From Aestuariivirga sp. (GTDB lineage: Bacteria; Pseudomonadota; Alphaproteobacteria; Rhizobiales; Aestuariivirgaceae), in NCBI GenBank assembly GCA_030680855.1, contig JAUXUN010000025.1:1-64000 (forward strand): DNA of 64,000 bases, read 5' to 3'. The notes beneath the pieces are model-generated. The model was not told the origin of the DNA, made no database searches, and saw nothing but the letters and a program-made list of their open reading frames with translations. Of the stretch, positions 1 to 64,000 are shown one piece after another (the stretch's first letter is position 1; each line of letters begins with the position of its first letter). Made by a program: the position numbers and the translations under genes.

Positions 1-165
1 GCTGGCCAATCATCTGCGAACCAAGACCGCATAACCGTTTCCACAACGACTAATCGGCCACCCGGATACCTCAATCTTCAAGACAACTGGTCGATAATCC
101 TGTTGGCAAGGCAAACCCAGATTCCTTCACAGCCTCGTTCGCCGGGATGACAGGTGGCGGATACG
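1..165. other. Window edge, no gene seen
   Basis: This stretch lies beyond the 3' end of the asparaginase gene. No reading frame with a recognisable product, no tRNA and no clear hairpin with a T-run was seen on either strand. The gene to the left is outside the window. Confidence 0.5.
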
Positions 166-1140
166 TTAGCTCGGAAACACAGCGTGAATATCGCCCACCG
201 GAATCTTCCGCCAGTTCCTGAGATCGTGATGGGCAAAGCCCTGCAGGGTTTCTCTTTCTTCGGCAGTCCAGACATCGAGCGAAGCCAGCACTGAAGCCAT
301 GGCGGTTTCTGCGGCGCGGCTGGCGCCATCGTCGCATTTGAGAGCAATGCCGATATGGGCGTGGGGAATGCAGCCGCAGTAGACGCCTTCGGCTCCGGTC
401 TTCACAAAGACGCGGGGCACGGCCTGCATGACTTTCGAATCAAAGCGCTTGGTTCCCGCCACCATGAAGGGATGATTGCGCACGGCCTGGATGATGCGTT
501 TTCCTGCGGGAGTCTCAGTGAGCCTGGCAAAGCCCAGGGCCATATTGCTCAGGGGAAAGGCCCAGGTGGGAACCGAGCAGCCATCAATGCCCCAGGTGAG
601 GGATTTCACGTCAACCTCGCAATAGCGGGCGATGGCCTCGGCGACGGCGAGCTGCACCGGATGCTCCACCTTCACATAATCCCTGGGATCGGCGCCGAGT
701 TGGCGCGCCAGGGCCAGCATGCCGGCGTGCTTTCCCGAGCAGTTGTTATGAACCTGCAGCGCCTTGCCGCCGGCCCGCACCTCATTGTGCTGGGCCTCCA
801 TGTTGCTTGGCCAGTGGGCGCCGCATTCGTATTGTTCTTCGTTGTTCTGTGCCTTCTGCAGCATGGAGCGGGCGACGCGGACATGCTCCGGCTCGCCATT
901 GTGGGAGGAGCAGGCGAGGGCAATTTCCTCATCGGTGAGGCCAAAGTGATCCACCGCGCCGGATTCGATTACGGGCACGAACTGGAACGCCTTGATGGCC
1001 GAGCGCGGGAAGATGGGGACCGCGAAGTCTCCGGCCGATTTGATCAGTTTTCCCTCGCCATCCACCACGGCGAAGGCTCCCGTATGGCGGCTTTCAACAA
1101 TGCCACCACGGGTGACTTCGGCAATAATCGGATTGGTCAT
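166..1140 (-). CDS. ansA: L-asparaginase, Rhizobium etli (ReAV) type
   Basis: Predicted cytoplasmic enzyme that hydrolyses L-asparagine to aspartate and ammonia. The 324-residue protein belongs to the rhizobial class 3 asparaginases, unrelated to the E. coli enzymes. The residues known from the R. etli structure are all present, one position earlier: Ser47 and Lys50 (RSAIK) as the nucleophile pair, Ser79 in CSSHNG, and the zinc ligands Cys134 and Lys137 (CSGKH) with Cys188 (DGCSVPT). No signal peptide is visible. Its ATG overlaps the stop of the upstream MFS gene by 4 nt, so the two are probably cotranscribed, and the transporter may import asparagine or a related compound. Assignment to the family is firm; substrate preference is inferred. 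Confidence 0.9.
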   Translation of the reverse strand: MTNPIIAEVTRGGIVESRHTGAFAVVDGEGKLIKSAGDFAVPIFPRSAIKAFQFVPVIESGAVDHFGLTDEEIALACSSHNGEPEHVRVARSMLQKAQNNEEQYECGAHWPSNMEAQHNEVRAGGKALQVHNNCSGKHAGMLALARQLGADPRDYVKVEHPVQLAVAEAIARYCEVDVKSLTWGIDGCSVPTWAFPLSNMALGFARLTETPAGKRIIQAVRNHPFMVAGTKRFDSKVMQAVPRVFVKTGAEGVYCGCIPHAHIGIALKCDDGASRAAETAMASVLASLDVWTAEERETLQGFAHHDLRNWRKIPVGDIHAVFPS

Positions 1141-2369
1141 GGAGTGTCGTCTTTCAAGCTGGAAATGGGGGCGAAGAGATACCAGAACAAGGCCAAAAAC
1201 TCCAAAGCCAAAAGCAGGCCAAAGGCCCAGATATAGGAGTGTGGATCATAGCCGGCCGCGTCTTGCGGAAACCAGCCGATCACCACGCCGACGAAGGCCT
1301 GGGCGGCAAAGGCCACCAGGAACATGGCAAAGTTGATGGTGGCGTTGGAGCGGCCGGCAAGGCCTGCGCCGACGCGCGTGGCAAACCACGGGTAGGCCAG
1401 AATGGCGGCCTGGCCGACGGCAGAAAGTACGAGCCAGGCGGGAAAGGCCAGCAGCTTCACCTGCAAGACAATGACGCTTTGGGCGCCAAGATTGGCAATG
1501 ATGAAGCCGAGCAGCACGGTCATCGGGCCGATGCCCCGCCGCTGCAAGCGGTCGGCCAGCACGCCGACGAGGAAGATGCCGACCATGAAGGCGGCCGCCA
1601 TCCAGAACAGGCTGCGGGCCACCTCGGGCGGGGCAAGGTCCAGCACATCGCGGAACCATGGTCCGGCCCAGAGGGTTTGAAGAGCGATCGGTGTGCCGGC
1701 GCTCAAGGCAACGACCGGGGCGATGCGCCAGAACAGCGGCAGCCCGAGAATTTGCATGAGCTCGCCCACCTGCCGGCCTAGCCCTGCGGTGGTTTTCGCC
1801 TCGTCCTTTTCCGGCACGGCAAAAAAGACAAGGGCGGCGCCGGCCAGAATGACGCCGCCGAAAATCGTAAACGTGCTGCGCCAGCCCACAAGCGTCACCA
1901 GAAATGCCGTGGGCTCGGTGGCCATGACAATGCCAAGGGCTCCCGCCGACATGATGCTGGCGTTGGCGAGCGAGCGGCGTTCAATCGGCACCCAGATGGA
2001 GGACGCCTTGAAACTCGCCATCAATCCGGCTGAAAAGCCCAGCCCGATTATGGCGCGCGAAGCTACCAGCGAGAGGAAATCCGGGGCCGCGGCAAAGAGA
2101 AAGCAGCCCGCTGCCGCGACGGCGAGAAGCACGGTTTGCACAAGCCTTGCGCCATAGCGGTCGAGGAAGACGCCCAGGGGCAGCTGGAACAGGGAAAACG
2201 ACAGGAGATAGGCCGAGGTGAGCACGCCGAGTTCGGCCGGGGAAACGCCGAAATCCTGCACCAGGTCGGGGGCCACCACGGCGTTCACGGCGCGCAGCAG
2301 ATAGGACAGGAAGTAGCCGCAGGCGAAGGGGAACAGGGCAAAAAAAATGGTCCGGCGCGGAATTGTCAC
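1137..2369 (-). CDS. MFS transporter
   Basis: Inner-membrane carrier of the major facilitator superfamily, 410 residues, with about 12 hydrophobic segments. The cytoplasmic loop between the second and third segments carries the family motif as LDRYGAR (about residues 69-75), and a weaker repeat ADRLQRR lies in the second half. The start is GTG at 2369; no later ATG would preserve the first membrane segment. It is the first gene of a two-gene unit with the asparaginase, with a 4-nt overlap. That suggests import of an amide or amino acid, but the substrate cannot be read from the sequence. Confidence 0.85.
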   Translation of the reverse strand: MTIPRRTIFFALFPFACGYFLSYLLRAVNAVVAPDLVQDFGVSPAELGVLTSAYLLSFSLFQLPLGVFLDRYGARLVQTVLLAVAAAGCFLFAAAPDFLSLVASRAIIGLGFSAGLMASFKASSIWVPIERRSLANASIMSAGALGIVMATEPTAFLVTLVGWRSTFTIFGGVILAGAALVFFAVPEKDEAKTTAGLGRQVGELMQILGLPLFWRIAPVVALSAGTPIALQTLWAGPWFRDVLDLAPPEVARSLFWMAAAFMVGIFLVGVLADRLQRRGIGPMTVLLGFIIANLGAQSVIVLQVKLLAFPAWLVLSAVGQAAILAYPWFATRVGAGLAGRSNATINFAMFLVAFAAQAFVGVVIGWFPQDAAGYDPHSYIWAFGLLLALEFLALFWYLFAPISSLKDDTP

Positions 2370-2475
2370 TGGATCGTGCTTTGCTTTTGATTCATTAAAT
2401 CCTGCGACAAAGAAAACTGTTGCGATTCGGTATCTAAGCCCTATTTACCCACCCACTTCAATTGGGACGCGAAAA

Positions 2476-3210
2476 ATGATCAGCAGAGCCCTTGTGTTCC
2501 AGCATATGGATGACGAGCCTCCCGGGCTCTTCGGCGATTTCCTGCGCCAGCGCGGGGCCGAACTGGACGTTGTGATGCTGCACCGGGGCGAAGAGATACC
2601 ATCTCTTGCCCCTTATGATTTTCTGCTGGTCATGGGCGGGGCCATGGACGTGTGGGAAACCGGGGCGCACCCTTGGCTTGTGGACGAAAAACGCGCCGTC
2701 AGGGAATGGGCCATCAACCGCAACCGGCCGTTCCTGGGGATATGCCTGGGGCTGCAGCTTCTGGCGGAGGCGCTTGGCGGCAAGATCGGCGTGGCCAGCA
2801 AACCGGAAGTGGGTATCGGCGAGGTGAAGCTTTCGGGCCTTGGCCGGCGGCATGGCATGACGAACGGTCTGAAGCCCGCCTTGAAGGTCATGCAGTGGCA
2901 CCACGCCGAAGTGCAGGAATTGCCAGAAGGCGCGGAAGTGCTGGCGACATCGCCGGTCACCAAGGTGCAGATCATGGCGGTGGCGGATACGCTGCTTGCC
3001 ACCCAGTTCCATGCGGAACTGACCCCTGCCCTCATCGAGCGCTGGGCCGATATCCCGCAATATATCGACTGGCTGAACGAGGCGCTTGGCCCTGATGCCT
3101 ACCCCCGCGTGCGCGCCAAGGCGCTGCCCCTCATGCCGCAGCTTGAGCGGATGAGCCGCACGCTGTTCAACAATCTCATCGAAGGCAAGGCGCTGCGCCA
3201 AGCGGCATAG
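2476..3210 (+). CDS. Class I glutamine amidotransferase domain protein
   Basis: Stand-alone class I glutamine amidotransferase of 244 residues (GMP synthase-like GATase1 fold). The catalytic triad is visible: Cys90 in the elbow GICLGLQLL, then His179 and Glu181 in QFHAE. Members of this family hydrolyse glutamine or gamma-glutamyl compounds; several work in polyamine or gamma-glutamyl-amine breakdown, others are uncharacterised. The reading frame is open further upstream, but the ATG at 2476 gives a normal N-terminus (MISRALVFQH). It diverges from the MFS/asparaginase pair across about 106 bp. The specific substrate is unknown. Confidence 0.85.
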   Translation: MISRALVFQHMDDEPPGLFGDFLRQRGAELDVVMLHRGEEIPSLAPYDFLLVMGGAMDVWETGAHPWLVDEKRAVREWAINRNRPFLGICLGLQLLAEALGGKIGVASKPEVGIGEVKLSGLGRRHGMTNGLKPALKVMQWHHAEVQELPEGAEVLATSPVTKVQIMAVADTLLATQFHAELTPALIERWADIPQYIDWLNEALGPDAYPRVRAKALPLMPQLERMSRTLFNNLIEGKALRQAA

Positions 3211-3250
3211 GACTTAGTGATTTGGCCAAACACAAACTGGTTGTTGTTTC

Positions 3251-3655
3251 CTAGCCGTGTTGCGTCGGAAACGTGAACTTATCATTGCCTACCCGATAAA
3301 TTTCAGTTCCGTACAATATGTTTCCTTTATCAGGATCAGGTGAAACAAATCTTGTACAGACCTGAGCTGCGACCAGTTTTGAGTTTGGCCTGAAATCCTC
3401 AATGACATAATCGAATGTCCAGGGCACATCATCAATTTCATTCACCTGCTTCTGGTAATCGCGCAGGAGTTCCGATCGCAGGTGCCCAATTGTGTCATTT
3501 TCATTAAGAATAGAAAGTTGGTTGAGATCGAAAAATCTCATTAACTCTTTTTGCACCGCTTTGAGCGTGACGATTGGAAGACTCCGCATCTGTTCTCTCA
3601 AACATTGAAACAACTCTGGATTTGGAGAAGCAAAATAGGCCGGCAATTTGTCCAT
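3251..3655 (-). CDS. Hypothetical protein, low GC
   Basis: A 134-residue predicted cytoplasmic protein with no family I recognise and no signal peptide or membrane segment. It is mixed alpha/beta in character, with a charged N-terminal half. Base composition is clearly more AT-rich than the neighbouring genes, which suggests late acquisition or weak constraint. It converges with the amidotransferase (40 bp between stops) and diverges from pgi. An intact frame and a plausible ATG support it as a gene, but no function can be assigned. Confidence 0.55.
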   Translation of the reverse strand: MDKLPAYFASPNPELFQCLREQMRSLPIVTLKAVQKELMRFFDLNQLSILNENDTIGHLRSELLRDYQKQVNEIDDVPWTFDYVIEDFRPNSKLVAAQVCTRFVSPDPDKGNILYGTEIYRVGNDKFTFPTQHG

Positions 3656-3760
3656 AAAGGGTCAATTTCCATCTCTTTGGGCAAATGAGGACAGTGGTTG
3701 ACCTCCTTCCGCAACTCTATAGAAATACAAAACATTCTCCAATAATTACCAAAGCGTGCA

Positions 3761-5380
3761 ATGGCTCAGTCAGACAAAGTCAACAAAACCCTCAAGGATT
3801 TAGCCCAGCACCATAAGACGCTGGCGCCGTTTGACATGCGCAAGGCTTTTGCGGGGCGGGGTGACCGGTTTGCTGAATTTTCGGCAACGCAGGATGATTT
3901 GCTGCTGGATTTTTCCAAATGCGCGGTGACGTCCAAAACCATGAAGCTGCTGCTGGCTTTGGCCAAGGCTGCCGATGTGGCCAGGAAACGCGATGCGATG
4001 TTTGCGGGCGAGATCATCAACACGACCGAAGGCCGGGCGGTGCTGCATACGGCATTGCGGAATCAGTCAAAGTCGCCTGTCTTGGTAGCGGGCCGGGATG
4101 TGATGCCGGAAGTGCGCGGCGTGCTGGCGGCCATGGCCAGATTTGCCGAGGGCGTGCGGGCCAGCGAGATTACCGATGTCGTCAACATCGGCATTGGCGG
4201 CTCGGACCTTGGCCCCGCCATGACCACGCTGGCGCTGGCGCCTTATCATGATGGGCCAAGGTTGCATTATGTGTCCAATGTGGACGGGGCCCATATTGCC
4301 GATACGCTCAAAACCCTGAACCCGGCGACAACGCTTTTCCTCATCGCCTCCAAGACCTTCACCACCATCGAAACCATGACCAATGCCAAGACGGCGCGGG
4401 CGTGGATTGTGGAGACGCTGGGCGAGGCTTCGGTTCCTTCGCATTTCGCGGCGATTTCCACCGCTCTCGACAAGGTGGCGGCCTTCGGCATCGCGCCTGA
4501 GCGGATTTTCGGATTCTGGGATTGGGTCGGCGGGCGCTATTCCATCTGGTCGGCCATCGGCCTGCCGCTGATGATTGCCATAGGGCCAAATCATTTCAAG
4601 CGCTTCCTCGAAGGCGCTTATGCGATGGATGAACATTTCAAATCGGCGGATGCCGCTTCCAACCTGCCCCTGCTCATGGGCCTCATCGGCATCTGGCACC
4701 GCAATATATGCAAGCATCCGGCCCGCGCCATCATTCCCTATGACCAGCGCTTGTCGCGCTTTCCCGCCTATCTGCAGCAGCTCGACATGGAGTCCAACGG
4801 CAAGCGGGTGACGAAAGCCGGCGTGGCTTCGCGCAATGCGACGGGGCCGCTGGTGTGGGGCGAACCCGGCACCAACGGCCAGCACGCCTTTTTCCAGTTG
4901 CTGCATCAGGGCACCGACATCATTCCGGTGGACTTCCTGATTGCGGCGGAGCCCCATGAAAAGGGCATGGCGGAGCATCACACGCTGCTGATGGCCAATT
5001 GCCTGGCGCAGTCGCAGGCCCTGATGAAGGGGCGCACGCTGGCAGAGGCCACGGCGCAATTGCTGGCGATGGGCAAGAGCAAGGCGGAAGCCAAGCGGCT
5101 TGCGCCGCACCGGGTGTTCACGGGCAACCGGCCTTCGGTGACGCTCGCCTACAAGAAGCTCGATCCCTATACGCTCGGGCGGCTTATCGCGCTTTACGAG
5201 CACCGCGTCTTCGTCGAAGCGGCGGTATGGGACATCAACGCCTTCGACCAATGGGGCGTGGAACTCGGCAAGGAACTGGCCACGGGATTGCAACTCGTCA
5301 TGGAAGGCAAGGTTTCTACCGAGGGGCAGGACAGCTCTACCACAGGACTTGTAAGTTACCTACGTTCGCAAGCGAAATGA
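3761..5380 (+). CDS. pgi: Glucose-6-phosphate isomerase
   Basis: Interconverts glucose 6-phosphate and fructose 6-phosphate in the cytoplasm. The 539 residues match the usual bacterial length. Both family signatures are present: [12 protein letters not shown] near residue 254 and [10 protein letters not shown] near residue 494, the latter with the active-site lysine. The [14 protein letters not shown] block near residue 366 carries the catalytic glutamate and histidine region. It is a single gene, with low-GC orphan genes on both sides. It would also receive fructose 6-phosphate made by the amino-sugar pathway encoded further along the window. No strong ribosome binding site is seen; the first ATG fits the family N-terminus. 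Confidence 0.97.
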
Positions 5381-5427
5381 AATGCAATGGGCATTGTCAA
5401 TTTAAATTGCGGAGAAGATGAATCATC

Positions 5428-5766
5428 ATGCCCCCAGTAACTCCAATTGATTCAACTCACCCCACATACGGCACTACGTATGTGACGGGAGAGATTTATT
5501 TTCACGTTACATGGGCTGACGTGAAACTACATTATCCAGTCATCGAGAGTTTTGTGTATCTGGGAATGAATTTTTCTGATGAGGATTTGGAAGACACTTG
5601 GTATTTTCAATCTGCCATTGACTTCGCTCATTATGGAAATGCGTTAGATGGTGTTGAGCGACCTATTTCTTGCGTCACCAAAATGCAGCTTATCGATTTT
5701 GTCTCTGCTGCTGGGTTGATTGTGGAGATTGAAAAGGCGGCAAGCAGAAGGCTCGGAAGACTTTGA
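5428..5766 (+). CDS. Hypothetical protein, low GC
   Basis: A 112-residue protein without a recognised domain, rich in aromatic and acidic residues (for example EDLEDTWYFQ). A GGAGAAG stretch ends about 10 bases before the ATG and can serve as ribosome binding site. The gene is more AT-rich than pgi, which ends 47 bp upstream. Its stop lies only 8 bp from the stop of the convergent, broken acetyltransferase. It may be the immunity or accessory part of some lost system, but nothing in the sequence shows that. Confidence 0.5.
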   Translation: MPPVTPIDSTHPTYGTTYVTGEIYFHVTWADVKLHYPVIESFVYLGMNFSDEDLEDTWYFQSAIDFAHYGNALDGVERPISCVTKMQLIDFVSAAGLIVEIEKAASRRLGRL

Positions 5767-5774
5767 CACCATAT

Positions 5775-6238
5775 CTATAGGTCTCGGATCATAAAGGCAT
5801 AGGGCTCGCCATCGGCGGTGCCCTGCTCCGCCAGACTCCAGCCGCACTTCAAATAGAACTTTTCCGCATGCCCGTATAGAGATGAAGCCGGGACACGCCA
5901 TGTTTGCGCGCCTGATCCTCAATGGCCGCCACAAGCTTTCGCGCCACGCCGCGCTTGCGGTATTCGGGCGCAACATAGAGGCTTGCCAGCCAGGGCGAAA
6001 CGTCATGCAGGGGTTCGAACTCCTGCAGGACCAGCAGGCATATGCCGGCGAGACGGCCGTCGGCCAAAGCTATCAACGCGGTTTCATATTCATCCGGCTG
6101 GGTCGCAAGCTTTGCAAGCTGCGCGCCGCTATCCAAAAGCGAATAGCCGTAGGATTTCAGGAATGCCTCGTATCGCCACGCGGCGCAGATCTGCAGTTCG
6201 GGAGAGTTAGCCTTCAGGCGGGTGATTTCGATAGTCAT
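5775..6238 (-). pseudogene. GNAT acetyltransferase interrupted by a frameshift
   Basis: GCN5-related N-acetyltransferase. The open frame from ATG at 6238 gives 129 residues and contains the acetyl-CoA loop as YVAPEYRKRGVARKL (about residues 89-103). It then leaves the family after LHLYTG and stops at 5849. In another frame the expected C-terminus continues directly as HAEKFYLKCGW, then EQGTADGEPYAFMIRDL, with a stop at 5775. Restoring one base within the GGG near 5871-5873 rejoins both parts into about 154 residues, a normal length. Either the gene is broken in this strain or the read has a one-base deletion; the C-terminal part shows no other damage. Confidence 0.85.
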
Positions 6239-6357
6239 TGATCCATCTCAACAACATCGCCTATATTTTTCAAGCAGCTTCTTCAATATCTCCGGAAGCG
6301 CATTTGGGAATTTCTTTGTCCTATGCAATATTCCTTCTCAGCAATGGAGCGATTGGC

Positions 6358-6876
6358 ATGATGGTTTTGCGCGCGGCGTCTGTCCTGTTGGCAGGATTCC
6401 TATGTGTCTCGTTTTCGCCGCCAGCGATTGCCGGGGAATGTGTCACGCCCCAGGCGAGGTCGTTAATGGCTGAAAATTACAAGAGCCTGTGTGTCGCCAA
6501 TGTTCAGGAGCTTGCGGCCATGCTCGAGATGCGAAAAACAAAAGCCCGGGGAACTGAAAATCTGGCCCATGTCGCTTACAAGGACCTCTTGAAATGCGAT
6601 TTTCATACTGATCGCTTGCTGAAAGGCTTGGAAGATCCGGACGGCTTGGTGAAAACACAGAAAGCCATCAACAAAATGGGTCTCAAAGCCTACATCCGGG
6701 CGGGCGAGGATTTACTGTCTGAGTTGCGAACAAAATACAGCATCAATGACCTAGAATATCGTGCCCGATCAGAAACAGGACTTTGGGAAGGCGAGGTAGA
6801 GACATTGGCAAAATATGCCAAAACGAAGGCAAATTCCGACGCCGTAATCGCAGTTCTGCGTGCCTGCGAGAACTAG
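6358..6876 (+). CDS. Secreted hypothetical protein
   Basis: A 172-residue protein with an N-terminal signal peptide: a short positive start, a hydrophobic core (VLLAGFLCVSF) and a likely cleavage after AIA near residue 25. The mature part is mostly helical and charged, with cysteines near residues 27, 43, 80 and 170 that could form disulfides in the periplasm. The reading frame extends further upstream, but the ATG at 6358 has a GGAG 9 bp before it and starts exactly at the signal peptide. No domain is recognised. Confidence 0.6.
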   Translation: MMVLRAASVLLAGFLCVSFSPPAIAGECVTPQARSLMAENYKSLCVANVQELAAMLEMRKTKARGTENLAHVAYKDLLKCDFHTDRLLKGLEDPDGLVKTQKAINKMGLKAYIRAGEDLLSELRTKYSINDLEYRARSETGLWEGEVETLAKYAKTKANSDAVIAVLRACEN

Positions 6877-6949
6877 AAAGCGGCTGGCCTGGCCCAAAAA
6901 AATCCCAGCGGCCTTTCAGTGGCGAGTTGATCAAATCCCCTCGCTAAAG

Positions 6950-7012
6950 CGGAGAGGGGGCGCTGGCCGGAGACTCCACGGCCGGCACCCCCTCTCCGTC
7001 TGCTGCGCAGAC
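6950..7012. repeat. GC-rich palindromic intergenic repeat
   Basis: Positions 6950-6969 pair with 6979-6998 to form a 20-bp stem with one mismatch and a 9-nt loop. A second small hairpin, GTCTGC/GCAGAC, follows at 6998-7012. The flanks (CCCTCGCTAAAGCGG, CCCCCGCTAGTCGCGAGGG) are also partly self-complementary. It lies between two convergent genes and could act as a two-way terminator. The make-up resembles the palindromic intergenic elements common in rhizobial genomes. Confidence 0.75.
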
Positions 7013-7051
7013 ACCTCTCCCCCGCTAGTCGCGAGGGCGAGGTTTGGCATC

Positions 7052-8434
7052 TCAGCACTCAACCACATTGACGGCGAGGCCGCCGGTTGAGGTTTCCTTG
7101 TAGCGGTCGCTCATGTCGATGCCGGTCTGGCGCATGGTTTCGACGCAGTTGTCGAGCGGCATGAAATGCCGGCCATCGCCGCGAAGTGCCAGCGAGGCAG
7201 CGGTGACGGCTTTCACCGCGCCAAAGGCGTTGCGCTCGATGCAGGGCACCTGGACCAGGCCGCCGACGGGATCGCAGGTCATGCCGAGGTGATGTTCAAG
7301 GGCGATTTCGGCGGCGTTTTCCACCTGCTCGTTGCTGCCGCCCAAGGCCGCGCATAATCCGGCGGCGGCCATGGCGGAAGCCGAACCCACTTCGCCCTGG
7401 CAGCCCACTTCGGCTCCGGAAATCGAGGCATTGTGCTTGATGATGCCGCCTATCGCCGATGAGACGAGAAGCAGGGTGCGAACGCCCGCTTCATCCGCAT
7501 CGAGGCAATGGTCGAGATAATAGCGGACGATGGCCGGCATGACGCCGGCCGCACCATTGGTGGGGGCGGTGACCACCTTGCCGCCCGCGGCATTCTCCTC
7601 GTTCACGGCCATGGCATAGACCGAGAGGAAATCCATGATGCGGTGGGGCTGGATGGAATTGCCGCCCTGCTCTTCCCTGAGCCTGGCGAAAATCTCACTG
7701 GCGCGGCGTTTCACTTTCAGGCCGCCGGGCAGTTGCCCGCCGAAGGTGAGGCCGCGGTTCATGCAGGCGTTCATGGCGGCCCAGATGCGGTCGAGACCCT
7801 TGTCCAACTCGGCGCTGGACATCGTGGCGGTTTCATTGGCGCGCTTCATCTCAGCAATGCTGAGGCCGGAGGCCTTGCCCATCTCCAGCATTTCCTTGGC
7901 GGTCGAGAAGGGATAGGGCACAGCGAGCTTGGGCTTCGCGGCCGCGCGGTCCTGGGATTTTGATTCCAGCCGTTCCGCTTCGGTCTGAACAAAACCGCCG
8001 CCGATGGAATAATAGGTTTCGCTGAAAATTTTCGCGCCGGTCGCATCCCAGAGACTGAAGATCATGCCATTGGCATGGCCGGGAAGTGCGGGGCCGTAAT
8101 CGAAGATCACATCTATGACGGGATCAAAGGAAACGCGCTTGCCGTTTGGTAGCGTGATATATTTGTGCTCAGCTATTTCCTGAACAACCGCCTCAACCCG
8201 GTCCGGCTCGATTGTCTCGGGGGCTTCTCCCGCGAGGCCTAACACAACGGCGCGGTCAGTGCCGTGGCCTTTGCCGGTGAAGGCCAGCGAGCCGTGGAGC
8301 GAAACGGTGACGTGGGTGGCGTTTTCGGCTTTTGCATTCGACAGGAAGCGGCGCGCCGCAACCATGGGCCCAACCGTGTGGGAGCTGGACGGGCCGATGC
8401 CAATCTTGAAGAGTTCAAAGACCGAGAGAAACAT
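7052..8434 (-). CDS. sdaA: L-serine dehydratase (iron-sulfur, single chain)
   Basis: Deaminates L-serine to pyruvate and ammonia with a [4Fe-4S] cluster, in the cytoplasm. The 460 residues contain the beta domain with the [11 protein letters not shown] motif (14-24), then the alpha domain. The cluster ligands are Cys345 (GCQGEVG), Cys387 (CDPVGG), Cys398 (VPCIE) and the C-terminal Cys460, which matches the tail-in-mouth arrangement known from the Legionella enzyme. It is the last gene of the 13-gene minus-strand run, its ATG directly abutting the stop of the flavin reductase gene. That position suggests it drains serine or glycine carbon from the substrate degraded by the operon, as serine dehydratases do in glycine-betaine catabolism of pseudomonads. 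Confidence 0.96.
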
Positions 8435-8920
8435 TCAGCCCACCGTGCGATGGTAGCCGCCGCGATAAAACACCAGCGGCTTGCCTTTAGGGTCGTGATC
8501 AAATTTCAGCACTTCGCCCACGAAGATAGCATGATCGCCGCCATCATAGGTGTAAAGCTTGCGGCATTCAAAAATGGCCAGCGCGCTTGGCAGAACGGGG
8601 CAGCCGGTTTCCCAGAACTCATAGTCAATACTGCGCCACTTGTCGCCGGACGACTTGGAAAAGCGCGCCGAGAGATCGTCCTGGCCCTCGCGCAGCACGT
8701 TCACGGCGAAGTATTTGGCCGCCATGTAGGTTTCATAACTGTAGGCCTTGCGCGCCAGGCTCCACAGAACTAGGGGCGGATCAAGCGAAACGGAATTGAA
8801 GGAACTGGCGGTGTTGCCCACCATCTCGCCGGAAGCCGTCACAGTGGTCATCACGGTAACGCCGGTTGCAAAGGTTCCCAGGGCTGAGCGGAAGGCTTTG
8901 GGGTCGAGGGTATTGGACAT
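8435..8920 (-). CDS. Flavin reductase family protein
   Basis: A 161-residue FMN-binding split-barrel protein of the flavin reductase (HpaC/DIM6-NTAB) family. These supply reduced flavin to a partner monooxygenase or reduce flavin themselves. The family opening FRSALGTFATGVTVMTT and the NTASSFNSVSLDPPLVLWSL block (about residues 40-59) are clear. The frame is open to 8980, but the ATG at 8920 gives the standard N-terminus. It lies 31 bp after the SDR gene and abuts sdaA. No flavin-dependent monooxygenase gene is seen in the window, so its partner may be encoded elsewhere or be one of the FAD enzymes in the operon. Confidence 0.85.
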   Translation of the reverse strand: MSNTLDPKAFRSALGTFATGVTVMTTVTASGEMVGNTASSFNSVSLDPPLVLWSLARKAYSYETYMAAKYFAVNVLREGQDDLSARFSKSSGDKWRSIDYEFWETGCPVLPSALAIFECRKLYTYDGGDHAIFVGEVLKFDHDPKGKPLVFYRGGYHRTVG

Positions 8921-8951
8921 GGCCCCTGTTAAGCCGATTTGAGCCGGTGGC

Positions 8952-9713
8952 TCAAGGCATGAACTGGCCGCCGTTAACATGAAGGATTTGGCCGGTGACG
9001 TAGCCCCCCATAGAGGTGGAGGCGAGAAGCAGGATGGGGCCGACGCAATCCTCAGGGGTTCCGGCGCGGCCGAGGGGAACTGACTTTTTCATGGCTTCCA
9101 TGCGCTCCGGCGGGGTGGCCGCATGGAAGGCGGTTTCGATGACGCCAGGTGAGATGGCGTTGACCCGGATTTTGCGCGCGGCCAGGTCGCGGGCCATGTG
9201 GCGGGTGAGATTATGGACATAGGCCTTGGCGCAGGCATAATGCCCGGAGCCCGGGCCGCCACCGTCAGCTCCGGCAATGGAGCCCACATTGATGATGGCG
9301 CCGCCGCCCTGCTTTTCCATGTGGGGGACGGCGGCCTGCGAGGCTTCGATGACGGATTTCACGTTCAGGTTCATGGCGGCGTCGTAGAGATCGGCATCAA
9401 GTTCGAGGAATGGCGCCCGGCGGATCATGGCGCCGGCGTTGTTCAGCAGAATGTCGAGCCGGCCCAGTTGCTTTGCGGCCTCTTCGACAACCCGCTTCGC
9501 GGTGCCCGGAATGCCGAGGTCGCCGCCGATGGCAACGGCCTTGCTGCCAAGCTTCCGGATGGCGGCGCAAACGGCCTCGGCAGCCGCGGCATTCTTGTTG
9601 TAGTGGACGGCGACATTCGCCCCCAGCCTGCCAAATTCCAGGGCAGCGGCGGCCCCGATGCCGATGCTGGCGCCGGTGATCAGGACGGCTTTTCCACGCA
9701 GGTCTTCAAGCAT
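8952..9713 (-). CDS. SDR family oxidoreductase
   Basis: NAD(P)-dependent short-chain dehydrogenase/reductase of 253 residues. It has the cofactor glycine motif TGASIGIG (about 14-21), NNAG, and the catalytic Ser-Tyr-Lys set with YACAK. The tail motif VTGQILHVNGGQ is typical of the 3-oxoacyl-ACP reductase-like branch. The ATG at 9713 overlaps the stop of the amidohydrolase gene by 8 nt. Position in the operon suggests it oxidises an alcohol or reduces a ketone intermediate; the substrate is not evident. Confidence 0.88.
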   Translation of the reverse strand: MLEDLRGKAVLITGASIGIGAAAALEFGRLGANVAVHYNKNAAAAEAVCAAIRKLGSKAVAIGGDLGIPGTAKRVVEEAAKQLGRLDILLNNAGAMIRRAPFLELDADLYDAAMNLNVKSVIEASQAAVPHMEKQGGGAIINVGSIAGADGGGPGSGHYACAKAYVHNLTRHMARDLAARKIRVNAISPGVIETAFHAATPPERMEAMKKSVPLGRAGTPEDCVGPILLLASTSMGGYVTGQILHVNGGQFMP

Positions 9714-11352
9714 GAGCAATCCCTTTGAATTTTTCGGAGCGGTGAACTTCCTTGCCGCCCAGAAGGGTGAGGAGCACTTCCGTATCACCGATATCATAGA
9801 CATTACAGGTGAAAATATCGCGGTCGAGAACGATAAGATCGGCATATTTTCCGAGGCTCAAGGAGCCCGTGTCGTGGCTGCGCCAGGCGGCTTCGGCGGC
9901 GAAAGTGGTGTAGCCTTTGACGCATTCCTCGCGGGTCATGCGCTGTTCGGGGAGGAATACGGGATGGTCGCCCTGCTTTTGCGGCGGCTGGCGGGTGATC
10001 GCGGTTTCCATGATCGGGAAGGGATTGAGGGTTGAGACACCCCAATCGCTGGAAATGGCATAGGGAGCGCCAGCATCGATGAGCGAGCGGAAGGCATACA
10101 TCCATTTGCCCCGCTCTTCGCCCACCATGGGCAGAGCCACATCGGTGACCGAGGGTTCATAGCGAGCCCACAGGGTCTGGATATTGGCCACCACGCCCAA
10201 TTGGCGGAAGCGCGGAATATCGGCGCGATCGATGCACTGCACATGGGCCAGCTGGTGGAGGCTGGGCCAAGGGCCATTGGCGGCGCGGGCCGCTTCAAGG
10301 GCATCCAAAGCGGCGCGCACGGCGCCATCGCCGATGACATGGACATGAATTTGAAAACGCGCGGCATCGAAGGCGGTAAAGAGTTCCTTGATCTGGTTGT
10401 GGCCGAACATGAGTTCGCCATTGCCGCCAAGGGCATCGGAATAGGGCTCGATCATGACGCCGGTGCGGTTTTCCAGAACGCCATCAAGAAAGAATTTCGC
10501 CGAATGGATTTTGAACAGGCCGGAGCTGGCGTTGCGGCGCAAGTCCTCGAGGCGGCGGAGCGCGTCTTCGGTTTTTTCGGCGGACACGACCTTGGCGGTG
10601 GCGGCGACGCGCACGGTCAAGGCGCCGGCGCGTTCCAGGCTGCTGTAGATGCGGGCATGGCGCTCATTCACCATGGCATCAATGACGCCGGTAATGCCAT
10701 GGCGGTTGCACAGGGCCTGGCCATAGCGCACGCCATTGGCGTAATCCTCATCGGTGGGCACAGGCATGAAGCTTTCAGCCCAATAGGTGGCGGTTTCATG
10801 CAGCATGCCGGTGGGCTCGCCATTGGCATCCAAAACAAAGTGGCCGTTTTCCGGATCGGGCGTACCGCGCACGAGGCCAACTGCTTCACAGGCCTTGGAA
10901 TTCATGCAGGCATTGTGGCCATCGCTGGCCACGATGTAACAGGGCCGGTCGGGCACGGCGGCATCGAGCACGTGGCGGTTGAGGTTATGGTCGGTGAAAA
11001 TGCCGGTGTACCAGCCGACGCCATTCACCCAGGGTCCGGTATGGGTTTTGGCGAAGTCGGCCAGGACTTTTTGCAATTCGGCGATGGTCGAGACGTTGTG
11101 AAGTGCAGCACTTTTGCTGTGGTCGTAGCCGCTATCCTGCAGATGGATGTGGGTGTCCTGAAAGCCCGGCAGGACGAGGCGGCCGCCGGCATCGACGATG
11201 CGGGTTGAGGGGCCTGCAAGGGTGGCGATCTCGGCAGCGGTGCCGAGGGCGGAGACACGGCCATTGGTGACGGCCAAGGCGGCCACGCGCGGGGCAAGCG
11301 GGTCCATGGTGCAGATATCGGCGTTGGTGACAATGAGTTCAGGTGTTTTCAA
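9706..11352 (-). CDS. Amidohydrolase, YtcJ / N-substituted formamide deformylase-like
   Basis: Metal-dependent hydrolase of the amidohydrolase superfamily, YtcJ-like branch, about 548 residues. It has the N-terminal beta-sandwich strand, the metal motif DTHIHLQDSG near residue 65, a further metal-site histidine in the HVIGDGAVRAALDAL block and an aspartate in SSDWGVSTLNP. Named members deformylate N-substituted formamides, but many are uncharacterised. I place the start at TTG 11352, which overlaps the stop of the upstream cupin gene as TTGA and has GGAG 8 nt before it. The ATG at 11427 lies deep in the upstream gene and the next ATG would remove a conserved strand. A C-N hydrolase fits an operon for a nitrogenous substrate. 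Confidence 0.82.
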   Translation of the reverse strand: MKTPELIVTNADICTMDPLAPRVAALAVTNGRVSALGTAAEIATLAGPSTRIVDAGGRLVLPGFQDTHIHLQDSGYDHSKSAALHNVSTIAELQKVLADFAKTHTGPWVNGVGWYTGIFTDHNLNRHVLDAAVPDRPCYIVASDGHNACMNSKACEAVGLVRGTPDPENGHFVLDANGEPTGMLHETATYWAESFMPVPTDEDYANGVRYGQALCNRHGITGVIDAMVNERHARIYSSLERAGALTVRVAATAKVVSAEKTEDALRRLEDLRRNASSGLFKIHSAKFFLDGVLENRTGVMIEPYSDALGGNGELMFGHNQIKELFTAFDAARFQIHVHVIGDGAVRAALDALEAARAANGPWPSLHQLAHVQCIDRADIPRFRQLGVVANIQTLWARYEPSVTDVALPMVGEERGKWMYAFRSLIDAGAPYAISSDWGVSTLNPFPIMETAITRQPPQKQGDHPVFLPEQRMTREECVKGYTTFAAEAAWRSHDTGSLSLGKYADLIVLDRDIFTCNVYDIGDTEVLLTLLGGKEVHRSEKFKGIAHA

Positions 11353-12005
11353 GACACGTTCTCCAGAGTGGGCCAATCGGGTGAGGGAATGATTCTTGCG
11401 GGCTGGGTCGTGTCCCTGGTCCAGCAAAAAACTGCGAGAAATGGCGTGTCACCGGTCATGGTGGCGTGGGGTTCCCACGGGTTGTTCCAAACGGGATCAT
11501 CAGCATCTTTCCAGACAAGGGGTGCGCCCGGCTTGAAGCGCCAGCCATGGGGGCCGGTAAGCGGGGCGTAAAGCTCCGGGGCCGCGTGGTGATGGTCGCG
11601 GTAGAAAAGATGGGGCGCGATGATGAACAGGCCCAGATCAAAATCCACCGCTTCGATGGGGCAGCCCTCACCGATGATGGAGGCGAAGGCGTGGTTGTCG
11701 GCAAAGCCCGCGCCAATGTCCTCGCGGGGGTAGGCATCATAGGAAACCCAATGGAGAAATGGGCGCGCATCAGCGATGGCCTTCGCGAGGGAGAGTTTGC
11801 CCATGGCCCGCAAAGCCGGATCAAGATGCTCGCAGGCCGGAAGACTCCGGCTTTTGATTTGGCCAATCGGCCCCCTCGCCCATTTGTTCATTCCCTCGAG
11901 AACTGAAGCAATCCCCGCCCCCTTCAAGCGCGACAGGTAGGTTTCGATCTCGGCAACAAGCATGCGGAAGGCGGTTTCTGCGGTGTTTCTCTGCATGGCA
12001 ATCAA
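11349..12005 (-). CDS. DMSP-lyase-like cupin
   Basis: A 218-residue single-domain cupin resembling the DddL/DddQ-type dimethylsulfoniopropionate lyase family. The helical N-terminal part is followed by a textbook cupin metal motif, HHHAAPELYAPLTG (HxH, three residues, E, six residues, G) near residue 140, and a downstream PHA histidine near residue 181. DMSP lyases of this group use a metal-bound tyrosine or histidine set to cleave DMSP to acrylate and dimethyl sulfide; terrestrial relatives often have unknown substrates. It overlaps the ATPase gene upstream by 4 nt and the amidohydrolase downstream by 4 nt, so it is certainly in the operon. The family call is fairly good; DMSP as substrate is only a possibility. 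Confidence 0.68.
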   Translation of the reverse strand: MIAMQRNTAETAFRMLVAEIETYLSRLKGAGIASVLEGMNKWARGPIGQIKSRSLPACEHLDPALRAMGKLSLAKAIADARPFLHWVSYDAYPREDIGAGFADNHAFASIIGEGCPIEAVDFDLGLFIIAPHLFYRDHHHAAPELYAPLTGPHGWRFKPGAPLVWKDADDPVWNNPWEPHATMTGDTPFLAVFCWTRDTTQPARIIPSPDWPTLENVS

Positions 12006-13093
12006 TGGCTGAGCACGCGGCCGGTGGTCGCCGGCCAGGTGATCCAGACCTTGGCGCCCACATTCATTGGCGTTGATTTTGTGTCGCTGTCATTTTGCTG
12101 CGAAACCGAAATGGGGCGGTCGTGGCCTTCGGCGGTCACCAGGAAATGATGGCGGTCGCCGCGGTAGGAAATGGCGCTCACCACGCCGGCGATGGCATTC
12201 ATCGATGCGGCAGGCTTTTTCGTCATCAGTTTCAGCTTCTCGGGACGCACCGCAAGGAAGGCGTAGTCCCCCTTGCGGCTGGTCCCCCGTGCCTGCAACT
12301 TCCCCAGGGCTCTTGCATCAATTGTTGTCGCGCCCTTCGCGGAAGCCGCAATCCTGCCAGAAAAAACATTCATCGTGCCGATAAACTCGGCAACTTCGCG
12401 GCAATTGGGGTTTTCATAGAGGGCTTCCGGGGCGTCGATCTGCAGCACCCTGCCCTTGGACATGACGGCGATGCGGTCGGACAGGGTGAGCGCTTCTTCC
12501 TGGTCATGGGTGACGAACACAAAGGTGATGCCAACGGTTCGTTGCAGGGCGCGCAATTCGATTTGCATTTCTTCACGGAGATTTTTATCGAGGGCGCCCA
12601 GCGGCTCATCAAGCAAAAGCACTTTCGGCCTGCAGACAAGGGCCCTCGCCAGGGCCACCCGCTGCCGTTGCCCGCCGGAAAGCTGGTGCGCGGCACGCCC
12701 ACCGTAGCCCGACAACTTCACCAGTTCCAGCGCGTCACTCACGCGTTTGCCCGCCTCATCTTTTGAGATCGCCGCATTGCGCAGACCATAGCCGATGTTC
12801 TCACCGACATTGAGATGGGGGAAAATGGCATAGCTCTGGAATACCATATTTGTCGGACGGTGATTGGCGGGAACACCGGCCATAGGCTCTGAGTCGATGA
12901 AAATTTCGCCCTCGGTTGGTTGTTCAAAGCCTGCCAGCATGCGGAGCAAGGTGGTTTTGCCGCAGCCGGAGGAGCCGAGCAGCGAAAAGAACTCGCCGCG
13001 ACTGATATCAAATGAAATGTCGTCGACGGCGGTCACGGGTCCGAAGCGCTTCGTGACTCCTGAAATTGAGATGATGCTGTCGGCTTTTGCCAT
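12002..13093 (-). CDS. ABC transporter ATP-binding protein, spermidine/putrescine type
   Basis: ATPase of a PotABCD-like importer, 363 residues. It has Walker A GSSGCGKTT (about 41), the Q-loop region, signature LSGGQRQRVALARAL (about 139), Walker B LLLDEP, and a C-terminal TOBE-type regulatory domain (from about 240). The frame extends upstream to 13159, but the ATG at 13093 (MAKADSIISI) gives the usual N-terminus. It follows the PotC-like permease by 4 bp and overlaps the cupin gene by 4 nt. Close relatives import polyamines, betaines or related cations, which fits a quaternary or methylated amine substrate. Confidence 0.92.
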   Translation of the reverse strand: MAKADSIISISGVTKRFGPVTAVDDISFDISRGEFFSLLGSSGCGKTTLLRMLAGFEQPTEGEIFIDSEPMAGVPANHRPTNMVFQSYAIFPHLNVGENIGYGLRNAAISKDEAGKRVSDALELVKLSGYGGRAAHQLSGGQRQRVALARALVCRPKVLLLDEPLGALDKNLREEMQIELRALQRTVGITFVFVTHDQEEALTLSDRIAVMSKGRVLQIDAPEALYENPNCREVAEFIGTMNVFSGRIAASAKGATTIDARALGKLQARGTSRKGDYAFLAVRPEKLKLMTKKPAASMNAIAGVVSAISYRGDRHHFLVTAEGHDRPISVSQQNDSDTKSTPMNVGAKVWITWPATTGRVLSH

Positions 13094-13097
13094 TATT

Positions 13098-13901
13098 TCA
13101 AAGGTCTCCCGGTTTGGCGGACTGGACGCCCAGTTTGCGCAGCAGGTCTGCCGCCACAACCAGAATGGCGGAACCCAGTAGAATGGCTGAGCCGAGCGCC
13201 AGCGTGCCCGGCAGCTTGTTGGGAAAACGGAGCTGGCTGAAGAGATAGACAGGAAGGGTGTTTTCGGTGCCGGTCAGGAAGAAGGCAACGACAAATTCAT
13301 CGAAGGAAATGATGAAGCAGAGCAGAAGGCTTGAAATCACGCCCGGTGCTGCAAGCGGCAGGGTCACGCGCACGAAGGTCATCCAGGCGTTCTCGCCGAG
13401 ATCGCGCGAGGCCTCCTCGAGGCTTTTGTCGAAGCCTTCAAGACGCGACATCAGAACGGTCATCGAGAACGGAATGCAGAGGAGAATATGGCCCGCGCCC
13501 ACCGTCCAAAGGGAAAGATTCATGTGCAGGAAACGCAGGACGATGACAAGCAAGGCGACGGCAATGACAATGGAGGGAATGACGAGCGGCAGCATCATGG
13601 CGCTGAGCACCGGCCCGCCACCCGGCAACCGGTAACGCGTGAGAGCTATGGCGGCGGGAAGGCCAATGGCCGTTGCCGTCACCGACACAATAACGCCAAC
13701 CACCAGGCTGTTCTTCAGCGAAAGGATCATGCTGGTGTTGGCCAGCATGCTGGCATAGTGGCGCGTGGTGAAACCCTTCAAGGGGAAAGTCGCGAAGGTG
13801 CTGTCGTTCAGGGAAAAAACCGGCATGAGCATGACCGGGCCGTACAGAAAAATCATGAAAGCAATGGCATAAATGAAAAGGGCGCTCGGCTTTCCCAGCA
13901 T
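13098..13901 (-). CDS. ABC transporter permease, PotC-like
   Basis: Inner-membrane permease of 267 residues with about six membrane segments. The cytoplasmic EAA loop is present as EEASRDLGENAWMTFVRVTLP (about 161-181), the contact site for the ATPase. It lies 2 bp after the PotB-like permease gene and 4 bp before the ATPase gene. Together with these and the binding protein it forms one importer of the spermidine/putrescine family. Confidence 0.92.
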   Translation of the reverse strand: MLGKPSALFIYAIAFMIFLYGPVMLMPVFSLNDSTFATFPLKGFTTRHYASMLANTSMILSLKNSLVVGVIVSVTATAIGLPAAIALTRYRLPGGGPVLSAMMLPLVIPSIVIAVALLVIVLRFLHMNLSLWTVGAGHILLCIPFSMTVLMSRLEGFDKSLEEASRDLGENAWMTFVRVTLPLAAPGVISSLLLCFIISFDEFVVAFFLTGTENTLPVYLFSQLRFPNKLPGTLALGSAILLGSAILVVAADLLRKLGVQSAKPGDL

Positions 13902-13903
13902 CG

Positions 13904-14836
13904 CTAGCGGCTCCTCTCGCGCATTTTGGAATAGCCGACGGCCCAGAGGAACAGGGCTACGATGCCCGCGATAATGGCCATCATGACGATCGCCAGGGCA
14001 GCGCCAAGCGGAGCGTTATCCTGGCGGAGAAAGAGCTCCTGCATTAATGTGCCGATCATCGTGCCGCCGGGGCCACCTACGAGGGTTGGCGTGACATAAT
14101 CCCCAACGGTGGGAATGAAGACGAGAAGTGCTGCGGCGATGGTGCCGGGGGCTGAGAGCGGCAGGGTCACGCGCCAGAAGCGCTGCCAGCGGCTGTCGCC
14201 AAGATCGGTTGCCGCCTCAAGCAGCGAGCGGTCAATTTTCTCCAGGGAGACATAGATGGGAAGCACGGTGAAGGCGATCCAGGCATGGGCCAGGGTGATC
14301 ATCACCGCAATCGGATTGTAGAGGAGGAATTCCAGCGGCGCCTCAATGATGCCGAGTGATTTCAGCCCGGTGTTGATGGCGCCATTGTAGCCCAGCACAA
14401 TTTTCCAGGCGAAGACGCGCAGGAGATAGCTGGTCCAGAAGGGAATAGTGAGAAGGATAATCCACAGGGCTTTGTGGCGGGTGACGCGGAAAGCAAGGAA
14501 ATAGGCCATGGGATAGGCCATGGCGATGACCACAACAGTGGCCACGAGCGACATGACGAGCGACTTGAGCATCAGGATTGCGGCAACGGGATAGGCAAAG
14601 GGAAAGGGTATGCCCATCCAAACCATCGGCTCCGACGAGGGTTCGATCAGCTTCCAATAATTGGCAAGCGTAAAACTGCGGTCGATGTCGAAGCCCGTTT
14701 GCGACCAGAAACTCAAAACGAAAAGGGCGATGACGGGGGCAGCAAGCGTTGCCGCCATGACAAGCAAGGCGGGGGAGAGAAGCGCATAGCCCGCAAGCCA
14801 ATCCGGCCACTGACGCCTCGGTTTAGGGCTGGTCAT
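13904..14836 (-). CDS. ABC transporter permease, PotB-like
   Basis: Inner-membrane permease of about 310 residues with six or more membrane segments and the EAA loop EAATDLGDSRWQRFWRVTLP in the second half. Two further in-frame ATGs lie upstream (14854) and the frame extends to 14890; I chose 14836 because GGAAGGG precedes it at the right distance. It is separated from the binding-protein gene by 145 bp that contain a large palindromic repeat, and is followed after 2 bp by the PotC-like gene. Confidence 0.9.
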   Translation of the reverse strand: MTSPKPRRQWPDWLAGYALLSPALLVMAATLAAPVIALFVLSFWSQTGFDIDRSFTLANYWKLIEPSSEPMVWMGIPFPFAYPVAAILMLKSLVMSLVATVVVIAMAYPMAYFLAFRVTRHKALWIILLTIPFWTSYLLRVFAWKIVLGYNGAINTGLKSLGIIEAPLEFLLYNPIAVMITLAHAWIAFTVLPIYVSLEKIDRSLLEAATDLGDSRWQRFWRVTLPLSAPGTIAAALLVFIPTVGDYVTPTLVGGPGGTMIGTLMQELFLRQDNAPLGAALAIVMMAIIAGIVALFLWAVGYSKMRERSR

Positions 14837-14873
14837 CGCGACCCTTCCAGTCATAGTCCGGCCATTTCCTTTT

Positions 14874-14960
14874 TCTCTCCATGGTCGCACTTGATGCGAC
14901 CACCCAGGCTTCGTTCAACGAAGGGCTGGGGGGTCGGGTCGCAGCCCGACCATGGAGAGA
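14874..14960. repeat. Large palindromic repeat between binding-protein and permease genes
   Basis: Positions 14874-14887 and 14947-14960 form perfect 14-bp arms (TCTCTCCATGGTCG and its complement). Inside lie a GGTCGCA/TGCGACC hairpin (14883-14901) and a CTTCGTT/AACGAAG hairpin, so the transcript can fold as a branched structure. It resembles the mobile palindromic elements of rhizobia. Placed just after the binding-protein gene, it could stabilise that part of the mRNA or reduce read-through into the permeases. Confidence 0.75.
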
Positions 14961-14981
14961 TTTTTAACACTTACGCTCACC

Positions 14982-16103
14982 CTACTGCTTCAAGGCCTTG
15001 AGTTCACCCCAGACCTTGTTCTGCTCGTTCTGCACCGCATCGGTAGGGGTTTTAAACAGGATGGCCGATTTCATGTGCTCAACCGGGTCCAAAATGCCCA
15101 TGGCCTTCACATCGTCGGGATTAGCCGCTTCAAAGGACTTGATGTTGGCGTGGCCATAGCCGGATCCTTCAATCAGCGTCTTGCCGGTTTCGGGAGAAAG
15201 CCAGGCATCAATGAAGTCATAGGCGAGCGCCGGGTCGGCCTTGCCGGTATTGAGCAGCGTAAGGCCGCAGAACCAGGTGAAGTAACCCTCCTTCGGCTTG
15301 GCGTAGGTAACCGGGATTCCTTCCCTGGTCAGGTTTTTCACCACATCGTTCCAGGCATAGGCTGCCACGACTTCGCCGGAGGCCATCGCCTGCTGCAATT
15401 CGGAGGCATCGGTCCAGAGGAAGCGGCTGTTCTTCACGCCTTTTTCGCCCCAGGTTTTCGCTGCCTCAGTCAAGGCCGCGCCGGTCAGCTTGTAGGCCTC
15501 GTCATAGGGCATGCCGCCCACCATGGCGCCGATGAGGATGAGAAGCTCATTGTCCAGCATTGAAACCTTGCCGGCGTATTTGTCGTCAAAGAAAATGCCC
15601 CAGGATTCATTCTTCTTGAAATCATCATCCACCAGATCGGTGCGATAGGCGATGCTGGAGTTGCCCCAGTCGGCGGGCGCCATCATGACCTTGCCGTCAA
15701 CGAGAACGCCATCGGCGGTTTGCAGGGCGGGGAAAATGTCCTTCCAGTTGGAAAGTTTCGAAGTATCAATCTCTACCGCGAGCTTGGCGCTCACGAAGCG
15801 ACCCACCGAATAATTGCAAGGGTGCATGACATCGGCGGCGAAGCCGGCGCGCACTTTGGCCAACGCATCCTCCTCGCCGGAAAAGATGGAAAAATTCGGC
15901 GCTGCGCCATGCTTGTCAACATAGGACTGGAAATACTCGGCAACATCATAGCCGCCCCACTCCATGCATGTGAGCACTTCGGCAGCGGCCGAAAGCTTCG
16001 GCAGGCTGAGGAGGCCGACACCAAAGGCTCCGGCCTGGGACAACATCTGGCGGCGGGACATCTTGCCCTGGGCCATCCGGTCGATGAATTGAATGCGTTT
16101 CAT
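14982..16103 (-). CDS. ABC transporter substrate-binding protein, PotD-like
   Basis: Periplasmic binding protein of 373 residues. The N-terminus has SRRQMLSQAGAFGVGLLSLP (residues 16-35), a twin-arginine-like signal with cleavage expected near SAAAE (about 41). The mature part has the PotD/PotF-type two-lobe pattern, with conserved blocks such as APADWGNSSIAYRTDLV and MASGEVVAAYAWNDVV and many aromatic residues that could cage a cationic ligand. It is encoded 37 bp after the GcvT-family gene in the same direction. Its ligand is likely the substrate of the operon. Confidence 0.9.
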   Translation of the reverse strand: MKRIQFIDRMAQGKMSRRQMLSQAGAFGVGLLSLPKLSAAAEVLTCMEWGGYDVAEYFQSYVDKHGAAPNFSIFSGEEDALAKVRAGFAADVMHPCNYSVGRFVSAKLAVEIDTSKLSNWKDIFPALQTADGVLVDGKVMMAPADWGNSSIAYRTDLVDDDFKKNESWGIFFDDKYAGKVSMLDNELLILIGAMVGGMPYDEAYKLTGAALTEAAKTWGEKGVKNSRFLWTDASELQQAMASGEVVAAYAWNDVVKNLTREGIPVTYAKPKEGYFTWFCGLTLLNTGKADPALAYDFIDAWLSPETGKTLIEGSGYGHANIKSFEAANPDDVKAMGILDPVEHMKSAILFKTPTDAVQNEQNKVWGELKALKQ

Positions 16104-16140
16104 GCTTTCCTCTCCTGTTTTCCGTGGCCTGATGCCACTT

Positions 16141-17343
16141 TCAATAATTCAAGGGCGGCACGGCCCTGCGGCGCGCCAAATTTATGAAGGGACGCGGTGT
16201 GACGCGGGCCTTCACCATGAGCTTGTGATACTGCAGTTCGCGCGAAGCGTAGATTTCAACCCAGAGATCGCCGTTGCGTTCGGCGTGGTAGGGGCGTTCC
16301 ATCATCGCCAGGGCAATGTTGCGCTTGGTGGACGGCGACCAGAGGGCGGCGGTTATGTGGCCCACTTCGTCCTTCTTGTTGTGATAGATCAGCGAATGTT
16401 CGGCGGAGACATTGCCTTCGATATCAAGGCCGACAAGGGCCCATTTAGAGGTGCCTTTGGTTTTCTCTTCAAGCAGGGCGCGCCTGCCGTTGAAATGGCC
16501 CTTGCCGAAGTCGATCATCCATTCGAGGCCCATTTCGAGGGGCGATCTTGCCCTATCGCCGCGCACGGCGTGTTCGGCGGTGATGAAATCCATGTTGGCG
16601 ATGATGAAGCCCGCTTCGATGCGCGCCATGTTGAGGGCATTGGTGCCGATCGGGCGGATGCCGTAAAGGGCGCCCGCTTCGAAGAGGATGTCCCAAAGTT
16701 CCAGGGCGCGGCCCGGCGAGGTCCATAATTCATAGCCGAGATCTCCGGTGAAGCCGGTGCGGGAAATCGTGGGGGCGCCGGATTTTCCGAATTTGAAATC
16801 GGCCATCTGGAAAGGCTTGAGGGCAGCGGCCTTCTCGAATCCTGCGGCTTTCAACACGGAATAGGAGCATGGGCCTTGCAGTGACAGCGCGGCAATTTCT
16901 TCGCTGATCTCGCTCACGGCCACATCATAGCCGATGGCGCTGTCGAGGAGCCACGGGAGGTGGCGCTCCTGGCAGCAGAGCATGAAGTCACTGGCGCCGC
17001 GGCGGAAAAGTGTGCCGTCGTCCAGCAGCTTGCCCCCGTCATCGCACCAGGCAGTGTAGTGGACGTGGCCCACTTTCAGCTTCGCCACGCTGCGAACCAT
17101 CAGGCGGTCGAGATAGGCGGCGGCATCCCTGCCGGCGATCTTGTATTTCACCATGGGCGAAAGATCGTAAACGCTGGCCTGATTTCGGATGGCGGTATAT
17201 TCCATGGGCTCGTCGTCGAAGGCTAGCACCGTGGTGTAACCGCCCCAGGGGCCCCAGGAATTGAGCTTGTTCAGCGCCGAAGTGCGTGCATGGAAGGGCG
17301 ACGTGAGCAGCGGTTTCTTGAAATGGAGGCGCGGATCGTTCAT
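16141..17343 (-). CDS. GcvT-family (aminomethyltransferase / DmdA-like) protein
   Basis: A 400-residue protein of the glycine-cleavage T-protein fold. GcvT-family enzymes move a methyl or methylene group from an amine, sulfonium or aminomethyl carrier to tetrahydrofolate; DmdA, which demethylates DMSP, is one member. Conserved blocks include EYTAIRNQASVYDLSPM (about 48), the SRTGFTGDLGYELW block (about 203) and a C-terminal barrel domain. The stop of the FAD oxidoreductase gene overlaps its start by 4 nt. With no other glycine cleavage genes (gcvH, gcvP) nearby, a catabolic demethylase is more likely than a glycine-cleavage role. Which methylated compound is used is not shown. Confidence 0.85.
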   Translation of the reverse strand: MNDPRLHFKKPLLTSPFHARTSALNKLNSWGPWGGYTTVLAFDDEPMEYTAIRNQASVYDLSPMVKYKIAGRDAAAYLDRLMVRSVAKLKVGHVHYTAWCDDGGKLLDDGTLFRRGASDFMLCCQERHLPWLLDSAIGYDVAVSEISEEIAALSLQGPCSYSVLKAAGFEKAAALKPFQMADFKFGKSGAPTISRTGFTGDLGYELWTSPGRALELWDILFEAGALYGIRPIGTNALNMARIEAGFIIANMDFITAEHAVRGDRARSPLEMGLEWMIDFGKGHFNGRRALLEEKTKGTSKWALVGLDIEGNVSAEHSLIYHNKKDEVGHITAALWSPSTKRNIALAMMERPYHAERNGDLWVEIYASRELQYHKLMVKARVTPRPFINLARRRAVPPLNY

Positions 17344-18884
17344 CGCCTGCCCTCCAGCTTCAGAATACGCTCGGCCACGTTCCAGCCGGCCGCGCCGGAA
17401 ATGCCGCCGCCGGGATGGGAACCGGCACCGGCAAGCCAGAGTCCTGGGATTGCGGTTTCGTACTGGGCGGCACCGATGAAGGGCCGGAGGAAGAGCATTT
17501 GCTCGGCGGCGAGTTCGCCATGGTGCCAGTTGCCGCCGATGAAGCCATATTGTTTTTCGAGGTCTTCGGGGGTGAACAGTTCGCTTTTCACCACAAGTTT
17601 GCCGATGCCTGGGGCATAGGTTTCGAGCGTCGCCATGATGCGTTTGAGGAAGGCGGCGCGGGCCCTGGCGTCCATGACGGCAGGCGCATATTGCACGATG
17701 GCCGACAGCACATGGTGGCCCATGGGGGCGAGGCCTTCTTCGAAGGCTGACGGAATGACTATCTCCATCACGGGGTTTTCCGAGAATTCGCCGTACTTCA
17801 CGGGATTGAAAGCATCTTCCACGGCGCGCACCGAGGGAGCAATCACCAAACGGGTCTTGAGATCAGCGCCCTTGAAGTTGGGAGCGCCGTTCAGCGCCAG
17901 ATGCAGTTTCACGACATTGCCGCGCATCAGGATATTGCCGGCGCGGCGGACCATGCCCGTATCGAGGTGGCGGGGGCCTACGAGGTCAAGAAAGGTTGTC
18001 CTGGGATTGATGGCGGAGATTACGGTCTTGGCGTCGATCACTTCACCATTCTGCAAGGTGACACCTGTGGCCTTGTCGCCCACGATGTTCACCGATTTCA
18101 CTTTGGCGTTCACACGGATGTCTACGCCAAGAGCCTGCACGGCTTTTGCCATGGCGGCGGCAACAGAGCCCATGCCACCTTTTGGAATGGAGAGAGCTTC
18201 GCCTGCCAGGCGATTGAAGAGAAGGAGAAGCGAGTTGGGCGAGCGGGGACCAAGATGGGCGCCCAGCACCGTATCAAAGGCGATGGCACCTTTCAGGCGA
18301 TCATCCTTCAGTTCATCGTCGAGCACATCGGCCACATTGATCAGCATGAGGCGCATGAATTCGCGAAGGTCATCGCGGCCAAGGCCCCTGATCTTCAGGC
18401 CAAGGCCGGCCAGCTTCAACATTTCATTGCCGACGCCCTTGCCGAGGCGCGGCGGCGTTAGGGCCTTGAAGGGCTTCAATACGGCGGCAAAGCGCATGAG
18501 TTTCCGGCGCAGTTCGGCCCATGAGGCGCGGTCCGCATCCGAAAGGCTTCCCGCTATTGTCTCGCCGTAATTGCCCTCGAGCACGAGATGACCGCCGGTT
18601 CGCGACAGTGCCGTGGTCGAAAGATTGGTGGCCGCAAATTCGAGACCATGACTTTTCAGGCCAAGCCCCTGCTCCACCCGGGGATCAAGCAAATTAAGGA
18701 GATGGGCGACGGCGCTGACTTTGTAGCCTTTTGTGAATTCCTTGGTGGTTGCGCCGCCGCCTGCAACAGCAGCCTGCTCCAGAACCAAAACCTTGCGGCC
18801 CGCCTTGGCGAGGCGGCCTGCGGCGGCGAGGCCGTTGGTGCCGCCACCGATGATGATGGCATCACAGGACGGCATAGGCGTCAC
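17340..18884 (-). CDS. FAD-dependent oxidoreductase, phytoene-desaturase-like (second of tandem pair)
   Basis: A 514-residue flavoprotein. The N-terminal dinucleotide fold has IIGGGTNGLAAAGR (about 11-24) with the acidic residue at VLVLEQ, and the C-terminal FAD motif is GLWLAGAGSHPGGGISGAAG (about 477). This group includes carotenoid desaturases and many uncharacterised amine or alcohol oxidoreductases. It overlaps the paralogous upstream gene by 23 nt and the GcvT-family gene by 4 nt. Since no carotenoid gene is near, an oxidative step on the operon's substrate is more likely. ATGs at 18884 and 18875 are both possible. Confidence 0.85.
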   Translation of the reverse strand: MTPMPSCDAIIIGGGTNGLAAAGRLAKAGRKVLVLEQAAVAGGGATTKEFTKGYKVSAVAHLLNLLDPRVEQGLGLKSHGLEFAATNLSTTALSRTGGHLVLEGNYGETIAGSLSDADRASWAELRRKLMRFAAVLKPFKALTPPRLGKGVGNEMLKLAGLGLKIRGLGRDDLREFMRLMLINVADVLDDELKDDRLKGAIAFDTVLGAHLGPRSPNSLLLLFNRLAGEALSIPKGGMGSVAAAMAKAVQALGVDIRVNAKVKSVNIVGDKATGVTLQNGEVIDAKTVISAINPRTTFLDLVGPRHLDTGMVRRAGNILMRGNVVKLHLALNGAPNFKGADLKTRLVIAPSVRAVEDAFNPVKYGEFSENPVMEIVIPSAFEEGLAPMGHHVLSAIVQYAPAVMDARARAAFLKRIMATLETYAPGIGKLVVKSELFTPEDLEKQYGFIGGNWHHGELAAEQMLFLRPFIGAAQYETAIPGLWLAGAGSHPGGGISGAAGWNVAERILKLEGRR

Positions 18885-20478
18885 TCATGGGAAGGGGCTT
18901 CTTCAAATCGCGCAGGATTTCGGCGGCCGCATTGCGGCCGGGTGCGCCCATGACGCCGCCGCCGGGATGGGTGGAGGAGCCGCACATCCAGAGATCCTTG
19001 ATGGGCGACCGGTATTGCGAAGCGCCGGGCACCGGGCGATTGAACAGCAGTTGGTCGAAGGTGAGTTCACCCTGGAATATATTGCCTTCGGTGAGGCCCA
19101 CTTCACGCTCCAGCTCGCGTGGCGTGCGCACTTCCATGTGGAGAATGAGGTCCTTGAAACCGGGCGCATAACTGGCGATCTGGTTGATCACGGTTTTGCC
19201 GAACTCGTCACGGTCCTTGTCGGTCCATTCGCCGCCATTTATTTTCGGCGGGGCGTATTGCACGAAGCAGCTCATGAAATGCTTGCCGGGCGGCGTCATG
19301 GTGGGATCAATGAGCGTAGGAATCATCGTGTCCTGGAAAGGATCGCGCGACCAGCGGCCGGCTTTCCAGTCGTCGTAAGCCTTTTCCATGCGCTCAATGG
19401 AATCGGTGAAATGCAGATCGCCCCGGTAGCAGGGCGAATCCTTAGGGAGAGCCTTGAACTTCGGCACGCCATCAAGCGCGATGTTCACCTTGCCGGAGGA
19501 GCCGCGGATTTTGAAGTTCCTGACCTGCTTCACGAAAGCGGCGGGCAATTCCTTTTCCTCGACGGTTTTGAGGAAGGTGCGCTTTACATCCATGTTGGAG
19601 ACGACAAGTTTTCCGTGAATTTCGTCGCCACCGTCGAGGACGACGCCAACGGCGCGGCCATTCTTGACAAGTACGCGGTCCACGCCCTTGCCCGCTCGGA
19701 TTTCACCGCCCGATGCGGCCAGCGACTTCGACATGGCCTGGGTGATGGAGCCCATGCCGCCACGGGCAAAGCCCCAGGCGCCGATATTGCCGTCAACATC
19801 GCCCATGTAATGATGGAGCAGCACATAGGCCGAGCCCGGCGACATGGGGCCAAGAGCGGTACCGATGATGGCGGAAACGGCGAGATAGGCTTTTATCACC
19901 GGATGTTCGAAATATTCATCGAGATAATCGGAGATGCTCATGGTCCAGAAGCGGACCATTTCGTAGCGCTCGGTTTCGGTCATGCCGAAGAACTTTTTGC
20001 CGATGTACATCAGTTCATTGAGATCGCGGGGGCGGAACGAGGTGGGATCGGGCGGGGTGCGCATCAGCATCGGGCGGATGAAGCGGCAGTGGCGCAGGAT
20101 ATCGCGGGAATAGCGGTCGTAGGCTTCGGCGTCGCGCTTTGAATGGCGGGCGAATTCGCGGCGGTTGGCGTCATGGTCGCGGTACATGGCGAGATAGCCG
20201 CCGTCCTGCTGCAGTACCGCGCCGCCTTCATACGGCAATATCTGCAAGCCGTATTTCGGCAGCTCCAGATCGCGCATGATTTCCGGGCGGAGCAACGAGG
20301 AAACATAGGAACAGTTCGAGTAGGTGAAGCCGGGGTAGAGCGAGCGCGACACGGCGGCGCCGCCGATCCAGTCATTCTTTTCGACGACGACAACCTTGAG
20401 GCCGGACTTGGCAAGATAGCAGGCCGTCACCAGTCCGTTATGGCCAGCACCGATGATGATGGCGTCGTAGGCGGTCAT
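18862..20478 (-). CDS. FAD-dependent oxidoreductase, phytoene-desaturase-like (first of tandem pair)
   Basis: A 538-residue paralogue of the next gene. It has the FAD fold IIGAGHNGLVTACYL (about 7-21), the ribose-binding glutamate in VVVVEKN, and the C-terminal block DLWMCGSSTHPGGGVMGAPG (about 496). The two proteins share layout but differ through the central substrate region, so they are not a recent duplication and may form a heterodimer or act in sequence. It overlaps the aminotransferase gene by 4 nt. Function within the operon is inferred as oxidation of an amine or alcohol. Confidence 0.85.
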   Translation of the reverse strand: MTAYDAIIIGAGHNGLVTACYLAKSGLKVVVVEKNDWIGGAAVSRSLYPGFTYSNCSYVSSLLRPEIMRDLELPKYGLQILPYEGGAVLQQDGGYLAMYRDHDANRREFARHSKRDAEAYDRYSRDILRHCRFIRPMLMRTPPDPTSFRPRDLNELMYIGKKFFGMTETERYEMVRFWTMSISDYLDEYFEHPVIKAYLAVSAIIGTALGPMSPGSAYVLLHHYMGDVDGNIGAWGFARGGMGSITQAMSKSLAASGGEIRAGKGVDRVLVKNGRAVGVVLDGGDEIHGKLVVSNMDVKRTFLKTVEEKELPAAFVKQVRNFKIRGSSGKVNIALDGVPKFKALPKDSPCYRGDLHFTDSIERMEKAYDDWKAGRWSRDPFQDTMIPTLIDPTMTPPGKHFMSCFVQYAPPKINGGEWTDKDRDEFGKTVINQIASYAPGFKDLILHMEVRTPRELEREVGLTEGNIFQGELTFDQLLFNRPVPGASQYRSPIKDLWMCGSSTHPGGGVMGAPGRNAAAEILRDLKKPLPMSDAYAVL

Positions 20479-21824
20479 GCGCTCTTCTCGGCCTCCAACT
20501 GTTCGAGCGTCAGGTCGACGGCCGTTTCAACTGCCTTCAGCGTGTCGGTGAGGCAGCTTGCGTCCGTGCCATGGGCTTCGCACATGAACCAGGGCTCGCG
20601 CGAGTCTGGTTCGCAGATGATGCCGAGGTCGTGCAGGTGATAGGCCATGGTGTCATAGAAAGTGTAGTCGGATTTTTTCCATTCGCGATAATTGTCCGGC
20701 GCATGCTCGGCGAAGAACAGGCCGAACATGGAGGGGTGGCCCGTGTAGGAATGGACGATGCCGCGGCGATTCAAAATTTCCGAGAGGCCGCGCTTCAGCG
20801 TCTCGCCGTAGTTGGCCAGCGTTTCCAACGCAGGCGTTTCATCAAGAATGCGCAGGCATTCCTCGGCGGCGGCAAGGCTCACGGAGTGCGCCGTATAAGT
20901 GCCGCCGTGGGCCGCGCCGCCATATTTGAAAGTGCGCATGACCTTTTCGCTGCCAGCGACGATGGCGATGGGATAGCCGTTGGCCACCGCCTTGGCGAAA
21001 GTGGTGATGTCGGGCGTCACGCCATAGAGGCCCTGGATGCCGCCCTTGCCGACGCGGAAGCCGGACTTCACTTCGTCGATGATCAGCAGCACGCCATATT
21101 TGTCGCAGAGTTCGCGAGCGTATTTCACATACTCGACCGAGGCCATGATCGAGCAGCAATTGCCCTGGATCGGTTCGATCAGTATGGCGGCCAGCATGTG
21201 GCCGTGCCGCTTGAAGGTGTCTTCAAGGCGCTGCATGCTGTTGTTGGGCACCACATGGACGAGGGATTTCAGGGTTTGCGGGATGCCCTTGGAATAGGCC
21301 ACCACTTCCGGATCGTCGTTGGAAGTCTTGTCCCAACCGTCGACATTCGACATCCACATGGCGGCATCGAACAGGCCATGGTAGCCGCCTTCGACGAGGA
21401 CGTAGCTGTCACGGCTCGTATAGGCGCGGGCCAGGCGGAGAGCCGCCATCACCGCCTCGGTGCCGGAATTGGAAAAACGCACCAGTTCGGCGGCGGGCAC
21501 CATCTTGGCGATGCGGTCGGCGACGATGAGTTCGCGTTCGGTGGAGAGGGCAAAGACGCCGCCTACTTCCATGCCCTTGCGGGCGGCGGCATCGACGCGG
21601 TCATCGGCGTAACCGAGAACCGCGGGACCATAGCCCAGGCGGTAATCGACATAGCAGTTGCCATCGATATCCCAGGTGCGGCCGCCCTTGCCGTGATGGA
21701 CATAGATGGTGCGGTCGTCGCCCCAGTAGCGGAAGGTTGAGGCCACGCCGAGCGGCAGACGTTTCAGCGCCTTCTGGAATTGCGCGTTGGATTTGGCGAG
21801 TACGCGCGTTTTCGGACGATTCAT
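20475..21824 (-). CDS. Class III aminotransferase, glutamate-1-semialdehyde aminomutase-like
   Basis: PLP-dependent enzyme of 449 residues. It has NSGTEAVMAALRLAR (about 117), EGGYHGLFD, IIDEVKSGFRV (about 247) with the PLP-ring aspartate, and the Schiff-base lysine in TTFAKAVANGYP (about 273). It resembles glutamate-1-semialdehyde 2,1-aminomutase, but its place at the head of a catabolic operon argues against heme synthesis; the related group includes omega-amino acid transaminases. It is the first gene of the 13-gene run and diverges from the BetI-like regulator over a 26-bp perfect palindrome. Confidence 0.85.
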   Translation of the reverse strand: MNRPKTRVLAKSNAQFQKALKRLPLGVASTFRYWGDDRTIYVHHGKGGRTWDIDGNCYVDYRLGYGPAVLGYADDRVDAAARKGMEVGGVFALSTERELIVADRIAKMVPAAELVRFSNSGTEAVMAALRLARAYTSRDSYVLVEGGYHGLFDAAMWMSNVDGWDKTSNDDPEVVAYSKGIPQTLKSLVHVVPNNSMQRLEDTFKRHGHMLAAILIEPIQGNCCSIMASVEYVKYARELCDKYGVLLIIDEVKSGFRVGKGGIQGLYGVTPDITTFAKAVANGYPIAIVAGSEKVMRTFKYGGAAHGGTYTAHSVSLAAAEECLRILDETPALETLANYGETLKRGLSEILNRRGIVHSYTGHPSMFGLFFAEHAPDNYREWKKSDYTFYDTMAYHLHDLGIICEPDSREPWFMCEAHGTDASCLTDTLKAVETAVDLTLEQLEAEKSA

Positions 21825-21909
21825 AAATCACTCCCTGGGCCACAAGCCCTGCCCCGGCGTCTTTATCTATGCGGCCGGATTTTAGGGTCTTGCTCGATAG
21901 TCTGGCTTG

Positions 21910-21935
21910 ATTTTGATTGAACTGTCAATCAAAAT
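21910..21935. promoter_or_regulatory. Perfect 26-bp palindromic operator between the TetR gene and the operon
   Basis: ATTTTGATTGA and TCAATCAAAAT form perfect 11-bp arms around ACTG. It lies in the divergent region, immediately upstream of or overlapping the regulator start and 86 bp before the aminotransferase start. The core TTGAACTGTCAA is similar to BetI-type operators. A TTGACA on the minus strand (complement of 21923-21928) could be the -35 box of the operon, so binding would block it. This fits autoregulation and operon repression by the adjacent TetR-family protein. Confidence 0.7.
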
Positions 21936-21942
21936 GAAAGTC

Positions 21943-22611
21943 ATGAGATCAACTGTGAAAAAGCTCGACCCTGTTCCGCTGCCGCGCAAGGCCAGCCGCG
22001 AACACCGGCGGCAGCAGATGATCGAGGCCACCATCGAGAGCCTGGCAAGCCGTGGCTATGCCCAGACGACGATGACCGATGTGGCGGCGGCATCAGGCGT
22101 TTCGCATGGGTTGGTGAATTTCCATTTCGAGACGAAGGAAAAACTTCTGACCGAGACGCTGCTTTATCTCGCCGCCGAATATCGCGAGAACTGGAGGCAC
22201 GCGCTGGCGGGCGCTGCGCCCTCCCCCGCGGCGCAGCTCAACGCACTGCTGCTGGCGGACTTCAACGGGAAAATCTGCACGCAAAGCAAGCTGCGGGCCT
22301 GGTGCGCCTTCTGGGGCGAGGCGCAGAGCCGGCCGATCTACCAGGAAAAATGCGATGCCTATGACCAGGCCTGCAACCGCGAGCTCGAAGAGGTCTGCGC
22401 GAAGCTGATCGCGGAAGGCGGCTACAGCCACAACGCGGCGCGCGTGGCCCGCCTCTTGCGCGTCATCATCGAAGGCCTGTGGCTCGACATCATGTCAATG
22501 ACCACGCCCTATTCACGCGACGAGGCCATCCGCACGGTTTATGTATGTGCGTCGGCGCTGTTTCCACAGCACTTCACCGAAGGTGGATTACTAGAGCAAC
22601 CCGCGCTTTGA
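21943..22611 (+). CDS. TetR family regulator, BetI-like
   Basis: DNA-binding repressor of about 222 residues. The N-terminal helix-turn-helix (about 22-68) contains TTMTDVAAASGVSHGLVNFHF. The ligand domain matches BetI in the stretch ADFNGKICTQSKLRAWCAFW (about 92-111), a hallmark of choline-responsive BetI proteins, and in the IIEGLWLD helix. In-frame starts at TTG 21907 and ATG 21934 are alternatives, but they would lie in the operator. Its 3' end overlaps the convergent FAH gene by 21 nt. It most likely represses the divergent operon and responds to a choline- or betaine-like effector; the effector is inferred from family only. Confidence 0.82.
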   Translation: MRSTVKKLDPVPLPRKASREHRRQQMIEATIESLASRGYAQTTMTDVAAASGVSHGLVNFHFETKEKLLTETLLYLAAEYRENWRHALAGAAPSPAAQLNALLLADFNGKICTQSKLRAWCAFWGEAQSRPIYQEKCDAYDQACNRELEEVCAKLIAEGGYSHNAARVARLLRVIIEGLWLDIMSMTTPYSRDEAIRTVYVCASALFPQHFTEGGLLEQPAL

Positions 22612-23745
22612 TAGATTGCGCATGAGGTCGGCGGTGCCGTAGGTCCAGGGGGCGGCTTTGTCGGTTGGGACGACACGGTTCACGAGGGCGCCGAGTTCCG
22701 CCGTGGCGATGGTCACGATGTCGCCGGTCTTGTGGGTGAAGCCGCGGCCGGGCACGTCACGGTCGTCGCTGGGGGCGAACATGGTGCCGAGGAACAGCAC
22801 GAAGCCATCGGGATAGTGGTGATGGGCGTTCAGTGTCTGGCCGACGATATCGGCGGGGTCGCGGCTGATTTGCGAAATGGAGGAACTGCCGGTCATCCTG
22901 AAGCCATCGGTTCCCTCGACGGTGAGGGTAAGGTCCATTTTCCGCACGGTGTCGAGGTCGAATTTGTCATCAAACAGGCGGATGAAGGGGCCTATGGCTG
23001 TCGCCGCATTATTGTCCTTGGCCTTGCCGAGGAGCAAGGCGGAGCGGCCTTCGACGTCCCTGAGGTTCACATCATTGCCGAGGCTTGCGCCGACGATGGT
23101 TCCCTTCGAAGACACCACCAGCACGACTTCCGGCTCCGGATTATTCCAGGTGGATTTGGGATGAACGCCCACATCCATCATGGAGCCCACCGCCGACATG
23201 GGCTGGCCCTTGGTGAAAATTTCCGCGTCGGGGCCGATGCCCACTTCAAGATACTGGCTCCAGGCGCCGGCCTTGATCAGGGTTTCCTTCAGCGCGGCGG
23301 CTTCGGGCGAGCCAGGCCTCAATTTGCGCAGATCATCGCCGACGAGATCTCGGATATGGGAGCGGATTGAAATGGCCGCGTTGGCATCGCCACGGGCTTT
23401 CTCTTCGATCACGCGCTCCAGCATGGAGACGACGAAGGTGACACCTGCCGCCTTGATGGCTTGCAGATCAATAGGGGTCAAAAGCCACGGCTTGGTCTTG
23501 TTGCGGGTGTCGGGGGCGGCGTTGGCCAGAATATCGGCGACTGTGCCGAGATTGTCTCCCTTGGCGGCGCGCACGGCAGCCGCGGGATTCTTGTTCTCGC
23601 AGAGATCACGCATGGTGGGAAAACTGGCGCTGACATCCACAAGGCTTTCGCCATCGACGCGGGCAACGCAGGGGCCGACATCAGGAACGAAGACACGGGC
23701 AACCAGGCAGGCATTCTTGGGAATCACGGAAACCTCCATATTCAA
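22591..23745 (-). CDS. Fumarylacetoacetate hydrolase family protein, sugar-acid dehydratase-like
   Basis: A 384-residue FAH-fold enzyme, longer than the usual 280-residue hydrolases. Metal ligands are visible in the EPEVVLVV block (about 210) and the GNDVNLRDVEG block (about 228). Long FAH members next to sugar importers include 2-keto-3-deoxy-xylonate and related sugar-acid dehydratases. It is the last gene of a five-gene operon and overlaps the permease gene by 4 nt, which supports a sugar-acid role. No sugar dehydrogenase or lactonase is encoded here, so the rest of such a pathway would be elsewhere. Confidence 0.75.
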   Translation of the reverse strand: MNMEVSVIPKNACLVARVFVPDVGPCVARVDGESLVDVSASFPTMRDLCENKNPAAAVRAAKGDNLGTVADILANAAPDTRNKTKPWLLTPIDLQAIKAAGVTFVVSMLERVIEEKARGDANAAISIRSHIRDLVGDDLRKLRPGSPEAAALKETLIKAGAWSQYLEVGIGPDAEIFTKGQPMSAVGSMMDVGVHPKSTWNNPEPEVVLVVSSKGTIVGASLGNDVNLRDVEGRSALLLGKAKDNNAATAIGPFIRLFDDKFDLDTVRKMDLTLTVEGTDGFRMTGSSSISQISRDPADIVGQTLNAHHHYPDGFVLFLGTMFAPSDDRDVPGRGFTHKTGDIVTIATAELGALVNRVVPTDKAAPWTYGTADLMRNLSKRGLL

Positions 23746-24737
23746 CGCTGCAGGCGTTCGCGCCCATATAGCAGAAGCATGGAGATGATAACGACACCAA
23801 AAACAATCTGGCGGAAGACTTCGGCAGGCACCCGGAAGCCGAGTTCAGCAAAGAACAGCTGCGGCTGAATTACCGACAGGATCGATTGCAGAAGCGTGAT
23901 CAGGATGACACCGGCGACGGTGCCGATATAGCTGCCCCGCCCGCCGAGCACGTTGGTGCCGCCGAGCACGATGGCGGCGATTGTCGGCAGGAGATAGGGA
24001 TCGCCCATGGCCTGGTAGGAGCGGTTGGCCCAGCCGGCGAGCAGAATTCCTCCCGCCGCCGCGCAGGCGCCGGAGATCATGAAACAAATCAGCAGGACGC
24101 GGCGCGTATCGACACCCGACAGATAGACAGCGCGCTCCTTGTTTCCAATGGCGTAAATCCTGCGGCCGAGAGTGGTGCGGGTCAGAATGAAGATGGTCGC
24201 GGCACCCACCACTATCCAGATGAGAAGCGGATTCGGCACACCGGGGATGAGGCGTCCGGTGGCGAGTTCGCGCATGATCGGAAGCCCGCGATCCTGGGGG
24301 GCGAAGCCGCCGGTGTGAAAAACCATCAGGCCCTGGGCCACGGCATTCATGCCAAGGGTGAAAATCATGGCCGGCGCGCGCAAGTATGCAACGCCAAGGC
24401 CGTTGACGAGTCCAACGGCGGCGCCACAGGCGAGGCCAAAAGGGATAGCAAGAAACGGGCCCAGCGTCTCTCCAAAGAAGCCAGTGGCGGCGGTCGCCAT
24501 CATGCCGCCGATGCTGATGGTCCAGGGGATCGACAGGTCGATATGGCCGAGGAGAATGACCAGCATGACGCCCGTGGCAATAATGCCAAGAAACGAGGCG
24601 GTCTGGAGCTGCTGGAGAAGATAGTCAGAGGATATGAAGTTTGGCTCGGCGATTGCGCCGATGGCGATCAGCAGGATGCTGCAGCCAAAGGCGATCATTG
24701 TCGCCTTGTCGAGCCGCTTCATAACCATCGTCGCCAT
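23742..24737 (-). CDS. Sugar ABC transporter permease (second)
   Basis: Permease of about 331 residues of the ribose/xylose (RbsC-like, CUT2) type, with around eight to ten membrane segments and the family block GGTNVLGGRGSYIGTVAG (about 266). The frame is open far upstream, but the ATG at 24737 starts the first membrane helix and lies 13 bp after the stop of the first permease gene. Later ATGs at 24728 and 24722 are also possible. It pairs with the adjacent permease as a heterodimer. Confidence 0.88.
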   Translation of the reverse strand: MATMVMKRLDKATMIAFGCSILLIAIGAIAEPNFISSDYLLQQLQTASFLGIIATGVMLVILLGHIDLSIPWTISIGGMMATAATGFFGETLGPFLAIPFGLACGAAVGLVNGLGVAYLRAPAMIFTLGMNAVAQGLMVFHTGGFAPQDRGLPIMRELATGRLIPGVPNPLLIWIVVGAATIFILTRTTLGRRIYAIGNKERAVYLSGVDTRRVLLICFMISGACAAAGGILLAGWANRSYQAMGDPYLLPTIAAIVLGGTNVLGGRGSYIGTVAGVILITLLQSILSVIQPQLFFAELGFRVPAEVFRQIVFGVVIISMLLLYGRERLQR

Positions 24738-24750
24738 AGCCGCCCTTCCC

Positions 24751-25770
24751 CTACCGATAAAGATCGAGCTTGTTCTTGATGCGGAGCAGCCTGAGCGAAC
24801 CGAGGCTGACCGCAAACAAAAGCACGATGCCGACGAACAGCGGCTGCAGCACCGGGTTGATATCAAAGACGATGAGAAGATCACCCACGGTGCGCATGAT
24901 GAAGGCACCGAAGATCGATCCGATGGCGCTGCCCGCCCCGCCAAACAGCGAGGTGCCGCCGATGACGACGGCGGCAATCGAATTGAGGGTGTAGTCGGCG
25001 CCAAGTGAGGCCTTGGCTGCCCCCGAATAGGTGAGAGCCGTCAGCAGCAGGCCGGCAATCGCAGCAAGAAAACCGGCGAGCGCGTAGGCCATGATTTTTG
25101 CCCGGGCAATGGGCACGCCGGACATATAGGCCGCATGCTCCGAAGAGCCTATGGCGTAGGCGGCACGGCCCAGGACCGAGCGCCGGTAGGGAATCCAGAT
25201 GAACAACACCACCGCCAGAAGCAGGATGACTGACGACGGCACCTTGAAAAACGAGGTTGTCATGAAATCGGCGAACTCGAAATTCACCGAGCCGCCGGGC
25301 TCCGGCCGCAGCGCCAGGGCGACCCCGAAAAAGACGGCGCCCGTGGCGAGCGTAACAATGATTGGCTGCAGGCGGCCATAGACGATGATGATCCCGTTGA
25401 TGATGCCGCAGACCAGGCCGGTGATAAGCACTACGATAATACCGAGCGCCGTCATCCGGGGATCGCCGTTAACGACCGATGCCGCAAGGCAATTGGTGAG
25501 TACAAAGACCATGCCGACGGAGAGATCCAGGCCGCCGGTGAGCACCGGGATCGTTTGCGCCATGGCGACAAGGGCCAGAAGGGCGCCCTTGTTGGCGGCC
25601 GTGTTGACCATGCTGGCGGAAAGCCCCACTTCCAGTTTCCAGGCATAGAACCCAAACATGATGGCAAATATCACGAGCGAAATCAGGAGACCGCGCTGGG
25701 CGGTGAACCAATGGCCCCAGGCCTCCCATGAACGCCCGCCTTTGGTGGATAGTCCGCTTTCTACACTCAT
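24751..25770 (-). CDS. Sugar ABC transporter permease (first)
   Basis: CUT2-type permease of 339 residues, RbsC-like, with VLTGGLDLSVGMVF (about 76-89) and GGTSLFGGAGSAIGSIFG (about 272). It overlaps the ATPase gene by 4 nt at its start. Together with the second permease, the double-domain ATPase and the binding protein it makes one pentose- or hexose-type importer. Confidence 0.9.
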   Translation of the reverse strand: MSVESGLSTKGGRSWEAWGHWFTAQRGLLISLVIFAIMFGFYAWKLEVGLSASMVNTAANKGALLALVAMAQTIPVLTGGLDLSVGMVFVLTNCLAASVVNGDPRMTALGIIVVLITGLVCGIINGIIIVYGRLQPIIVTLATGAVFFGVALALRPEPGGSVNFEFADFMTTSFFKVPSSVILLLAVVLFIWIPYRRSVLGRAAYAIGSSEHAAYMSGVPIARAKIMAYALAGFLAAIAGLLLTALTYSGAAKASLGADYTLNSIAAVVIGGTSLFGGAGSAIGSIFGAFIMRTVGDLLIVFDINPVLQPLFVGIVLLFAVSLGSLRLLRIKNKLDLYR

Positions 25771-27329
25771 GAGGCAGCCTCCGTGGCAAATACCTGGGCC
25801 GCTCCGGCCTTCGTTGAAGTCGGCAAGTTGTGAGCGCTGGCGATGAGATTGTGCTCGGTGAGAGCGGCACCTTCAAGGGTGCGGACAACCGCACCATTGT
25901 AAAACACCAGCACACGGTCGCAGCAGCCGATCAATTCGTCGTAGTCGGTGGAATAGAACAGGATGGCAGCGCCACCTTCGGCCAAACGCCGCAACAGTTC
26001 ATAGAGTTCCTGTTTGGTGCCGACATCGATGCCCCGGGTCGGATCGTTGAGGAGGATGATGCGCGGTTTGGTCATCAGCCATTTCGCTATCACCACCTTC
26101 TGCTGGTTGCCGCCGGAGAGCGAGGCAACGGGCCCGTCGATGTCGCCGACGCGGATATTGAGGAGCTTGATCATGTCATCGATGGCAACAGCTTCGGCCT
26201 TGCGGTCAACGATGCCGAAGCGGCTGAAGCCCTCAATCGAGGCAAATGAGAGATTGTCGCGGACCGACATCGGCAGCATCAAGCCCTCATTCTTGCGATC
26301 CTCGGGGATCAGCGCCATGCCAATTTCCTCCGACTTGGCGCGCCCGGGATTGGACATCTTTACGGCCTTGCCGTTGATTTCGATTGTTCCAGTCACGCCG
26401 ATCAGCGTTCCAAACAGGGCCAGCAGGAGCTGGCGCTGGCCCTGGCCATCGAGGCCGCCGAGGCCCACAACTTCACCGGCCTTGAGGTCAAGATTGATGT
26501 CGTTCAACTGGCCTGCCCAGGACAGGCCCTTAAGGCTCAGCATGGATGGCCCGCCGCTTTTCTTTTCCGGCAGCGGCGGGAATACGCTGCTGTATTCGCG
26601 GCCAATCATCATCTCGACGATGGCATCATCGCTCTTGGTGCCGGCGGCGAACGTTTCGACGTAGCGCCCGTTGCGGAAAACCGTGCAATCATCGGCAAGC
26701 TCGGCGATCTCGTGCATGCGGTGAGAAATATAGATGATCGCCATGCCATCGGCCTTGAGCTGCTTCAGCATCCTGAAGACCTTGGTTACGTCCGCCGCGG
26801 TCAGTGCCGACGTTGCTTCGTCAAGAATGAGAATTTTCGGGGTGCGGGCAAGGGCCTTGGCGATCTCAACCATCTGGCGCCGCGACAGCGGAAGATCGCC
26901 AACCGGCGCCAAGGGGTGAATGTCCTCGCCGCCGACCCTGGCCAACGCCTCTTCGGCAAGGCGGCGCTGGGCCCCCTGGTCAATCAGGCCGAAGCGCATG
27001 GGCGGACGGGTGATGGCGATGTTGTCGGCAACCGAAAGGTCGGGAAGAAGCGAAAGCTCCTGGAAAATGCAGGCGATGCCCGCCGCATTTGCCGCCGCAG
27101 GGCTGTTGAATGATATGGGTTGTCCATCAAGGGTTATTTGACCCGAATCCGGCTGAACAACGCCTGCGAGAATCTTGATGAGCGTGGATTTGCCTGCCCC
27201 GTTTTCGCCGAGAAGCGCGTGGATCTTGCCCCGATCACACTCAAACCTGACGTCTTCGAGCGCCCGCACGCCGCCATAGCGCTTGGTAATCGCCTCCATG
27301 CGCAGCAGGGGCGCTGTCCCAACAGTCAT
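25767..27329 (-). CDS. Sugar ABC transporter ATP-binding protein, two-domain
   Basis: RbsA/XylG-like ATPase of 520 residues with two nucleotide-binding domains. The first has Walker [13 protein letters not shown] (about 38) and the degenerate signature LPLSRRQMVEIAKAL with Walker B LILDEAT. The second has SLSGGNQQKVVIAKWL (about 403) and LLNDPTRGID. A strong GGAGGGAGG ribosome binding site precedes the ATG by about 8 nt. It lies 76 bp after the binding-protein gene, with a hairpin between. Confidence 0.93.
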   Translation of the reverse strand: MTVGTAPLLRMEAITKRYGGVRALEDVRFECDRGKIHALLGENGAGKSTLIKILAGVVQPDSGQITLDGQPISFNSPAAANAAGIACIFQELSLLPDLSVADNIAITRPPMRFGLIDQGAQRRLAEEALARVGGEDIHPLAPVGDLPLSRRQMVEIAKALARTPKILILDEATSALTAADVTKVFRMLKQLKADGMAIIYISHRMHEIAELADDCTVFRNGRYVETFAAGTKSDDAIVEMMIGREYSSVFPPLPEKKSGGPSMLSLKGLSWAGQLNDINLDLKAGEVVGLGGLDGQGQRQLLLALFGTLIGVTGTIEINGKAVKMSNPGRAKSEEIGMALIPEDRKNEGLMLPMSVRDNLSFASIEGFSRFGIVDRKAEAVAIDDMIKLLNIRVGDIDGPVASLSGGNQQKVVIAKWLMTKPRIILLNDPTRGIDVGTKQELYELLRRLAEGGAAILFYSTDYDELIGCCDRVLVFYNGAVVRTLEGAALTEHNLIASAHNLPTSTKAGAAQVFATEAAS

Positions 27330-27354
27330 TTTTCCTGCCTCCCTCCAAGGAAAT

Positions 27355-27389
27355 GGGCACTACGGGCTATATTATCTCTCGTAGCGCCC
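27355..27389 (-). terminator. Hairpin between binding-protein gene and ATPase gene
   Basis: GGGC-A-CTACG at 27355-27364 pairs with CGTAG-C-GCCC at 27380-27389 with one mismatch and a 15-nt loop. There is no strong T-run, so it is more likely an mRNA-stabilising or partial attenuating hairpin that keeps the binding protein in excess over the rest of the transporter. Confidence 0.5.
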
Positions 27390-27405
27390 AATTTGTCATG
27401 ACTGT

Positions 27406-28539
27406 TTAGTTGTTGTCACCACTCTGGGCTGCGATTTCCTCGGCGGTAAAGCCGATATTGCAGGCCTCGAAGTTGTTGCCGGCGAAGAAGCTTGCTGCCA
27501 GAGCCGGGAAAACATCCACGCCTTCCTTGAACTTCGAGTAGGAGATCGAAGTCGGCAGGGCAATGACCTGCGGGATCTTTTCACCCTTCAACGCAGCAAT
27601 CGCGGTCTTGATCGTCACCGACGACTGTGCGGGGCCGGTACCACCGGACGAGCACTTCAGGTCTTTTTCGTTACAGATCATGCGGAAGCCATTCTCGGTT
27701 TCACCCGACATCGGCACGACGAACTTGCCAGCGTCGAGCATGGCGGTCGCTGAACCATGGGAGCCACCCTGCACGTAGATGCCATCGAAGTTGCCACCTG
27801 CCGCAATAGCATCGGCGGTAACTTTTTGTGCATCACCCGGAGCCCAGTTGCCAACTACTTCGACGACGTCGAACTTGCGGCCGGACTTGGCAAGCGCCTC
27901 ATGGAAGCCCTCATGACGGGCCGCATCGACTGGCTGACCAGCCGGGCCACGCACTTCAAGCAACTTGGCCGGATCGGCGCTGACTTCTTTCAGCAGAAAG
28001 TCGGCGGCGAGAACCCCCAGCCCCTTCTGATCGACGTTGATCTGAATGTTCATGGGGTCGTCGATGACATTGTCGAACGAGAGCAGGACTACGCCCGCCT
28101 CGTTGGCTTTCTTCACGACGCCACCGAAGGCCGCCGTATTGTTGGCGTTGACGATGACGGCATCGAAGCCCTGGTCAATGAAGTTGTTGACCGCTGCGAT
28201 CTGGGCGGCAATGTCCTCGCCAACCGAGATAACCTTGAACTCCTTGATGTCCTCCTTGACGCCCGGCTGATCGGCGTAAGCCTTGGCAACGCGGATCATC
28301 TGCACGCGCCAGTCGTTGGCGATGAAGCCGTTGGCAAGCGCAATGCGATATGGCCCCTTCTTGGCGGGCCACTGGAAATACTTGGTGTCGGCGGAGCCCG
28401 GCTTGAAGCAATCCGGATCAGCGCCCGGCCCCGCAACAATTTCAGGGCCCGCTGCCTGTGCCATGGTTGAGAACGCAAATGCTGCTGCCAATATGGCGCC
28501 AATACTTGCAAAACGGCGTAGTTGTGATGTTGGTTTCAT
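27406..28539 (-). CDS. Sugar ABC transporter substrate-binding protein
   Basis: Periplasmic binding protein of 377 residues, of the LacI-fold (ribose/xylose-binding) group. The signal peptide is clear: RRFASIGAILAAAFAFSTMAQA with cleavage near residue 29. The mature protein opens with an extra cysteine-containing segment (DPDCFKPGSADTKYFQW) before the first lobe, and has further cysteines near residues 288 and 295 and near the C-terminus. It is the first gene of the five-gene sugar operon, diverging from the LacI-type regulator. Confidence 0.9.
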   Translation of the reverse strand: MKPTSQLRRFASIGAILAAAFAFSTMAQAAGPEIVAGPGADPDCFKPGSADTKYFQWPAKKGPYRIALANGFIANDWRVQMIRVAKAYADQPGVKEDIKEFKVISVGEDIAAQIAAVNNFIDQGFDAVIVNANNTAAFGGVVKKANEAGVVLLSFDNVIDDPMNIQINVDQKGLGVLAADFLLKEVSADPAKLLEVRGPAGQPVDAARHEGFHEALAKSGRKFDVVEVVGNWAPGDAQKVTADAIAAGGNFDGIYVQGGSHGSATAMLDAGKFVVPMSGETENGFRMICNEKDLKCSSGGTGPAQSSVTIKTAIAALKGEKIPQVIALPTSISYSKFKEGVDVFPALAASFFAGNNFEACNIGFTAEEIAAQSGDNN

Positions 28540-28655
28540 TTAATTTTCTCCCATTGGTGTTGCACTGCCTCATCTTCAGGACAGAAATTCACTAGATTTT
28601 CTGCCGTCAGCGGACGTGTTATTTTTATTTAAACCAAGCATTTTTTCGATACTTG

Positions 28656-28700
28656 ATGACAGGAACATATTGTATGATGATTGCGCTGTCAATTGTTCCG
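28656..28700. promoter_or_regulatory. Possible operator region of the LacI-type regulator
   Basis: In the 190 bp between the divergent binding-protein and lacI-type genes, TGACAG (28657-28662) is matched by CTGTCA (28686-28691), and GGAACA (28662-28667) by TGTTCC (28694-28699). The arms interleave and the spacing is wider than a classical LacI operator, so this is a weak candidate. Confidence 0.3.
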
Positions 28701-28729
28701 GTAGGCGTTTGCGTGAAAAAAGAAGCCAC

Positions 28730-29758
28730 ATGACCTTGCCGAAAAACAAATCCCGCCGCGTTACCCTTGATGACGTGGCCACACGCGCCAGGGTGAGCGC
28801 GGTAACGGCTTCGCGGGTGCTGCGCAAGCCAGAGATGGTTTCCGCCGATCTCCGGGCACGGGTGGACAGCGCGGTGCGCGAGCTTGCCTATGTTCCCAAT
28901 CAGCTCGCAAGCGCGCTTGCCTCGTCACATACGGGACGTATCGGGGTTATTGTCCCCTCCCTCACCAATGGGGTGTTCGGCGACTACCTGCGGGCCCTGC
29001 ATGACGTTTTCATTCCGGCGGGATTCCAGGTGCTGGTTCTCAATTCGCACTATCTGCCGGGGCGCGAGGAAAAAGCGATTGCCACCATGCTCGGGCAATT
29101 TCCGGAAGCGATAATCCTCGCGGGAATTGGCCAGACGACGCAGGCACGCAAATCATTGCAGCAGGCAGGCGTCCCCGTGGTGCAAACCATGGAGATGACG
29201 GACGATCCCATAGATATCAATGTTGGCCTGTCACAGGTTGGAGCCGGTTATGCGGCGGCGCGCCACCTGTTTGATCTCGATCACATCCACGTCGGGCAAA
29301 TTTCAGCACCGCATGATTCACGGTCGCGCAAACGCGTCGAAGGATACATGCAGGCGGTAGGTGAATTTAACGCGGTTCCCATGGTGATCTCGGCCGATCA
29401 GCCCTCGAGCGTTCCCCTCGGCGGCCAGATGCTGATAGAATTGATGTCACGCTGGCCAAAGGTTACCGCAGTCTTTTGCGGCAATGACAATCTGGCATTG
29501 GGCGCGCTTTTCGAATGCCAGCGGCGCCGGATCCGCGTACCCGACGACCTATCAATCATTGGCTTCAATGATCTTGAAGTCTCGGCCTGCGCCTATCCTT
29601 CAATTAGTTCCATTGCCACGCCGCGATATGAAATGGCGCAGCGTGCAGCCGAAATCATTCTGGAGATTATCCGCGGCACGGGTACCAGACCGAAACAGCG
29701 CCAGATTGATTTGGGTTTCCGGCTGATTGCCCGTGACAGCACAGGCAGAGCAGGCTGA
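28730..29758 (+). CDS. LacI family transcriptional regulator
   Basis: A 342-residue repressor with the LacI helix-turn-helix near the N-terminus (VTLDDVATRARVSAVTASRVLR, in two stretches around residues 10-31), the hinge helix with NQLASALAS, and a periplasmic-binding-fold sensor domain. It is closest in style to GntR-type gluconate repressors. The frame extends upstream to 28616; ATG 28730 with AGAAG before it gives the normal start. It diverges from the sugar importer operon, which it presumably controls. Confidence 0.88.
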   Translation: MTLPKNKSRRVTLDDVATRARVSAVTASRVLRKPEMVSADLRARVDSAVRELAYVPNQLASALASSHTGRIGVIVPSLTNGVFGDYLRALHDVFIPAGFQVLVLNSHYLPGREEKAIATMLGQFPEAIILAGIGQTTQARKSLQQAGVPVVQTMEMTDDPIDINVGLSQVGAGYAAARHLFDLDHIHVGQISAPHDSRSRKRVEGYMQAVGEFNAVPMVISADQPSSVPLGGQMLIELMSRWPKVTAVFCGNDNLALGALFECQRRRIRVPDDLSIIGFNDLEVSACAYPSISSIATPRYEMAQRAAEIILEIIRGTGTRPKQRQIDLGFRLIARDSTGRAG

Positions 29759-29772
29759 ACCCCAGGTTCAGC
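29754..29772. terminator. Hairpin spanning two convergent stop codons
   Basis: GCTGAACC and GGTTCAGC form perfect 8-bp arms around CCA. The hairpin overlaps the stop codons of both the LacI gene (plus) and the ROK gene (minus). No T-run follows on either strand, so termination is plausible but not certain. Confidence 0.45.
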
Positions 29773-30973
29773 ATGGGCGTTTCGCGGTAAACCGGTCGAG
29801 AAATTCTTTTACTTTTCCGGCACTGAAAACATCATCGAGAACGAGGTGGGCAGCGCCGATCAAGGCTGAATCCGTTTTTGGCTCGGCCAATATGATTTGC
29901 AGGTCGCTGGTGGCCAGCGGAAGGCAGCGCTGATAGACGAGTTCGCGTATGCCTGAGAGGAGAAAATCCCCGCCGCGCGCCAGCATGCCGCCAACGACAA
30001 TCAGGCTCGGATTGAGGATGCTGACAACATCGGAAGCCACTTCGCCAATGGTCTGCCCGGCACGGCGCAGCAGCATGATGGCTTCGGGCTTCTGCATCTC
30101 GACAAGGGCCACCACGTCCCGGGCCGTTTCCGCCTGCAAGCCTTTTTCGGCAAGATCGCGGGCAATGGCCCAGCCGCCGGCGCGGGCCTCAACGCAGCCC
30201 AGCTTGCCACAGCGGCAAAGGGGGGCATCGGGAGAATTGAACTGAATGTGGCCAATGTCGCCAGCCGCACCCTGGGCGCCGCGGAAAATTTTTCCGCCAG
30301 CGATGATGCCGCTGCCAATGCCGGTTCCAGCCTTGATAAAAATCATGTCATCGACATCGGGGAAATTGTGGCGGTGCTCGTAGATGGTCATCAGATTCAC
30401 ATCGTTCTCGACATAAATCGGCGCGTCGTAATGCCGGCCCAGCCACGAAACGATATCAAAATCATCCCAGCCGTAGAGAACTGAGGGGCCCACGACTCTT
30501 CCGCGCTTGAAATCCACCGGGGTTGGAATGCTGAGGCTGACACCGACAAGAAAGCCATGACTGGCGCGCACCTCGGCCATGAGCCTGTCGAATTCATCCT
30601 TGATGCGCTGCAAGGTAGCCGCCGGCCCTTCCGCGATGCTGAAGGCAATCGTGCTCTGCGCCAGAATATCGGGGACGAGATTCATGGCGGCGAGATGGAT
30701 GTGGGTTTCGCCAATGTCGGCAACAAGCATGAAGCCTGCAGACCCCTTGATACCAAGGACACGGGTTGGCCTTCCGCCACTGGGCAAGGTGCGCAGCGTT
30801 TCTTCGACGAGGCCAACGCTTAGCAGCACATTGAGGCGCTGGGTTACGGTTACCCTGGACATGCCCGACGCAACAAGCAAGGCGGCGCGCGAATTGGCGG
30901 CGCCGCTAGCAATCAGCGAAAGAATTTCGCTGGCATTTGCAAGGCTAGCCTGCTCTCTCGTAGATTTTACCAT
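29768..30973 (-). CDS. ROK family transcriptional regulator (NagC/XylR type)
   Basis: A 401-residue regulator. The N-terminal winged helix (about 10-75) includes SRAALLVASGMSRVTVTQRL. The ROK sugar-binding domain has the zinc motif CRCGKLGCVEARAGG (about 257-271) and the glycine-rich GTGIGSGIIAGG loop. It lacks convincing evidence of being a kinase because it carries the DNA-binding domain. It diverges from the aldolase-like/PfkB pair across an AT-rich 280-bp region with palindromes and probably controls that pair. Confidence 0.88.
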   Translation of the reverse strand: MVKSTREQASLANASEILSLIASGAANSRAALLVASGMSRVTVTQRLNVLLSVGLVEETLRTLPSGGRPTRVLGIKGSAGFMLVADIGETHIHLAAMNLVPDILAQSTIAFSIAEGPAATLQRIKDEFDRLMAEVRASHGFLVGVSLSIPTPVDFKRGRVVGPSVLYGWDDFDIVSWLGRHYDAPIYVENDVNLMTIYEHRHNFPDVDDMIFIKAGTGIGSGIIAGGKIFRGAQGAAGDIGHIQFNSPDAPLCRCGKLGCVEARAGGWAIARDLAEKGLQAETARDVVALVEMQKPEAIMLLRRAGQTIGEVASDVVSILNPSLIVVGGMLARGGDFLLSGIRELVYQRCLPLATSDLQIILAEPKTDSALIGAAHLVLDDVFSAGKVKEFLDRFTAKRPC

Positions 30974-31055
30974 TTACCATTGCTCCCTGCCCAAAGCATA
31001 AGCTTTGCTACATAATTTCCGGAGCCACCGATTTCATTGCAGGCAAAGGAAATCA

Positions 31056-31079
31056 TATATGTCCAAAAATATACATATA
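31056..31079. promoter_or_regulatory. Imperfect AT-rich palindrome, possible ROK operator
   Basis: TATATGT (31056-31062) and ACATATA (31073-31079) form perfect 7-bp arms with a 10-bp spacer. It is in the divergent region between the ROK regulator and the aldolase-like gene. Confidence 0.4.
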
Positions 31080-31136
31080 CATCTTGCGGCGTGGAAATCT
31101 TAGAAATATAGCTCCTGTTAAGACACCGCCGGACCA

Positions 31137-31160
31137 TTTATGTAAAATAACATACATAAA
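31137..31160. promoter_or_regulatory. Palindrome TTTATGTA-N8-TACATAAA, possible ROK operator
   Basis: Perfect 8-bp arms with an 8-bp spacer, about 94 bp before the aldolase-like gene. Both this and the palindrome at 31056 carry the ATGT/ACAT core, which suggests two sites for the same regulator. The rest of the 280-bp region is AT-rich and holds no gene I can support. Confidence 0.5.
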
Positions 31161-31253
31161 AGCTAGTAGATATGATTGACTATATGCATAATATGCGCGT
31201 AACTTAGGCACTGTCTTCCCAGGCATCCCAAATCAGCAACCCACAGGCTCATA

Positions 31254-32240
31254 ATGTTCAGACTTGATCAAAAACTCTCCCGTATCCGCGCCGGCAAATA
31301 CAAGCGCAGCGATTTCATTATTGCCGACGCCAAGGACGGCGACATGGGGCCGAGCATTCCCGGCTGCGGGCCGAAACGGAACAAGGATGGCAGTTCGACG
31401 CGCTTTGTGACCCGGCCGGAATTTCTGGCCAACATCAGCGCAATCGTCAAACAGGACATCGTCGATATCATGCTGCTCTCGGCTTCCAATCTGGAGGCCC
31501 TGGCCGACAAGGGGGTTTTCAAGAAAAGTGCGGTCAAACCCGCCATCCGCGCCAATGATACGACGGACATCTGGGTGGTGCGGGGTGCGGGTTATTCCAA
31601 GCAGCCGAGCCGCCCTTTCCGCAGCGCTTCGCTTTCGCGCGTGAAAAAGAATACAGACCTCGGGCTTTACTCAATCACCTTTAACAATGATCTCGCCCAG
31701 GATTACAATTCGCTTGAACATTTCAGCGCCTTCCGCGAGGACGCAGCGCGCCACAAGTTCAAATATTTCCTGGAAGTGTTCAATCCGAATGTTGATTGCC
31801 GCATCGATCCGGCAATGGTGCCCCACTACATCAATGACTGTATTGTGCGCTGCTTGGCCGGCGTGACCAAGGCGGACCGGCCGCAATTCCTGAAGATCGC
31901 CTATAACGGCCCGAAAGCCTTGGAAGAGCTGGCTTCCTTCGATCCCAGCATTACGGTGGGTGTGCTCGGCGGCGGCGCCGGCACCACGCGCGACTGTTTC
32001 GAGCTTTTGAACCAGGCTGAAAAATACGGCGCACGGGTTGCCCTTTTCGGACGCAAGATCAATCTGGCGGAAGACCCGCTAGCCATGGTTTCCTTCATGC
32101 GGGAAGTGGCGAGCGGCAACATTCAGCCGCTTGAAGCAGTGAAGGCCTATCATGGCAGCCTGCAAAAGAGCGGCCTCACAGCAATCCGCGCCCTCGCGGT
32201 CGACAGCGAGATCACTGAAAAGGTCCTCAAGGCGGGCTGA
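31254..32240 (+). CDS. Beta/alpha-barrel protein, aldolase-like
   Basis: A 328-residue protein whose second half has the look of a class I aldolase (DeoC/LacD/FbaB-type) barrel. QFLKIAYNGPKAL (about 212) has a lysine at the end of a strand where a Schiff base would form, and VGVLGGGAGTT (about 237) and VALFGRKINLAEDP (about 261) resemble phosphate-binding strands. The first 100 residues are unfamiliar. It is 2 bp before a PfkB kinase gene, which suggests that the kinase phosphorylates a sugar or sugar acid and this protein cleaves it. The family is uncertain and no reaction is proven. Confidence 0.6.
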   Translation: MFRLDQKLSRIRAGKYKRSDFIIADAKDGDMGPSIPGCGPKRNKDGSSTRFVTRPEFLANISAIVKQDIVDIMLLSASNLEALADKGVFKKSAVKPAIRANDTTDIWVVRGAGYSKQPSRPFRSASLSRVKKNTDLGLYSITFNNDLAQDYNSLEHFSAFREDAARHKFKYFLEVFNPNVDCRIDPAMVPHYINDCIVRCLAGVTKADRPQFLKIAYNGPKALEELASFDPSITVGVLGGGAGTTRDCFELLNQAEKYGARVALFGRKINLAEDPLAMVSFMREVASGNIQPLEAVKAYHGSLQKSGLTAIRALAVDSEITEKVLKAG

Positions 32241-32242
32241 TC

Positions 32243-33268
32243 ATGATTAAAACCCAGCGCCGCGGTTTTATCACCGGCGGCACATGGTGCGTTGACAACA
32301 ACCGCATGGTGACGCACTGGCCTGACGAAGACGGCATTGCAGAATTCATTGAGGAAGAACGCCATGGCGGCGGCTCAGGCTGTAATTTTGCGCTGAACAT
32401 CAAACGGCTTGATTCCGCCATGCCGGTGGAAACGATTGCCGTTGTCGGCGACGATGAGGGGGGGCGCTTCCTGCGCTCGCTTGCAGAAGGGGCGGGCATC
32501 GGTTGCGAGCAAATGCACGTCACGTCAGACGCTTCCACCCAGTGGACCGATGCTTTCATTTCAAGAGCTTCAGGCCGCCGCACCCATATCTTCAACGCCG
32601 GGGCTGCCGTTGCGTTGACGCCGGATCATTTTGATTTCAGTTCGACGACGGCGCGCTATCTCCATCTTGGCCTGCCTGGCGTTCACAAACAGATGGATGC
32701 CCCATGGCACAGTGATGTCAACGGCTGGGTTACGGTGCTCAAACGGGCGCGGGCCGCCGGCCTCAAGACAAATCTTGAACTTGCCAGCATCAAGCCTGAA
32801 CGCCTGGCGGAACTGGTTCGCCCCTGTCTGCCACACCTTGACCTCATCATTGTGAATGACAGCGAAATCGGCGCCCTCTCGGGCATCGACACCCTGCCCG
32901 GCGGCGTGACGGATATTGCGGCCTGCCAGCGCGCGGCGCGGCATGTGCTGGAAAATGGCGCCATGGATATTGTCGTGGTGCATTGCCCGGTCATCGCCAT
33001 TGCGGTTACCCGCGATGGCAAGGTTTTCACCAAGCCATCGACGCAAATACCGCGCGAGCTTGTCGCCGGGGCCAATGGCGCGGGCGATGCCTTTGCAGCG
33101 GGCATGCTCTATGGCGTTCACGAAGGGTGGAGCGTCGACGATGCGCTCACCCTTGCGCATGCATCGGCGGCCGCCTCGTTGCGCAGTCTTTCCACCACGG
33201 GCGCGGTGGAGCCGTGGCGCAAATGCCTTGAACTTGCGAATGAATGGGGCTGGCGGAAAGCCAACTAA
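32243..33268 (+). CDS. PfkB family carbohydrate kinase
   Basis: Cytoplasmic ATP-dependent sugar kinase of 341 residues. The C-terminal signature GANGAGDAFAAGM (about 276-288) carries the anion hole and the catalytic aspartate; the N-terminal GGGSGCNFALNIKRL block (about 43) is the substrate lid region. It follows the aldolase-like gene by 2 bp and ends 46 bp before the convergent ureohydrolase gene. Sugar specificity cannot be read. Confidence 0.88.
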   Translation: MIKTQRRGFITGGTWCVDNNRMVTHWPDEDGIAEFIEEERHGGGSGCNFALNIKRLDSAMPVETIAVVGDDEGGRFLRSLAEGAGIGCEQMHVTSDASTQWTDAFISRASGRRTHIFNAGAAVALTPDHFDFSSTTARYLHLGLPGVHKQMDAPWHSDVNGWVTVLKRARAAGLKTNLELASIKPERLAELVRPCLPHLDLIIVNDSEIGALSGIDTLPGGVTDIAACQRAARHVLENGAMDIVVVHCPVIAIAVTRDGKVFTKPSTQIPRELVAGANGAGDAFAAGMLYGVHEGWSVDDALTLAHASAAASLRSLSTTGAVEPWRKCLELANEWGWRKAN

Positions 33269-33314
33269 ACTTTAGCAATATCAGCTATTTGCTGGAACTT
33301 GATAAAGCGTTTCA

Positions 33315-34271
33315 TCAAGACCGCCGTTTCACACCGGGCAGAACGCAAAGCATTTCAAACAGGAGATTGGCTGCGGTAAGCGCGGTGTTGCCCGAAGGGT
33401 CATAGGGTGGCGAGACTTCAACGAGATCGCCGCCCACCAGGTTCAGCCCCCAGCAACCGCGGATGATTTCCAGAGCCTGAACCGTGGTGAGGCCGCCGAT
33501 TTCCGGGGTGCCGGTTCCGGGCGCGAAGGCAGGATCAAGGCTGTCAATGTCGAAGCTCAGGTAGACGGGGCCGGAGCCCATCTGCTTGCGCACTTCTTCC
33601 ATGAGCGGGGTGAGCGATTTGTGCCAGCACTCTTCGGCCTGCACGACACGGAAGCCCTGCTGGCGCGGCCAGTCGAAATCGTCGGCCGCATAACCCGTGC
33701 CGCGCAGGCCAATCTGGATGCAGCGCTTGGTATCGAGCAGCCCGTCTTCAACGGCGCGGCGGAACGGCGTTCCGTGGGCTATGGGCTCGCCGAACATGGC
33801 CTCGTTGATATCCGCGTGGGCATCCACATGGATGAGGCCGACGGGGCCATGCTTCTTGGCGATGGCGCGGAGGATGGGATAGGCAATGGTGTGGTCACCG
33901 CCCAGCGTCAGTGGCTTGCAGCCTTCGCTCAAGATTGCGTTATAGGCATTGGTGATGATGTCCATGCACTTGGGCAGATTGAAAGTGTCAATCGCCACAT
34001 CGCCGATATCGGCCACCATGAGGCTGTCATAGGGTGCGGCGCGGGTTGCCATGTTGTAGGGGCGGATCAAACAGGACTCAGCCCTGATCTGTCGCGGCCC
34101 ATGACGTGTTCCGGCGCGGTTTGATGCCCCGATGTCGAGCGGGATGCCGACAAAGCAAGCATCCAGTCCCTTGGCCGTGGGTTGCGCTGGCAGGCGCATC
34201 ATGGTGGCGGGGCCACCGAAGCGCGGCATTTCATTGCCGCCCAGGGGTTGATTGAATTTCCGGCTTGTCAT
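33315..34271 (-). CDS. Agmatinase / guanidino-acid ureohydrolase family
   Basis: Manganese ureohydrolase of 318 residues. Metal-binding motifs are GGDHTIAYP (about 124), DAHADINE (about 150) and SFDIDSLDPAFAPGTGTPE (about 237-255), all intact. Members remove urea from agmatine, guanidinobutyrate, guanidinopropionate and similar compounds. The extended N-terminus (residues 1-40) with MPRFGGPATMMRLP resembles guanidinobutyrase/proclavaminate amidinohydrolase-like enzymes. It is 39 bp downstream of the MocR-type regulator gene in the same direction and may be cotranscribed with it. Confidence 0.9.
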   Translation of the reverse strand: MTSRKFNQPLGGNEMPRFGGPATMMRLPAQPTAKGLDACFVGIPLDIGASNRAGTRHGPRQIRAESCLIRPYNMATRAAPYDSLMVADIGDVAIDTFNLPKCMDIITNAYNAILSEGCKPLTLGGDHTIAYPILRAIAKKHGPVGLIHVDAHADINEAMFGEPIAHGTPFRRAVEDGLLDTKRCIQIGLRGTGYAADDFDWPRQQGFRVVQAEECWHKSLTPLMEEVRKQMGSGPVYLSFDIDSLDPAFAPGTGTPEIGGLTTVQALEIIRGCWGLNLVGGDLVEVSPPYDPSGNTALTAANLLFEMLCVLPGVKRRS

Positions 34272-34310
34272 GACTGCCTTTCCTTGAACATAGCGATGAG
34301 TTCCTTAACC

Positions 34311-35762
34311 TTATCCCATCGTCATTCGAAGCACATCACGCAGTTTGCCCATGGCTTTTTTGGTGGTTTTTTCATCGGCTGCGGCAAATCCCATGAGAAG
34401 GCCTCGTTGAACCTGGCCGTGACGGTATTGGATTGAGAGCGGCGAGACGTTTACGCCGTGGCTGCGGGCCGCTGCCGCCACCGTTTTGTCGTCGTGGTTT
34501 TCGTGAAATAGCCCGACAAGCTGTATGCCTGACTCGGTGTGGCGCAGGCGCAGCCAGGGGCTGAGATATTCTTCACATATTTCCATGAAGTATTGGCGGC
34601 GTGTTGCATAAAGCCGGCGCATGCGGCGCAAGTGCCTGGCGAAGTGGCCTTCATTGATGAAGTCGGCAAGGGCCGCCTGGGTGAGGAGCGGCGGAAACTG
34701 GCCGGTTACACTGAGTGCCGAGACGAGGCCTTCGCGAAAGGCTTCCGGCACGACGAGAAAACCCAGCCGCATCGCCGGGAACAGAAGTTTGGCAAAGGTT
34801 CCCACATAGACAACGCGGTTTGAAGCGCTGATGCCTTGCAGGGCTGGGATGGGCTGGCCTTGAAAGCGGTATTCGCTGTCGTAGTCGTCCTCGATGATCC
34901 AGGAGTTCCAGCTTTCGGCCATGTGGATGAGATTGAGGCGTTGTTCCATGGGCATGGTGATACCCAGCGGTTGGTGGCAGGAGGGTGTCACAAAGATAAG
35001 GCGTGGCGGCACAGGCGGCGGCTCAAGGTCCCAGCCGTTGTCACTTACGCGCAGCGGCGCGAGGTTGGCACCCGCCGAGAGGAAGGCGGAACCGGCACCG
35101 TAATAGCCGGGCTCCTCCATCCAAACGGTGTCACCGGGATCGATGAGTATCCGCGCCAGCAGATCAAAGGCTGATTGCGCGCCATTGGTGATGACGATCT
35201 GCTCCGGCCTGCAGGTCATCCCGCGCGACGCGGTGAGATAGCGGGCGATTGCTTCGCACAGGGGCGGATAACCGCTGACGTGATAGGTGCCAAAAAGATC
35301 GTGGCGGGCGAGCTTGGCCCGCTTGCTGAGCAGCTTCGACCAGGTGGTGAAGGGGAAATTGTCTGAATCGGGCAAGCCGGGATGAAAGGCAAGGAGGCCG
35401 GGGCTGCCGTGATGATGGGGTTGCGCCAGCATGATTTTGCCGCGCGCCGATATGGTGCTGCCAATTTCAGTGGGCGGCTTCTTCGTTGCAGTGGCAGCCG
35501 TGGGAAGGTCCATCACCAGGGGTGGCGCGCCGCGCCGCATCAGCAGATAGCCTTCGAGCGCCAGTTGTTCGTAAGCGGCGATGACGGTGTTGCGGCCAAC
35601 CGCGAGGTCCTTGGTTAAAAGGCGCGTCGAAGGAAGTGCCGTGCCGCTTGGCAGAACCCGGCGTTCGATGAGACCGCGGAGCTGGCTGTAAAGCTGGCGA
35701 TGCAGATTGGTGGCGATGCCGCGGTCAATGACAATGCCGTCTATCGGGAAAGCTGTTGCCAC
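34311..35762 (-). CDS. MocR-type regulator (GntR helix-turn-helix plus aminotransferase domain)
   Basis: A 483-residue fused protein. The N-terminal GntR winged helix (about 15-80) has GTALPSTRLLTKDLAVGRNT; the C-terminal domain is a class I aminotransferase fold with TNGAQSAFDLLARIL, EDDYDSEYR and the PLP-lysine motif YVGTFAKLLFPAMRLGF (about 318). Such proteins sense PLP or an amine and control amine or vitamin B6 genes; the founding member MocR belongs to the rhizopine locus. It diverges from a MocA-like gene over a perfect palindrome, as expected for its operator. Confidence 0.88.
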   Translation of the reverse strand: MATAFPIDGIVIDRGIATNLHRQLYSQLRGLIERRVLPSGTALPSTRLLTKDLAVGRNTVIAAYEQLALEGYLLMRRGAPPLVMDLPTAATATKKPPTEIGSTISARGKIMLAQPHHHGSPGLLAFHPGLPDSDNFPFTTWSKLLSKRAKLARHDLFGTYHVSGYPPLCEAIARYLTASRGMTCRPEQIVITNGAQSAFDLLARILIDPGDTVWMEEPGYYGAGSAFLSAGANLAPLRVSDNGWDLEPPPVPPRLIFVTPSCHQPLGITMPMEQRLNLIHMAESWNSWIIEDDYDSEYRFQGQPIPALQGISASNRVVYVGTFAKLLFPAMRLGFLVVPEAFREGLVSALSVTGQFPPLLTQAALADFINEGHFARHLRRMRRLYATRRQYFMEICEEYLSPWLRLRHTESGIQLVGLFHENHDDKTVAAAARSHGVNVSPLSIQYRHGQVQRGLLMGFAAADEKTTKKAMGKLRDVLRMTMG

Positions 35763-35788
35763 GGTGGTTCCTAAAAATGATCGCGTTC

Positions 35789-35808
35789 TGGTTCTAACAT
35801 TAGAACCA
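35789..35808. promoter_or_regulatory. Perfect palindromic operator, MocR divergent region
   Basis: TGGTTCTAA and TTAGAACCA form perfect 9-bp arms around CA. It is 26 bp before the MocR start and 59 bp before the MocA-like start. TGGT/ACCA half-sites are typical for MocR-family regulators. Confidence 0.65.
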
Positions 35809-35867
35809 ATCCAGTTATAGGCTCAAGCCAGATAAAGAGACAAGTTTGATGTCCGAGGTGGATAGGG

Positions 35868-36968
35868 ATGCAGCGGTTGAAGGTTGGCGTCATCGGCGCA
35901 GGCGGAATTGCCCAGATTGAGCATATTCCGAACCTGATGAAGCTTAAGCATCAGTTTGAGATTTTGGGCGTTTGCGACCCTTCCGCCAAAGCGCGTGCCT
36001 TTGTCCGCGAAGAGTTTGGGCTTGTGGCGTTTGAAAGCATGGAAGACGTTTTGGCTCTGCCGCTTGACGCGGTTGTCATCGCTTCGCCTGATCCCCTGCA
36101 CCATGAACAGATACTTGCCGCCCTGGGGCGCGGGTTCCACGTGTTCTGCGAGAAGCCTTTGTGTTACGCGCCCGGCGATATTGACGATCTCATTGCGGCC
36201 CGTGACAGGGCGGGAAAAGTCCTGCAGGTCGGCTACATGAAACGCTTCGACCCGAGCTACGAGGCAGCCCTTGGGCGCATGCCGGGAACGGCGAAAACCT
36301 TGCGCTATGTGGCGGTTGAAGTGAATGATCCGGATGCCTGGCCCTTCATCAAGCACCACACGTGGCGCCAGGGCGATGATGTGGCGCCGGACCTGATTGC
36401 TTCCGTAAAGGCCAAGCAGCAGGAACAGGTGGCGCGCGCCGTGCCGGCGCCGCTTGATGCGGTGAGTTACCGTGGCTTTACGGCGGCCTACTGCTCTTCA
36501 CTCGTGCACGATGTGAATGCGGTTCACGGGCTTCTCGATGGGCTTGGCGTACCGGATGGGGAGATCGTCGGGGCGCAAATATTTGCGGGAGGCGAAGGGG
36601 GCCAGGGTGCGGTGCGCCTTCTTGACGGTCGGGCGCTGTGGAACATGGTGCATCTCAAGGTCCCTGCCCTTGCAGACTACAGCGAGAAAATTATCTTCTA
36701 TTTTGACGAAGGCATACTTGAGCTTGAATTTCCGTCGCCCTGGCTCAACCACCAGCCCACACGGCTGACGGTCACGAAGAGCGACGGTTACGCGCTGGTC
36801 AGGGAAGACGTAAGGACCGGATATGAGGAAGCCTTCATTGAGGAGTTGAAAGGCTTCTGGTCGGCGATTGTGGAAGGCAAGGGCGTACGCAACACCGCAG
36901 AGCAGGCGCGCCGCGACATGGCACTTCTCTGCGGACTCGCCCAGTTTTACGCAGGAGCCCGTCCATGA
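35868..36968 (+). CDS. Gfo/Idh/MocA family oxidoreductase (MocA-like)
   Basis: NAD(P)-dependent dehydrogenase of 366 residues. The Rossmann motif is GVIGAGGIAQIEHIPNL (about 6-22), and the family active-site motif is present as EKPLCY (about 93-98). The C-terminal domain is the Gfo/Idh/MocA beta-sheet domain. Family members oxidise inositols, inosamines and other sugars. It opens a six-gene unit with an IolE/MocC-like enzyme and a sugar importer, and overlaps the next gene by 4 nt. This order fits an inositol- or inosamine-type catabolic locus. Confidence 0.88.
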   Translation: MQRLKVGVIGAGGIAQIEHIPNLMKLKHQFEILGVCDPSAKARAFVREEFGLVAFESMEDVLALPLDAVVIASPDPLHHEQILAALGRGFHVFCEKPLCYAPGDIDDLIAARDRAGKVLQVGYMKRFDPSYEAALGRMPGTAKTLRYVAVEVNDPDAWPFIKHHTWRQGDDVAPDLIASVKAKQQEQVARAVPAPLDAVSYRGFTAAYCSSLVHDVNAVHGLLDGLGVPDGEIVGAQIFAGGEGGQGAVRLLDGRALWNMVHLKVPALADYSEKIIFYFDEGILELEFPSPWLNHQPTRLTVTKSDGYALVREDVRTGYEEAFIEELKGFWSAIVEGKGVRNTAEQARRDMALLCGLAQFYAGARP

Positions 36969-37864
36969 AAGTCCGCATCGGCATCAATCCAATCACCTGG
37001 AGCAATGACGATGCGCCGGAGCTTGGCGGCGACATTCCGCTCGAGGTGTGCCTGAGCGAGACGAAACTGGCGGGCTATGCCGGGACGGAACTTGGCGGGA
37101 AATTCCCGCGCCGGTCGGCTGAACTCAAACCTATCATGCAATGCCATGGGCTTGCCGTGATTTCGGGCTGGTATGATGGCCGGTGCGATGAAAAAGATGT
37201 GGACGCAGAAATGGATGCGATCGGCCCCCATCTCCAGCTTCTGAAAGACATGGGTTCGACCCATGTGGTCTATGCTGATACATCGCGTGGCCGCCATGGC
37301 GCAATCTGGGATCCCATTTCCCAGCGCCCGCGACTGCAGGCGGAGGAATGGCCGGTCTATGGACGCAAGCTTACGCAGCTTGCCGAACGCATGGCGGATT
37401 TCGGCGTGCGCATGGCTTTCCACCACCACATGGGAACCATTGTCGAAACGGATGCCGAAGTTGGCCTGCTGATGAAGCGTACGGGCGAGGCGGTTGGACT
37501 TCTCTATGATACGGGACATTCGACTTTCTCCGGCGGCAATCCGTTGCAGCTTATCAAAGATAGTGTGAAGCGCGTGGTGCATGTGCATTGCAAGGATGTG
37601 CGCGAGCCGATGCTTGAAAAAGCCCGCGCCGAGGACATGAGTTTCATGGGTGCGGTGCTCGAAGGCATTTTCACGGTGCCGGGCGATGGCTTCCTTGATT
37701 ATGCGTCAATCCTGCGGATTCTGGCGGAGGCAAATTATTCAGGCTGGCTTGTTGTGGAAGCCGAGCAAGATCCAAGAAAGGCCCACCCCCTCACCTACGC
37801 CACGATGGGTTTCAAGAACCTGTCACGCTTGGCCACGGAGGCGGGCTTTACGGTTGAAAATTAA
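36965..37864 (+). CDS. iolE: Myo-inosose-2 dehydratase-like / MocC-like barrel protein
   Basis: A 299-residue xylose-isomerase-fold barrel. The opening KVRIGINPITWSNDD, FHHHMGTIVET (about 156), LLYDTGHSTFSGG (about 178) and the late VVEAEQDP (about 261) match inosose dehydratases (IolE) with their metal-binding Glu, Asp, His and Glu. MocC of the rhizopine locus is a member of the same family. It overlaps the MocA-like gene by 4 nt. None of iolA, B, C or D is nearby, so either these lie elsewhere or this copy serves a special inositol derivative. Confidence 0.85.
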   Translation: MKVRIGINPITWSNDDAPELGGDIPLEVCLSETKLAGYAGTELGGKFPRRSAELKPIMQCHGLAVISGWYDGRCDEKDVDAEMDAIGPHLQLLKDMGSTHVVYADTSRGRHGAIWDPISQRPRLQAEEWPVYGRKLTQLAERMADFGVRMAFHHHMGTIVETDAEVGLLMKRTGEAVGLLYDTGHSTFSGGNPLQLIKDSVKRVVHVHCKDVREPMLEKARAEDMSFMGAVLEGIFTVPGDGFLDYASILRILAEANYSGWLVVEAEQDPRKAHPLTYATMGFKNLSRLATEAGFTVEN

Positions 37865-37984
37865 TTGGGGCGGAGGTTTCCGCCCGCAGATGGAACCAGT
37901 GCGAAAGCGTAACCTAGAAACTGAAAATGCAACTGGTCCGTTGGCCGCGATCATGGCCGGCGGAGACAACCAAAAGGAGGAAAC

Positions 37985-38941
37985 ATGTTCTCGCTTGCGA
38001 AAATAATGAAACCAGTGCTCGGTCTTTTGGCCGGGTTGACGATGCTATCCGCGGCGGCTGGGTTTGCTGCCGCCGACGAAACCCGTGTGGTGTTTGTGAC
38101 CCATGGCCAAAGCGGCGATCCCTATTGGTCAGTGGTCAAGAACGGCATGGACGATGCTGCCAAGACCCTTGGTGTGAAAGCCGAGTATCTGGCACCTGAA
38201 ACTTTTGATATGGCCAAGATGGCTCTTATGATCGACGCGGCGGTGGCTTCGAAGCCTGATGGCCTCGTGGTTTCCATTGCCGATCCGGCAGCGCTTGGCG
38301 AACCCGTCAAGAATGCGGTTGCTTCAGGCATCCCCGTTATCGTTATTGATTCCGGCGGCGGCGCGCTCACCAAGGAACTCGGTGGCCTGCTCTATCTCGG
38401 GCAGAGCGAATACGAGGCTGGCGTCATGGCTGGCGAACGCATCAAGAAGCTCAACGTCACCAAGGCGGTGTGCGCCAACCACGAGGTCGGCAACGTCAGC
38501 CTGGATGACCGCTGCGCCGGTTTTGCCAAGGGACTTGGGGTTGATGTGCCGGTTCTCAACGGCGTGATGGACCCGACGGAGATGAAGAACCGCCTTATTG
38601 CCTATCTCAAGACGAATGCGGATACGCAATTCGTTTTGACGGTTGGCATCGGCGGCGCCGAGCCTGGCCTGGTTGCCCTCGAAGAACTTGGCCTTACGGG
38701 CAAAGTGAAGATCGGCACCTTCGACCTTTCGCCAACCATTCTGCAAGCGACAGCCGATGGCAAAATGGAGTGGGGAATCGACGCGCAGCAATATGCGATG
38801 GGCTACATTCCCGTTGTCATGTTTGACCTGTGGAAGAAGTACAAGATTGCGCCAATTGCCGATTATCCTACGGGACCGGGATTTGTGACCGGGGAAACGG
38901 CAGCTTCGGTTATCGATCTGGCAAAGCAAGGCAAACGCTAA
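37985..38941 (+). CDS. Sugar ABC transporter substrate-binding protein (MocB-like)
   Basis: Periplasmic LacI-fold binding protein of 318 residues. A signal peptide (LGLLAGLTMLSAAAGFAAA) is cleaved near residue 30. The mature start ETRVVFVTHGQSGDPYWSVV and the IGTFDLSP block (about 245) are typical for carbohydrate-binding members of the ribose/fructose/inositol group. A perfect AAGGAGG site lies 5 bp before the ATG, so high expression is expected. It lies 120 bp after the IolE-like gene and 60 bp before the permease, with a hairpin between. Confidence 0.9.
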   Translation: MFSLAKIMKPVLGLLAGLTMLSAAAGFAAADETRVVFVTHGQSGDPYWSVVKNGMDDAAKTLGVKAEYLAPETFDMAKMALMIDAAVASKPDGLVVSIADPAALGEPVKNAVASGIPVIVIDSGGGALTKELGGLLYLGQSEYEAGVMAGERIKKLNVTKAVCANHEVGNVSLDDRCAGFAKGLGVDVPVLNGVMDPTEMKNRLIAYLKTNADTQFVLTVGIGGAEPGLVALEELGLTGKVKIGTFDLSPTILQATADGKMEWGIDAQQYAMGYIPVVMFDLWKKYKIAPIADYPTGPGFVTGETAASVIDLAKQGKR

Positions 38942-38947
38942 TCTCTG

Positions 38948-38978
38948 CATGGCGGCTGGCAATCTGCTGGCCGCCATG
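38948..38978 (+). terminator. Hairpin after the MocB-like gene
   Basis: CATGGCGGC (38948-38956) and GCCGCCATG (38970-38978) form perfect 9-bp arms with a 13-nt loop, directly after the binding-protein stop. No T-run follows, so it is probably a stabilising or partial attenuating hairpin. Confidence 0.6.
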
Positions 38979-39001
38979 TAAATAATTGCTTGGAGGATGG
39001 C

Positions 39002-40099
39002 ATGAGCCTTGAGGTGAAGGACGAGCGAGTCCGCACTGTTCCGTTGCTTGGCCGGTTGCTCAGCCGGCCGGAGCTTGGGGCGATTGCGGGAACGGTTCTG
39101 ATCTTCTTGTTCTTTGGTATTACCGCAGGTCATAGCGGCCTGTTCAGCGCCAAAGGCATCGTGAATTTCCTGGAGGTTTCAGCCCAGCTCGGGATTCTGG
39201 CAGCGGCGGTTGCCCTGCTCATGATTGCCGGTGAGTTCGATCTTTCGATTGGTTCGATGATTGGCTTTGCCGGCATCATCATCGCCATCCCGCCCATCAT
39301 GTGGGACTGGCCGGTGTGGGCTTCAGTGTTGCTGGCCTTCGCAAGCTGCGCCTTCGTGGGTTATCTGAACGGCCTCATTGTGGTGCACACGGGGCTTCCC
39401 TCTTTCATCGTAACGCTTGGCAGCCTGTTCATGCTGCGCGGGCTCACCCTCGGAGTGACGCGCGGCATTACGGGACGCACCCAGGCCTCCGGCCTGCATG
39501 AATATTCCACCGGGGACTGGATTACCCCTTTCTTTGCCGGCCAGGTATTCAAGACGCCCATTCGCTGGCTGGCGGAGCTAGGCGTGATCGGCAAACGGGC
39601 CGATGGCTTGCCGGCGATCAGCGGCATTCCGGTTTCGATCATCTGGTGGATAGGATTGACATTGTTTTTCACCTGGCTGCTGATGCGCACGCGCTTCGGC
39701 AACTGGATATTTGCATCGGGCGGCGAAGCCAATGCGGCGCGCAACATGGGGGTTCCCGTGGCCCGCACCAAGATCACGCTTTTTGTCATGACGGCACTTG
39801 CCGCCGCCCTCTTCGCAACCATTCAGGTTTTGGTCACGGGCTCCGCCGACACGCTGCGCGGCAACCTGAAGGAATTTGAGGCGATCATTGCGGTGGTCAT
39901 CGGCGGCACCTTGCTGACCGGCGGCTATGGCTCGGCGATTGGGGCCATGTTCGGTGCTCTCATCTTTGGTGTGGTGCAAATGGGCATTTTCTATACGGGC
40001 ATCGACACGGACTGGTTCAAGCTGTTCATGGGCGCCATGATGGTGGTCGCGGTGCTGTTCAACAGCTATGTGCGGGCCCGCGCCATGAGGAGCCGGTAA
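39002..40099 (+). CDS. Sugar ABC transporter permease (CUT2)
   Basis: Inner-membrane permease of 365 residues, FrcC/RbsC-like, with [16 protein letters not shown] (about 79) and [18 protein letters not shown] (about 301). GGAGG lies 5 nt before ATG 39002; the frame is open slightly further upstream to 38990. Its stop overlaps the ATPase start as TAATG. It forms a homodimeric channel with the single-domain ATPase that follows. Confidence 0.9.
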
Positions 40100-40890
40100 T
40101 GGATACGCCCCTCGTTGAGCTCAAATCCGTCAGCAAGTATTTCGGGTCGGTCATAGCGCTGAAGGACGTGTCCTTCGATGTGCGCCCCGGCGAAGTGCAT
40201 TGCCTTCTCGGCGATAATGGTGCGGGCAAATCCACCCTGATCAAAGTTCTTTCCGGGGTTCACAGCCCCGATGAAGGCGAGATTCTGGTGGGTGGCACAC
40301 ATACAAGGTTCAATTCCCCAAAGGACACGCTCGATAAGGGCATTGCCACGGTTTATCAGGACCTGGCGCTGGTTCCATTGATGAGCGTTGCACGCAATTT
40401 CTTTCTGGGCCGCGAGCCCTTGAAGAAAACCTGGTTCCTTCACCAGTTCGACATCGAATATGCCAACCGCACAGCCTATAAGGAGCTCTCGGATATGGGC
40501 ATTCAGCTGCGCAATCCCGAGCAGCCCGTAGGCACGCTTTCGGGCGGCGAGCGGCAATGCCTAGCCATTGCGCGGGCCATTCACTTCGGCGCCAAGGTGC
40601 TGATCCTCGACGAGCCGACATCGGCGCTGGGGGTTCACCAGGCATCAGTTGTATTGAAGCTTATTGTGCAGTCCAAGGCGCGGGGTATTGGCGTTATCTT
40701 CATTTCGCACAATGTGCACCATGCTTATGTGGTGGGTGACCGCTTTACGCTGCTGAAGCGGGGCAAGAGTGCGGGAACCTACCAGAAGAATGAGATCAGC
40801 CGCGACCAGCTTCTCAATCTAATGGCAGGCGGCAAGGAACTGGTCGATCTTGAGCAGGAAATCATCAAACTTAGTAACGGGAAGCGCTAA
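40099..40890 (+). CDS. Sugar ABC transporter ATP-binding protein, single domain
   Basis: A 263-residue FrcA-like ATPase with one nucleotide-binding domain, unlike the two-domain ATPase of the other CUT2 importer in the window. It has [12 protein letters not shown] (about 36), [16 protein letters not shown] (about 143) and [11 protein letters not shown]. It follows the permease directly and is 2 bp before the next oxidoreductase gene. Confidence 0.92.
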
Positions 40891-40892
40891 TC

Positions 40893-42020
40893 ATGGACCG
40901 CATTGGCGTTGGCCTGGTGGGCACCGGCTTCATGGGCAAATGCCATGCCATGGCCTTTGGTGCGGTGAAGGCGGTATTCGGCGACGTTCCACATATTGAC
41001 AGGGTGGCACTTTGTGATGTGGACACTTCCCATGCCAAGCTGAAGGCTTCCGAGTTTGGATTTGCCCGCGCCACAGCAAACTGGCGTGACGTCCTCGCTG
41101 ATCCGGCCATTCACCTCATTTCAATCACATCACCGAACGGCATGCATCGTGAAATGGCTGTTGCCGCACTTGAAGCAGGAAAACACGTGTGGTGCGAAAA
41201 ACCCATGGCGCTGACGCTCGCCGATGCGGAGGCAATGACGGCTGCCGCGGCAAAAGCCAAGGGACAGGTTACAGCTTTGGGTTATGCCTACTTGCGCAAC
41301 CCTGCGCTGCAATATGCAAAACAGCTTATCGGCGAAGGCGCTATCGGCGAGGTATTTGATTTCCGCGGCAGCGTTGATGAAGACTATATGGCTGATCCTT
41401 CGCTGCCGTGGTCATGGCGGCTGACCCGCAGGGATGCGGGCCTCGGCACGCTGGGCGATTTGACCTGCCATCTGGTTTCACTGGCCCATGAACTCATGGG
41501 AGAAATCAGCAGCCTTTGCGCCATGGCCGATGTCGTTCACGGCAAAAGGCCTGTTGCGGGCGAATCCGGCAAGCTGGCGCGTGTTGAAAACGATGACATT
41601 GCCCATGCGGTGGTGCGCTTTCGCAGTGGCGCGCGTGGTGTGCTCAGTTCAAGCCGCATTGCTCATGGCCGCAAGAATGGACTCAGAATTGAAGTGCACG
41701 GATCGAAAGGCATGCTGTGGCTCGACAACGAGCGCATGAATGAACTGAACCTGTATGTGGCGGAAGGACCTGCCGCTGCCCGCGGCTTTCGCCGCATCCT
41801 CTCGTCGCCCGCCCATCCGGCCTATGGCAAGCTCTGCCCGGCGCCGGGGCACGGCCTGGGGTTCAATGAGTTGAAAGTCATTGAACTGGCGGAAATTCTA
41901 CGTGGCATCCAGGGCGAGCCTTCAAACCAGATTGATTTTGCAAGAGGCCTCGGCATCGAAAAAATCATCCACGCCTTCGCTCAGTCCTCAATGGCACGGG
42001 CTTGGGTAGATATTGCGTGA
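40893..42020 (+). CDS. Gfo/Idh/MocA family oxidoreductase
   Basis: NAD(P)-dependent sugar dehydrogenase of 375 residues. It has GLVGTGFMGKCHAMAF (about 7-22), EKPMALTLADA (about 98) and a C-terminal family domain. It is the last gene of the moc-like unit. It is distinct from the first oxidoreductase and may act on another step, such as inosose or inositol epimer interconversion. Its stop is 12 bp from the convergent PP2C-like gene. Confidence 0.85.
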   Translation: MDRIGVGLVGTGFMGKCHAMAFGAVKAVFGDVPHIDRVALCDVDTSHAKLKASEFGFARATANWRDVLADPAIHLISITSPNGMHREMAVAALEAGKHVWCEKPMALTLADAEAMTAAAAKAKGQVTALGYAYLRNPALQYAKQLIGEGAIGEVFDFRGSVDEDYMADPSLPWSWRLTRRDAGLGTLGDLTCHLVSLAHELMGEISSLCAMADVVHGKRPVAGESGKLARVENDDIAHAVVRFRSGARGVLSSSRIAHGRKNGLRIEVHGSKGMLWLDNERMNELNLYVAEGPAAARGFRRILSSPAHPAYGKLCPAPGHGLGFNELKVIELAEILRGIQGEPSNQIDFARGLGIEKIIHAFAQSSMARAWVDIA

Positions 42021-42032
42021 CCAGAAAACGGC

Positions 42033-42890
42033 TCAAACGCGTTTCCGCAATGCGACTGCGGTTGCGTCGTCGGCTGGCTTGAAACGCAGGTATTTCACGC
42101 AGGCAGGATCACTGGCTTCGACGCTGTGGATGCTGTCCAATACGCTATCCACGCCCCCGGAAGCCAACGACGCTTCCAGCAGGCTCTGTTCGGAATGCAA
42201 CCCGTAGTAATCCACAGCCCGAAAGTAGCCGTCGGTGCAAAGCAGAATCTCCCGGGGCGTGCCAAGATCGAAATACTCGGCAAACTCGGTCGCTGATGGG
42301 CTTGCCTCCAGAATGCCATAGCCACTCGGAGAATTGCGCAATTTCCGGCCTTGCATGAGCTGTGGACGAAATTCGGCGAGAAGCTCTTTGACATCAAGCA
42401 TGCCGGCATCACGGCGCTTGAGCGCTTCGGCTGAAAGCCAGTGATCAAAGGCGTTGTTGGGAGAGGCCGCAACGCTTAGATGCGCACCATCGCCGCCGCG
42501 CGCCAGCAGGCAGGAATCACCCAGGCGCAGCGCTTGCCATGTCTCGCGATAGCGTTTCACAATAGTCAGGCAGGCGGCAGGAGGATCATAATCCTCAGGA
42601 AGATCAAGGTCTTTAGTGGCCGTTTTAAAGTCAGCTATCAAGGTCTGCACGAGTTTGGAGAGAATCTCGCGCAGGGGAAGGTCAAGACTGGCAAGCGCCT
42701 TCAGATGATCATGGGCCTTGGCAACGAGCCAGGCCGCATCGCTTCCGCCGCCGAGAAAATTCTGTCCGTTTATGCCCGTGACGCCGTCGAAGATCCATGC
42801 GGCGGAAACATCTTCGGCGTTGCCGAGGTATCCCAGGCCATCCTCGTTGATTGCGCCTGACCCTTGAGTTACAGCGCCTACAAGCCTCAA
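42033..42890 (-). CDS. PP2C-like serine/threonine phosphatase
   Basis: A 285-residue protein with the metal-dependent phosphatase (PPM/PP2C) pattern: NEDG (15-18), FDGVTG (34-39) with a metal aspartate, LGDSCLLARGG (about 121), a late CTDGYFRAV (about 222) and DDATAVAL near the end. It has no membrane segment or added sensor domain. It is the last gene of the amino-sugar operon and overlaps the oxidoreductase gene upstream by 4 nt, an unusual place for a PP2C protein. It might regulate a protein kinase target, or act on a small phosphorylated molecule; neither can be told from sequence. Confidence 0.75.
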   Translation of the reverse strand: MRLVGAVTQGSGAINEDGLGYLGNAEDVSAAWIFDGVTGINGQNFLGGGSDAAWLVAKAHDHLKALASLDLPLREILSKLVQTLIADFKTATKDLDLPEDYDPPAACLTIVKRYRETWQALRLGDSCLLARGGDGAHLSVAASPNNAFDHWLSAEALKRRDAGMLDVKELLAEFRPQLMQGRKLRNSPSGYGILEASPSATEFAEYFDLGTPREILLCTDGYFRAVDYYGLHSEQSLLEASLASGGVDSVLDSIHSVEASDPACVKYLRFKPADDATAVALRKRV

Positions 42891-43951
42891 AGGGCCACCA
42901 CCTGGCCGGTGCGCACGCTTTCATCGGCAGCCAGCACGATGCGGAGCGAATTGATGGCATCTTCGACGTGTCCGCTCATGTCCCGGTCATGGCGGATCGC
43001 GTCAAGGAAGAGTTCCTGCTCGCGGTTGCAAAGTTCCTGGTGGCCGGGCTCATCGTCCATGCGGATGATTTCATCCGGCGTGGCAAAATTCCCCTTAGGC
43101 GTGAGGAGAGCATGATGCAGGCGCAGGGCACTGGTGCGTGTGTGGCTATCGACGTCAGAAGACGCTGTCTTCGACTCTTCCATGGCAATCGACACGGAAC
43201 CCTTGGGGCCGATCATGTCTTTCACGAAAAAGGCCGTCTCGCTCATCATCGGGCCCCAGCCTGCTTCGTACCAGCCCACGGAGCCGTCATTGAAGGCCAC
43301 GTGAAGGTGGCCATAGTTATACATGTGTTCGTCCACTTCGTTGGTGAGGCGCGCTCCAACTGCGTGGACGCGAATAGGCTTGGCGCCTGTCACCTGGCAC
43401 ATGACGTCGACATAGTGCACTCCGCAATCAACGATAGGACTGATGGAATTCATCAGGTGCTTGTGCACCGCCCATTGGGCGCCGGAGGACTGCTGATTGA
43501 GGTTCATCCGCATGACCAGCGGCTTGCCGAGAGTCTTTCCGACTTCAACAAACTTCACCCAGGAGGGATGAACCCGCAGGATATAGCCGATCACCAATTT
43601 CTTGCCGGAAGCCTTGGCGAGTTTCGCGATCTCCTCGGCCTCGGCCACCGTATCTGCCAAGGGTTTTTCGATGAAGATGTGACAGCCTGCCTTCAATGCC
43701 AGCTTGGCATAGGTGGCGTGGGTATCGGGCCAGGTGTTGATGGATACGGCGTCGGGCTTCAGCGCTGCAAGCGCCTGCACATAGTCCGCGTAGAGGGGAA
43801 CCTCGGGAAATTCCTCCTTGATGTCATTGCGGGCAGCAACGCCCCGGCTACACAAGCCCGCAATTTCAAATCCCTTAATGGATTTGTAGGCACGGGCGTG
43901 GCCCAAACCCATATTGCCGAGACCTACAACAAGCACTTTGATTTTTTTCAT
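42887..43951 (-). CDS. Gfo/Idh/MocA family oxidoreductase
   Basis: A 354-residue NAD(P)-dependent oxidoreductase with VVGLGNMGLGHARAYKSI (about 7) and EKPLADTVAEAEE (about 91). ATG 43951 overlaps the nagA stop as ATGA, and its own stop overlaps the PP2C-like start by 4 nt. Lying between nagA and a phosphatase gene, it probably acts on an amino sugar or its derivative; some family members hydrolyse or oxidise N-acetyl hexosamine glycosides. Confidence 0.85.
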   Translation of the reverse strand: MKKIKVLVVGLGNMGLGHARAYKSIKGFEIAGLCSRGVAARNDIKEEFPEVPLYADYVQALAALKPDAVSINTWPDTHATYAKLALKAGCHIFIEKPLADTVAEAEEIAKLAKASGKKLVIGYILRVHPSWVKFVEVGKTLGKPLVMRMNLNQQSSGAQWAVHKHLMNSISPIVDCGVHYVDVMCQVTGAKPIRVHAVGARLTNEVDEHMYNYGHLHVAFNDGSVGWYEAGWGPMMSETAFFVKDMIGPKGSVSIAMEESKTASSDVDSHTRTSALRLHHALLTPKGNFATPDEIIRMDDEPGHQELCNREQELFLDAIRHDRDMSGHVEDAINSLRIVLAADESVRTGQVVAL

Positions 43952-45081
43952 TTGCCGTCGATCCATGTTTCGAGAACCTGCAAATCATCACTCAAATGCA
44001 CCAGGCTCGCAAGATAGCCGGATTTGATGCGGCCAAGTTCGTGATCGCGCCTGAGAAATGATGCGGGATTGAGCGAAGCCATGCGCAAGGCATCTTTCAG
44101 GCTGACTCCGAGCCGCTCCACACAATAACGCACGGCCTCATCCATTGTCAGATTGGAGCCGGCAAGGGTTCCATTATCCAGCACCAGTTTGCCTTGCACA
44201 AGATGAACGGCACGCCCTTGCAATGCGAAGCTGTCAGGGCCGCCCGCGGCAGTCGGCATGGCGTCGGTGACCAGCATGATGCGGCTTCGGGGCTTTGCGG
44301 CAAGGGCCACCTTCATGGCGGCGTCATGCACATGATAGCCATCGGCGATTAATCCGCAGTAGCTTTCCGGGTCTGCAAGTGCGGCACCGACCATGCCGGG
44401 TTCGCGGCCATTCATCTGGCTCATGGCATTGAAGAGATGGGTAAATGCCCGCGCTCCGGAAGCCATGGCTTTCGTAACCTCTGCATAGCTTGCTTCGGAA
44501 TGGCCGAGGCTAACAAGCACGCCCTTTTCGGTAAGCGCCCTGACCAGGTCCGGAGAAACACGATTGGGTGCGAGCGTGAGCATAACGTTGCCGCAATCGG
44601 CATTCGCAATCCAGGTCAGGTCCGCGGCGGTCAACTCACGGATAAAACGCAATTCATGAGCGCCTTTGCGCTCCTTGTCGAGAAAAGGTCCTTCAATATG
44701 AATGCCGAGAACGCCCGGAACATTTTCTGCACGTGCGTTTTTCACCGCTGCAATTGCTTTCGACAAAACCTCTGGCGCGTCGGTGATGACAGTGGGCAGC
44801 ATCCCCGTTGTTCCGAACTTGCGATGGGATTCAGCAATGCGGCGGACCGTATCGATTGTCGGATTGTCGTTGAGCAAGGCGCCGCCGCCGCCGTTCACCT
44901 GTACATCGATGAAACCGGGCATCAGGAGTCCGCCGTTCAAGACGCGCCGTTCAATGCCGGAAGCGAGTTTTTCCCCGGGTACGACTTCGGTGATGCGGCC
45001 ACCCTCAATGACGACAGCAAGACCACTGTGGATGGTCTCGCCATCAAATACGCGGGCGCCTGTGAGTGCGAAGGCCATCAC
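43948..45081 (-). CDS. nagA: N-acetylglucosamine-6-phosphate deacetylase
   Basis: Converts GlcNAc-6-phosphate to glucosamine 6-phosphate and acetate in the cytoplasm. The 377 residues carry the family blocks FIDVQVNGGGG (about 57), HIEGPFLD (about 126), SLGHSEASYAE (about 190), THLFNAMSQMNGREPG (about 212) and the catalytic aspartate in LVTDAMP (about 268). It overlaps both its neighbours by 4 nt in the order deaminase, nagA, oxidoreductase. MurQ, encoded divergently, would supply its substrate from MurNAc-6-phosphate. Confidence 0.96.
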   Translation of the reverse strand: MMAFALTGARVFDGETIHSGLAVVIEGGRITEVVPGEKLASGIERRVLNGGLLMPGFIDVQVNGGGGALLNDNPTIDTVRRIAESHRKFGTTGMLPTVITDAPEVLSKAIAAVKNARAENVPGVLGIHIEGPFLDKERKGAHELRFIRELTAADLTWIANADCGNVMLTLAPNRVSPDLVRALTEKGVLVSLGHSEASYAEVTKAMASGARAFTHLFNAMSQMNGREPGMVGAALADPESYCGLIADGYHVHDAAMKVALAAKPRSRIMLVTDAMPTAAGGPDSFALQGRAVHLVQGKLVLDNGTLAGSNLTMDEAVRYCVERLGVSLKDALRMASLNPASFLRRDHELGRIKSGYLASLVHLSDDLQVLETWIDGK

Positions 45082-46082
45082 ACAGTCTCCGTCACTTTTT
45101 TGAGGAGCCGGGGTTTATCAGGATTGCGGCCTCGGGCCACGGCGGTTGCCTCGACAAAACGATAAGCCGTCTGAATGATGGAGATAGGATCAAGCAGGGA
45201 ATTGCCGGTGCGCGCAAAAGGAAGCCCCCCCTCCTCGGCCACCAGAACATGCGCTCCTGTCTGGCGCATCCTGCCCAGGGACTCGCGTGAAGATTTCCGC
45301 GCCCCATCTTCCGGCGAATAGGCAAGGACCGGGAAGCCTTCGCCGAGAAGCTCAAGGGGGCCATGCATCACTTCGGCGATGGAATAGGCTTCTGCGTGAA
45401 TGGCGCAGGTTTCCTTCAGCTTCAGGGCCGTTTCCACGGCAATGGGCAGTGATGGCCCACGCGCCAGAACGTAAAGCGACTCTGCGTCTCTCGCGAGATT
45501 GATGGCTTCTGGCCAATCTATTTTTGCTGCCTTTGCCAGTTGATCAGGCAAGCCATCAATTACGGCAAGCAGTTCCTTATGGTCCAGCCAATGGGCCACG
45601 ATTGCCGCACCGGCCACCAATGACACAATAAAGGACTTCGTGGCCGCCACACTCAGTTCCGGACCAGCATGGAGCGGCAGGCAAATATCCGCGGCATGGG
45701 CCACAGGCGAATCCTCCACATTGACCAGCGCCACGGTCAAGGCACCTGCCTTACGGGCTGCATCCTGAAGCGCCACGATGTCCGGGCTCTTTCCTGATTG
45801 TGAAACCGTCACGCATAATCCGTTTTTCAATTGAAGCTTTGCGCCGTAGACGGATACAACCGATGCTCCCACGGACGAACACGGAACTCCTGTCAGAATT
45901 TCTGCGAGGTATTTAAAGTAGCCGGCGGCATTGTCGGAACTTCCACGCGCTGATGTGATGATGACGGGCGGCGGCTGGCGCCTGAGATGGGAGCCGATTT
46001 CAGAAAGTACTTTGCCATTGCGCTGAAGGAAACGGGCAACGGCTTCCGGCGCCTCAGCAGCTTCGCGGGCCATGTGGCTCAT
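45078..46082 (-). CDS. SIS-domain sugar phosphate isomerase/deaminase, NagB-II type
   Basis: A 334-residue protein with two SIS domains, like the isomerase half of GlmS but without the glutaminase half. It has TSARGSSDNAAGYFKYL (about 43), SQSGKSPDI (about 94), and the AEAYSIAEVMHGPLELL block (about 233) that carries the catalytic glutamate and histidine. Such proteins replace NagB and turn glucosamine 6-phosphate into fructose 6-phosphate and ammonia. Its position between the GntR gene and nagA, with 4-nt overlaps on both sides, supports this. Confidence 0.9.
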   Translation of the reverse strand: MSHMAREAAEAPEAVARFLQRNGKVLSEIGSHLRRQPPPVIITSARGSSDNAAGYFKYLAEILTGVPCSSVGASVVSVYGAKLQLKNGLCVTVSQSGKSPDIVALQDAARKAGALTVALVNVEDSPVAHAADICLPLHAGPELSVAATKSFIVSLVAGAAIVAHWLDHKELLAVIDGLPDQLAKAAKIDWPEAINLARDAESLYVLARGPSLPIAVETALKLKETCAIHAEAYSIAEVMHGPLELLGEGFPVLAYSPEDGARKSSRESLGRMRQTGAHVLVAEEGGLPFARTGNSLLDPISIIQTAYRFVEATAVARGRNPDKPRLLKKVTETV

Positions 46083-46849
46083 GGCTTTGCTCCCGGTGAA
46101 ATGGTGAGTTCGGCCACGAAATCATAGCTGTCGCCGCGATAATGGGAGCGGGTGAATTCGATGATGCGGCCATCAGGCAGATAGGAAATGCGCTCGATGA
46201 ATAATGCCGGGCTGCCGTCCGGCAGATCGAGGAGTTTGGCCTCCTGCATTGTGAGCGCCGTTGCATGCAAACGCTGCAGAGCGCGCACGGGCCTGACGCC
46301 ACGCGCCTCGAGAGCTTCATAGAGCGATCCCCTGACACTGGCGGGATCAGGCAAGAAATGCTGCGGGATCACGGCCAGTTCAATGGCCATGGGAACCCCA
46401 TCGGCGCGGCGCAGGCGGTGGAAGCGCGAGACATGCTCGCCCGGTGAAATTGAAAGCTTGAGCGCTTCTTCCGGTGTCGGAAGGCCAGTTGAGCGCTCAA
46501 GCCAATCGGCATCGGTTTTAAGGCCACGGAGCTGCATGTCCTGGCTAAAGCTGGTGAGACGCGACAGGGGCTGTTCAATGCGCCGCGCGGGCCCACTCAC
46601 ATAGGTGCCAGAACCCCGGCGCTGCACGAGCACGCCTTCGGCCACAAGATCAGTGAAGGCCTTGCGCACGGTTACACGCGAGATGTCGAGCAGCACGGCC
46701 ACGTCGCGCTCGCCGGGGATGGCATCACCTTCCTTGAGATCACCGGAAGCAACCGCATCCTGCACCAGCTTCTTCACACGCAGATAGCGGGGCGCAGTAT
46801 TGTCACGCTCAAAGTGGCTGCGTTGGAAGATGGTTTGGAAAGCGTTCAT
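46079..46849 (-). CDS. GntR family regulator with UTRA domain (NagR/DasR-like)
   Basis: A 256-residue HutC-type regulator: winged helix (about 20-90) with IPGERDVAVLLDISRVTVRKAF, then a UTRA effector domain (about 105-245) with the closing block FIERISYLPDGRIIEFTRSHYRG in two stretches. Related regulators respond to glucosamine 6-phosphate or GlcNAc-6-phosphate. It overlaps the kinase gene upstream and the deaminase gene downstream by 4 nt each. The TGGTATT repeats at both divergent promoters are the likely targets. Confidence 0.9.
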   Translation of the reverse strand: MNAFQTIFQRSHFERDNTAPRYLRVKKLVQDAVASGDLKEGDAIPGERDVAVLLDISRVTVRKAFTDLVAEGVLVQRRGSGTYVSGPARRIEQPLSRLTSFSQDMQLRGLKTDADWLERSTGLPTPEEALKLSISPGEHVSRFHRLRRADGVPMAIELAVIPQHFLPDPASVRGSLYEALEARGVRPVRALQRLHATALTMQEAKLLDLPDGSPALFIERISYLPDGRIIEFTRSHYRGDSYDFVAELTISPGAKP

Positions 46850-47730
46850 GGCCAGTTCACCGAAAGGCCCTGAGAACGGCGGGCCATCATGATCGCGCCA
46901 TCCAATGCATCAGCGCCGGGTGCGGTAAGCGCCTGTTTCACGTCGGCATCGAGATAGGGTGGATAAACCTTCGATATGCCGCCGAGCAGGCAGAGTTTTC
47001 CGGCGCCACGCGCCAACAGGGCGCGACCAAGGCTTGAAATGGCTGCCGCTCCCTCAATGACAATGGTCATGCCAACCACATCGCCTTTGGCAGCACATTC
47101 AAAAACCAAGGGCGCCATTTCGGCATAGTCCTTCGGCGTCGCCTGCTCGGACCAGCGCGAAACATCAAACCTTGTACGGCCAACACGCGACAATACTTCT
47201 TCGATAAGTGGCGTCGGTTGCAATAAGCCATCAATGGCAAGTGCGGCGCGGCGCACCGCATGGTGGCCGAGCCAGGCGCCCGAGCCATGATCGCCAAGGG
47301 CAAATCCCCAACCGCCCACCATGTGGCGAATACCATTGATGGAAGCAAAGCCAATGGAGCCGGTGCCCGCGATGACAATGCCGCCATCACTTCCGGCAAA
47401 GGCGCCAACCCAGGCCGCATAGGCATCATTGTCAGCAATGACCGAAGCGAACGGCAGTTTGGCCTCAACAATCCTCTCTGCTCCAACCGAAGTCACGATG
47501 CCGGCAAGACCTAGTCCGGCATGAAGATCGCATGTCTTGAGATTAGCCTTGCCCGCTGCTTCTGCGGCAGTTGCGATAATGCTGGCCAGCGCACCATCAA
47601 AATCCTGATAGATATTCGAAGAACCACCAATGGCTTCGCCCAACATGCGCCCCGCGGCATCCCGAATGCGGGCCCGGCAACGGCTTCCGCCGCCATCAAT
47701 GCCAAGAAAATACGCGCTGGCTTGCTTCAT
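46846..47730 (-). CDS. BadF/BadG-type sugar kinase, GlcNAc/MurNAc kinase-like
   Basis: A 294-residue ATPase-fold kinase. It has FLGIDGGGSRCRARI (about 8), IADNDAYAAWVGAF (about 101), VIAGTGSIGFAS (about 122) and WGFALGDHGSGAWLG (about 139). This is the family of eukaryotic GlcNAc kinase and of Clostridium MurK, which phosphorylates both MurNAc and GlcNAc at O6. ATG 47730 gives the standard N-terminus; the frame extends further upstream into the operator region. It is the first gene of the minus-strand arm and provides the 6-phosphates used by MurQ and NagA after uptake of free sugars by the ABC importer. Confidence 0.87.
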   Translation of the reverse strand: MKQASAYFLGIDGGGSRCRARIRDAAGRMLGEAIGGSSNIYQDFDGALASIIATAAEAAGKANLKTCDLHAGLGLAGIVTSVGAERIVEAKLPFASVIADNDAYAAWVGAFAGSDGGIVIAGTGSIGFASINGIRHMVGGWGFALGDHGSGAWLGHHAVRRAALAIDGLLQPTPLIEEVLSRVGRTRFDVSRWSEQATPKDYAEMAPLVFECAAKGDVVGMTIVIEGAAAISSLGRALLARGAGKLCLLGGISKVYPPYLDADVKQALTAPGADALDGAIMMARRSQGLSVNWP

Positions 47731-47736
47731 AACCGC

Positions 47737-47764
47737 ATAATACCAAAACAATACCAAATGTGAA
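47737..47764 (-). promoter_or_regulatory. Promoter of the kinase arm with paired TGGTATT sites
   Basis: On the minus strand TTCACA (47764-47759) and TATTAT (47742-47737) form -35 and -10 boxes with a 16-bp spacer. Two TGGTATT repeats (complement of 47739-47745 and 47750-47756), 11 bp apart, fill the spacer and overlap the -10 box. The ATG at 47730 is so close that the transcript would be leaderless or nearly so. Confidence 0.6.
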
Positions 47765-47831
47765 GAGTTTTGTTAATAAATATCAAAATTTCAACAAAAT
47801 TCGCGATTATTCAATGGTTAACATTTTCCTC

Positions 47832-47859
47832 TAGACAAGTGGTATTTATTTGGTATTGT
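47832..47859 (+). promoter_or_regulatory. Promoter of the murQ arm with paired TGGTATT sites
   Basis: TAGACA (47832-47837) and TATTGT (47854-47859) form -35 and -10 boxes with a 16-bp spacer. TGGTATT occurs at 47840-47846 and 47851-47857, 11 bp apart. The ATG at 47867 is 7 bp after the -10 box and has no ribosome binding site, so a leaderless transcript is likely. The layout mirrors the kinase promoter on the opposite strand. Confidence 0.6.
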
Positions 47860-47866
47860 CAGGTTT

Positions 47867-48769
47867 ATGGGAGCATCCTTGCGAAAAACTGAGAATAATT
47901 TACCGGAATCGGCGGGCATCGACACCTGGAATGATGCCAAGATTTTAGCAGCATTCGTCGGCGGGCAGGAGCGCGCAATTGTCGCCGTCAAGGCGGCCAT
48001 TCCACAAATTTCGGAAGCGGCTAACGCCATTGCTGCCTGTTTGGCTGGAGGTGGCCGTCTCTTCTATGCAGGTGCCGGAACCTCAATCCGCATTGGCGTA
48101 CAGGATGGTTCGGAGCTCCCCGCAACCTTCGGCATGGCTGAAGATAAAATAGACTACCTTATTGCCGGTGGTCGTGCAGCGATGTTCGAGACACTCGCTG
48201 ATGCAGAGGATGATGCCAATGAAGGCAGCCGTGCTGCGTCGGCCTGCAAAGCCGGCGATGCGCTGATTGCCATCGCGGCGTCCGGCTCTACACCTTACAC
48301 GATCGCCGCCGCCAAGCGCGCCAGGGAACTCGGCGCAAAGGTCGTTGCGGTCGTCAACAACCCGAACTCCTCCTTGGCAGCTGCAGCGGACATCGAAATA
48401 CTTCTCGACTCCGGTCCCGAAGTCATCGCGGGATCAACACGCATGGGCGCTGGCACGGCACAAAAGGCCGCTCTCAATTTTCTCTCCACGCTCGCCCATA
48501 TCAAGCTGGGAGCCGTGCATGATGGCATGATGGTCAATGTGCGGGCCGACAATCTCAAGCTCAAGGCCCGCGCTGGCGGCATTGTTTCGCGCATTGCTGG
48601 GGTAAGCGAGAAAGATGCTGCCGCCGTACTCGAACTTACCAGGGGCGAGGTCAAGCCTGCTGTCCTGATTTGCGCTGGTGCAAAGTCTCTTGACGCGGCG
48701 CAACAGCTGCTCCTCGAAAGCAAAGGCAATTTACGGCTGGCCCTTTCACGGCTGGCCGCGGCACGTTAA
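47867..48769 (+). CDS. murQ: N-acetylmuramic acid 6-phosphate etherase
   Basis: Splits the lactyl ether of MurNAc-6-phosphate to give GlcNAc-6-phosphate and D-lactate. The 300 residues have the SIS-fold blocks GAGTSIRIGVQDGSELPATFG in part near residue 67, the catalytic-glutamate region in DAEDDANEGSRAA (about 110), and the MurQ signature GSTRMGAGTAQKAALN (about 190). It heads the plus-strand arm, followed by an ABC importer instead of the MurP PTS protein found in enterobacteria. That implies uptake of unphosphorylated MurNAc or a MurNAc-containing sugar followed by phosphorylation by the BadF-type kinase. Confidence 0.95.
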   Translation: MGASLRKTENNLPESAGIDTWNDAKILAAFVGGQERAIVAVKAAIPQISEAANAIAACLAGGGRLFYAGAGTSIRIGVQDGSELPATFGMAEDKIDYLIAGGRAAMFETLADAEDDANEGSRAASACKAGDALIAIAASGSTPYTIAAAKRARELGAKVVAVVNNPNSSLAAAADIEILLDSGPEVIAGSTRMGAGTAQKAALNFLSTLAHIKLGAVHDGMMVNVRADNLKLKARAGGIVSRIAGVSEKDAAAVLELTRGEVKPAVLICAGAKSLDAAQQLLLESKGNLRLALSRLAAAR

Positions 48770-48808
48770 GTTTTGAAGTGACGTCAAATAGAGGAAAGGG
48801 AGAAACCC

Positions 48809-50065
48809 ATGTTAAAGACTGGACTGAAGACAATGCTGCTCACGGCCGTTGCCATGACGGCATTTGCAAGTGTCGCATCGGCCGGCAAGATCACCATTGA
48901 GAGCTGGCGCAATGACGACGCCACGATCTGGAAGGAAAAAATCATTCCAGCCTTCCAGGCAAAGCATCCCGACATCACGGTGGAATTCACGCCGACCGCT
49001 CCCAAGGAATACAACGCGGCCTTGAACGCCCGCCTTGAAGGCGGCACTGCCGGTGACATCATCACCTGCCGCCCCTTCGATGCTTCGCTTGAGCTCTTCA
49101 CCAAGGGCCACCTTGCCAGCCTGAATGATCTTTCGAGCATGGCGGGGTTTTCGGATGTGGCCAAGAGCGCCTGGACGACAGATGATGGCAAGACCACCTT
49201 CTGCGTGCCGATGGCTTCGGTGATTCACGGATTTATCTACAACAAGGATATCTTCGCTGAACTGAAGCTTGCGGAACCCAAGACCGAGGAAGAATTCCTC
49301 GCCGTTCTCGAGACAATCAAGAATGACGGCAAATATGTTCCGCTGGTTTTGGGCACCAACGACCAGTGGGAAGCCGCGACCATGGGTTTCCAGAACATCG
49401 GGCCCAACTACTGGAAAGGCGAGGAAGGCCGCAAGAAGCTGATTGACGGAACGGCCAAGCTGACCGATCCGGAATATGTGAACACCTTCGCAGCCCTGGC
49501 AAAGTGGGGCCCCTACATGGGTGATGGCTACAAGGCCCAGACCTATCCTGACAGCCAGAACCTTTTCGGTCTTGGCAAGGGTGCAATCTACGCGGCGGGC
49601 TCGTGGGATATTTCCACCTTCCGTGGCCAGGATGTGCCCATGGGCGCTTTCAAGGCCCCGCCTCCAGCCGGTTCAGCTGATTGCTATATTTCGGACCACA
49701 CGGATATCGGCATCGGCATGAATGCAAAATCGGCCAATGCCGCTGACGCCAAGGTCTTCCTTGACTGGATCGGCTCGGATGAGTTCGCCAACATTTTCGC
49801 AAATGCGTTGCCGGGTTTCTTCCCGCTTTCGAGTGCCAAGGTCACCATTTCCGATGACGTGGCGCAGACCTTTGTGGGCTGGCGTGGCGAGTGCAAGTCA
49901 ACCATCCGCAATTCCTACCAGATCCTGTCGCGCGGAACGCCAAACCTCGAAAACGAGATGTGGAACGTCTCGGCCCAGGTGCTCAATGGCGCCATGGCGC
50001 CGGACGCCGCCGGAGCCCAGCTCCAAGACGGGTTGAAAAAATGGTACGCACCGCAGCAGAAGTAA
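48809..50065 (+). CDS. ABC transporter substrate-binding protein, CUT1 sugar type
   Basis: Extracellular solute-binding protein of 418 residues. A signal peptide (MLLTAVAMTAFASVASA) is cleaved near residue 26. The mature start KITIESWRNDDATIWKEKII and the PTAPKEYNAALNARLEGG block are typical of oligosaccharide-binding members. GGAGAAA precedes the ATG. It lies 39 bp after murQ, so its ligand is probably a MurNAc- or GlcNAc-containing sugar. Confidence 0.9.
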   Translation: MLKTGLKTMLLTAVAMTAFASVASAGKITIESWRNDDATIWKEKIIPAFQAKHPDITVEFTPTAPKEYNAALNARLEGGTAGDIITCRPFDASLELFTKGHLASLNDLSSMAGFSDVAKSAWTTDDGKTTFCVPMASVIHGFIYNKDIFAELKLAEPKTEEEFLAVLETIKNDGKYVPLVLGTNDQWEAATMGFQNIGPNYWKGEEGRKKLIDGTAKLTDPEYVNTFAALAKWGPYMGDGYKAQTYPDSQNLFGLGKGAIYAAGSWDISTFRGQDVPMGAFKAPPPAGSADCYISDHTDIGIGMNAKSANAADAKVFLDWIGSDEFANIFANALPGFFPLSSAKVTISDDVAQTFVGWRGECKSTIRNSYQILSRGTPNLENEMWNVSAQVLNGAMAPDAAGAQLQDGLKKWYAPQQK

Positions 50066-50077
50066 CGTAAGTAAATT

Positions 50078-50110
50078 GGGGCCGCCGGCTGTCCGTCGGT
50101 GGCCCCTTTT
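50078..50110 (+). terminator. Strong hairpin with T-run after the binding-protein gene
   Basis: Positions 50078-50089 pair with 50095-50106 in a 12-bp GC-rich stem (two G-T pairs) with a 5-nt loop, followed by TTTT. It is an intrinsic terminator in form, yet sits inside an operon between the binding-protein and permease genes, so it probably lets only part of the transcripts through. Confidence 0.8.
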
Positions 50111-50126
50111 CATGAGGCGGGGGAGC

Positions 50127-51086
50127 ATGGCGGACGCAAAGGCAGGAGCTGGCAACGCTATCGTTGGAATGGGCCGCGGATCCTACGCCATGCTGCTGGC
50201 GTTTTTCCTGGGTCCCGCTGTCGTCATCTACACGGTCTTTTCAATCTATCCGCTCTTTGCCACGATATTCAACTCGCTCTATTTGCGCCAGCCGGATGGC
50301 GCTTACCTCTTCAATGGCCTCGGCAATTTCCAAACGCTGCTCACCGACACCACATGGTCGGTGCCGTTCTGGAATGCCTTCCGCAACAATTGCTATTTCT
50401 TTTTCATTCATATGCTGGTGCAAAATCCCATTGGCCTTGCGCTGGCCGCGATGCTGAGCCTGCCACGGCTGCGCTTGCGGGCCACCTATCGCACCCTGAT
50501 CTTCATGCCCACGATGCTGTCGGTTGTGATTATCGGTTTCAGCTGGCAGTTGATCCTCTCGCCGCTCTGGGGTATTTCCAAGATGTTCCTGAATGCACTC
50601 GGCCTGGGGTTTCTCTTTGCACCTTGGCTTGGTCAGGAATCCACCGCCCTTATCACCGTCTCGCTCATATCCGTGTGGCAGTTCGTTGGCATCCCGATGA
50701 TCCTGATCTACACCGCCTTGCTGGCGATCCCCGAGGAGCTTATCGATGCGGCGACGGTCGATGGCCTCAACCAGTTCCAGGCTTTTGTCTGGGTGAAGCT
50801 GCCATTGATTTTTCCGACCATTGGCCTGGTGTCGGTCCTCACCTTCGTCAACAACTTCAACGCATTTGACCTGATCTATGCAATGAAAGGGGCCTTGGCC
50901 GGGCCAAATTTCTCGGCCGACATCATGGGCACCCTGTTCTACCGCACCTTTTTCGGAAACCAGTTGCAGCTTGGCGATCTCTCAATGGGCTCAACCATTG
51001 CCACCATGATGTTCCTCATCATTCTCGTTGGCGTGATGTGCTATCTTTTCCTCATTCAGCGCCGCATGCAGCGCTATTCCTTCTGA
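50127..51086 (+). CDS. ABC transporter permease, CUT1 type (first)
   Basis: Inner-membrane permease of 319 residues with about six membrane segments and the EAA-type loop EELIDAATVDGLNQFQAFVW (about 220). The frame is open from 50076, but GGGGGAG just before ATG 50127 decides the start, which also puts the start after the terminator-like hairpin. It pairs with the next permease. Confidence 0.9.
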   Translation: MADAKAGAGNAIVGMGRGSYAMLLAFFLGPAVVIYTVFSIYPLFATIFNSLYLRQPDGAYLFNGLGNFQTLLTDTTWSVPFWNAFRNNCYFFFIHMLVQNPIGLALAAMLSLPRLRLRATYRTLIFMPTMLSVVIIGFSWQLILSPLWGISKMFLNALGLGFLFAPWLGQESTALITVSLISVWQFVGIPMILIYTALLAIPEELIDAATVDGLNQFQAFVWVKLPLIFPTIGLVSVLTFVNNFNAFDLIYAMKGALAGPNFSADIMGTLFYRTFFGNQLQLGDLSMGSTIATMMFLIILVGVMCYLFLIQRRMQRYSF

Positions 51087-51093
51087 GGCGGTG

Positions 51094-51921
51094 ATGCGGA
51101 AGTCAGCCAGCGCCATCGCAGTTCACGGCATCCTGATCCTCTATACGGCCCTGGCCCTGTTCCCGATCCTTCTGGTCATCATGAATTCCTTCAAGGCGCG
51201 CAAAGCCATTTTTGGCTCGCCACTGGCGTTGCCGACACCTACGACATTCTCGCTTATCGGCTATGACAGGGTTTTCGGTGACAGCTCAATTGTCAGCTAT
51301 TATCTCAACTCGATCACCGTAACGGGCGGCACGATTTTCTTCACGCTCCTATTCGGCGCAATGGCGGCCTGGGCGCTTACCGAATACAAATTCCGCTGGA
51401 ACACGCTGCTCGCTCTCTTCCTCGCTGTCGGCATCATGGTGCCGATCCGCCTGGGTTCGGTTTCCATTATCCAGCTCATCGTGGAATTGAACTTGATCAA
51501 TACCCTGACGGCATTGATCCTCGTTTACACCGCACAGAACCTGCCGCTGTCGATTTTCATCCTTTCAGAATTCATAGCCCAGATCCCGAAAGACTTGCGC
51601 GAGGCCGGGCGTTGCGACGGCCTCAGTGAATACAGCATCTTTTTCTACATTGTACTGCCCCTGATCAGGCCTGCCATGGCAACGGTTGCCGTATTCACCA
51701 TGATCCCCGTGTGGAATGACCTGTGGTTTCCGCTGTTGCTGGCGCCCACGGGCGGCAAACAGACGATCACACTCGGCATCCAGCAGTTCCTTGGACAGTA
51801 CATCACCGACTGGAACGCCGTTCTCTCCGCGCTTTCGACGGCGATCATTCCGGTCCTCATTCTTTATGTCATCTTTTCGCGTCAATTGATCCGGGGCCTC
51901 ACCTCGGGTGCTGTAAAATGA
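51094..51921 (+). CDS. ABC transporter permease, CUT1 type (second)
   Basis: Inner-membrane permease of 275 residues, MalG-like, with the EAA loop KDLREAGRCDGLSEYSIFFY (about 165). A GTG at 51091 directly precedes the ATG at 51094; GAGGCG upstream suits either. It follows the first permease by 7 bp and precedes the ATPase gene by 7 bp. Confidence 0.9.
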   Translation: MRKSASAIAVHGILILYTALALFPILLVIMNSFKARKAIFGSPLALPTPTTFSLIGYDRVFGDSSIVSYYLNSITVTGGTIFFTLLFGAMAAWALTEYKFRWNTLLALFLAVGIMVPIRLGSVSIIQLIVELNLINTLTALILVYTAQNLPLSIFILSEFIAQIPKDLREAGRCDGLSEYSIFFYIVLPLIRPAMATVAVFTMIPVWNDLWFPLLLAPTGGKQTITLGIQQFLGQYITDWNAVLSALSTAIIPVLILYVIFSRQLIRGLTSGAVK

Positions 51922-51928
51922 GTGCCCC

Positions 51929-52996
51929 ATGTCAGAAGTGAAGATTGAAAAACTCTGCAAATCCTATGGCCCCGTCGAGGTGCTGAAGGATATTAACCTC
52001 ACGGTGGGGGATGGCTCCTTTGTGGTGCTTGTCGGCCCTTCGGGCTGCGGCAAGTCAACTTTGCTGCGCTCAATCGCAGGGCTTGAGCCCGTCAATTCCG
52101 GGAACATGACCATTGGCGGCAGGCAGGTGAACGACTTGCCGCCGGCGCAGCGCGAGATCGCCATGGTGTTCCAGTCCTATGCGCTTTATCCGCACATGGA
52201 TGTTTACAATAACATGGCCTTTGGTTTGAAATTCGCAAAGACGCCCAAGGCGGAAATTGAAGCGCGGGTGAATGAAGCCGCCCGCATTCTGCAGCTGGAG
52301 CCCCTGCTCAAGCGCCGGCCGCGGGAACTTTCCGGTGGCCAGCGCCAGCGTGTCGCCATTGGCCGTGCCATTGTGCGCAAGCCACAAGTGTTCCTGTTCG
52401 ATGAACCCCTGTCGAACCTCGATGCGGCGCTGCGCATCAATACGCGCGTTGAAATCGCCAAGCTGCACAAGATGCTGAAGGCCACCATTGTTTATGTGAC
52501 CCATGACCAGGTTGAGGCCATGACGCTTGCCGACAAAATCGTGGTGATGAACAAGGGCCGTGTTGAACAAGCGGGAAAACCGCTTGAACTATACTACAAA
52601 CCCAACAATCTGTTTGTTGCCGGTTTCATTGGCTCGCCGGCCATGAACTTCCTGCCTGCACAGGTGAAAAAGGGCGGCATCCTCGCACTGTCCGACGGCC
52701 AAGAACTGAAGGCTGCACTCCCCTCCTCTTGCAAAGCAGGCGATACGGTCACACTCGGTTTCAGGCCGGAGCACATGACACTTGGCGGAGCAGGAAAGTT
52801 CGCGCTTACGGGGATAATCGATATCATCGAGCGGCTGGGAGAATCGGGCTTTGCCCATGTGCGGCTGCCTTCCGGTCACACGGTTGTCGCTGAGGTGCGC
52901 GGCGACCCTCGCACTGGTTCCGGCCAATCTGCCAAATTGACCTTTGATGCTGATTATCTCCATATCTTCAATGCGGAAGGCCAGCGCCTGGACTGA
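51929..52996 (+). CDS. ABC transporter ATP-binding protein, UgpC/MalK type
   Basis: ATPase of 355 residues with Walker A VGPSGCGKSTLL (about 36), ELSGGQRQRVAIGRAI (about 133), Walker B VFLFDEPLSNLD (about 154) and a C-terminal OB-fold (TOBE) regulatory domain. It completes the CUT1 importer of the murQ arm. Confidence 0.94.
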   Translation: MSEVKIEKLCKSYGPVEVLKDINLTVGDGSFVVLVGPSGCGKSTLLRSIAGLEPVNSGNMTIGGRQVNDLPPAQREIAMVFQSYALYPHMDVYNNMAFGLKFAKTPKAEIEARVNEAARILQLEPLLKRRPRELSGGQRQRVAIGRAIVRKPQVFLFDEPLSNLDAALRINTRVEIAKLHKMLKATIVYVTHDQVEAMTLADKIVVMNKGRVEQAGKPLELYYKPNNLFVAGFIGSPAMNFLPAQVKKGGILALSDGQELKAALPSSCKAGDTVTLGFRPEHMTLGGAGKFALTGIIDIIERLGESGFAHVRLPSGHTVVAEVRGDPRTGSGQSAKLTFDADYLHIFNAEGQRLD

Positions 52997-53082
52997 AGTG
53001 AACTAATATCCGCTATATCAGAAGCATTCTTGGCGCTGGTCCAAACCTTGCTTGAACTTGATTTACTTGGTAAGCGAAATTC

Positions 53083-54081
53083 ATGAAAAGCTTGCGCTGG
53101 GGACTTATTGGAGCATCCACGATCGGCCGTGAACGGGTGATAGATGCAATCCGCCAGACCGGCGGAGAAATTTCCAGCGTCTTCAGCACTGATTCACAGC
53201 GAGGTGCTGCATACGCCAATGAATTTGGAATTTCGTGGTCTACAACAGACCTTGGTGACTTTCTGAATTCTCCGATTGACGCCGTCTACATCTCCACAAC
53301 CAACGATTTGCACCACGACCAATGCATTGCCGCAGCCAAGGCAGGCAAACATATTCTTTGCGAGAAGCCGCTTGCAACACATTTGGCGGATGCCGTGAAT
53401 ATGGTGACGGCCTGCAAGGCGGCCAATGTCGTGCTCGCCACCAACCATCATTTGCGGGGGGCCGCAACCCATTGTGCAATGCGGGATGCCATTAAAGCCG
53501 GAAAAATCGGCAAGCCTCTCGCCATAAAGGTGGTCCATGCGGGCTATCTTCCCGTTCATTTGCAGGGCTGGCGCTTGACCAATCCCACGGCTGGTGCGGG
53601 AGCAATACTTGACCTTACGGTTCACGACGCCGATCTCATGCGGTTCGTTCTCGACGACGATGCGGCAAGCGTTTCGGCAACGGTCCAGAACAGCGGCATG
53701 GCAATTGCTGGCGTGGAGGATGCGGCCATGGGCGTGATTACATTCCGCTCAGGGATACTCGGCCAGTTCCATGACGGGTTCACAACAAAGTATGTTCAAA
53801 CCTCCGTTGAGGTTCATGGCGACTCGGGTTCACTGATCGCCACCAACTGCATGACCCAAGCTCCAATTGGTGATGTTCTACTGAGAACTGCGGAAGGCGA
53901 AACAAAACTCCAGCTCCAGCATGAAAATCTTTACGTCCGGACGATCAATGCGTTCAAGTCCGCCATTGCGGGCAATGGCAAACCGCTTTCAACCGGCGAA
54001 GATGGTGTGGCATCACTTGCCATTGCCCTTGCCGCGCTTGAATCCGCGCGCACGCATTCAGTGGTGAGTATCCCTGCCTGA
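53083..54081 (+). CDS. Gfo/Idh/MocA family oxidoreductase
   Basis: A 332-residue NAD(P)-dependent oxidoreductase with LIGASTIGRERVIDAI (about 8), EKPLATHLADA (about 92) and the family C-terminal domain. It lies 86 bp after the ATPase gene in the same direction, followed after 32 bp by a lactonase-like hydrolase. A dehydrogenase/lactonase pair suggests oxidation of a sugar to a lactone and then to an acid, as a side branch of the amino-sugar locus. Confidence 0.85.
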   Translation: MKSLRWGLIGASTIGRERVIDAIRQTGGEISSVFSTDSQRGAAYANEFGISWSTTDLGDFLNSPIDAVYISTTNDLHHDQCIAAAKAGKHILCEKPLATHLADAVNMVTACKAANVVLATNHHLRGAATHCAMRDAIKAGKIGKPLAIKVVHAGYLPVHLQGWRLTNPTAGAGAILDLTVHDADLMRFVLDDDAASVSATVQNSGMAIAGVEDAAMGVITFRSGILGQFHDGFTTKYVQTSVEVHGDSGSLIATNCMTQAPIGDVLLRTAEGETKLQLQHENLYVRTINAFKSAIAGNGKPLSTGEDGVASLAIALAALESARTHSVVSIPA

Positions 54082-54113
54082 CCGGCGTAAGTGTGTCGTG
54101 AGGAGAGACTGGA

Positions 54114-54977
54114 ATGCCTGAGTTTGCCATCGTTGACAGCCACGTTCACCTTTGCGACCCGAAGCAGTTCGCATATGGGTGGACCAAGGATGCACCTTCC
54201 CTGGCGCGGCAGGTATTGCCCGGCCACCTGACCAAGGCCGCAGAGCCCGTCAAGATCGAACAGTTTGTGTTCGTTGAAGTCGACGTGGACTTTCCCCAGC
54301 ACTTGAAGGAAGCGGCTTGGGTCGCAAACCTTGCCAAGTCTGACCCGCGGCTTGCCGGCATGGTCGCGGCATTGCCCCTGGAAAAAGGCCGCTCCATTGA
54401 GCCTGAGCTCGAAGAACTGCGCAAGCACAAGCTCCTGCGCGCCGTGCGGCGCCTGATCCAGAGCCAACCCGATCCGGATTTTTGCATCCGTCCGGAATTT
54501 ATCGAAGGTTTGAAACTGCTGGCACCCCATGATATCGCCTTCGACATCTGCATCTTTCATCATCAGATGCCAAATGTGATCAGGATGGTCCGGAAATGCC
54601 CGGACGTCCGCTTCGTGCTTGACCACATCGGCAAGCCCGCCATTAAGGCCGGCATTTTCGACCCGTGGCGGCAGCACTTGAAAGAGTTGGCCTCAATGCC
54701 GAATGTTCACTGCAAGATTTCGGGCGTCATGACTGAGGCTGATCACCAGAACTGGACACGCGAACAGCTCAAACCCTATATCCTCCACACCCTAGAGACA
54801 TTTGGCATCGACCGTTGCATGTATGGCGGCGACTGGCATGTCTCGGAGCTTGCCGGCACCTATCCCCAGTGGGTGGACATCGTCGATTGGGTCACCGAAG
54901 GCGCAAGTCCGGGAGAAAAACGCAAGCTTTTCCGCGACAACGCCATCAGCTTTTATCGCCTGGACAGCGCCCGATGA
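54114..54977 (+). CDS. Amidohydrolase family 2 protein, sugar-lactonase-like
   Basis: A 287-residue metal-dependent hydrolase (PF04909 type). It has the N-terminal metal motif DSHVHLCDP (about 8-16), FHHQMP, LDHIGKP (about 167) and MYGGDWHV (about 241). The group includes fuconolactonase and rhamnono- or uronolactonases. AGGAGAG lies 8 nt before the ATG. With the oxidoreductase gene just upstream a lactonase role is likely, but the sugar is unknown. Confidence 0.8.
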   Translation: MPEFAIVDSHVHLCDPKQFAYGWTKDAPSLARQVLPGHLTKAAEPVKIEQFVFVEVDVDFPQHLKEAAWVANLAKSDPRLAGMVAALPLEKGRSIEPELEELRKHKLLRAVRRLIQSQPDPDFCIRPEFIEGLKLLAPHDIAFDICIFHHQMPNVIRMVRKCPDVRFVLDHIGKPAIKAGIFDPWRQHLKELASMPNVHCKISGVMTEADHQNWTREQLKPYILHTLETFGIDRCMYGGDWHVSELAGTYPQWVDIVDWVTEGASPGEKRKLFRDNAISFYRLDSAR

Positions 54978-55055
54978 GCGGACCGGTGCCGTTTGGGGAA
55001 CTGAACAAAGCCTGTTTTCTACAGGCAAAAAATGGATAGTCAGGGCCAAAAAAAT

Positions 55056-55130
55056 TGGCTGGGGCGGGAGGGATCGAACCTCCGTATGGCGGAATCAAAA
55101 TCCGCTGCCTTACCGCTTGGCGACGCCCCA
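55056..55130 (-). tRNA. tRNA-Gln (TTG)
   Basis: On the minus strand a 75-nt cloverleaf: acceptor TGGGGCG/CGCCCCA, anticodon stem GCGGA/TCCGC with loop TTTTGAT (anticodon TTG), T-loop TTCGATC, and an encoded 3' GCCA. It stands alone 86 bp from the divergent tRNA-Pro. Confidence 0.95.
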
Positions 55131-55216
55131 AACGCTGCCCCCTATAGCTGAGCCACCCTGCCCCCGCAACAACTTGCGCGCGGAATTGCCTGTGACTATA
55201 AGCGTTGCACAAATGT

Positions 55217-55293
55217 CGGAGTGTAGCGCAGTCTGGTAGCGCACCTGCTTCGGGAGCAGGGGGTCGGAGGTTCGAATCCTCTCACTCCGACCA
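55217..55293 (+). tRNA. tRNA-Pro (CGG)
   Basis: A 77-nt cloverleaf with acceptor CGGAGTG/CACTCCG, anticodon stem CCTGC/GCAGG with loop TTCGGGA (anticodon CGG), T-loop TTCGAAT and an encoded CCA end. It is convergent with bioY, 11 bp away. Confidence 0.95.
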
Positions 55294-55304
55294 AACTTTT
55301 GGAT

Positions 55305-55916
55305 TCAGCGGCGGCTTAGAAGCGAGAAGGCCGCCGGGAATGCAAGGGCCGCCAGGACGGCCTTGATGATATCGCCAATAATGAATGGCAACAGGCCGGT
55401 GCTAAAAGCAACAGCAATGGCTGATGTGACTTCCATGCCTTTCATGACGATGAGCCAGCCGACCAGCCATATGAGGCCGGGGACGTAGATAATTGCGGCG
55501 CCCAGCAGCATGGCGCCGCTAAGCTTGAGAACATTGGCGCCCCAGCCTTTTTCAACGAGGTGGCCCACCAGGCCTGCGGCCAAAATGAAGCCAATGATAT
55601 AGCCGCCCGTTGCGATGATTTCTCCGGTGGGCAGGAACAGACCGGCCTGGAAATTGGCGAAAACCGGAAGGCCGGCAGCACCTTCAAGGGCATAGAGCGC
55701 GAGCGTAATCGCGCCGAGCCTTGCGCCATAGGCGGCACCCACGGCCAAAACAGCCAGGGTTTGCAGGGTCATGGGCACGGGGAGCATGGGCACGCTTGCC
55801 TGCGCGGCGATGGCGACAATGGCGCTGCCAAGAATGGCCAGCAAAATCGTGCGGGTCCAGTTCAGGGATGAGGCGGGCCAGAGACGACCAGCAAGCGTAA
55901 GATTTGAAGTGCCCAT
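55305..55916 (-). CDS. bioY: Biotin transporter BioY
   Basis: Substrate-binding membrane component of a biotin ECF-type transporter, about 203 residues with six membrane segments. Family blocks are [19 protein letters not shown] (about 46) and [19 protein letters not shown] (about 96). The frame extends to 55952; ATG 55916 has GAGGGA at a better distance than ATG 55925. No bioM or bioN is adjacent, so it may work alone or with ATPase parts encoded elsewhere, as is known for solitary BioY in alphaproteobacteria. Confidence 0.93.
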
Positions 55917-55999
55917 TCGCGCCATTCCCTCTAACCTGGTTGTTCGTGGCAACTCCTTTAGTTGGGTTGGCCAGCAGGTGCAACCATGTCTTTGGCTTT

Positions 56000-56887
56000 A
56001 TGAATAACATTGCGTTCGACAGGAATTTTGAACCGCCGTTCGGAACGGCGGTAGCACTTTCACCACTTGTCAGACGGATAACCTGCAACAATCCAGGGCC
56101 TTTTACATTCACTGGGACGAACACTTTTATCGTGGGACATCAAAGCGTTGCGATTATTGATCCGGGGCCCGATGACGCGGCGCATCTCGCGGCTATCCTG
56201 AACGCAGTGCGCGGCGAAACGGTGAGCCATATCCTAGTGACCCACACGCATATGGATCACTCGCCACTGGCGGCGAAGCTGAGTGCGGCCACGGGAGCGA
56301 AAATCTACAGCGCAAATTCGCCAGAAAAACCAACGGTGATTTCTGAGATTCGGTTGGATGCCAGCGTTGACCATGGGTTCGTGCCGGATGTTTCGCTGAG
56401 CGATGGCGACGTTGTGGAGGGAAAGGATTGGGCCTTGGAAGCGGTGTTCACGCCGGGGCACATGGCCAATCACATGAGCTTTAGTTTGAACAGCGAGAAG
56501 GCCTTGCTGGCGGGCGATCATGTGATGGCCTGGGCCACCACGGTGGTGGCCCCGCCGGAGGGAAACATGAATGATTACATGGGCTCACTGCGAAAACTTC
56601 TGAAACGGGATGAGGCCATTTACTATCCGGCGCATGGGCCGGAAAAGCGCAAACCCCTAGGCCTGGTGCGGGCTATTCTGGCGCACCGGAAGATGCGCGA
56701 GGAAGCTATTTTCAACCGGGTGAAAACTGGCGACCAAACGATTGGCGAGATCGTTGAGAATATCTATACGGATGTTGACCCGCGCCTGCATGGGGCGGCC
56801 GGACTTTCGACCCTGGCGCACCTCGAACACCTCATGGAAAAGGCACGCATTGAAGTGCGCAATGGGCGCTATTTTTCGACAAAGTAA
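56000..56887 (+). CDS. MBL-fold metallo-hydrolase
   Basis: A 295-residue metallo-beta-lactamase-fold hydrolase, LACTB2/RNase-Z-like in layout. The zinc motif is THTHMDHSP (about 107), followed by the ligands in TPGHMANH (about 185) and LLAGDHVMAW (about 206), with a C-terminal winged-helix region. The frame extends upstream into the bioY promoter; ATG 56000 gives the expected N-terminus. Members act as thioesterases, glyoxalases or nucleases; the substrate is unknown. Confidence 0.85.
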   Translation: MNNIAFDRNFEPPFGTAVALSPLVRRITCNNPGPFTFTGTNTFIVGHQSVAIIDPGPDDAAHLAAILNAVRGETVSHILVTHTHMDHSPLAAKLSAATGAKIYSANSPEKPTVISEIRLDASVDHGFVPDVSLSDGDVVEGKDWALEAVFTPGHMANHMSFSLNSEKALLAGDHVMAWATTVVAPPEGNMNDYMGSLRKLLKRDEAIYYPAHGPEKRKPLGLVRAILAHRKMREEAIFNRVKTGDQTIGEIVENIYTDVDPRLHGAAGLSTLAHLEHLMEKARIEVRNGRYFSTK

Positions 56888-56952
56888 CGATCAAAAGTGG
56901 AGCTTTCGCGAACCCTAGCACGGCAAAACATGGTCCAAATCGCGTGGGCGAT

Positions 56953-56980
56953 TATTCATACTAACATGTTAGTATGAATA
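56953..56980. repeat. Perfect 28-bp AT-rich palindrome
   Basis: Two perfect 14-bp arms (TATTCATACTAACA and its complement) meet with no spacer, centred on ACATGT. It lies 66 bp after the MBL gene and about 140 bp before the next plus-strand gene. It has the form of a dimeric repressor operator (TetR- or MarR-like) but no such gene is adjacent. Confidence 0.8.
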
Positions 56981-57002
56981 TTAGAGTGCACGAATCCACA
57001 AT

Positions 57003-57119
57003 CTATAGTTGAAATTTCTGCTTGATAAGCGTGGCGCATTCCAGCGGGTCCTGCCTGCCGGAATCAACCTCAAGGTCATATTTTTTGCCACGGTGAATTG
57101 GGGACCCATAAGGATAAGT
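57003..57119 (-). pseudogene. C-terminal remnant of a chloramphenicol phosphotransferase-like kinase
   Basis: The minus strand reads TYPYGSPIHRGKKYDLEVDS and then GRQDPLECATLIKQKFQL with a stop at 57003. The segment RGKKYDLEVDSG...DPLECA resembles the conserved C-terminus of the chloramphenicol phosphotransferase-like P-loop kinases (pattern YDLEVDTS..SPEECA). Nothing upstream in this frame gives a P-loop or the rest of the domain, and another small gene occupies the opposite strand. I read it as the tail of a deleted gene. Confidence 0.5.
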
Positions 57120-57123
57120 CAGT

Positions 57124-57357
57124 ATGAAGATTGGAGACAGAGTACGCATTATCAAAGTACCGGCAGGGCTGCGCGATGACGACGATCTGCGCACCAGAAC
57201 CCTATTCGATCTTTGTCTAGGCAGGATTTTTCCAATAGCCGGAATCGAAGCCAATCGGATTGAACTTCATGTTGGGGAAGTGCTGGGGGCGCCCGCTTAT
57301 ATTCATTCCATTTATATCGAACCTGAGAATGTTGAAGCAGTCGAAACTTCAGGCTGA
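57124..57357 (+). CDS. Small hypothetical protein
   Basis: A 77-residue protein, MKIGDRVRIIKVPAGLRDDD at the start, that looks like a small beta-barrel (SH3-like) with acidic patches. An AAGGAT lies about 8 nt before the ATG. Base composition is lower in GC than the neighbours. The family is not recognised with certainty; similar short proteins are found as orphan genes in many bacteria. It faces the decayed kinase remnant. Confidence 0.55.
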   Translation: MKIGDRVRIIKVPAGLRDDDDLRTRTLFDLCLGRIFPIAGIEANRIELHVGEVLGAPAYIHSIYIEPENVEAVETSG

Positions 57358-57416
57358 GACACTTCCTGAAGTTCCCCACTTTGCCAAGCCGAAGCGGAGG
57401 GGATAGTTTGCCGGGA

Positions 57417-57893
57417 ATGACATTACATCCTGAGATCACACTTGAACTGGCGGGGCCGGCGCAGCTTGAAGAGCTGCTGCCACTTGTTGCGGCCTATCAT
57501 GCGTTTGAAGAAGTTGAAACTTCGACGGAGCGGAGAAGAGACTCTGCCGGCAAGCTGCTGCACGACAAGAGCCTTGGCGAGATATGGCTGGTGCGGAAAC
57601 TGGATAGCCTCATCGGCTATATCGCAATCTGCTACAGCTATTCCATTGAGTTCGGCGGGCGCGATGCGTTCGTCGATGAATTTTATATCGCGGCGGCCGA
57701 ACGCGGCAAGGGTATCGGCGGACGCATGCTGAAGGAGATCGCCGCGCTGCTGCGGGCGCGAGGGATCGTTGCGATTCACCTGGAAGTGGACGGAACGAAT
57801 GAGCGGGCAAGAGCAGCTTATGCGCGGGCCGGATTTTCAAGCCGCGATAAATATCATGTGATGTCGCTTGAACTTTCGCAGCCGAGAACATGA
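57417..57893 (+). CDS. GNAT family N-acetyltransferase
   Basis: A 158-residue acetyltransferase with the acetyl-CoA motif YIAAAERGKGIGGRMLKEI (about 88-106) and NERARAAYARAGF (about 131). The frame is open upstream from TTG 57381, but ATG 57417 gives the family length. Substrate unknown. It converges with the PaiB-like gene, 9 bp apart. Confidence 0.85.
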   Translation: MTLHPEITLELAGPAQLEELLPLVAAYHAFEEVETSTERRRDSAGKLLHDKSLGEIWLVRKLDSLIGYIAICYSYSIEFGGRDAFVDEFYIAAAERGKGIGGRMLKEIAALLRARGIVAIHLEVDGTNERARAAYARAGFSSRDKYHVMSLELSQPRT

Positions 57894-57902
57894 ACTAAGA
57901 AG

Positions 57903-58526
57903 TTAGACATTTCCGTAGCGCCTCACGAGATCGGCCATTGCCGGGTTGGATTGGGATAGCCCGTCTGCCACTCCCCTGCGGTCAGCCTCCGGCCTGTTCT
58001 GGCTCACCTTCCACTTGCCTTCGATGGCGGCAATCTCGATCTCTATGCCCACAATGCCGCGAAGCTGGCTTTCGATGTATGTGCGCGGTGCATCGCTCAC
58101 TGCCCATGAAGGAGTCCGACCCTCTTCATGCCGGGTGGTAAGGGCATCAATCTGCTTGCCCAGCCAATCGGGATCGGAGCGCAGCCGCGCAACGCCCCGG
58201 ACCTGCACCATGGCGTAGTTCCAGGTTGGAACAACCTTCCCTGTCTCACGCTTTGTTTCATAGAAGGATGGGCTGACATAGGATTGCGGACCCTGAAACA
58301 CGACAAGAACCTGTTGGCCATCAATTTCCCGCCATTGGCCATTTGCCCGCGCCATGTGAGCTTCCAACGCTCCAAGTGGTCCCAGCGTTTGCTGCAACAG
58401 AAAGGGGATTGCATTGGCAAGCAGGCCATCGGTTCCAGACGAAGTGAGCAAACCGAACGGATGGCTTTGAATGAGTGCGTGTTGAACCTCGAGGCGATCT
58501 TCGCGGTGGTGAGGAGGCTGATACAT
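57903..58526 (-). CDS. FMN-binding PaiB-like protein
   Basis: A 207-residue split-barrel protein of the PaiB / FMN-binding negative regulator family. It starts with the family opening MYQPPHHREDRLEVQHALI and has VFQGPQSYVSPSFY (about 73), VPTWNYAMVQV (about 96) and a late EGKWKVSQNRPEAD (about 168). PaiB in Bacillus was linked to protease and sporulation control; in most bacteria the role is unclear and flavin or heme binding is suggested. It is 6 bp after the XRE-cupin gene. Confidence 0.88.
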   Translation of the reverse strand: MYQPPHHREDRLEVQHALIQSHPFGLLTSSGTDGLLANAIPFLLQQTLGPLGALEAHMARANGQWREIDGQQVLVVFQGPQSYVSPSFYETKRETGKVVPTWNYAMVQVRGVARLRSDPDWLGKQIDALTTRHEEGRTPSWAVSDAPRTYIESQLRGIVGIEIEIAAIEGKWKVSQNRPEADRRGVADGLSQSNPAMADLVRRYGNV

Positions 58527-58532
58527 GGCGAC

Positions 58533-59156
58533 CTATGGTGCTGATGCGGGCTCGTGAACGGTCATCACAAAGTGAACCGGGGATTTGCCCAGATTTGCGT
58601 AACCATGGGGACGGTCAGTCTGTGCAACGGCCGTTGCACCGGCGGCAATGATAGTGCCTTGTCCATCGACCTCAAGAAACAGCTTGCCGCCTGTGACATG
58701 AATGAGTTCGCGCGTTCCGCGCCCATGGCCATTCGCCTCGAAGCGTTCGCCGGGCTTCAATTCCCATTGCCACATTTCCAGCATGTCTGGCCCTTTTGTT
58801 CCAGCGAGCAACACGGCAGAACCGCCATGAGGTCCGGTCCACAATGTCCTCGTATCGGAGGGCTTAACAATCTGAACACTTGATTGGGTCACGCCTGCGG
58901 GTGCCACGAGATCAGCAACCGACACTCCCAGTGCCGCGGCAAGGCGGCAGAGGGTGGCGATGCTGGGGTTGGCGCGTTCTTGTTCGATTTGCACCAAAGT
59001 TCCCTTGCTCACTCCCGCACGCCGTGCGAGGGCATCGAAAGTCAGTTCCTGTGCCTTGCGAAGTGCGGAAATGCGGTTCGCTACCGCCGCAGTGATGATA
59101 CTCTCAGGAGACTCCCCAGAGAATTCATCACGTTTTATATTGACTTTTTTGGTCAT
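58533..59156 (-). CDS. XRE family regulator with C-terminal cupin
   Basis: A 207-residue regulator with a helix-turn-helix (about 30-82, LTFDALARRAGVSKGTLVQI) and a cupin domain (about 125-200). Such proteins sense a small molecule bound in the cupin barrel. ATG 59156 gives MTKKVNIKR; ATG 59180 is an alternative. It diverges from the B3/B4 gene over 47 bp holding the short palindrome TATATTGATATA-type at 59157-59168 next to its start, and is likely to control both flanking genes. Confidence 0.87.
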   Translation of the reverse strand: MTKKVNIKRDEFSGESPESIITAAVANRISALRKAQELTFDALARRAGVSKGTLVQIEQERANPSIATLCRLAAALGVSVADLVAPAGVTQSSVQIVKPSDTRTLWTGPHGGSAVLLAGTKGPDMLEMWQWELKPGERFEANGHGRGTRELIHVTGGKLFLEVDGQGTIIAAGATAVAQTDRPHGYANLGKSPVHFVMTVHEPASAP

Positions 59157-59203
59157 TATATTGATATACAGGCATTCCATAAGAACGTCAAGGATCACCA
59201 AGC

Positions 59204-59905
59204 ATGGGAGTTTTTGCACCTATAATCTCGCCAGACATCTTTGCGTTGCGACCTGATTTCCGCGCGCTCAGCATTCATGCCCTTAACGTGAGCAACGCAG
59301 AGTCAAATCCTGAAACGAAAACTGCGCTCGTGAATGCCTGCAACTCACCTTGTTCCGCACCTTGGGCTGAGGCGCATCGTGAAGCCTGGCGAGAGGCCTA
59401 CCGGGCGTTTGGGGCAAAGCCGCAGCGAACCCCATGCTCGGCAGAGGCACTTTTAAAGCGCGCATCGCGGGATGGTGTTCTTCCAAGTGTCAACGCGGTT
59501 GTTGACCTCTACAATGCCGTAAGCCTGCGCTTTGCCATTCCGGTTGGCGGCGAGAATGCCGAGACCTATGTTGGCGCACCCCGCCTTGTTCGCGCCCAAG
59601 GTGACGAGCCATTCGAGACGATGCAGACCGGAGGACCCTCCAGCGAAAACCCTGAGCCCGGAGAAGTTATATGGCGCGATGATATTGGCGTCACGTGCCG
59701 CCGCTGGAACTGGCGCCAGGGCACGCGGACGCGGATTGAACCTTCTTCCCAACATATGTGGTTCATCCTGGAAGCGCTTTATCCGATGCCAGACGCCGCG
59801 TTGTTTGAGGCGGGAGCAGAGCTCCATCGTGGATTGAAGTCGTTTTCGCAGAACTCTGAATTTGAGATGAGGCTCGTGACGGCAGGCGGTTCGACAATAC
59901 TGTAA
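59204..59905 (+). CDS. B3/B4 tRNA-binding-domain protein
   Basis: A 233-residue stand-alone B3/B4 domain, as found in the beta subunit of phenylalanyl-tRNA synthetase. It contains LPSVNAVVDLYNAVSLRF (about 88) and the AIPVGGENAETYVG block. Free-standing versions may edit or sense mischarged tRNA or amino acids, but their function is not settled. It diverges from the XRE-cupin regulator; this gene group recurs widely, which suggests a shared role with the PaiB-like protein. Confidence 0.85.
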   Translation: MGVFAPIISPDIFALRPDFRALSIHALNVSNAESNPETKTALVNACNSPCSAPWAEAHREAWREAYRAFGAKPQRTPCSAEALLKRASRDGVLPSVNAVVDLYNAVSLRFAIPVGGENAETYVGAPRLVRAQGDEPFETMQTGGPSSENPEPGEVIWRDDIGVTCRRWNWRQGTRTRIEPSSQHMWFILEALYPMPDAALFEAGAELHRGLKSFSQNSEFEMRLVTAGGSTIL

Positions 59906-59981
59906 TTGGAGAAAGCCAGCTCTGTCGGCTAGTACAAGTCATCTTTACAGATTCATCTCTGCGGGCTAACGCCCTACTCTC

Positions 59982-60485
59982 ATGAAGGTTGCTGACGTTT
60001 CACAACAGTATGCGGCGCTGCCCTGGCGGCAGGCGCAACGCTTTGAAATCCTGCTGATCACGTCGCGCGAAACCAGGCGCTGGGTTATTCCCAAGGGCTG
60101 GCCAATGCCGGGGCACAGCGCCGCCGAGAGTGCGGCGCAGGAAGCTTATGAAGAAGCGGGCATTCGGGGGCAAATGTCGGCACAGGCCTTGGGTCATTAC
60201 ACCTACAGCAAGCGCCTGCGCGGCGGCGCGAAGAAGCGCTTCCGGGTTGAGGTGTTTGCCATTGAAGTGACCGAAGTTCTGGACCTGTGGCCGGAAGCCC
60301 ACGAACGCGCGCGGCGATGGTTTTCACCGCAGGAGGCTTTGGCCCTCGTGGAAGAGCCAGAGCTTGCGGCACTTATCCGGACATTTGCCGGGGATCGATT
60401 GGGACAAGCGCTGCCAGCCCCAACATGGTCTCAAGCAATCTGGCAGAGGCTAAAAGCCTTGCTTCGCCTCCTGGGCCTGCGCTGA
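59982..60485 (+). CDS. Nudix hydrolase
   Basis: A 167-residue Nudix protein resembling diphosphoinositol-polyphosphate or diadenosine-polyphosphate hydrolases of alphaproteobacteria. The Nudix box is GHSAAESAAQEAYEEAGIRG (about 45-64); the usual arginine before the first glutamate of the metal site is replaced by glutamine, while the metal-binding glutamates are intact. GWPMPG just before it matches the family. Substrate unknown. It stands alone. Confidence 0.88.
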   Translation: MKVADVSQQYAALPWRQAQRFEILLITSRETRRWVIPKGWPMPGHSAAESAAQEAYEEAGIRGQMSAQALGHYTYSKRLRGGAKKRFRVEVFAIEVTEVLDLWPEAHERARRWFSPQEALALVEEPELAALIRTFAGDRLGQALPAPTWSQAIWQRLKALLRLLGLR

Positions 60486-60549
60486 GCTGAAACGCGGGAA
60501 CTTCTGCTCCCTTCCCGCGTTGTGGTCCTAGCAACAAAGGAGAGTTCCC

Positions 60550-60789
60550 ATGAGTGCACGCATATACATCACCATTCTGCTATCGATTATGACCTGTGCG
60601 GTGCTTTTCGGTATCGGCGCGGTTACCGTGCTTTCGGTGCCGGCACTCAGCGAACAGGCCAAGTTCCTGCTGCCAGCCGTCATTGCGGCGAGTTTTGTGC
60701 TCGGCCCCATCATCGCCTGGTTCATGGCGCCCAGGCTTCGGGCGCGTTACTGGAAAGCCCGCGACGGGGCTGTGGACGCTAAGCCTTAG
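60550..60789 (+). CDS. Small membrane protein, hypothetical
   Basis: A 79-residue protein with two predicted membrane helices (about 6-30 and 38-60) and a positively charged cytoplasmic tail (PRLRARYWKAR). AGGAGA precedes the ATG by 6 nt. Its 3' end overlaps the convergent amidase gene by 11 nt. No family is recognised. Confidence 0.7.
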   Translation: MSARIYITILLSIMTCAVLFGIGAVTVLSVPALSEQAKFLLPAVIAASFVLGPIIAWFMAPRLRARYWKARDGAVDAKP

Positions 60790-62197
60790 GCGAAACCGGA
60801 TCAATCGGCGTCAGCGCGCCAAACCCCAGAATATCTTCGAGCATTTTAGCGCCGGCCAGCAGGCGTGCCTCACCGCGTGGCGGGGCCACGATCTGGATGC
60901 CGACGGGTAGACGTTCCATGGTGAAGCCAGCAGGGATTGAGATGGCCGGGCACGCCACGAGCGTGATGGCGGAGACGATGAGCAGCCAATCCACGTAGGT
61001 TTCGAATTTCGTTCCATTACATTCGGTTACGTAGCGCTGTTCAACCGGAAAGGGAGGAACGATGGTGGTGGGGCACAAGAGCAGGTCATAGGTTTCAAAG
61101 AACTTCAGCGTGCGCTGGAACATGGCTCCGCGCTGGGCCTCGGCGCGGGAGATTTCCGCTCCGGTGAGCGCCATGCCCTTCTCGATGTTCCAGATGACTT
61201 CGGGCTTGAGCTGGGCGCGGTGGTTTTCCAGAAGGCTGCGCATGCCCACGGCATAAGACAGGGCGCGGAGGGTTTGGGCGCATTCCATGGCTTCATGAAA
61301 ATCCGGGTGGGCTTCCTCGACGATGACGCCTGCCTGCTCAAACCGGCGGGCCGCCTTCATGACGATTTCGGCCACTTCCGGATCGACCGGGGAGATGCCG
61401 AGATCGCGGCTGATGGCGACACGCTTTGGTTTCCAGCCGGAGCGGGCGGCTTTCAGATACGAGGTGCCGTCCGAGGGCAGCGAAATGGGATCGGCCGGTT
61501 CTTCGCCCACCATGGCGTCGAAGAGCAAGGCCATGTCTTCGACGTTTCGGGCCATGGGGCCTTCGATGCCGAGGGTTGAATCAATCTTGCTGTGAACGCT
61601 GGCGGCGACGCGGCCGGGCGACGGGCGCATGCCGACAACGCCGCAGAAACTTGCGGGGTTTCGCAAGGAGCCGCCGAGATCGGAGCCATGGGCCAGCCAG
61701 GCGGTGCCGGTTGCAAGGGCCACCGCCGCGCCGCCCGACGAGCCCGCGGCGGAACGCGAGGTGTTCCATGGATTCAAGGTGCGGCCAAAGACTTCATTGA
61801 AGGTGTTGGCCCCCGCCCCGAATTCGGGCGTGTTCGACATGGCGTAAACAATGGCGCCGTTTTTTTCCAGATGGGTGACCATCACGTCCGACGTTGGTGC
61901 GATGCGATTGGCGAAAATGGGCGAGCCTTGCGTTGAGCGAACGCCTGCCACGTCATTCAAGTCCTTAATGGGCACGGGAAAGCCCGCGAGCAGGCCGCGT
62001 TCGCCCATGGGTTTTTTCATAAGCTCGCGGGCATGTGCCCGGGCCCGGTCAAAACACAGGGTGGGCAAGGCGTTTACCTTGCTGTCCACGGCGGCAATGC
62101 GCTGTTCCAGCGCGTCAAGGCAGTCCAGCGGGGAAATTTCGCCGCTTTTCAAGCGTGCGTGGATTTCATTGGCGGTGGACCTAAAGAGTTCGGACAT
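60779..62197 (-). CDS. Amidase (amidase signature family)
   Basis: A 472-residue amide hydrolase. The Ser-cis-Ser-Lys triad is complete: lysine in PVPIKDLNDVAG (about 80), serines in AAGSSGGAAVALATG (about 154) and DLGGSLRNPASFCG (about 175). The frame stays open upstream to 62830 across the divergent gabT gene, but the ATG at 62197 starts the normal protein (MSELFRSTANEI). It diverges from gabT over 84 bp. Substrate unknown; a nitrogen-scavenging role together with the aminotransferase is possible. Confidence 0.92.
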   Translation of the reverse strand: MSELFRSTANEIHARLKSGEISPLDCLDALEQRIAAVDSKVNALPTLCFDRARAHARELMKKPMGERGLLAGFPVPIKDLNDVAGVRSTQGSPIFANRIAPTSDVMVTHLEKNGAIVYAMSNTPEFGAGANTFNEVFGRTLNPWNTSRSAAGSSGGAAVALATGTAWLAHGSDLGGSLRNPASFCGVVGMRPSPGRVAASVHSKIDSTLGIEGPMARNVEDMALLFDAMVGEEPADPISLPSDGTSYLKAARSGWKPKRVAISRDLGISPVDPEVAEIVMKAARRFEQAGVIVEEAHPDFHEAMECAQTLRALSYAVGMRSLLENHRAQLKPEVIWNIEKGMALTGAEISRAEAQRGAMFQRTLKFFETYDLLLCPTTIVPPFPVEQRYVTECNGTKFETYVDWLLIVSAITLVACPAISIPAGFTMERLPVGIQIVAPPRGEARLLAGAKMLEDILGFGALTPIDPVSPKA

Positions 62198-62281
62198 CTG
62201 GCATTCCTGAAAAGTTAAACTGTTTGCCCTTATGGGGCGGGAAAGAGTAAAGAGTGCCCACATTTTACCCAGGAGACAATC

Positions 62282-63586
62282 ATGAATGCACCTGTCACAG
62301 CAGCCCCCGGCATGAACAAGCAGTGGGTCGAGCGGCGCGCCAAGGCGGTATCGCGGGGCGTCGGCATGGGCGCCGCGGTTATGGCGGCACGGGCCGAGAA
62401 TTCCGAAATCTGGGATATTGAAGGCAACCGCTATGTGGATTTCGGCGGCGGCATCGCGGTCGTCAACACGGGCCACCGGCATCCGCTGGTGATGAAGCGG
62501 GTTTACGAGCAGCTGGAAAAATTCACCCACACCTGCGCCATGGTGATGCCTTACGCGCCGTTTGTTGAACTCTGCGAAAAGCTGAACGCCATTGCGCCGA
62601 TGAAGGGCGAGAACAAGTCGGCGCTTGTGACGACGGGGGCCGAGGCAGTTGAAAACGCCGTGAAGTATGCGCGCTGCTATACGGGGCGTTCCGACGTCAT
62701 CGCCTTCCATGGCGGCTTTCATGGCCGCACGCTTCTCGGCATGGCGCTGACCGGAAAGGTCTTGCCCTACAAGGCCAAGTTCGGGCCGATGCCCGGCGGC
62801 ATCTGGCATGTGCCGTTTCCAGTGGAGCACAAGGGGATCAGCGTTGAGGATTCAATCCACGCCATCGAACTGCTGTTCAAATGCGATGTGGAGCCATCGC
62901 GGGTTGCCGCCATCATCATCGAGCCGGTGCAGGGCGAAGGCGGATTTTATGTGGCGCCGAAGGAACTCATGGTGCGGCTACGCAAGCTTTGCGACGAGCA
63001 CGGCATTCTACTGATCGCAGATGAAATCCAGTCGGGTTTCGGGCGCACGGGCAAATGGTTTGCGATGGAACACTTCGGCGTTGAGCCTGACCTGGTGACG
63101 GTTGCAAAGTCACTGGCGGGCGGCTTTCCTCTGGCGGGCGTTATTGGCCGCGCCAAAATCATGGATGCGCCGGAGCCCGGCGGCATCGGCGGCACCTATG
63201 CGGGCAACCCCGTTGCATGCGCTGCGGCCCTCGGCGTGTTTGATGCGTTCGAACAGGAAGGCCTGATGGAGAAGGCCATGGCGCAGGGCAAGAAAATCAT
63301 GGCGCGGATGAAGGCGATCAAGGCCAAGGGGCGCGGCATGGCGATTGGCGATGTGCGCGGGCTTGGCGCCATGTGCGCTTTCGAACTGGTGACCGAGCAT
63401 GGCGGCAACAAGCCGGATGCGGCGGGCGCAAAAGCGCTGGCGGCGAAATGCCTGGAGCGGGGCTTGCTCATTCTCACCTGCGGAATTTACGCCGATACGG
63501 TGCGGCTGCTGACACCGCTTACGGCATCGGACGCGGTGCTGGACGAGGGACTGGATATCCTGGAAGCGGCGCTGCTGGGGAACTAA
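62282..63586 (+). CDS. gabT: 4-aminobutyrate aminotransferase-like (class III)
   Basis: PLP-dependent omega-aminotransferase of 434 residues. It has TTGAEAVENAVKYAR (about 117), FHGGFHGRTLLGMALTG (about 142), LLIADEIQSGFGRTG (about 242) and the lysine in TVAKSLAGGFPLAG (about 266). It most closely matches GABA transaminases; the product succinic semialdehyde would need a dehydrogenase encoded elsewhere. AGGAGA lies 5 nt before the ATG. It is 15 bp before the zinc protease gene. Confidence 0.88.
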   Translation: MNAPVTAAPGMNKQWVERRAKAVSRGVGMGAAVMAARAENSEIWDIEGNRYVDFGGGIAVVNTGHRHPLVMKRVYEQLEKFTHTCAMVMPYAPFVELCEKLNAIAPMKGENKSALVTTGAEAVENAVKYARCYTGRSDVIAFHGGFHGRTLLGMALTGKVLPYKAKFGPMPGGIWHVPFPVEHKGISVEDSIHAIELLFKCDVEPSRVAAIIIEPVQGEGGFYVAPKELMVRLRKLCDEHGILLIADEIQSGFGRTGKWFAMEHFGVEPDLVTVAKSLAGGFPLAGVIGRAKIMDAPEPGGIGGTYAGNPVACAAALGVFDAFEQEGLMEKAMAQGKKIMARMKAIKAKGRGMAIGDVRGLGAMCAFELVTEHGGNKPDAAGAKALAAKCLERGLLILTCGIYADTVRLLTPLTASDAVLDEGLDILEAALLGN

Positions 63587-63601
63587 GCCCGCGCAAGCCC
63601 G

Positions 63602-64000
63602 ATGTTTGTTCTTGCCATTCTGGGGGCGGGCGGGCTCATTGCCCTGATTTTTGGTCCGCAGTTCTGGATCAAGTGGGTGATGGAAAAGCACGCCAGGGAA
63701 CAGCCGGAGTTTCCAGGAACCGGCGGCGAACTGGCGCGGCACCTGCTGGACAGGGCGGGGCTTGAGGCGGTCAAGCTTGAGCGCATCGATGGCGGCGACC
63801 ATTATTCACCGGAAGAAAAAACGGTGCGGCTTTCGGCGCGGAACTTTGATGACCGGTCGGTGACGGCGGTGGCGGTGGCGGCGCACGAAGTGGGCCACGC
63901 GCTGCAGCACCAAGACAATTACGCGCCGCTCATGCTGCGGCAGAGACTGGCCAGCACCTGCATCATCATTGAGCGCACGGGCGGCATTTTGCTGATGGCG
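63602..64000 (+). CDS. Zinc membrane metallopeptidase, YugP-like (partial)
   Basis: The frame from ATG 63602 stays open for 133 codons to the window edge. It starts with a membrane helix (FVLAILGAGGLIALIFG), then a cytoplasmic or external stretch, and the zinc-protease motif AAHEVGHALQH (about 98-108), followed by a second hydrophobic stretch. This is the layout of the Zn_peptidase_2 (YugP) family. It is truncated by the window end and not by mutation. Confidence 0.85.
   Translation, partial: MFVLAILGAGGLIALIFGPQFWIKWVMEKHAREQPEFPGTGGELARHLLDRAGLEAVKLERIDGGDHYSPEEKTVRLSARNFDDRSVTAVAVAAHEVGHALQHQDNYAPLMLRQRLASTCIIIERTGGILLMA

Follow-up and report, generated by a model that had tools for sequence, protein, structure and literature searches.

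A BetI-like regulon of Aestuariivirga with a conserved FAD1-FAD2-GcvT trio, probably for import and degradation of an N-methylated amine

Rieske oxygenases of the GbcA, Stc2 and CntA type, encoded in glycine betaine, proline betaine (stachydrine) and carnitine loci respectively, demethylate quaternary ammonium compounds. In the dimethylglycine and sarcosine dehydrogenases and the TMAO demethylase (Tdm), methyl removal is coupled to a GcvT domain. Polyamine and carotenoid-type dehydrogenases dehydrogenate C-N or C-C bonds. Here we compare with these systems a 13-gene operon in the window, a stretch of 64,000 nucleotides from Aestuariivirga sp. contig JAUXUN010000025.1. The data suggest, with a probability of roughly 0.7, that the operon is this lineage's version of a regulon under a BetI-like repressor, patchily distributed in the Alphaproteobacteria, which imports and degrades an N-methylated amine by the scheme proposed below. 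A preliminary description of this DNA had suggested that a methylated or quaternary amine or a sulfonium compound is imported, oxidised and demethylated under a BetI-like repressor; our analysis supports this scheme for an N-methylated compound, probably a quaternary ammonium one. Its remark that the gene set matches no described pathway agrees with the open-access titles and abstract openings that we searched. Homarine degradation, our first candidate, was set aside because no matching gene set appeared in titles and abstract openings.

The operon comprises 13 genes on the minus strand, from 21824 down to 7052, with a TetR gene on the plus strand extending to 22611; the domain assignments made earlier were borne out. 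The first gene encodes a class-III aminotransferase (AT; 20475..21824) that is GSAM/GntE-like (PF00202, 211 bits; GntE model, 434 bits, cut-off 525) and occupies the same position in five relatives with 68-78% identity. It is followed by the CrtO/PYROXD2-type flavoprotein FAD1 (18862..20478), the proposed first subunit of an N-demethylase, its paralogue FAD2 (17340..18884) and a GcvT-family protein (16141..17343), the proposed folate-linked methylene acceptor. The importer genes encode a PotD/YdcS-type periplasmic binding protein (14982..16103; PF13416, 87 bits), PotB-type (13904..14890; 181 bits, under the PotB cut-off of 348) and PotC-type (13098..13901; 164 bits, under the PotC cut-off of 326) permeases and a PotA-type ATPase (12002..13159; true start probably within the ORF). 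The remaining genes encode a DMSP-lyase family cupin (11349..12005), an amidohydrolase (Amidohydro_3; 9706..11427, true start probably 11352; PF07969, 292 bits), an SDR (8952..9845, true start probably 9713; PF13561, 192 bits, matching from residue 58), a flavin reductase (8435..8980, true start probably 8920; PF01613, 143 bits) and an L-serine dehydratase (7052..8434). As these positions indicate, the automatic ORF calls probably begin too early at several genes.

Adjacent genes overlap by 4 bp (AT/FAD1 and FAD2/GcvT) or by at most 23 bp (FAD1/FAD2), or are separated by 37 bp (GcvT/PotD), 2 bp (PotB/PotC), 31 bp (SDR/flavin reductase, with ATG 8920 as the start) or 0 bp (flavin reductase/dehydratase). 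Short overlaps and gaps, mostly under 40 bp, had been claimed and this holds except for the PotD/PotB gap of 91 bp. Among the genomes compared, the complete 13-gene order occurs in the window only. In the sister species G009 the pieces lie on two contigs, one carrying FAD1-FAD2-GcvT-PotD (L029) and the other PotB through the dehydratase plus one extra gene (L129). Genome G023 (L133) has the tail only (amidohydrolase, SDR, flavin reductase and dehydratase), with no GcvT match in the genome at E≤1e-60. The expected conservation of linkage in related genomes is thus found for the core, where it exceeds chance, but not for the whole 13-gene order.

The trio FAD1-FAD2-GcvT is collinear at 67 of the 67 named loci with at least 3.2 kb downstream; these belong to 80 loci kept from tblastn, which are not independent because many are from Mesorhizobium and some are contigs already present under another genome. 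The trio is also present at 6/6 distant class matches, where FAD1 is only 55-62% identical (74-84% in seven relatives). FAD1 and FAD2 are 33% identical to each other and are the sole two such proteins in the genome at E≤1e-20. FAD2 has the GxGxxG motif, and both proteins miss the cut-off of the CrtO beta-carotene ketolase model (NF045689, 1000 bits) with 307 and 209 bits. The GcvT protein passes the PF01571 and PF08669 cut-offs (183 and 42 bits), which makes it a member of the GcvT superfamily, and keeps the LDD motif, but misses the glycine cleavage T equivalog TIGR00528 (161 vs 236 bits). The model that fits it best is TMAO demethylase, over the C-terminal part (241 bits against a cut-off of 1100), and it scores 168 bits against the solved TMAO demethylase. 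The window GcvT is nearest to Tdm. In contrast with Tdm and the dimethylglycine and sarcosine dehydrogenases, however, the GcvT part has its own gene here, and two paralogues of CrtO/PYROXD2 type make up the flavoprotein side. Presumably the trio stands in place of DgcAB/SoxBDAG-type enzymes, and we think that it is a folate-linked N-demethylase of new architecture.

Alternatively, FAD1-FAD2 might act on the imported amine as a dehydrogenase of a C-N or C-C bond, with GcvT only clearing formaldehyde released by Rieske or trimethylamine dehydrogenase (TMADH)-like enzymes. The fold family of FAD1 and FAD2 takes in phytoene desaturases, Rieske demethylation is expected to yield formaldehyde, and the binding protein examined from layout A resembles PotF/SpuD, a family of putrescine binders. 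Additionally, no GcvT gene is annotated within 8 kb of two Sphingobium FAD1 relatives (38-39% identical). Against this, GcvT follows FAD2 at all 67 and all six loci, even where the stretch shows no Rieske gene (the window, L063 and L161-L166, of which L164 spans only 4.7 kb). There are 16 GCV_T matches in the genome, so a dedicated GcvT gene here argues for a dedicated partner. We consider it unlikely that the trio is a dehydrogenase of this kind and retain demethylation as its proposed role.

In support of demethylation, two Rieske genes lie directly after GcvT in L020, L110 and many Rhodobacterales loci, and a Sphingobium FAD homologue (39% identical) adjoins a Rieske gene. Among solved structures, the first product of the pair is closest to the putative dioxygenase 3n0q, followed by carnitine monooxygenase and 3vca/4qup; the closest to the second is carnitine monooxygenase, level with aromatic-ring dioxygenases. 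Both thus have carnitine monooxygenase among their nearest solved relatives, as a likeness to the betaine and carnitine loci, but they score far less than the GbcA model demands (146 and 149 bits against a cut-off of 670), and the window, its operon included, has no Rieske gene. The single close Rieske homologue in the genome (C1) lies in an unrelated neighbourhood with no operator site (≤2 mismatches) upstream. Seven members of the genus have a BetI-like gene, Rieske genes and an importer; the trio is absent from the piece inspected and no GcvT was found at E≤1e-60. Because of these seven members, and because the G023 tail occurs without a GcvT match, the trio, the Rieske pair and the operon tail are separable in the genus.

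In G009 the operon tail contains a TMADH-like gene; a relative of its product in L021 (63% identical) has histamine and trimethylamine dehydrogenase among its nearest solved structures. A TMADH-like gene is present at E≤1e-100 in 7 of the 11 named carriers, and a Shinella flavoenzyme shares just 26% identity with the other TMADH-like proteins. The window species has its own TMADH-like gene elsewhere (C24), 60% identical to that of the G009 operon, which argues against recent relocation. The 0.6 kb spacer in L133 holds no convincing trace of a TMADH-like gene (one 17-base match, E 0.34). Proteins of C24 (192.6 bits) and L148 (176.6 bits) pass the MttB superfamily cut-off (PF06253); the few neighbouring genes that were scanned included none recognisable as coding for a corrinoid protein.

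The divergent gene (21907..22611, plus strand) encodes a predicted repressor with a TetR_C_6 domain (PF13977, 55 bits). Translation most likely begins at ATG 21934, since with the listed TTG (21907) the operator would fall inside the gene. A divergent BetI-like TetR gene is present at 65 of 68 loci. The description of the regulator as BetI-like stands for its domain and its divergent position, both shared with BetI systems, but the protein scores below the BetI equivalog cut-off (TIGR03384, 107 vs 201 bits) and, unlike BetI systems, the window operon has no choline-to-betaine genes. The predicted operator (21911..21934) is a perfect palindrome, TTTTGATTGA-ACTG-TCAATCAAAA, and its dyad ATTGA-n4-TCAAT resembles the BetI box. 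The same kind of palindrome is found in 27 of 29 related TetR/AT gaps, a count that is partly circular because the layout-A pattern was drawn from dyads in these same gaps; circularity does not affect the comparison with the remainder of those loci, the own-genome scan or the genus scan.

In the window genome (3.73 Mb) there are five operator sites at ≤2 mismatches and none with the reversed control. One sits between the MttB-family gene and the TMADH-like gene. Three others look like chance: a helicase/peroxidase gap, a gap between a GntR regulator and an NMT1-type transporter, and a site inside a HipA-like gene. The operator is also directly upstream of MttB in G009 and in G032 (protein identity 59%), giving three species in all. 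The genus scan gave matches in 35 of 37 genomes, with the reversed-pattern control matching in many; in the 13 hand-picked regions inspected among the matches listed, the operator was also found ahead of Rieske-oxygenase/PotDABC clusters. Mesorhizobium-type loci have a related palindrome in the AT2/PotB gap, and its occurrence there in 33/33 is circular because the layout-B pattern was derived from these gaps. The related palindrome also lies just before the Rieske gene in L069, L072 and L076, whose sites were not used to derive the pattern, and in L092 and L099, whose sites had already been seen earlier. The shared operator and the genes beside it are observed here, and from them we infer repression at this site.

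The cupin had raised a sulfonium pathway, led by a DMSP-type lyase, as a main reading. By sequence, the protein belongs to the DMSP_lyase family (PF16867, 89.9 bits, cut-off 27), and six positions of the DddQ active site (Y, H, H, E, Y, H) are identical in our alignment. However, no other gene of DMSP type was recognised in the operon, and the GcvT protein scores well short of the DmdA cut-off (NF009133, 110 vs 410 bits). The Rieske, TMADH-like and MttB partners point toward amines instead, and the cupin is present in only 17 of the 47 loci with full flanks, with none found in the six distant stretches. We therefore rejected sulfonium catabolism as the main reading and regard such a substrate as very improbable.

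The dehydratase was the basis of another proposal, in which a betaine is imported and demethylated to folate and glycine is drained through serine to pyruvate. The enzyme is a true family member (TIGR00720, 603.5 bits, cut-off 345.1), lies inside the window operon, and in both G009 and G023 it likewise stands behind the flavin reductase gene. But the flavin reductase, which six of the 37 genus genomes have at E≤1e-45 (the window genome among them), is adjacent to the dehydratase without other operon genes in stretches of G016 (18 kb) and G008 (5 kb), and occurs alone in G002, so the pair is separable from the operon. The dehydratase was not found in L020-L028 or the 80 loci and is not annotated in L110-L113, although many of the stretches in all these sets end soon after the cupin. 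A serine drain is thus not borne out as part of the pathway, and we think this scheme quite unlikely. The amidohydrolase follows the cupin in L021 and L110 as well.

Among loci with 9 kb on both sides, PotA is present at 46/47 and PotB/C at 45/47. PotA scores above the spermidine/putrescine subfamily cut-off (TIGR01187, 376.7 vs 355.6 bits), and the window binding protein misses those of PotD and PotF (46 and 42 bits vs 582 and 636). The binding proteins fall into two unlike groups, layout A on the one hand and the window with the Mesorhizobium-type clusters (35-37% identical) on the other; the latter group lacks some acidic positions of PotF. An attempt to read the substrate from the binding proteins failed on both these points. 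The AT proteins of different layouts are only 26-33% identical and, with the binding proteins in two groups, one shared substrate is not assured. Most likely the substrate at the start is a quaternary (trimethylammonium) compound with a second functional group; beta-alanine betaine, butyrobetaine, carnitine, trimethyl-lysine and methylated diamines are possible candidates. Open-access papers that mention trimethyl-lysine together with Rieske enzymes and bacterial breakdown concern, by title, carnitine, gut microbes, heart disease and trimethylaminuria.

From the gene content and the conserved trio, both observed here, we infer the following reactions, their order and this class of substrate. 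The compound would be taken up by the PotABCD-type importer. In relatives the first methyl group would be removed by the GbcA/CntA-like Rieske oxygenase pair, and in the window species possibly by the MttB-family methyltransferase with the same operator. FAD1-FAD2-GcvT would then act as one enzyme in which the flavoproteins oxidise the N-methyl to an iminium and GcvT hands the one-carbon unit to tetrahydrofolate; in some genomes the trimethylamine/histamine dehydrogenase-like flavoenzyme may do part of this step. Finally, the freed primary amine would be transaminated and the carbon skeleton processed by the cupin, amidohydrolase and SDR.

The flavoproteins also have an apparent human relative. 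Compared with an unverified human PYROXD2 sequence, and so as a lead only, FAD1 is 40% identical over 549 residues and FAD2 31%. PYROXD2 likewise belongs to the CrtO-like flavoprotein family but, unlike the bacterial pair, is a single mitochondrial protein; we know of no GcvT partner and no function for it. According to published reports, bird PYROXD2 is approximately 35% identical to CrtO with no carotenoid activity shown (PMC12010460), about half of the variance in blood N6-methyllysine and N6,N6-dimethyllysine is explained in one cohort by a PYROXD2 missense variant (PMC8109053), and PYROXD2 variants associate with urinary trimethylamine and plasma dimethylamine (PMC3169529). A further-reaching possibility, which we hold as doubtful, joins three proposals. 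The trio would represent a new class of folate-linked N-demethylases assembled from PYROXD2-type flavoproteins; the substrate of the regulon would be lysine methylated at N-epsilon (trimethyl-lysine and its products) or a trimethylammonium amino compound much like it; and human PYROXD2 would perform the corresponding demethylation of mono- and dimethyl-lysine in mitochondria.

Should the trio prove to be an N-demethylase, a family of flavoproteins best known for its carotenoid enzymes would gain a role in the one-carbon and nitrogen metabolism of methylated amines. The setting would be methylated-amine turnover in soil, root-nodule and aquatic Alphaproteobacteria. If the kinship with PYROXD2 is true, the function of the human protein would become testable, and bacterial operons with recognisable partners would offer a genetically tractable model.

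The 13 minus-strand genes and the divergent TetR gene are present where the preliminary description had placed them (operon, 7052-21824), on contig C4 of a 3.73 Mb draft genome; the G+C content of the window is 58%. In order of transcription, the genes encode an aminotransferase, FAD1, FAD2, a GcvT-family protein, PotD, PotB, PotC, PotA, a cupin, an amidohydrolase, an SDR, a flavin reductase and an L-serine dehydratase. The tight spacing that had been claimed holds at most joints, which overlap or are close, but not between PotD and PotB, where the gap is 91 bp. The mechanically called starts are probably too long for several of these genes. The closest named record by FAD1 is L030, an uncultured Rhizobiales bacterium (98%). 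Four minus-strand genes (22591-27329) adjoin the TetR gene and encode an FAA-hydrolase-domain protein and a ribose/AI-2-type ABC importer of two permeases and one double ATPase. In L030 these four genes likewise come before the regulator, and on the short contig L056 so does the FAA-hydrolase gene. The genome has a rich GcvT-type repertoire, with 16 GCV_T matches, several in fusion-sized open frames of about 800 residues.

With 33% identity, FAD1 and FAD2 are paralogues, and at E≤1e-20 this genome has no other such protein. A GcvT match at E≤1e-60 is present in 10 of 61 genomes (60 relatives and our own) and in 7 of the 37 genomes of the genus, so the cluster is patchy. The core of the gene order in the preliminary description recurs in related genomes: TetR / aminotransferase-FAD1-FAD2-GcvT was seen again, up to the contig ends, in the fetched neighbourhoods of GcvT matches, and in four loci (L020-L023) a different PotDABC importer lies behind it. 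Scanning named genomes with a FAD1 alignment gave at least 519 confirmed relatives. We kept the best 80, mostly titled Rhodobacterales and Rhizobiales; with many from Mesorhizobium, they are not independent. In this set (the best 80 of at least 519), FAD2 and GcvT follow FAD1 in all 67 loci that have 3.2 kb or more of downstream sequence; of the 68 with 3 kb or more upstream, 65 have a divergent BetI-like gene. In the 47 of the same best 80 whose flanks each reach 9 kb or more, PotA or PotD occurs in 46, PotB or PotC in 45, a SAM-methyltransferase gene in 28, a Rieske gene in 26 and a cupin in 17. In a class-wide sample, FAD1 was found at E≤1e-180 in 7 of 144 genomes, our own included. FAD1, FAD2 and GcvT are collinear in all six other carriers, from five genera (one contig is 4.7 kb, with a partial FAD2 match), at only 55-62% identity for FAD1 and 25-47% for FAD2, and an aminotransferase is nearby in four of the six. 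We read FAD1, FAD2 and GcvT as three subunits of a single enzyme.

Homologues of an 81-residue protein without a Pfam or NCBIfam match (L111:20392-20637) adjoin GcvT or PotC in 29 of the 47 full-flank loci of the best 80 of at least 519. One locus, L058 (CP059262.1; FAD1 80% identical), is titled Exiguobacterium profundum, a label that looks wrong because the cluster is of Rhodobacterales type.

The trio also occurs in a second layout (Mesorhizobium, Shinella, Rhizobium and others), which keeps the trio, TetR and importer and has a different, omega-type aminotransferase; a Rieske gene is present wherever the sequence stretch extends to it. A SAM-dependent methyltransferase, odd for a demethylation pathway, is linked to both layouts (L110:29126-29899; L020:3023-3805; Mesorhizobium loci, between TetR and FAD1). 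Two Rieske oxygenases follow GcvT in L020 (a member of the same genus as the window), in L110 (Fuscovulum) and in numerous Rhodobacterales loci. The top NCBI model for both is glycine betaine monooxygenase, far under cut-off. Among solved structures, Rieske 1 is closest to the putative dioxygenase 3n0q, then to carnitine monooxygenase and the 3vca/4qup type (3vca being a stachydrine demethylase), and Rieske 2 to carnitine monooxygenase, with aromatic-ring dioxygenases about level. The window has no Rieske gene, and the close Rieske homologue elsewhere in its genome has no operator-like site upstream. In Sphingobium, a 39% FAD homologue has a Rieske gene as its neighbour. Of the two Sphingobium copies inspected, neither shows an annotated GcvT within 8 kb, and one is without Rieske too. 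Clusters L025, L063, L162 and L163 add an acyl-CoA ligase of the ADP-forming type, and L025 and L063 also an acyl-CoA dehydrogenase, which suggests that in those lineages the carbon skeleton exits as a CoA-activated acid.

Some relatives have an extra flavoenzyme, with histamine and trimethylamine dehydrogenases among its closest solved structures. Of 11 named carriers tested, 7 have it at E≤1e-100; the Shinella gene in this position is only 26% identical. In the sister species G009 (L129) the order is PotB-PotC-PotA-cupin-amidohydrolase-SDR-(flavoenzyme)-flavin reductase-dehydratase, and the window operon lacks the inserted gene. In another genome of the genus, G023, about 0.6 kb separates the SDR and flavin reductase genes (L133:1606-2200), with no convincing similarity to the G009 flavoenzyme; this joint may be a hot spot for gene gain and loss. 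G023 has the operon tail (L133) and no GcvT match at E≤1e-60. In fetched stretches of two further genomes (G016 and G008) the flavin reductase and serine dehydratase pair is found without other operon genes, so the proposed drainage through serine is unproven.

The space separating the aminotransferase gene from TetR holds a perfect 10-4-10 palindrome (21911-21934). The pattern TGAYTGANNNNTCARTCA, itself derived from dyads in such gaps, is present at ≤2 mismatches in the TetR/aminotransferase gap of 27 of the 29 window-type loci having both genes (7,342 bases in total), in comparison with two sites in the remaining 479,737 bases of the same loci. A longer pattern gave five sites at ≤2 mismatches in our genome and none with the reversed control. 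Besides the window site, one lies on contig C24 between an MttB-family gene and a TMADH (trimethylamine dehydrogenase)-like gene; the other three look like chance. A site is upstream of the same MttB gene in G009 (90% identical). G032, which has the Rieske-containing cluster, shows a perfect site ahead of an MttB gene with 59% identity and a second site near a partial relative (26% similar). No corrinoid-protein gene was recognised among the few scanned neighbours of MttB. Across the genus, 35 of 37 genomes have sites and many also match the reversed control, so lone two-mismatch sites are mostly meaningless. We chose 13 regions among the matches listed. Seven, from seven species (L150, L151, L152, L155, L156, L159 and L160), have TetR, Rieske and importer genes (L159 is short, with a single Rieske and a partial importer); the trio is not in these fetched stretches, and none of the seven genomes has GcvT at E≤1e-60. 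Thus the trio and the Rieske pair occur separately within the genus. Two regions (L153 and L158) have the aminotransferase or aminotransferase-FAD1-FAD2, three (L148, L149 and L157) have MttB-type genes and one (L154) lacks every queried gene. The aminotransferase/PotB gap of Mesorhizobium-type loci holds a related palindrome, which in five loci also occurs just upstream of the Rieske gene. The common operator therefore ties together the importer, Rieske pair, trio, aminotransferase and MttB. PMC8604678 attributes demethylation of trimethylamine, carnitine or butyrobetaine to MttB-superfamily proteins. The common operator points to a quaternary or N-methylated amine as substrate.

Alongside the gene content, the conserved trio and the operator with its distribution, all directly observed, we propose the following route. 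The amine would be imported, and one methyl group would be removed by the Rieske enzyme in relatives and possibly by MttB in this species. FAD1-FAD2, plus the TMADH-like enzyme where present, would oxidise the remaining N-methyl groups, and GcvT would transfer the one-carbon unit to folate. The window GcvT is closest to the GcvT part of TMAO demethylase and retains the LDD motif, whose aspartate is catalytic. The primary amine would then be transaminated, with further processing by the cupin, amidohydrolase and SDR. The cupin retains the six active-site positions of DddQ, so it may act as a lyase on an intermediate. The binding protein examined from a locus of the first layout resembles a putrescine binder; those of the window and the second layout form a separate group. 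The logic of breaking down a methylated amine by demethylation, controlled by a BetI-like repressor, is already known. Listings of the open-access literature showed no described pathway with this gene set, in line with the preliminary description, and as far as searched there the enzyme architecture and regulon are new.

CrtO is the top-scoring NCBI family model for FAD1 and FAD2, yet both score far under its cut-off. In the passages of PMC12010460 concerned, bird PYROXD2 is about 35% identical to Synechocystis CrtO and carotenoid activity was not detected. An approximate sequence of mammalian PYROXD2, giving a lead only, aligned at 40% to FAD1 over 549 residues and at 31% to FAD2. Its identity to the lone FAD protein of a Shinella plasmid (L114), whose gene adjoins gcvT, is likewise 40%. 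As excerpted, PMC8109053 reports that in one cohort a human PYROXD2 variant accounts for 50% of the variance of N6-methyllysine and 48% of that of N6,N6-dimethyllysine, with trimethyl-lysine and N-methylpipecolate likewise linked; an excerpt of PMC3169529 gives an earlier link to trimethylamine and dimethylamine. All of these metabolites are N-methylated amines, which is consistent with reading the bacterial trio as a demethylase. Epsilon-alkyllysinase, an old enzyme activity, would be a candidate name for the activity.
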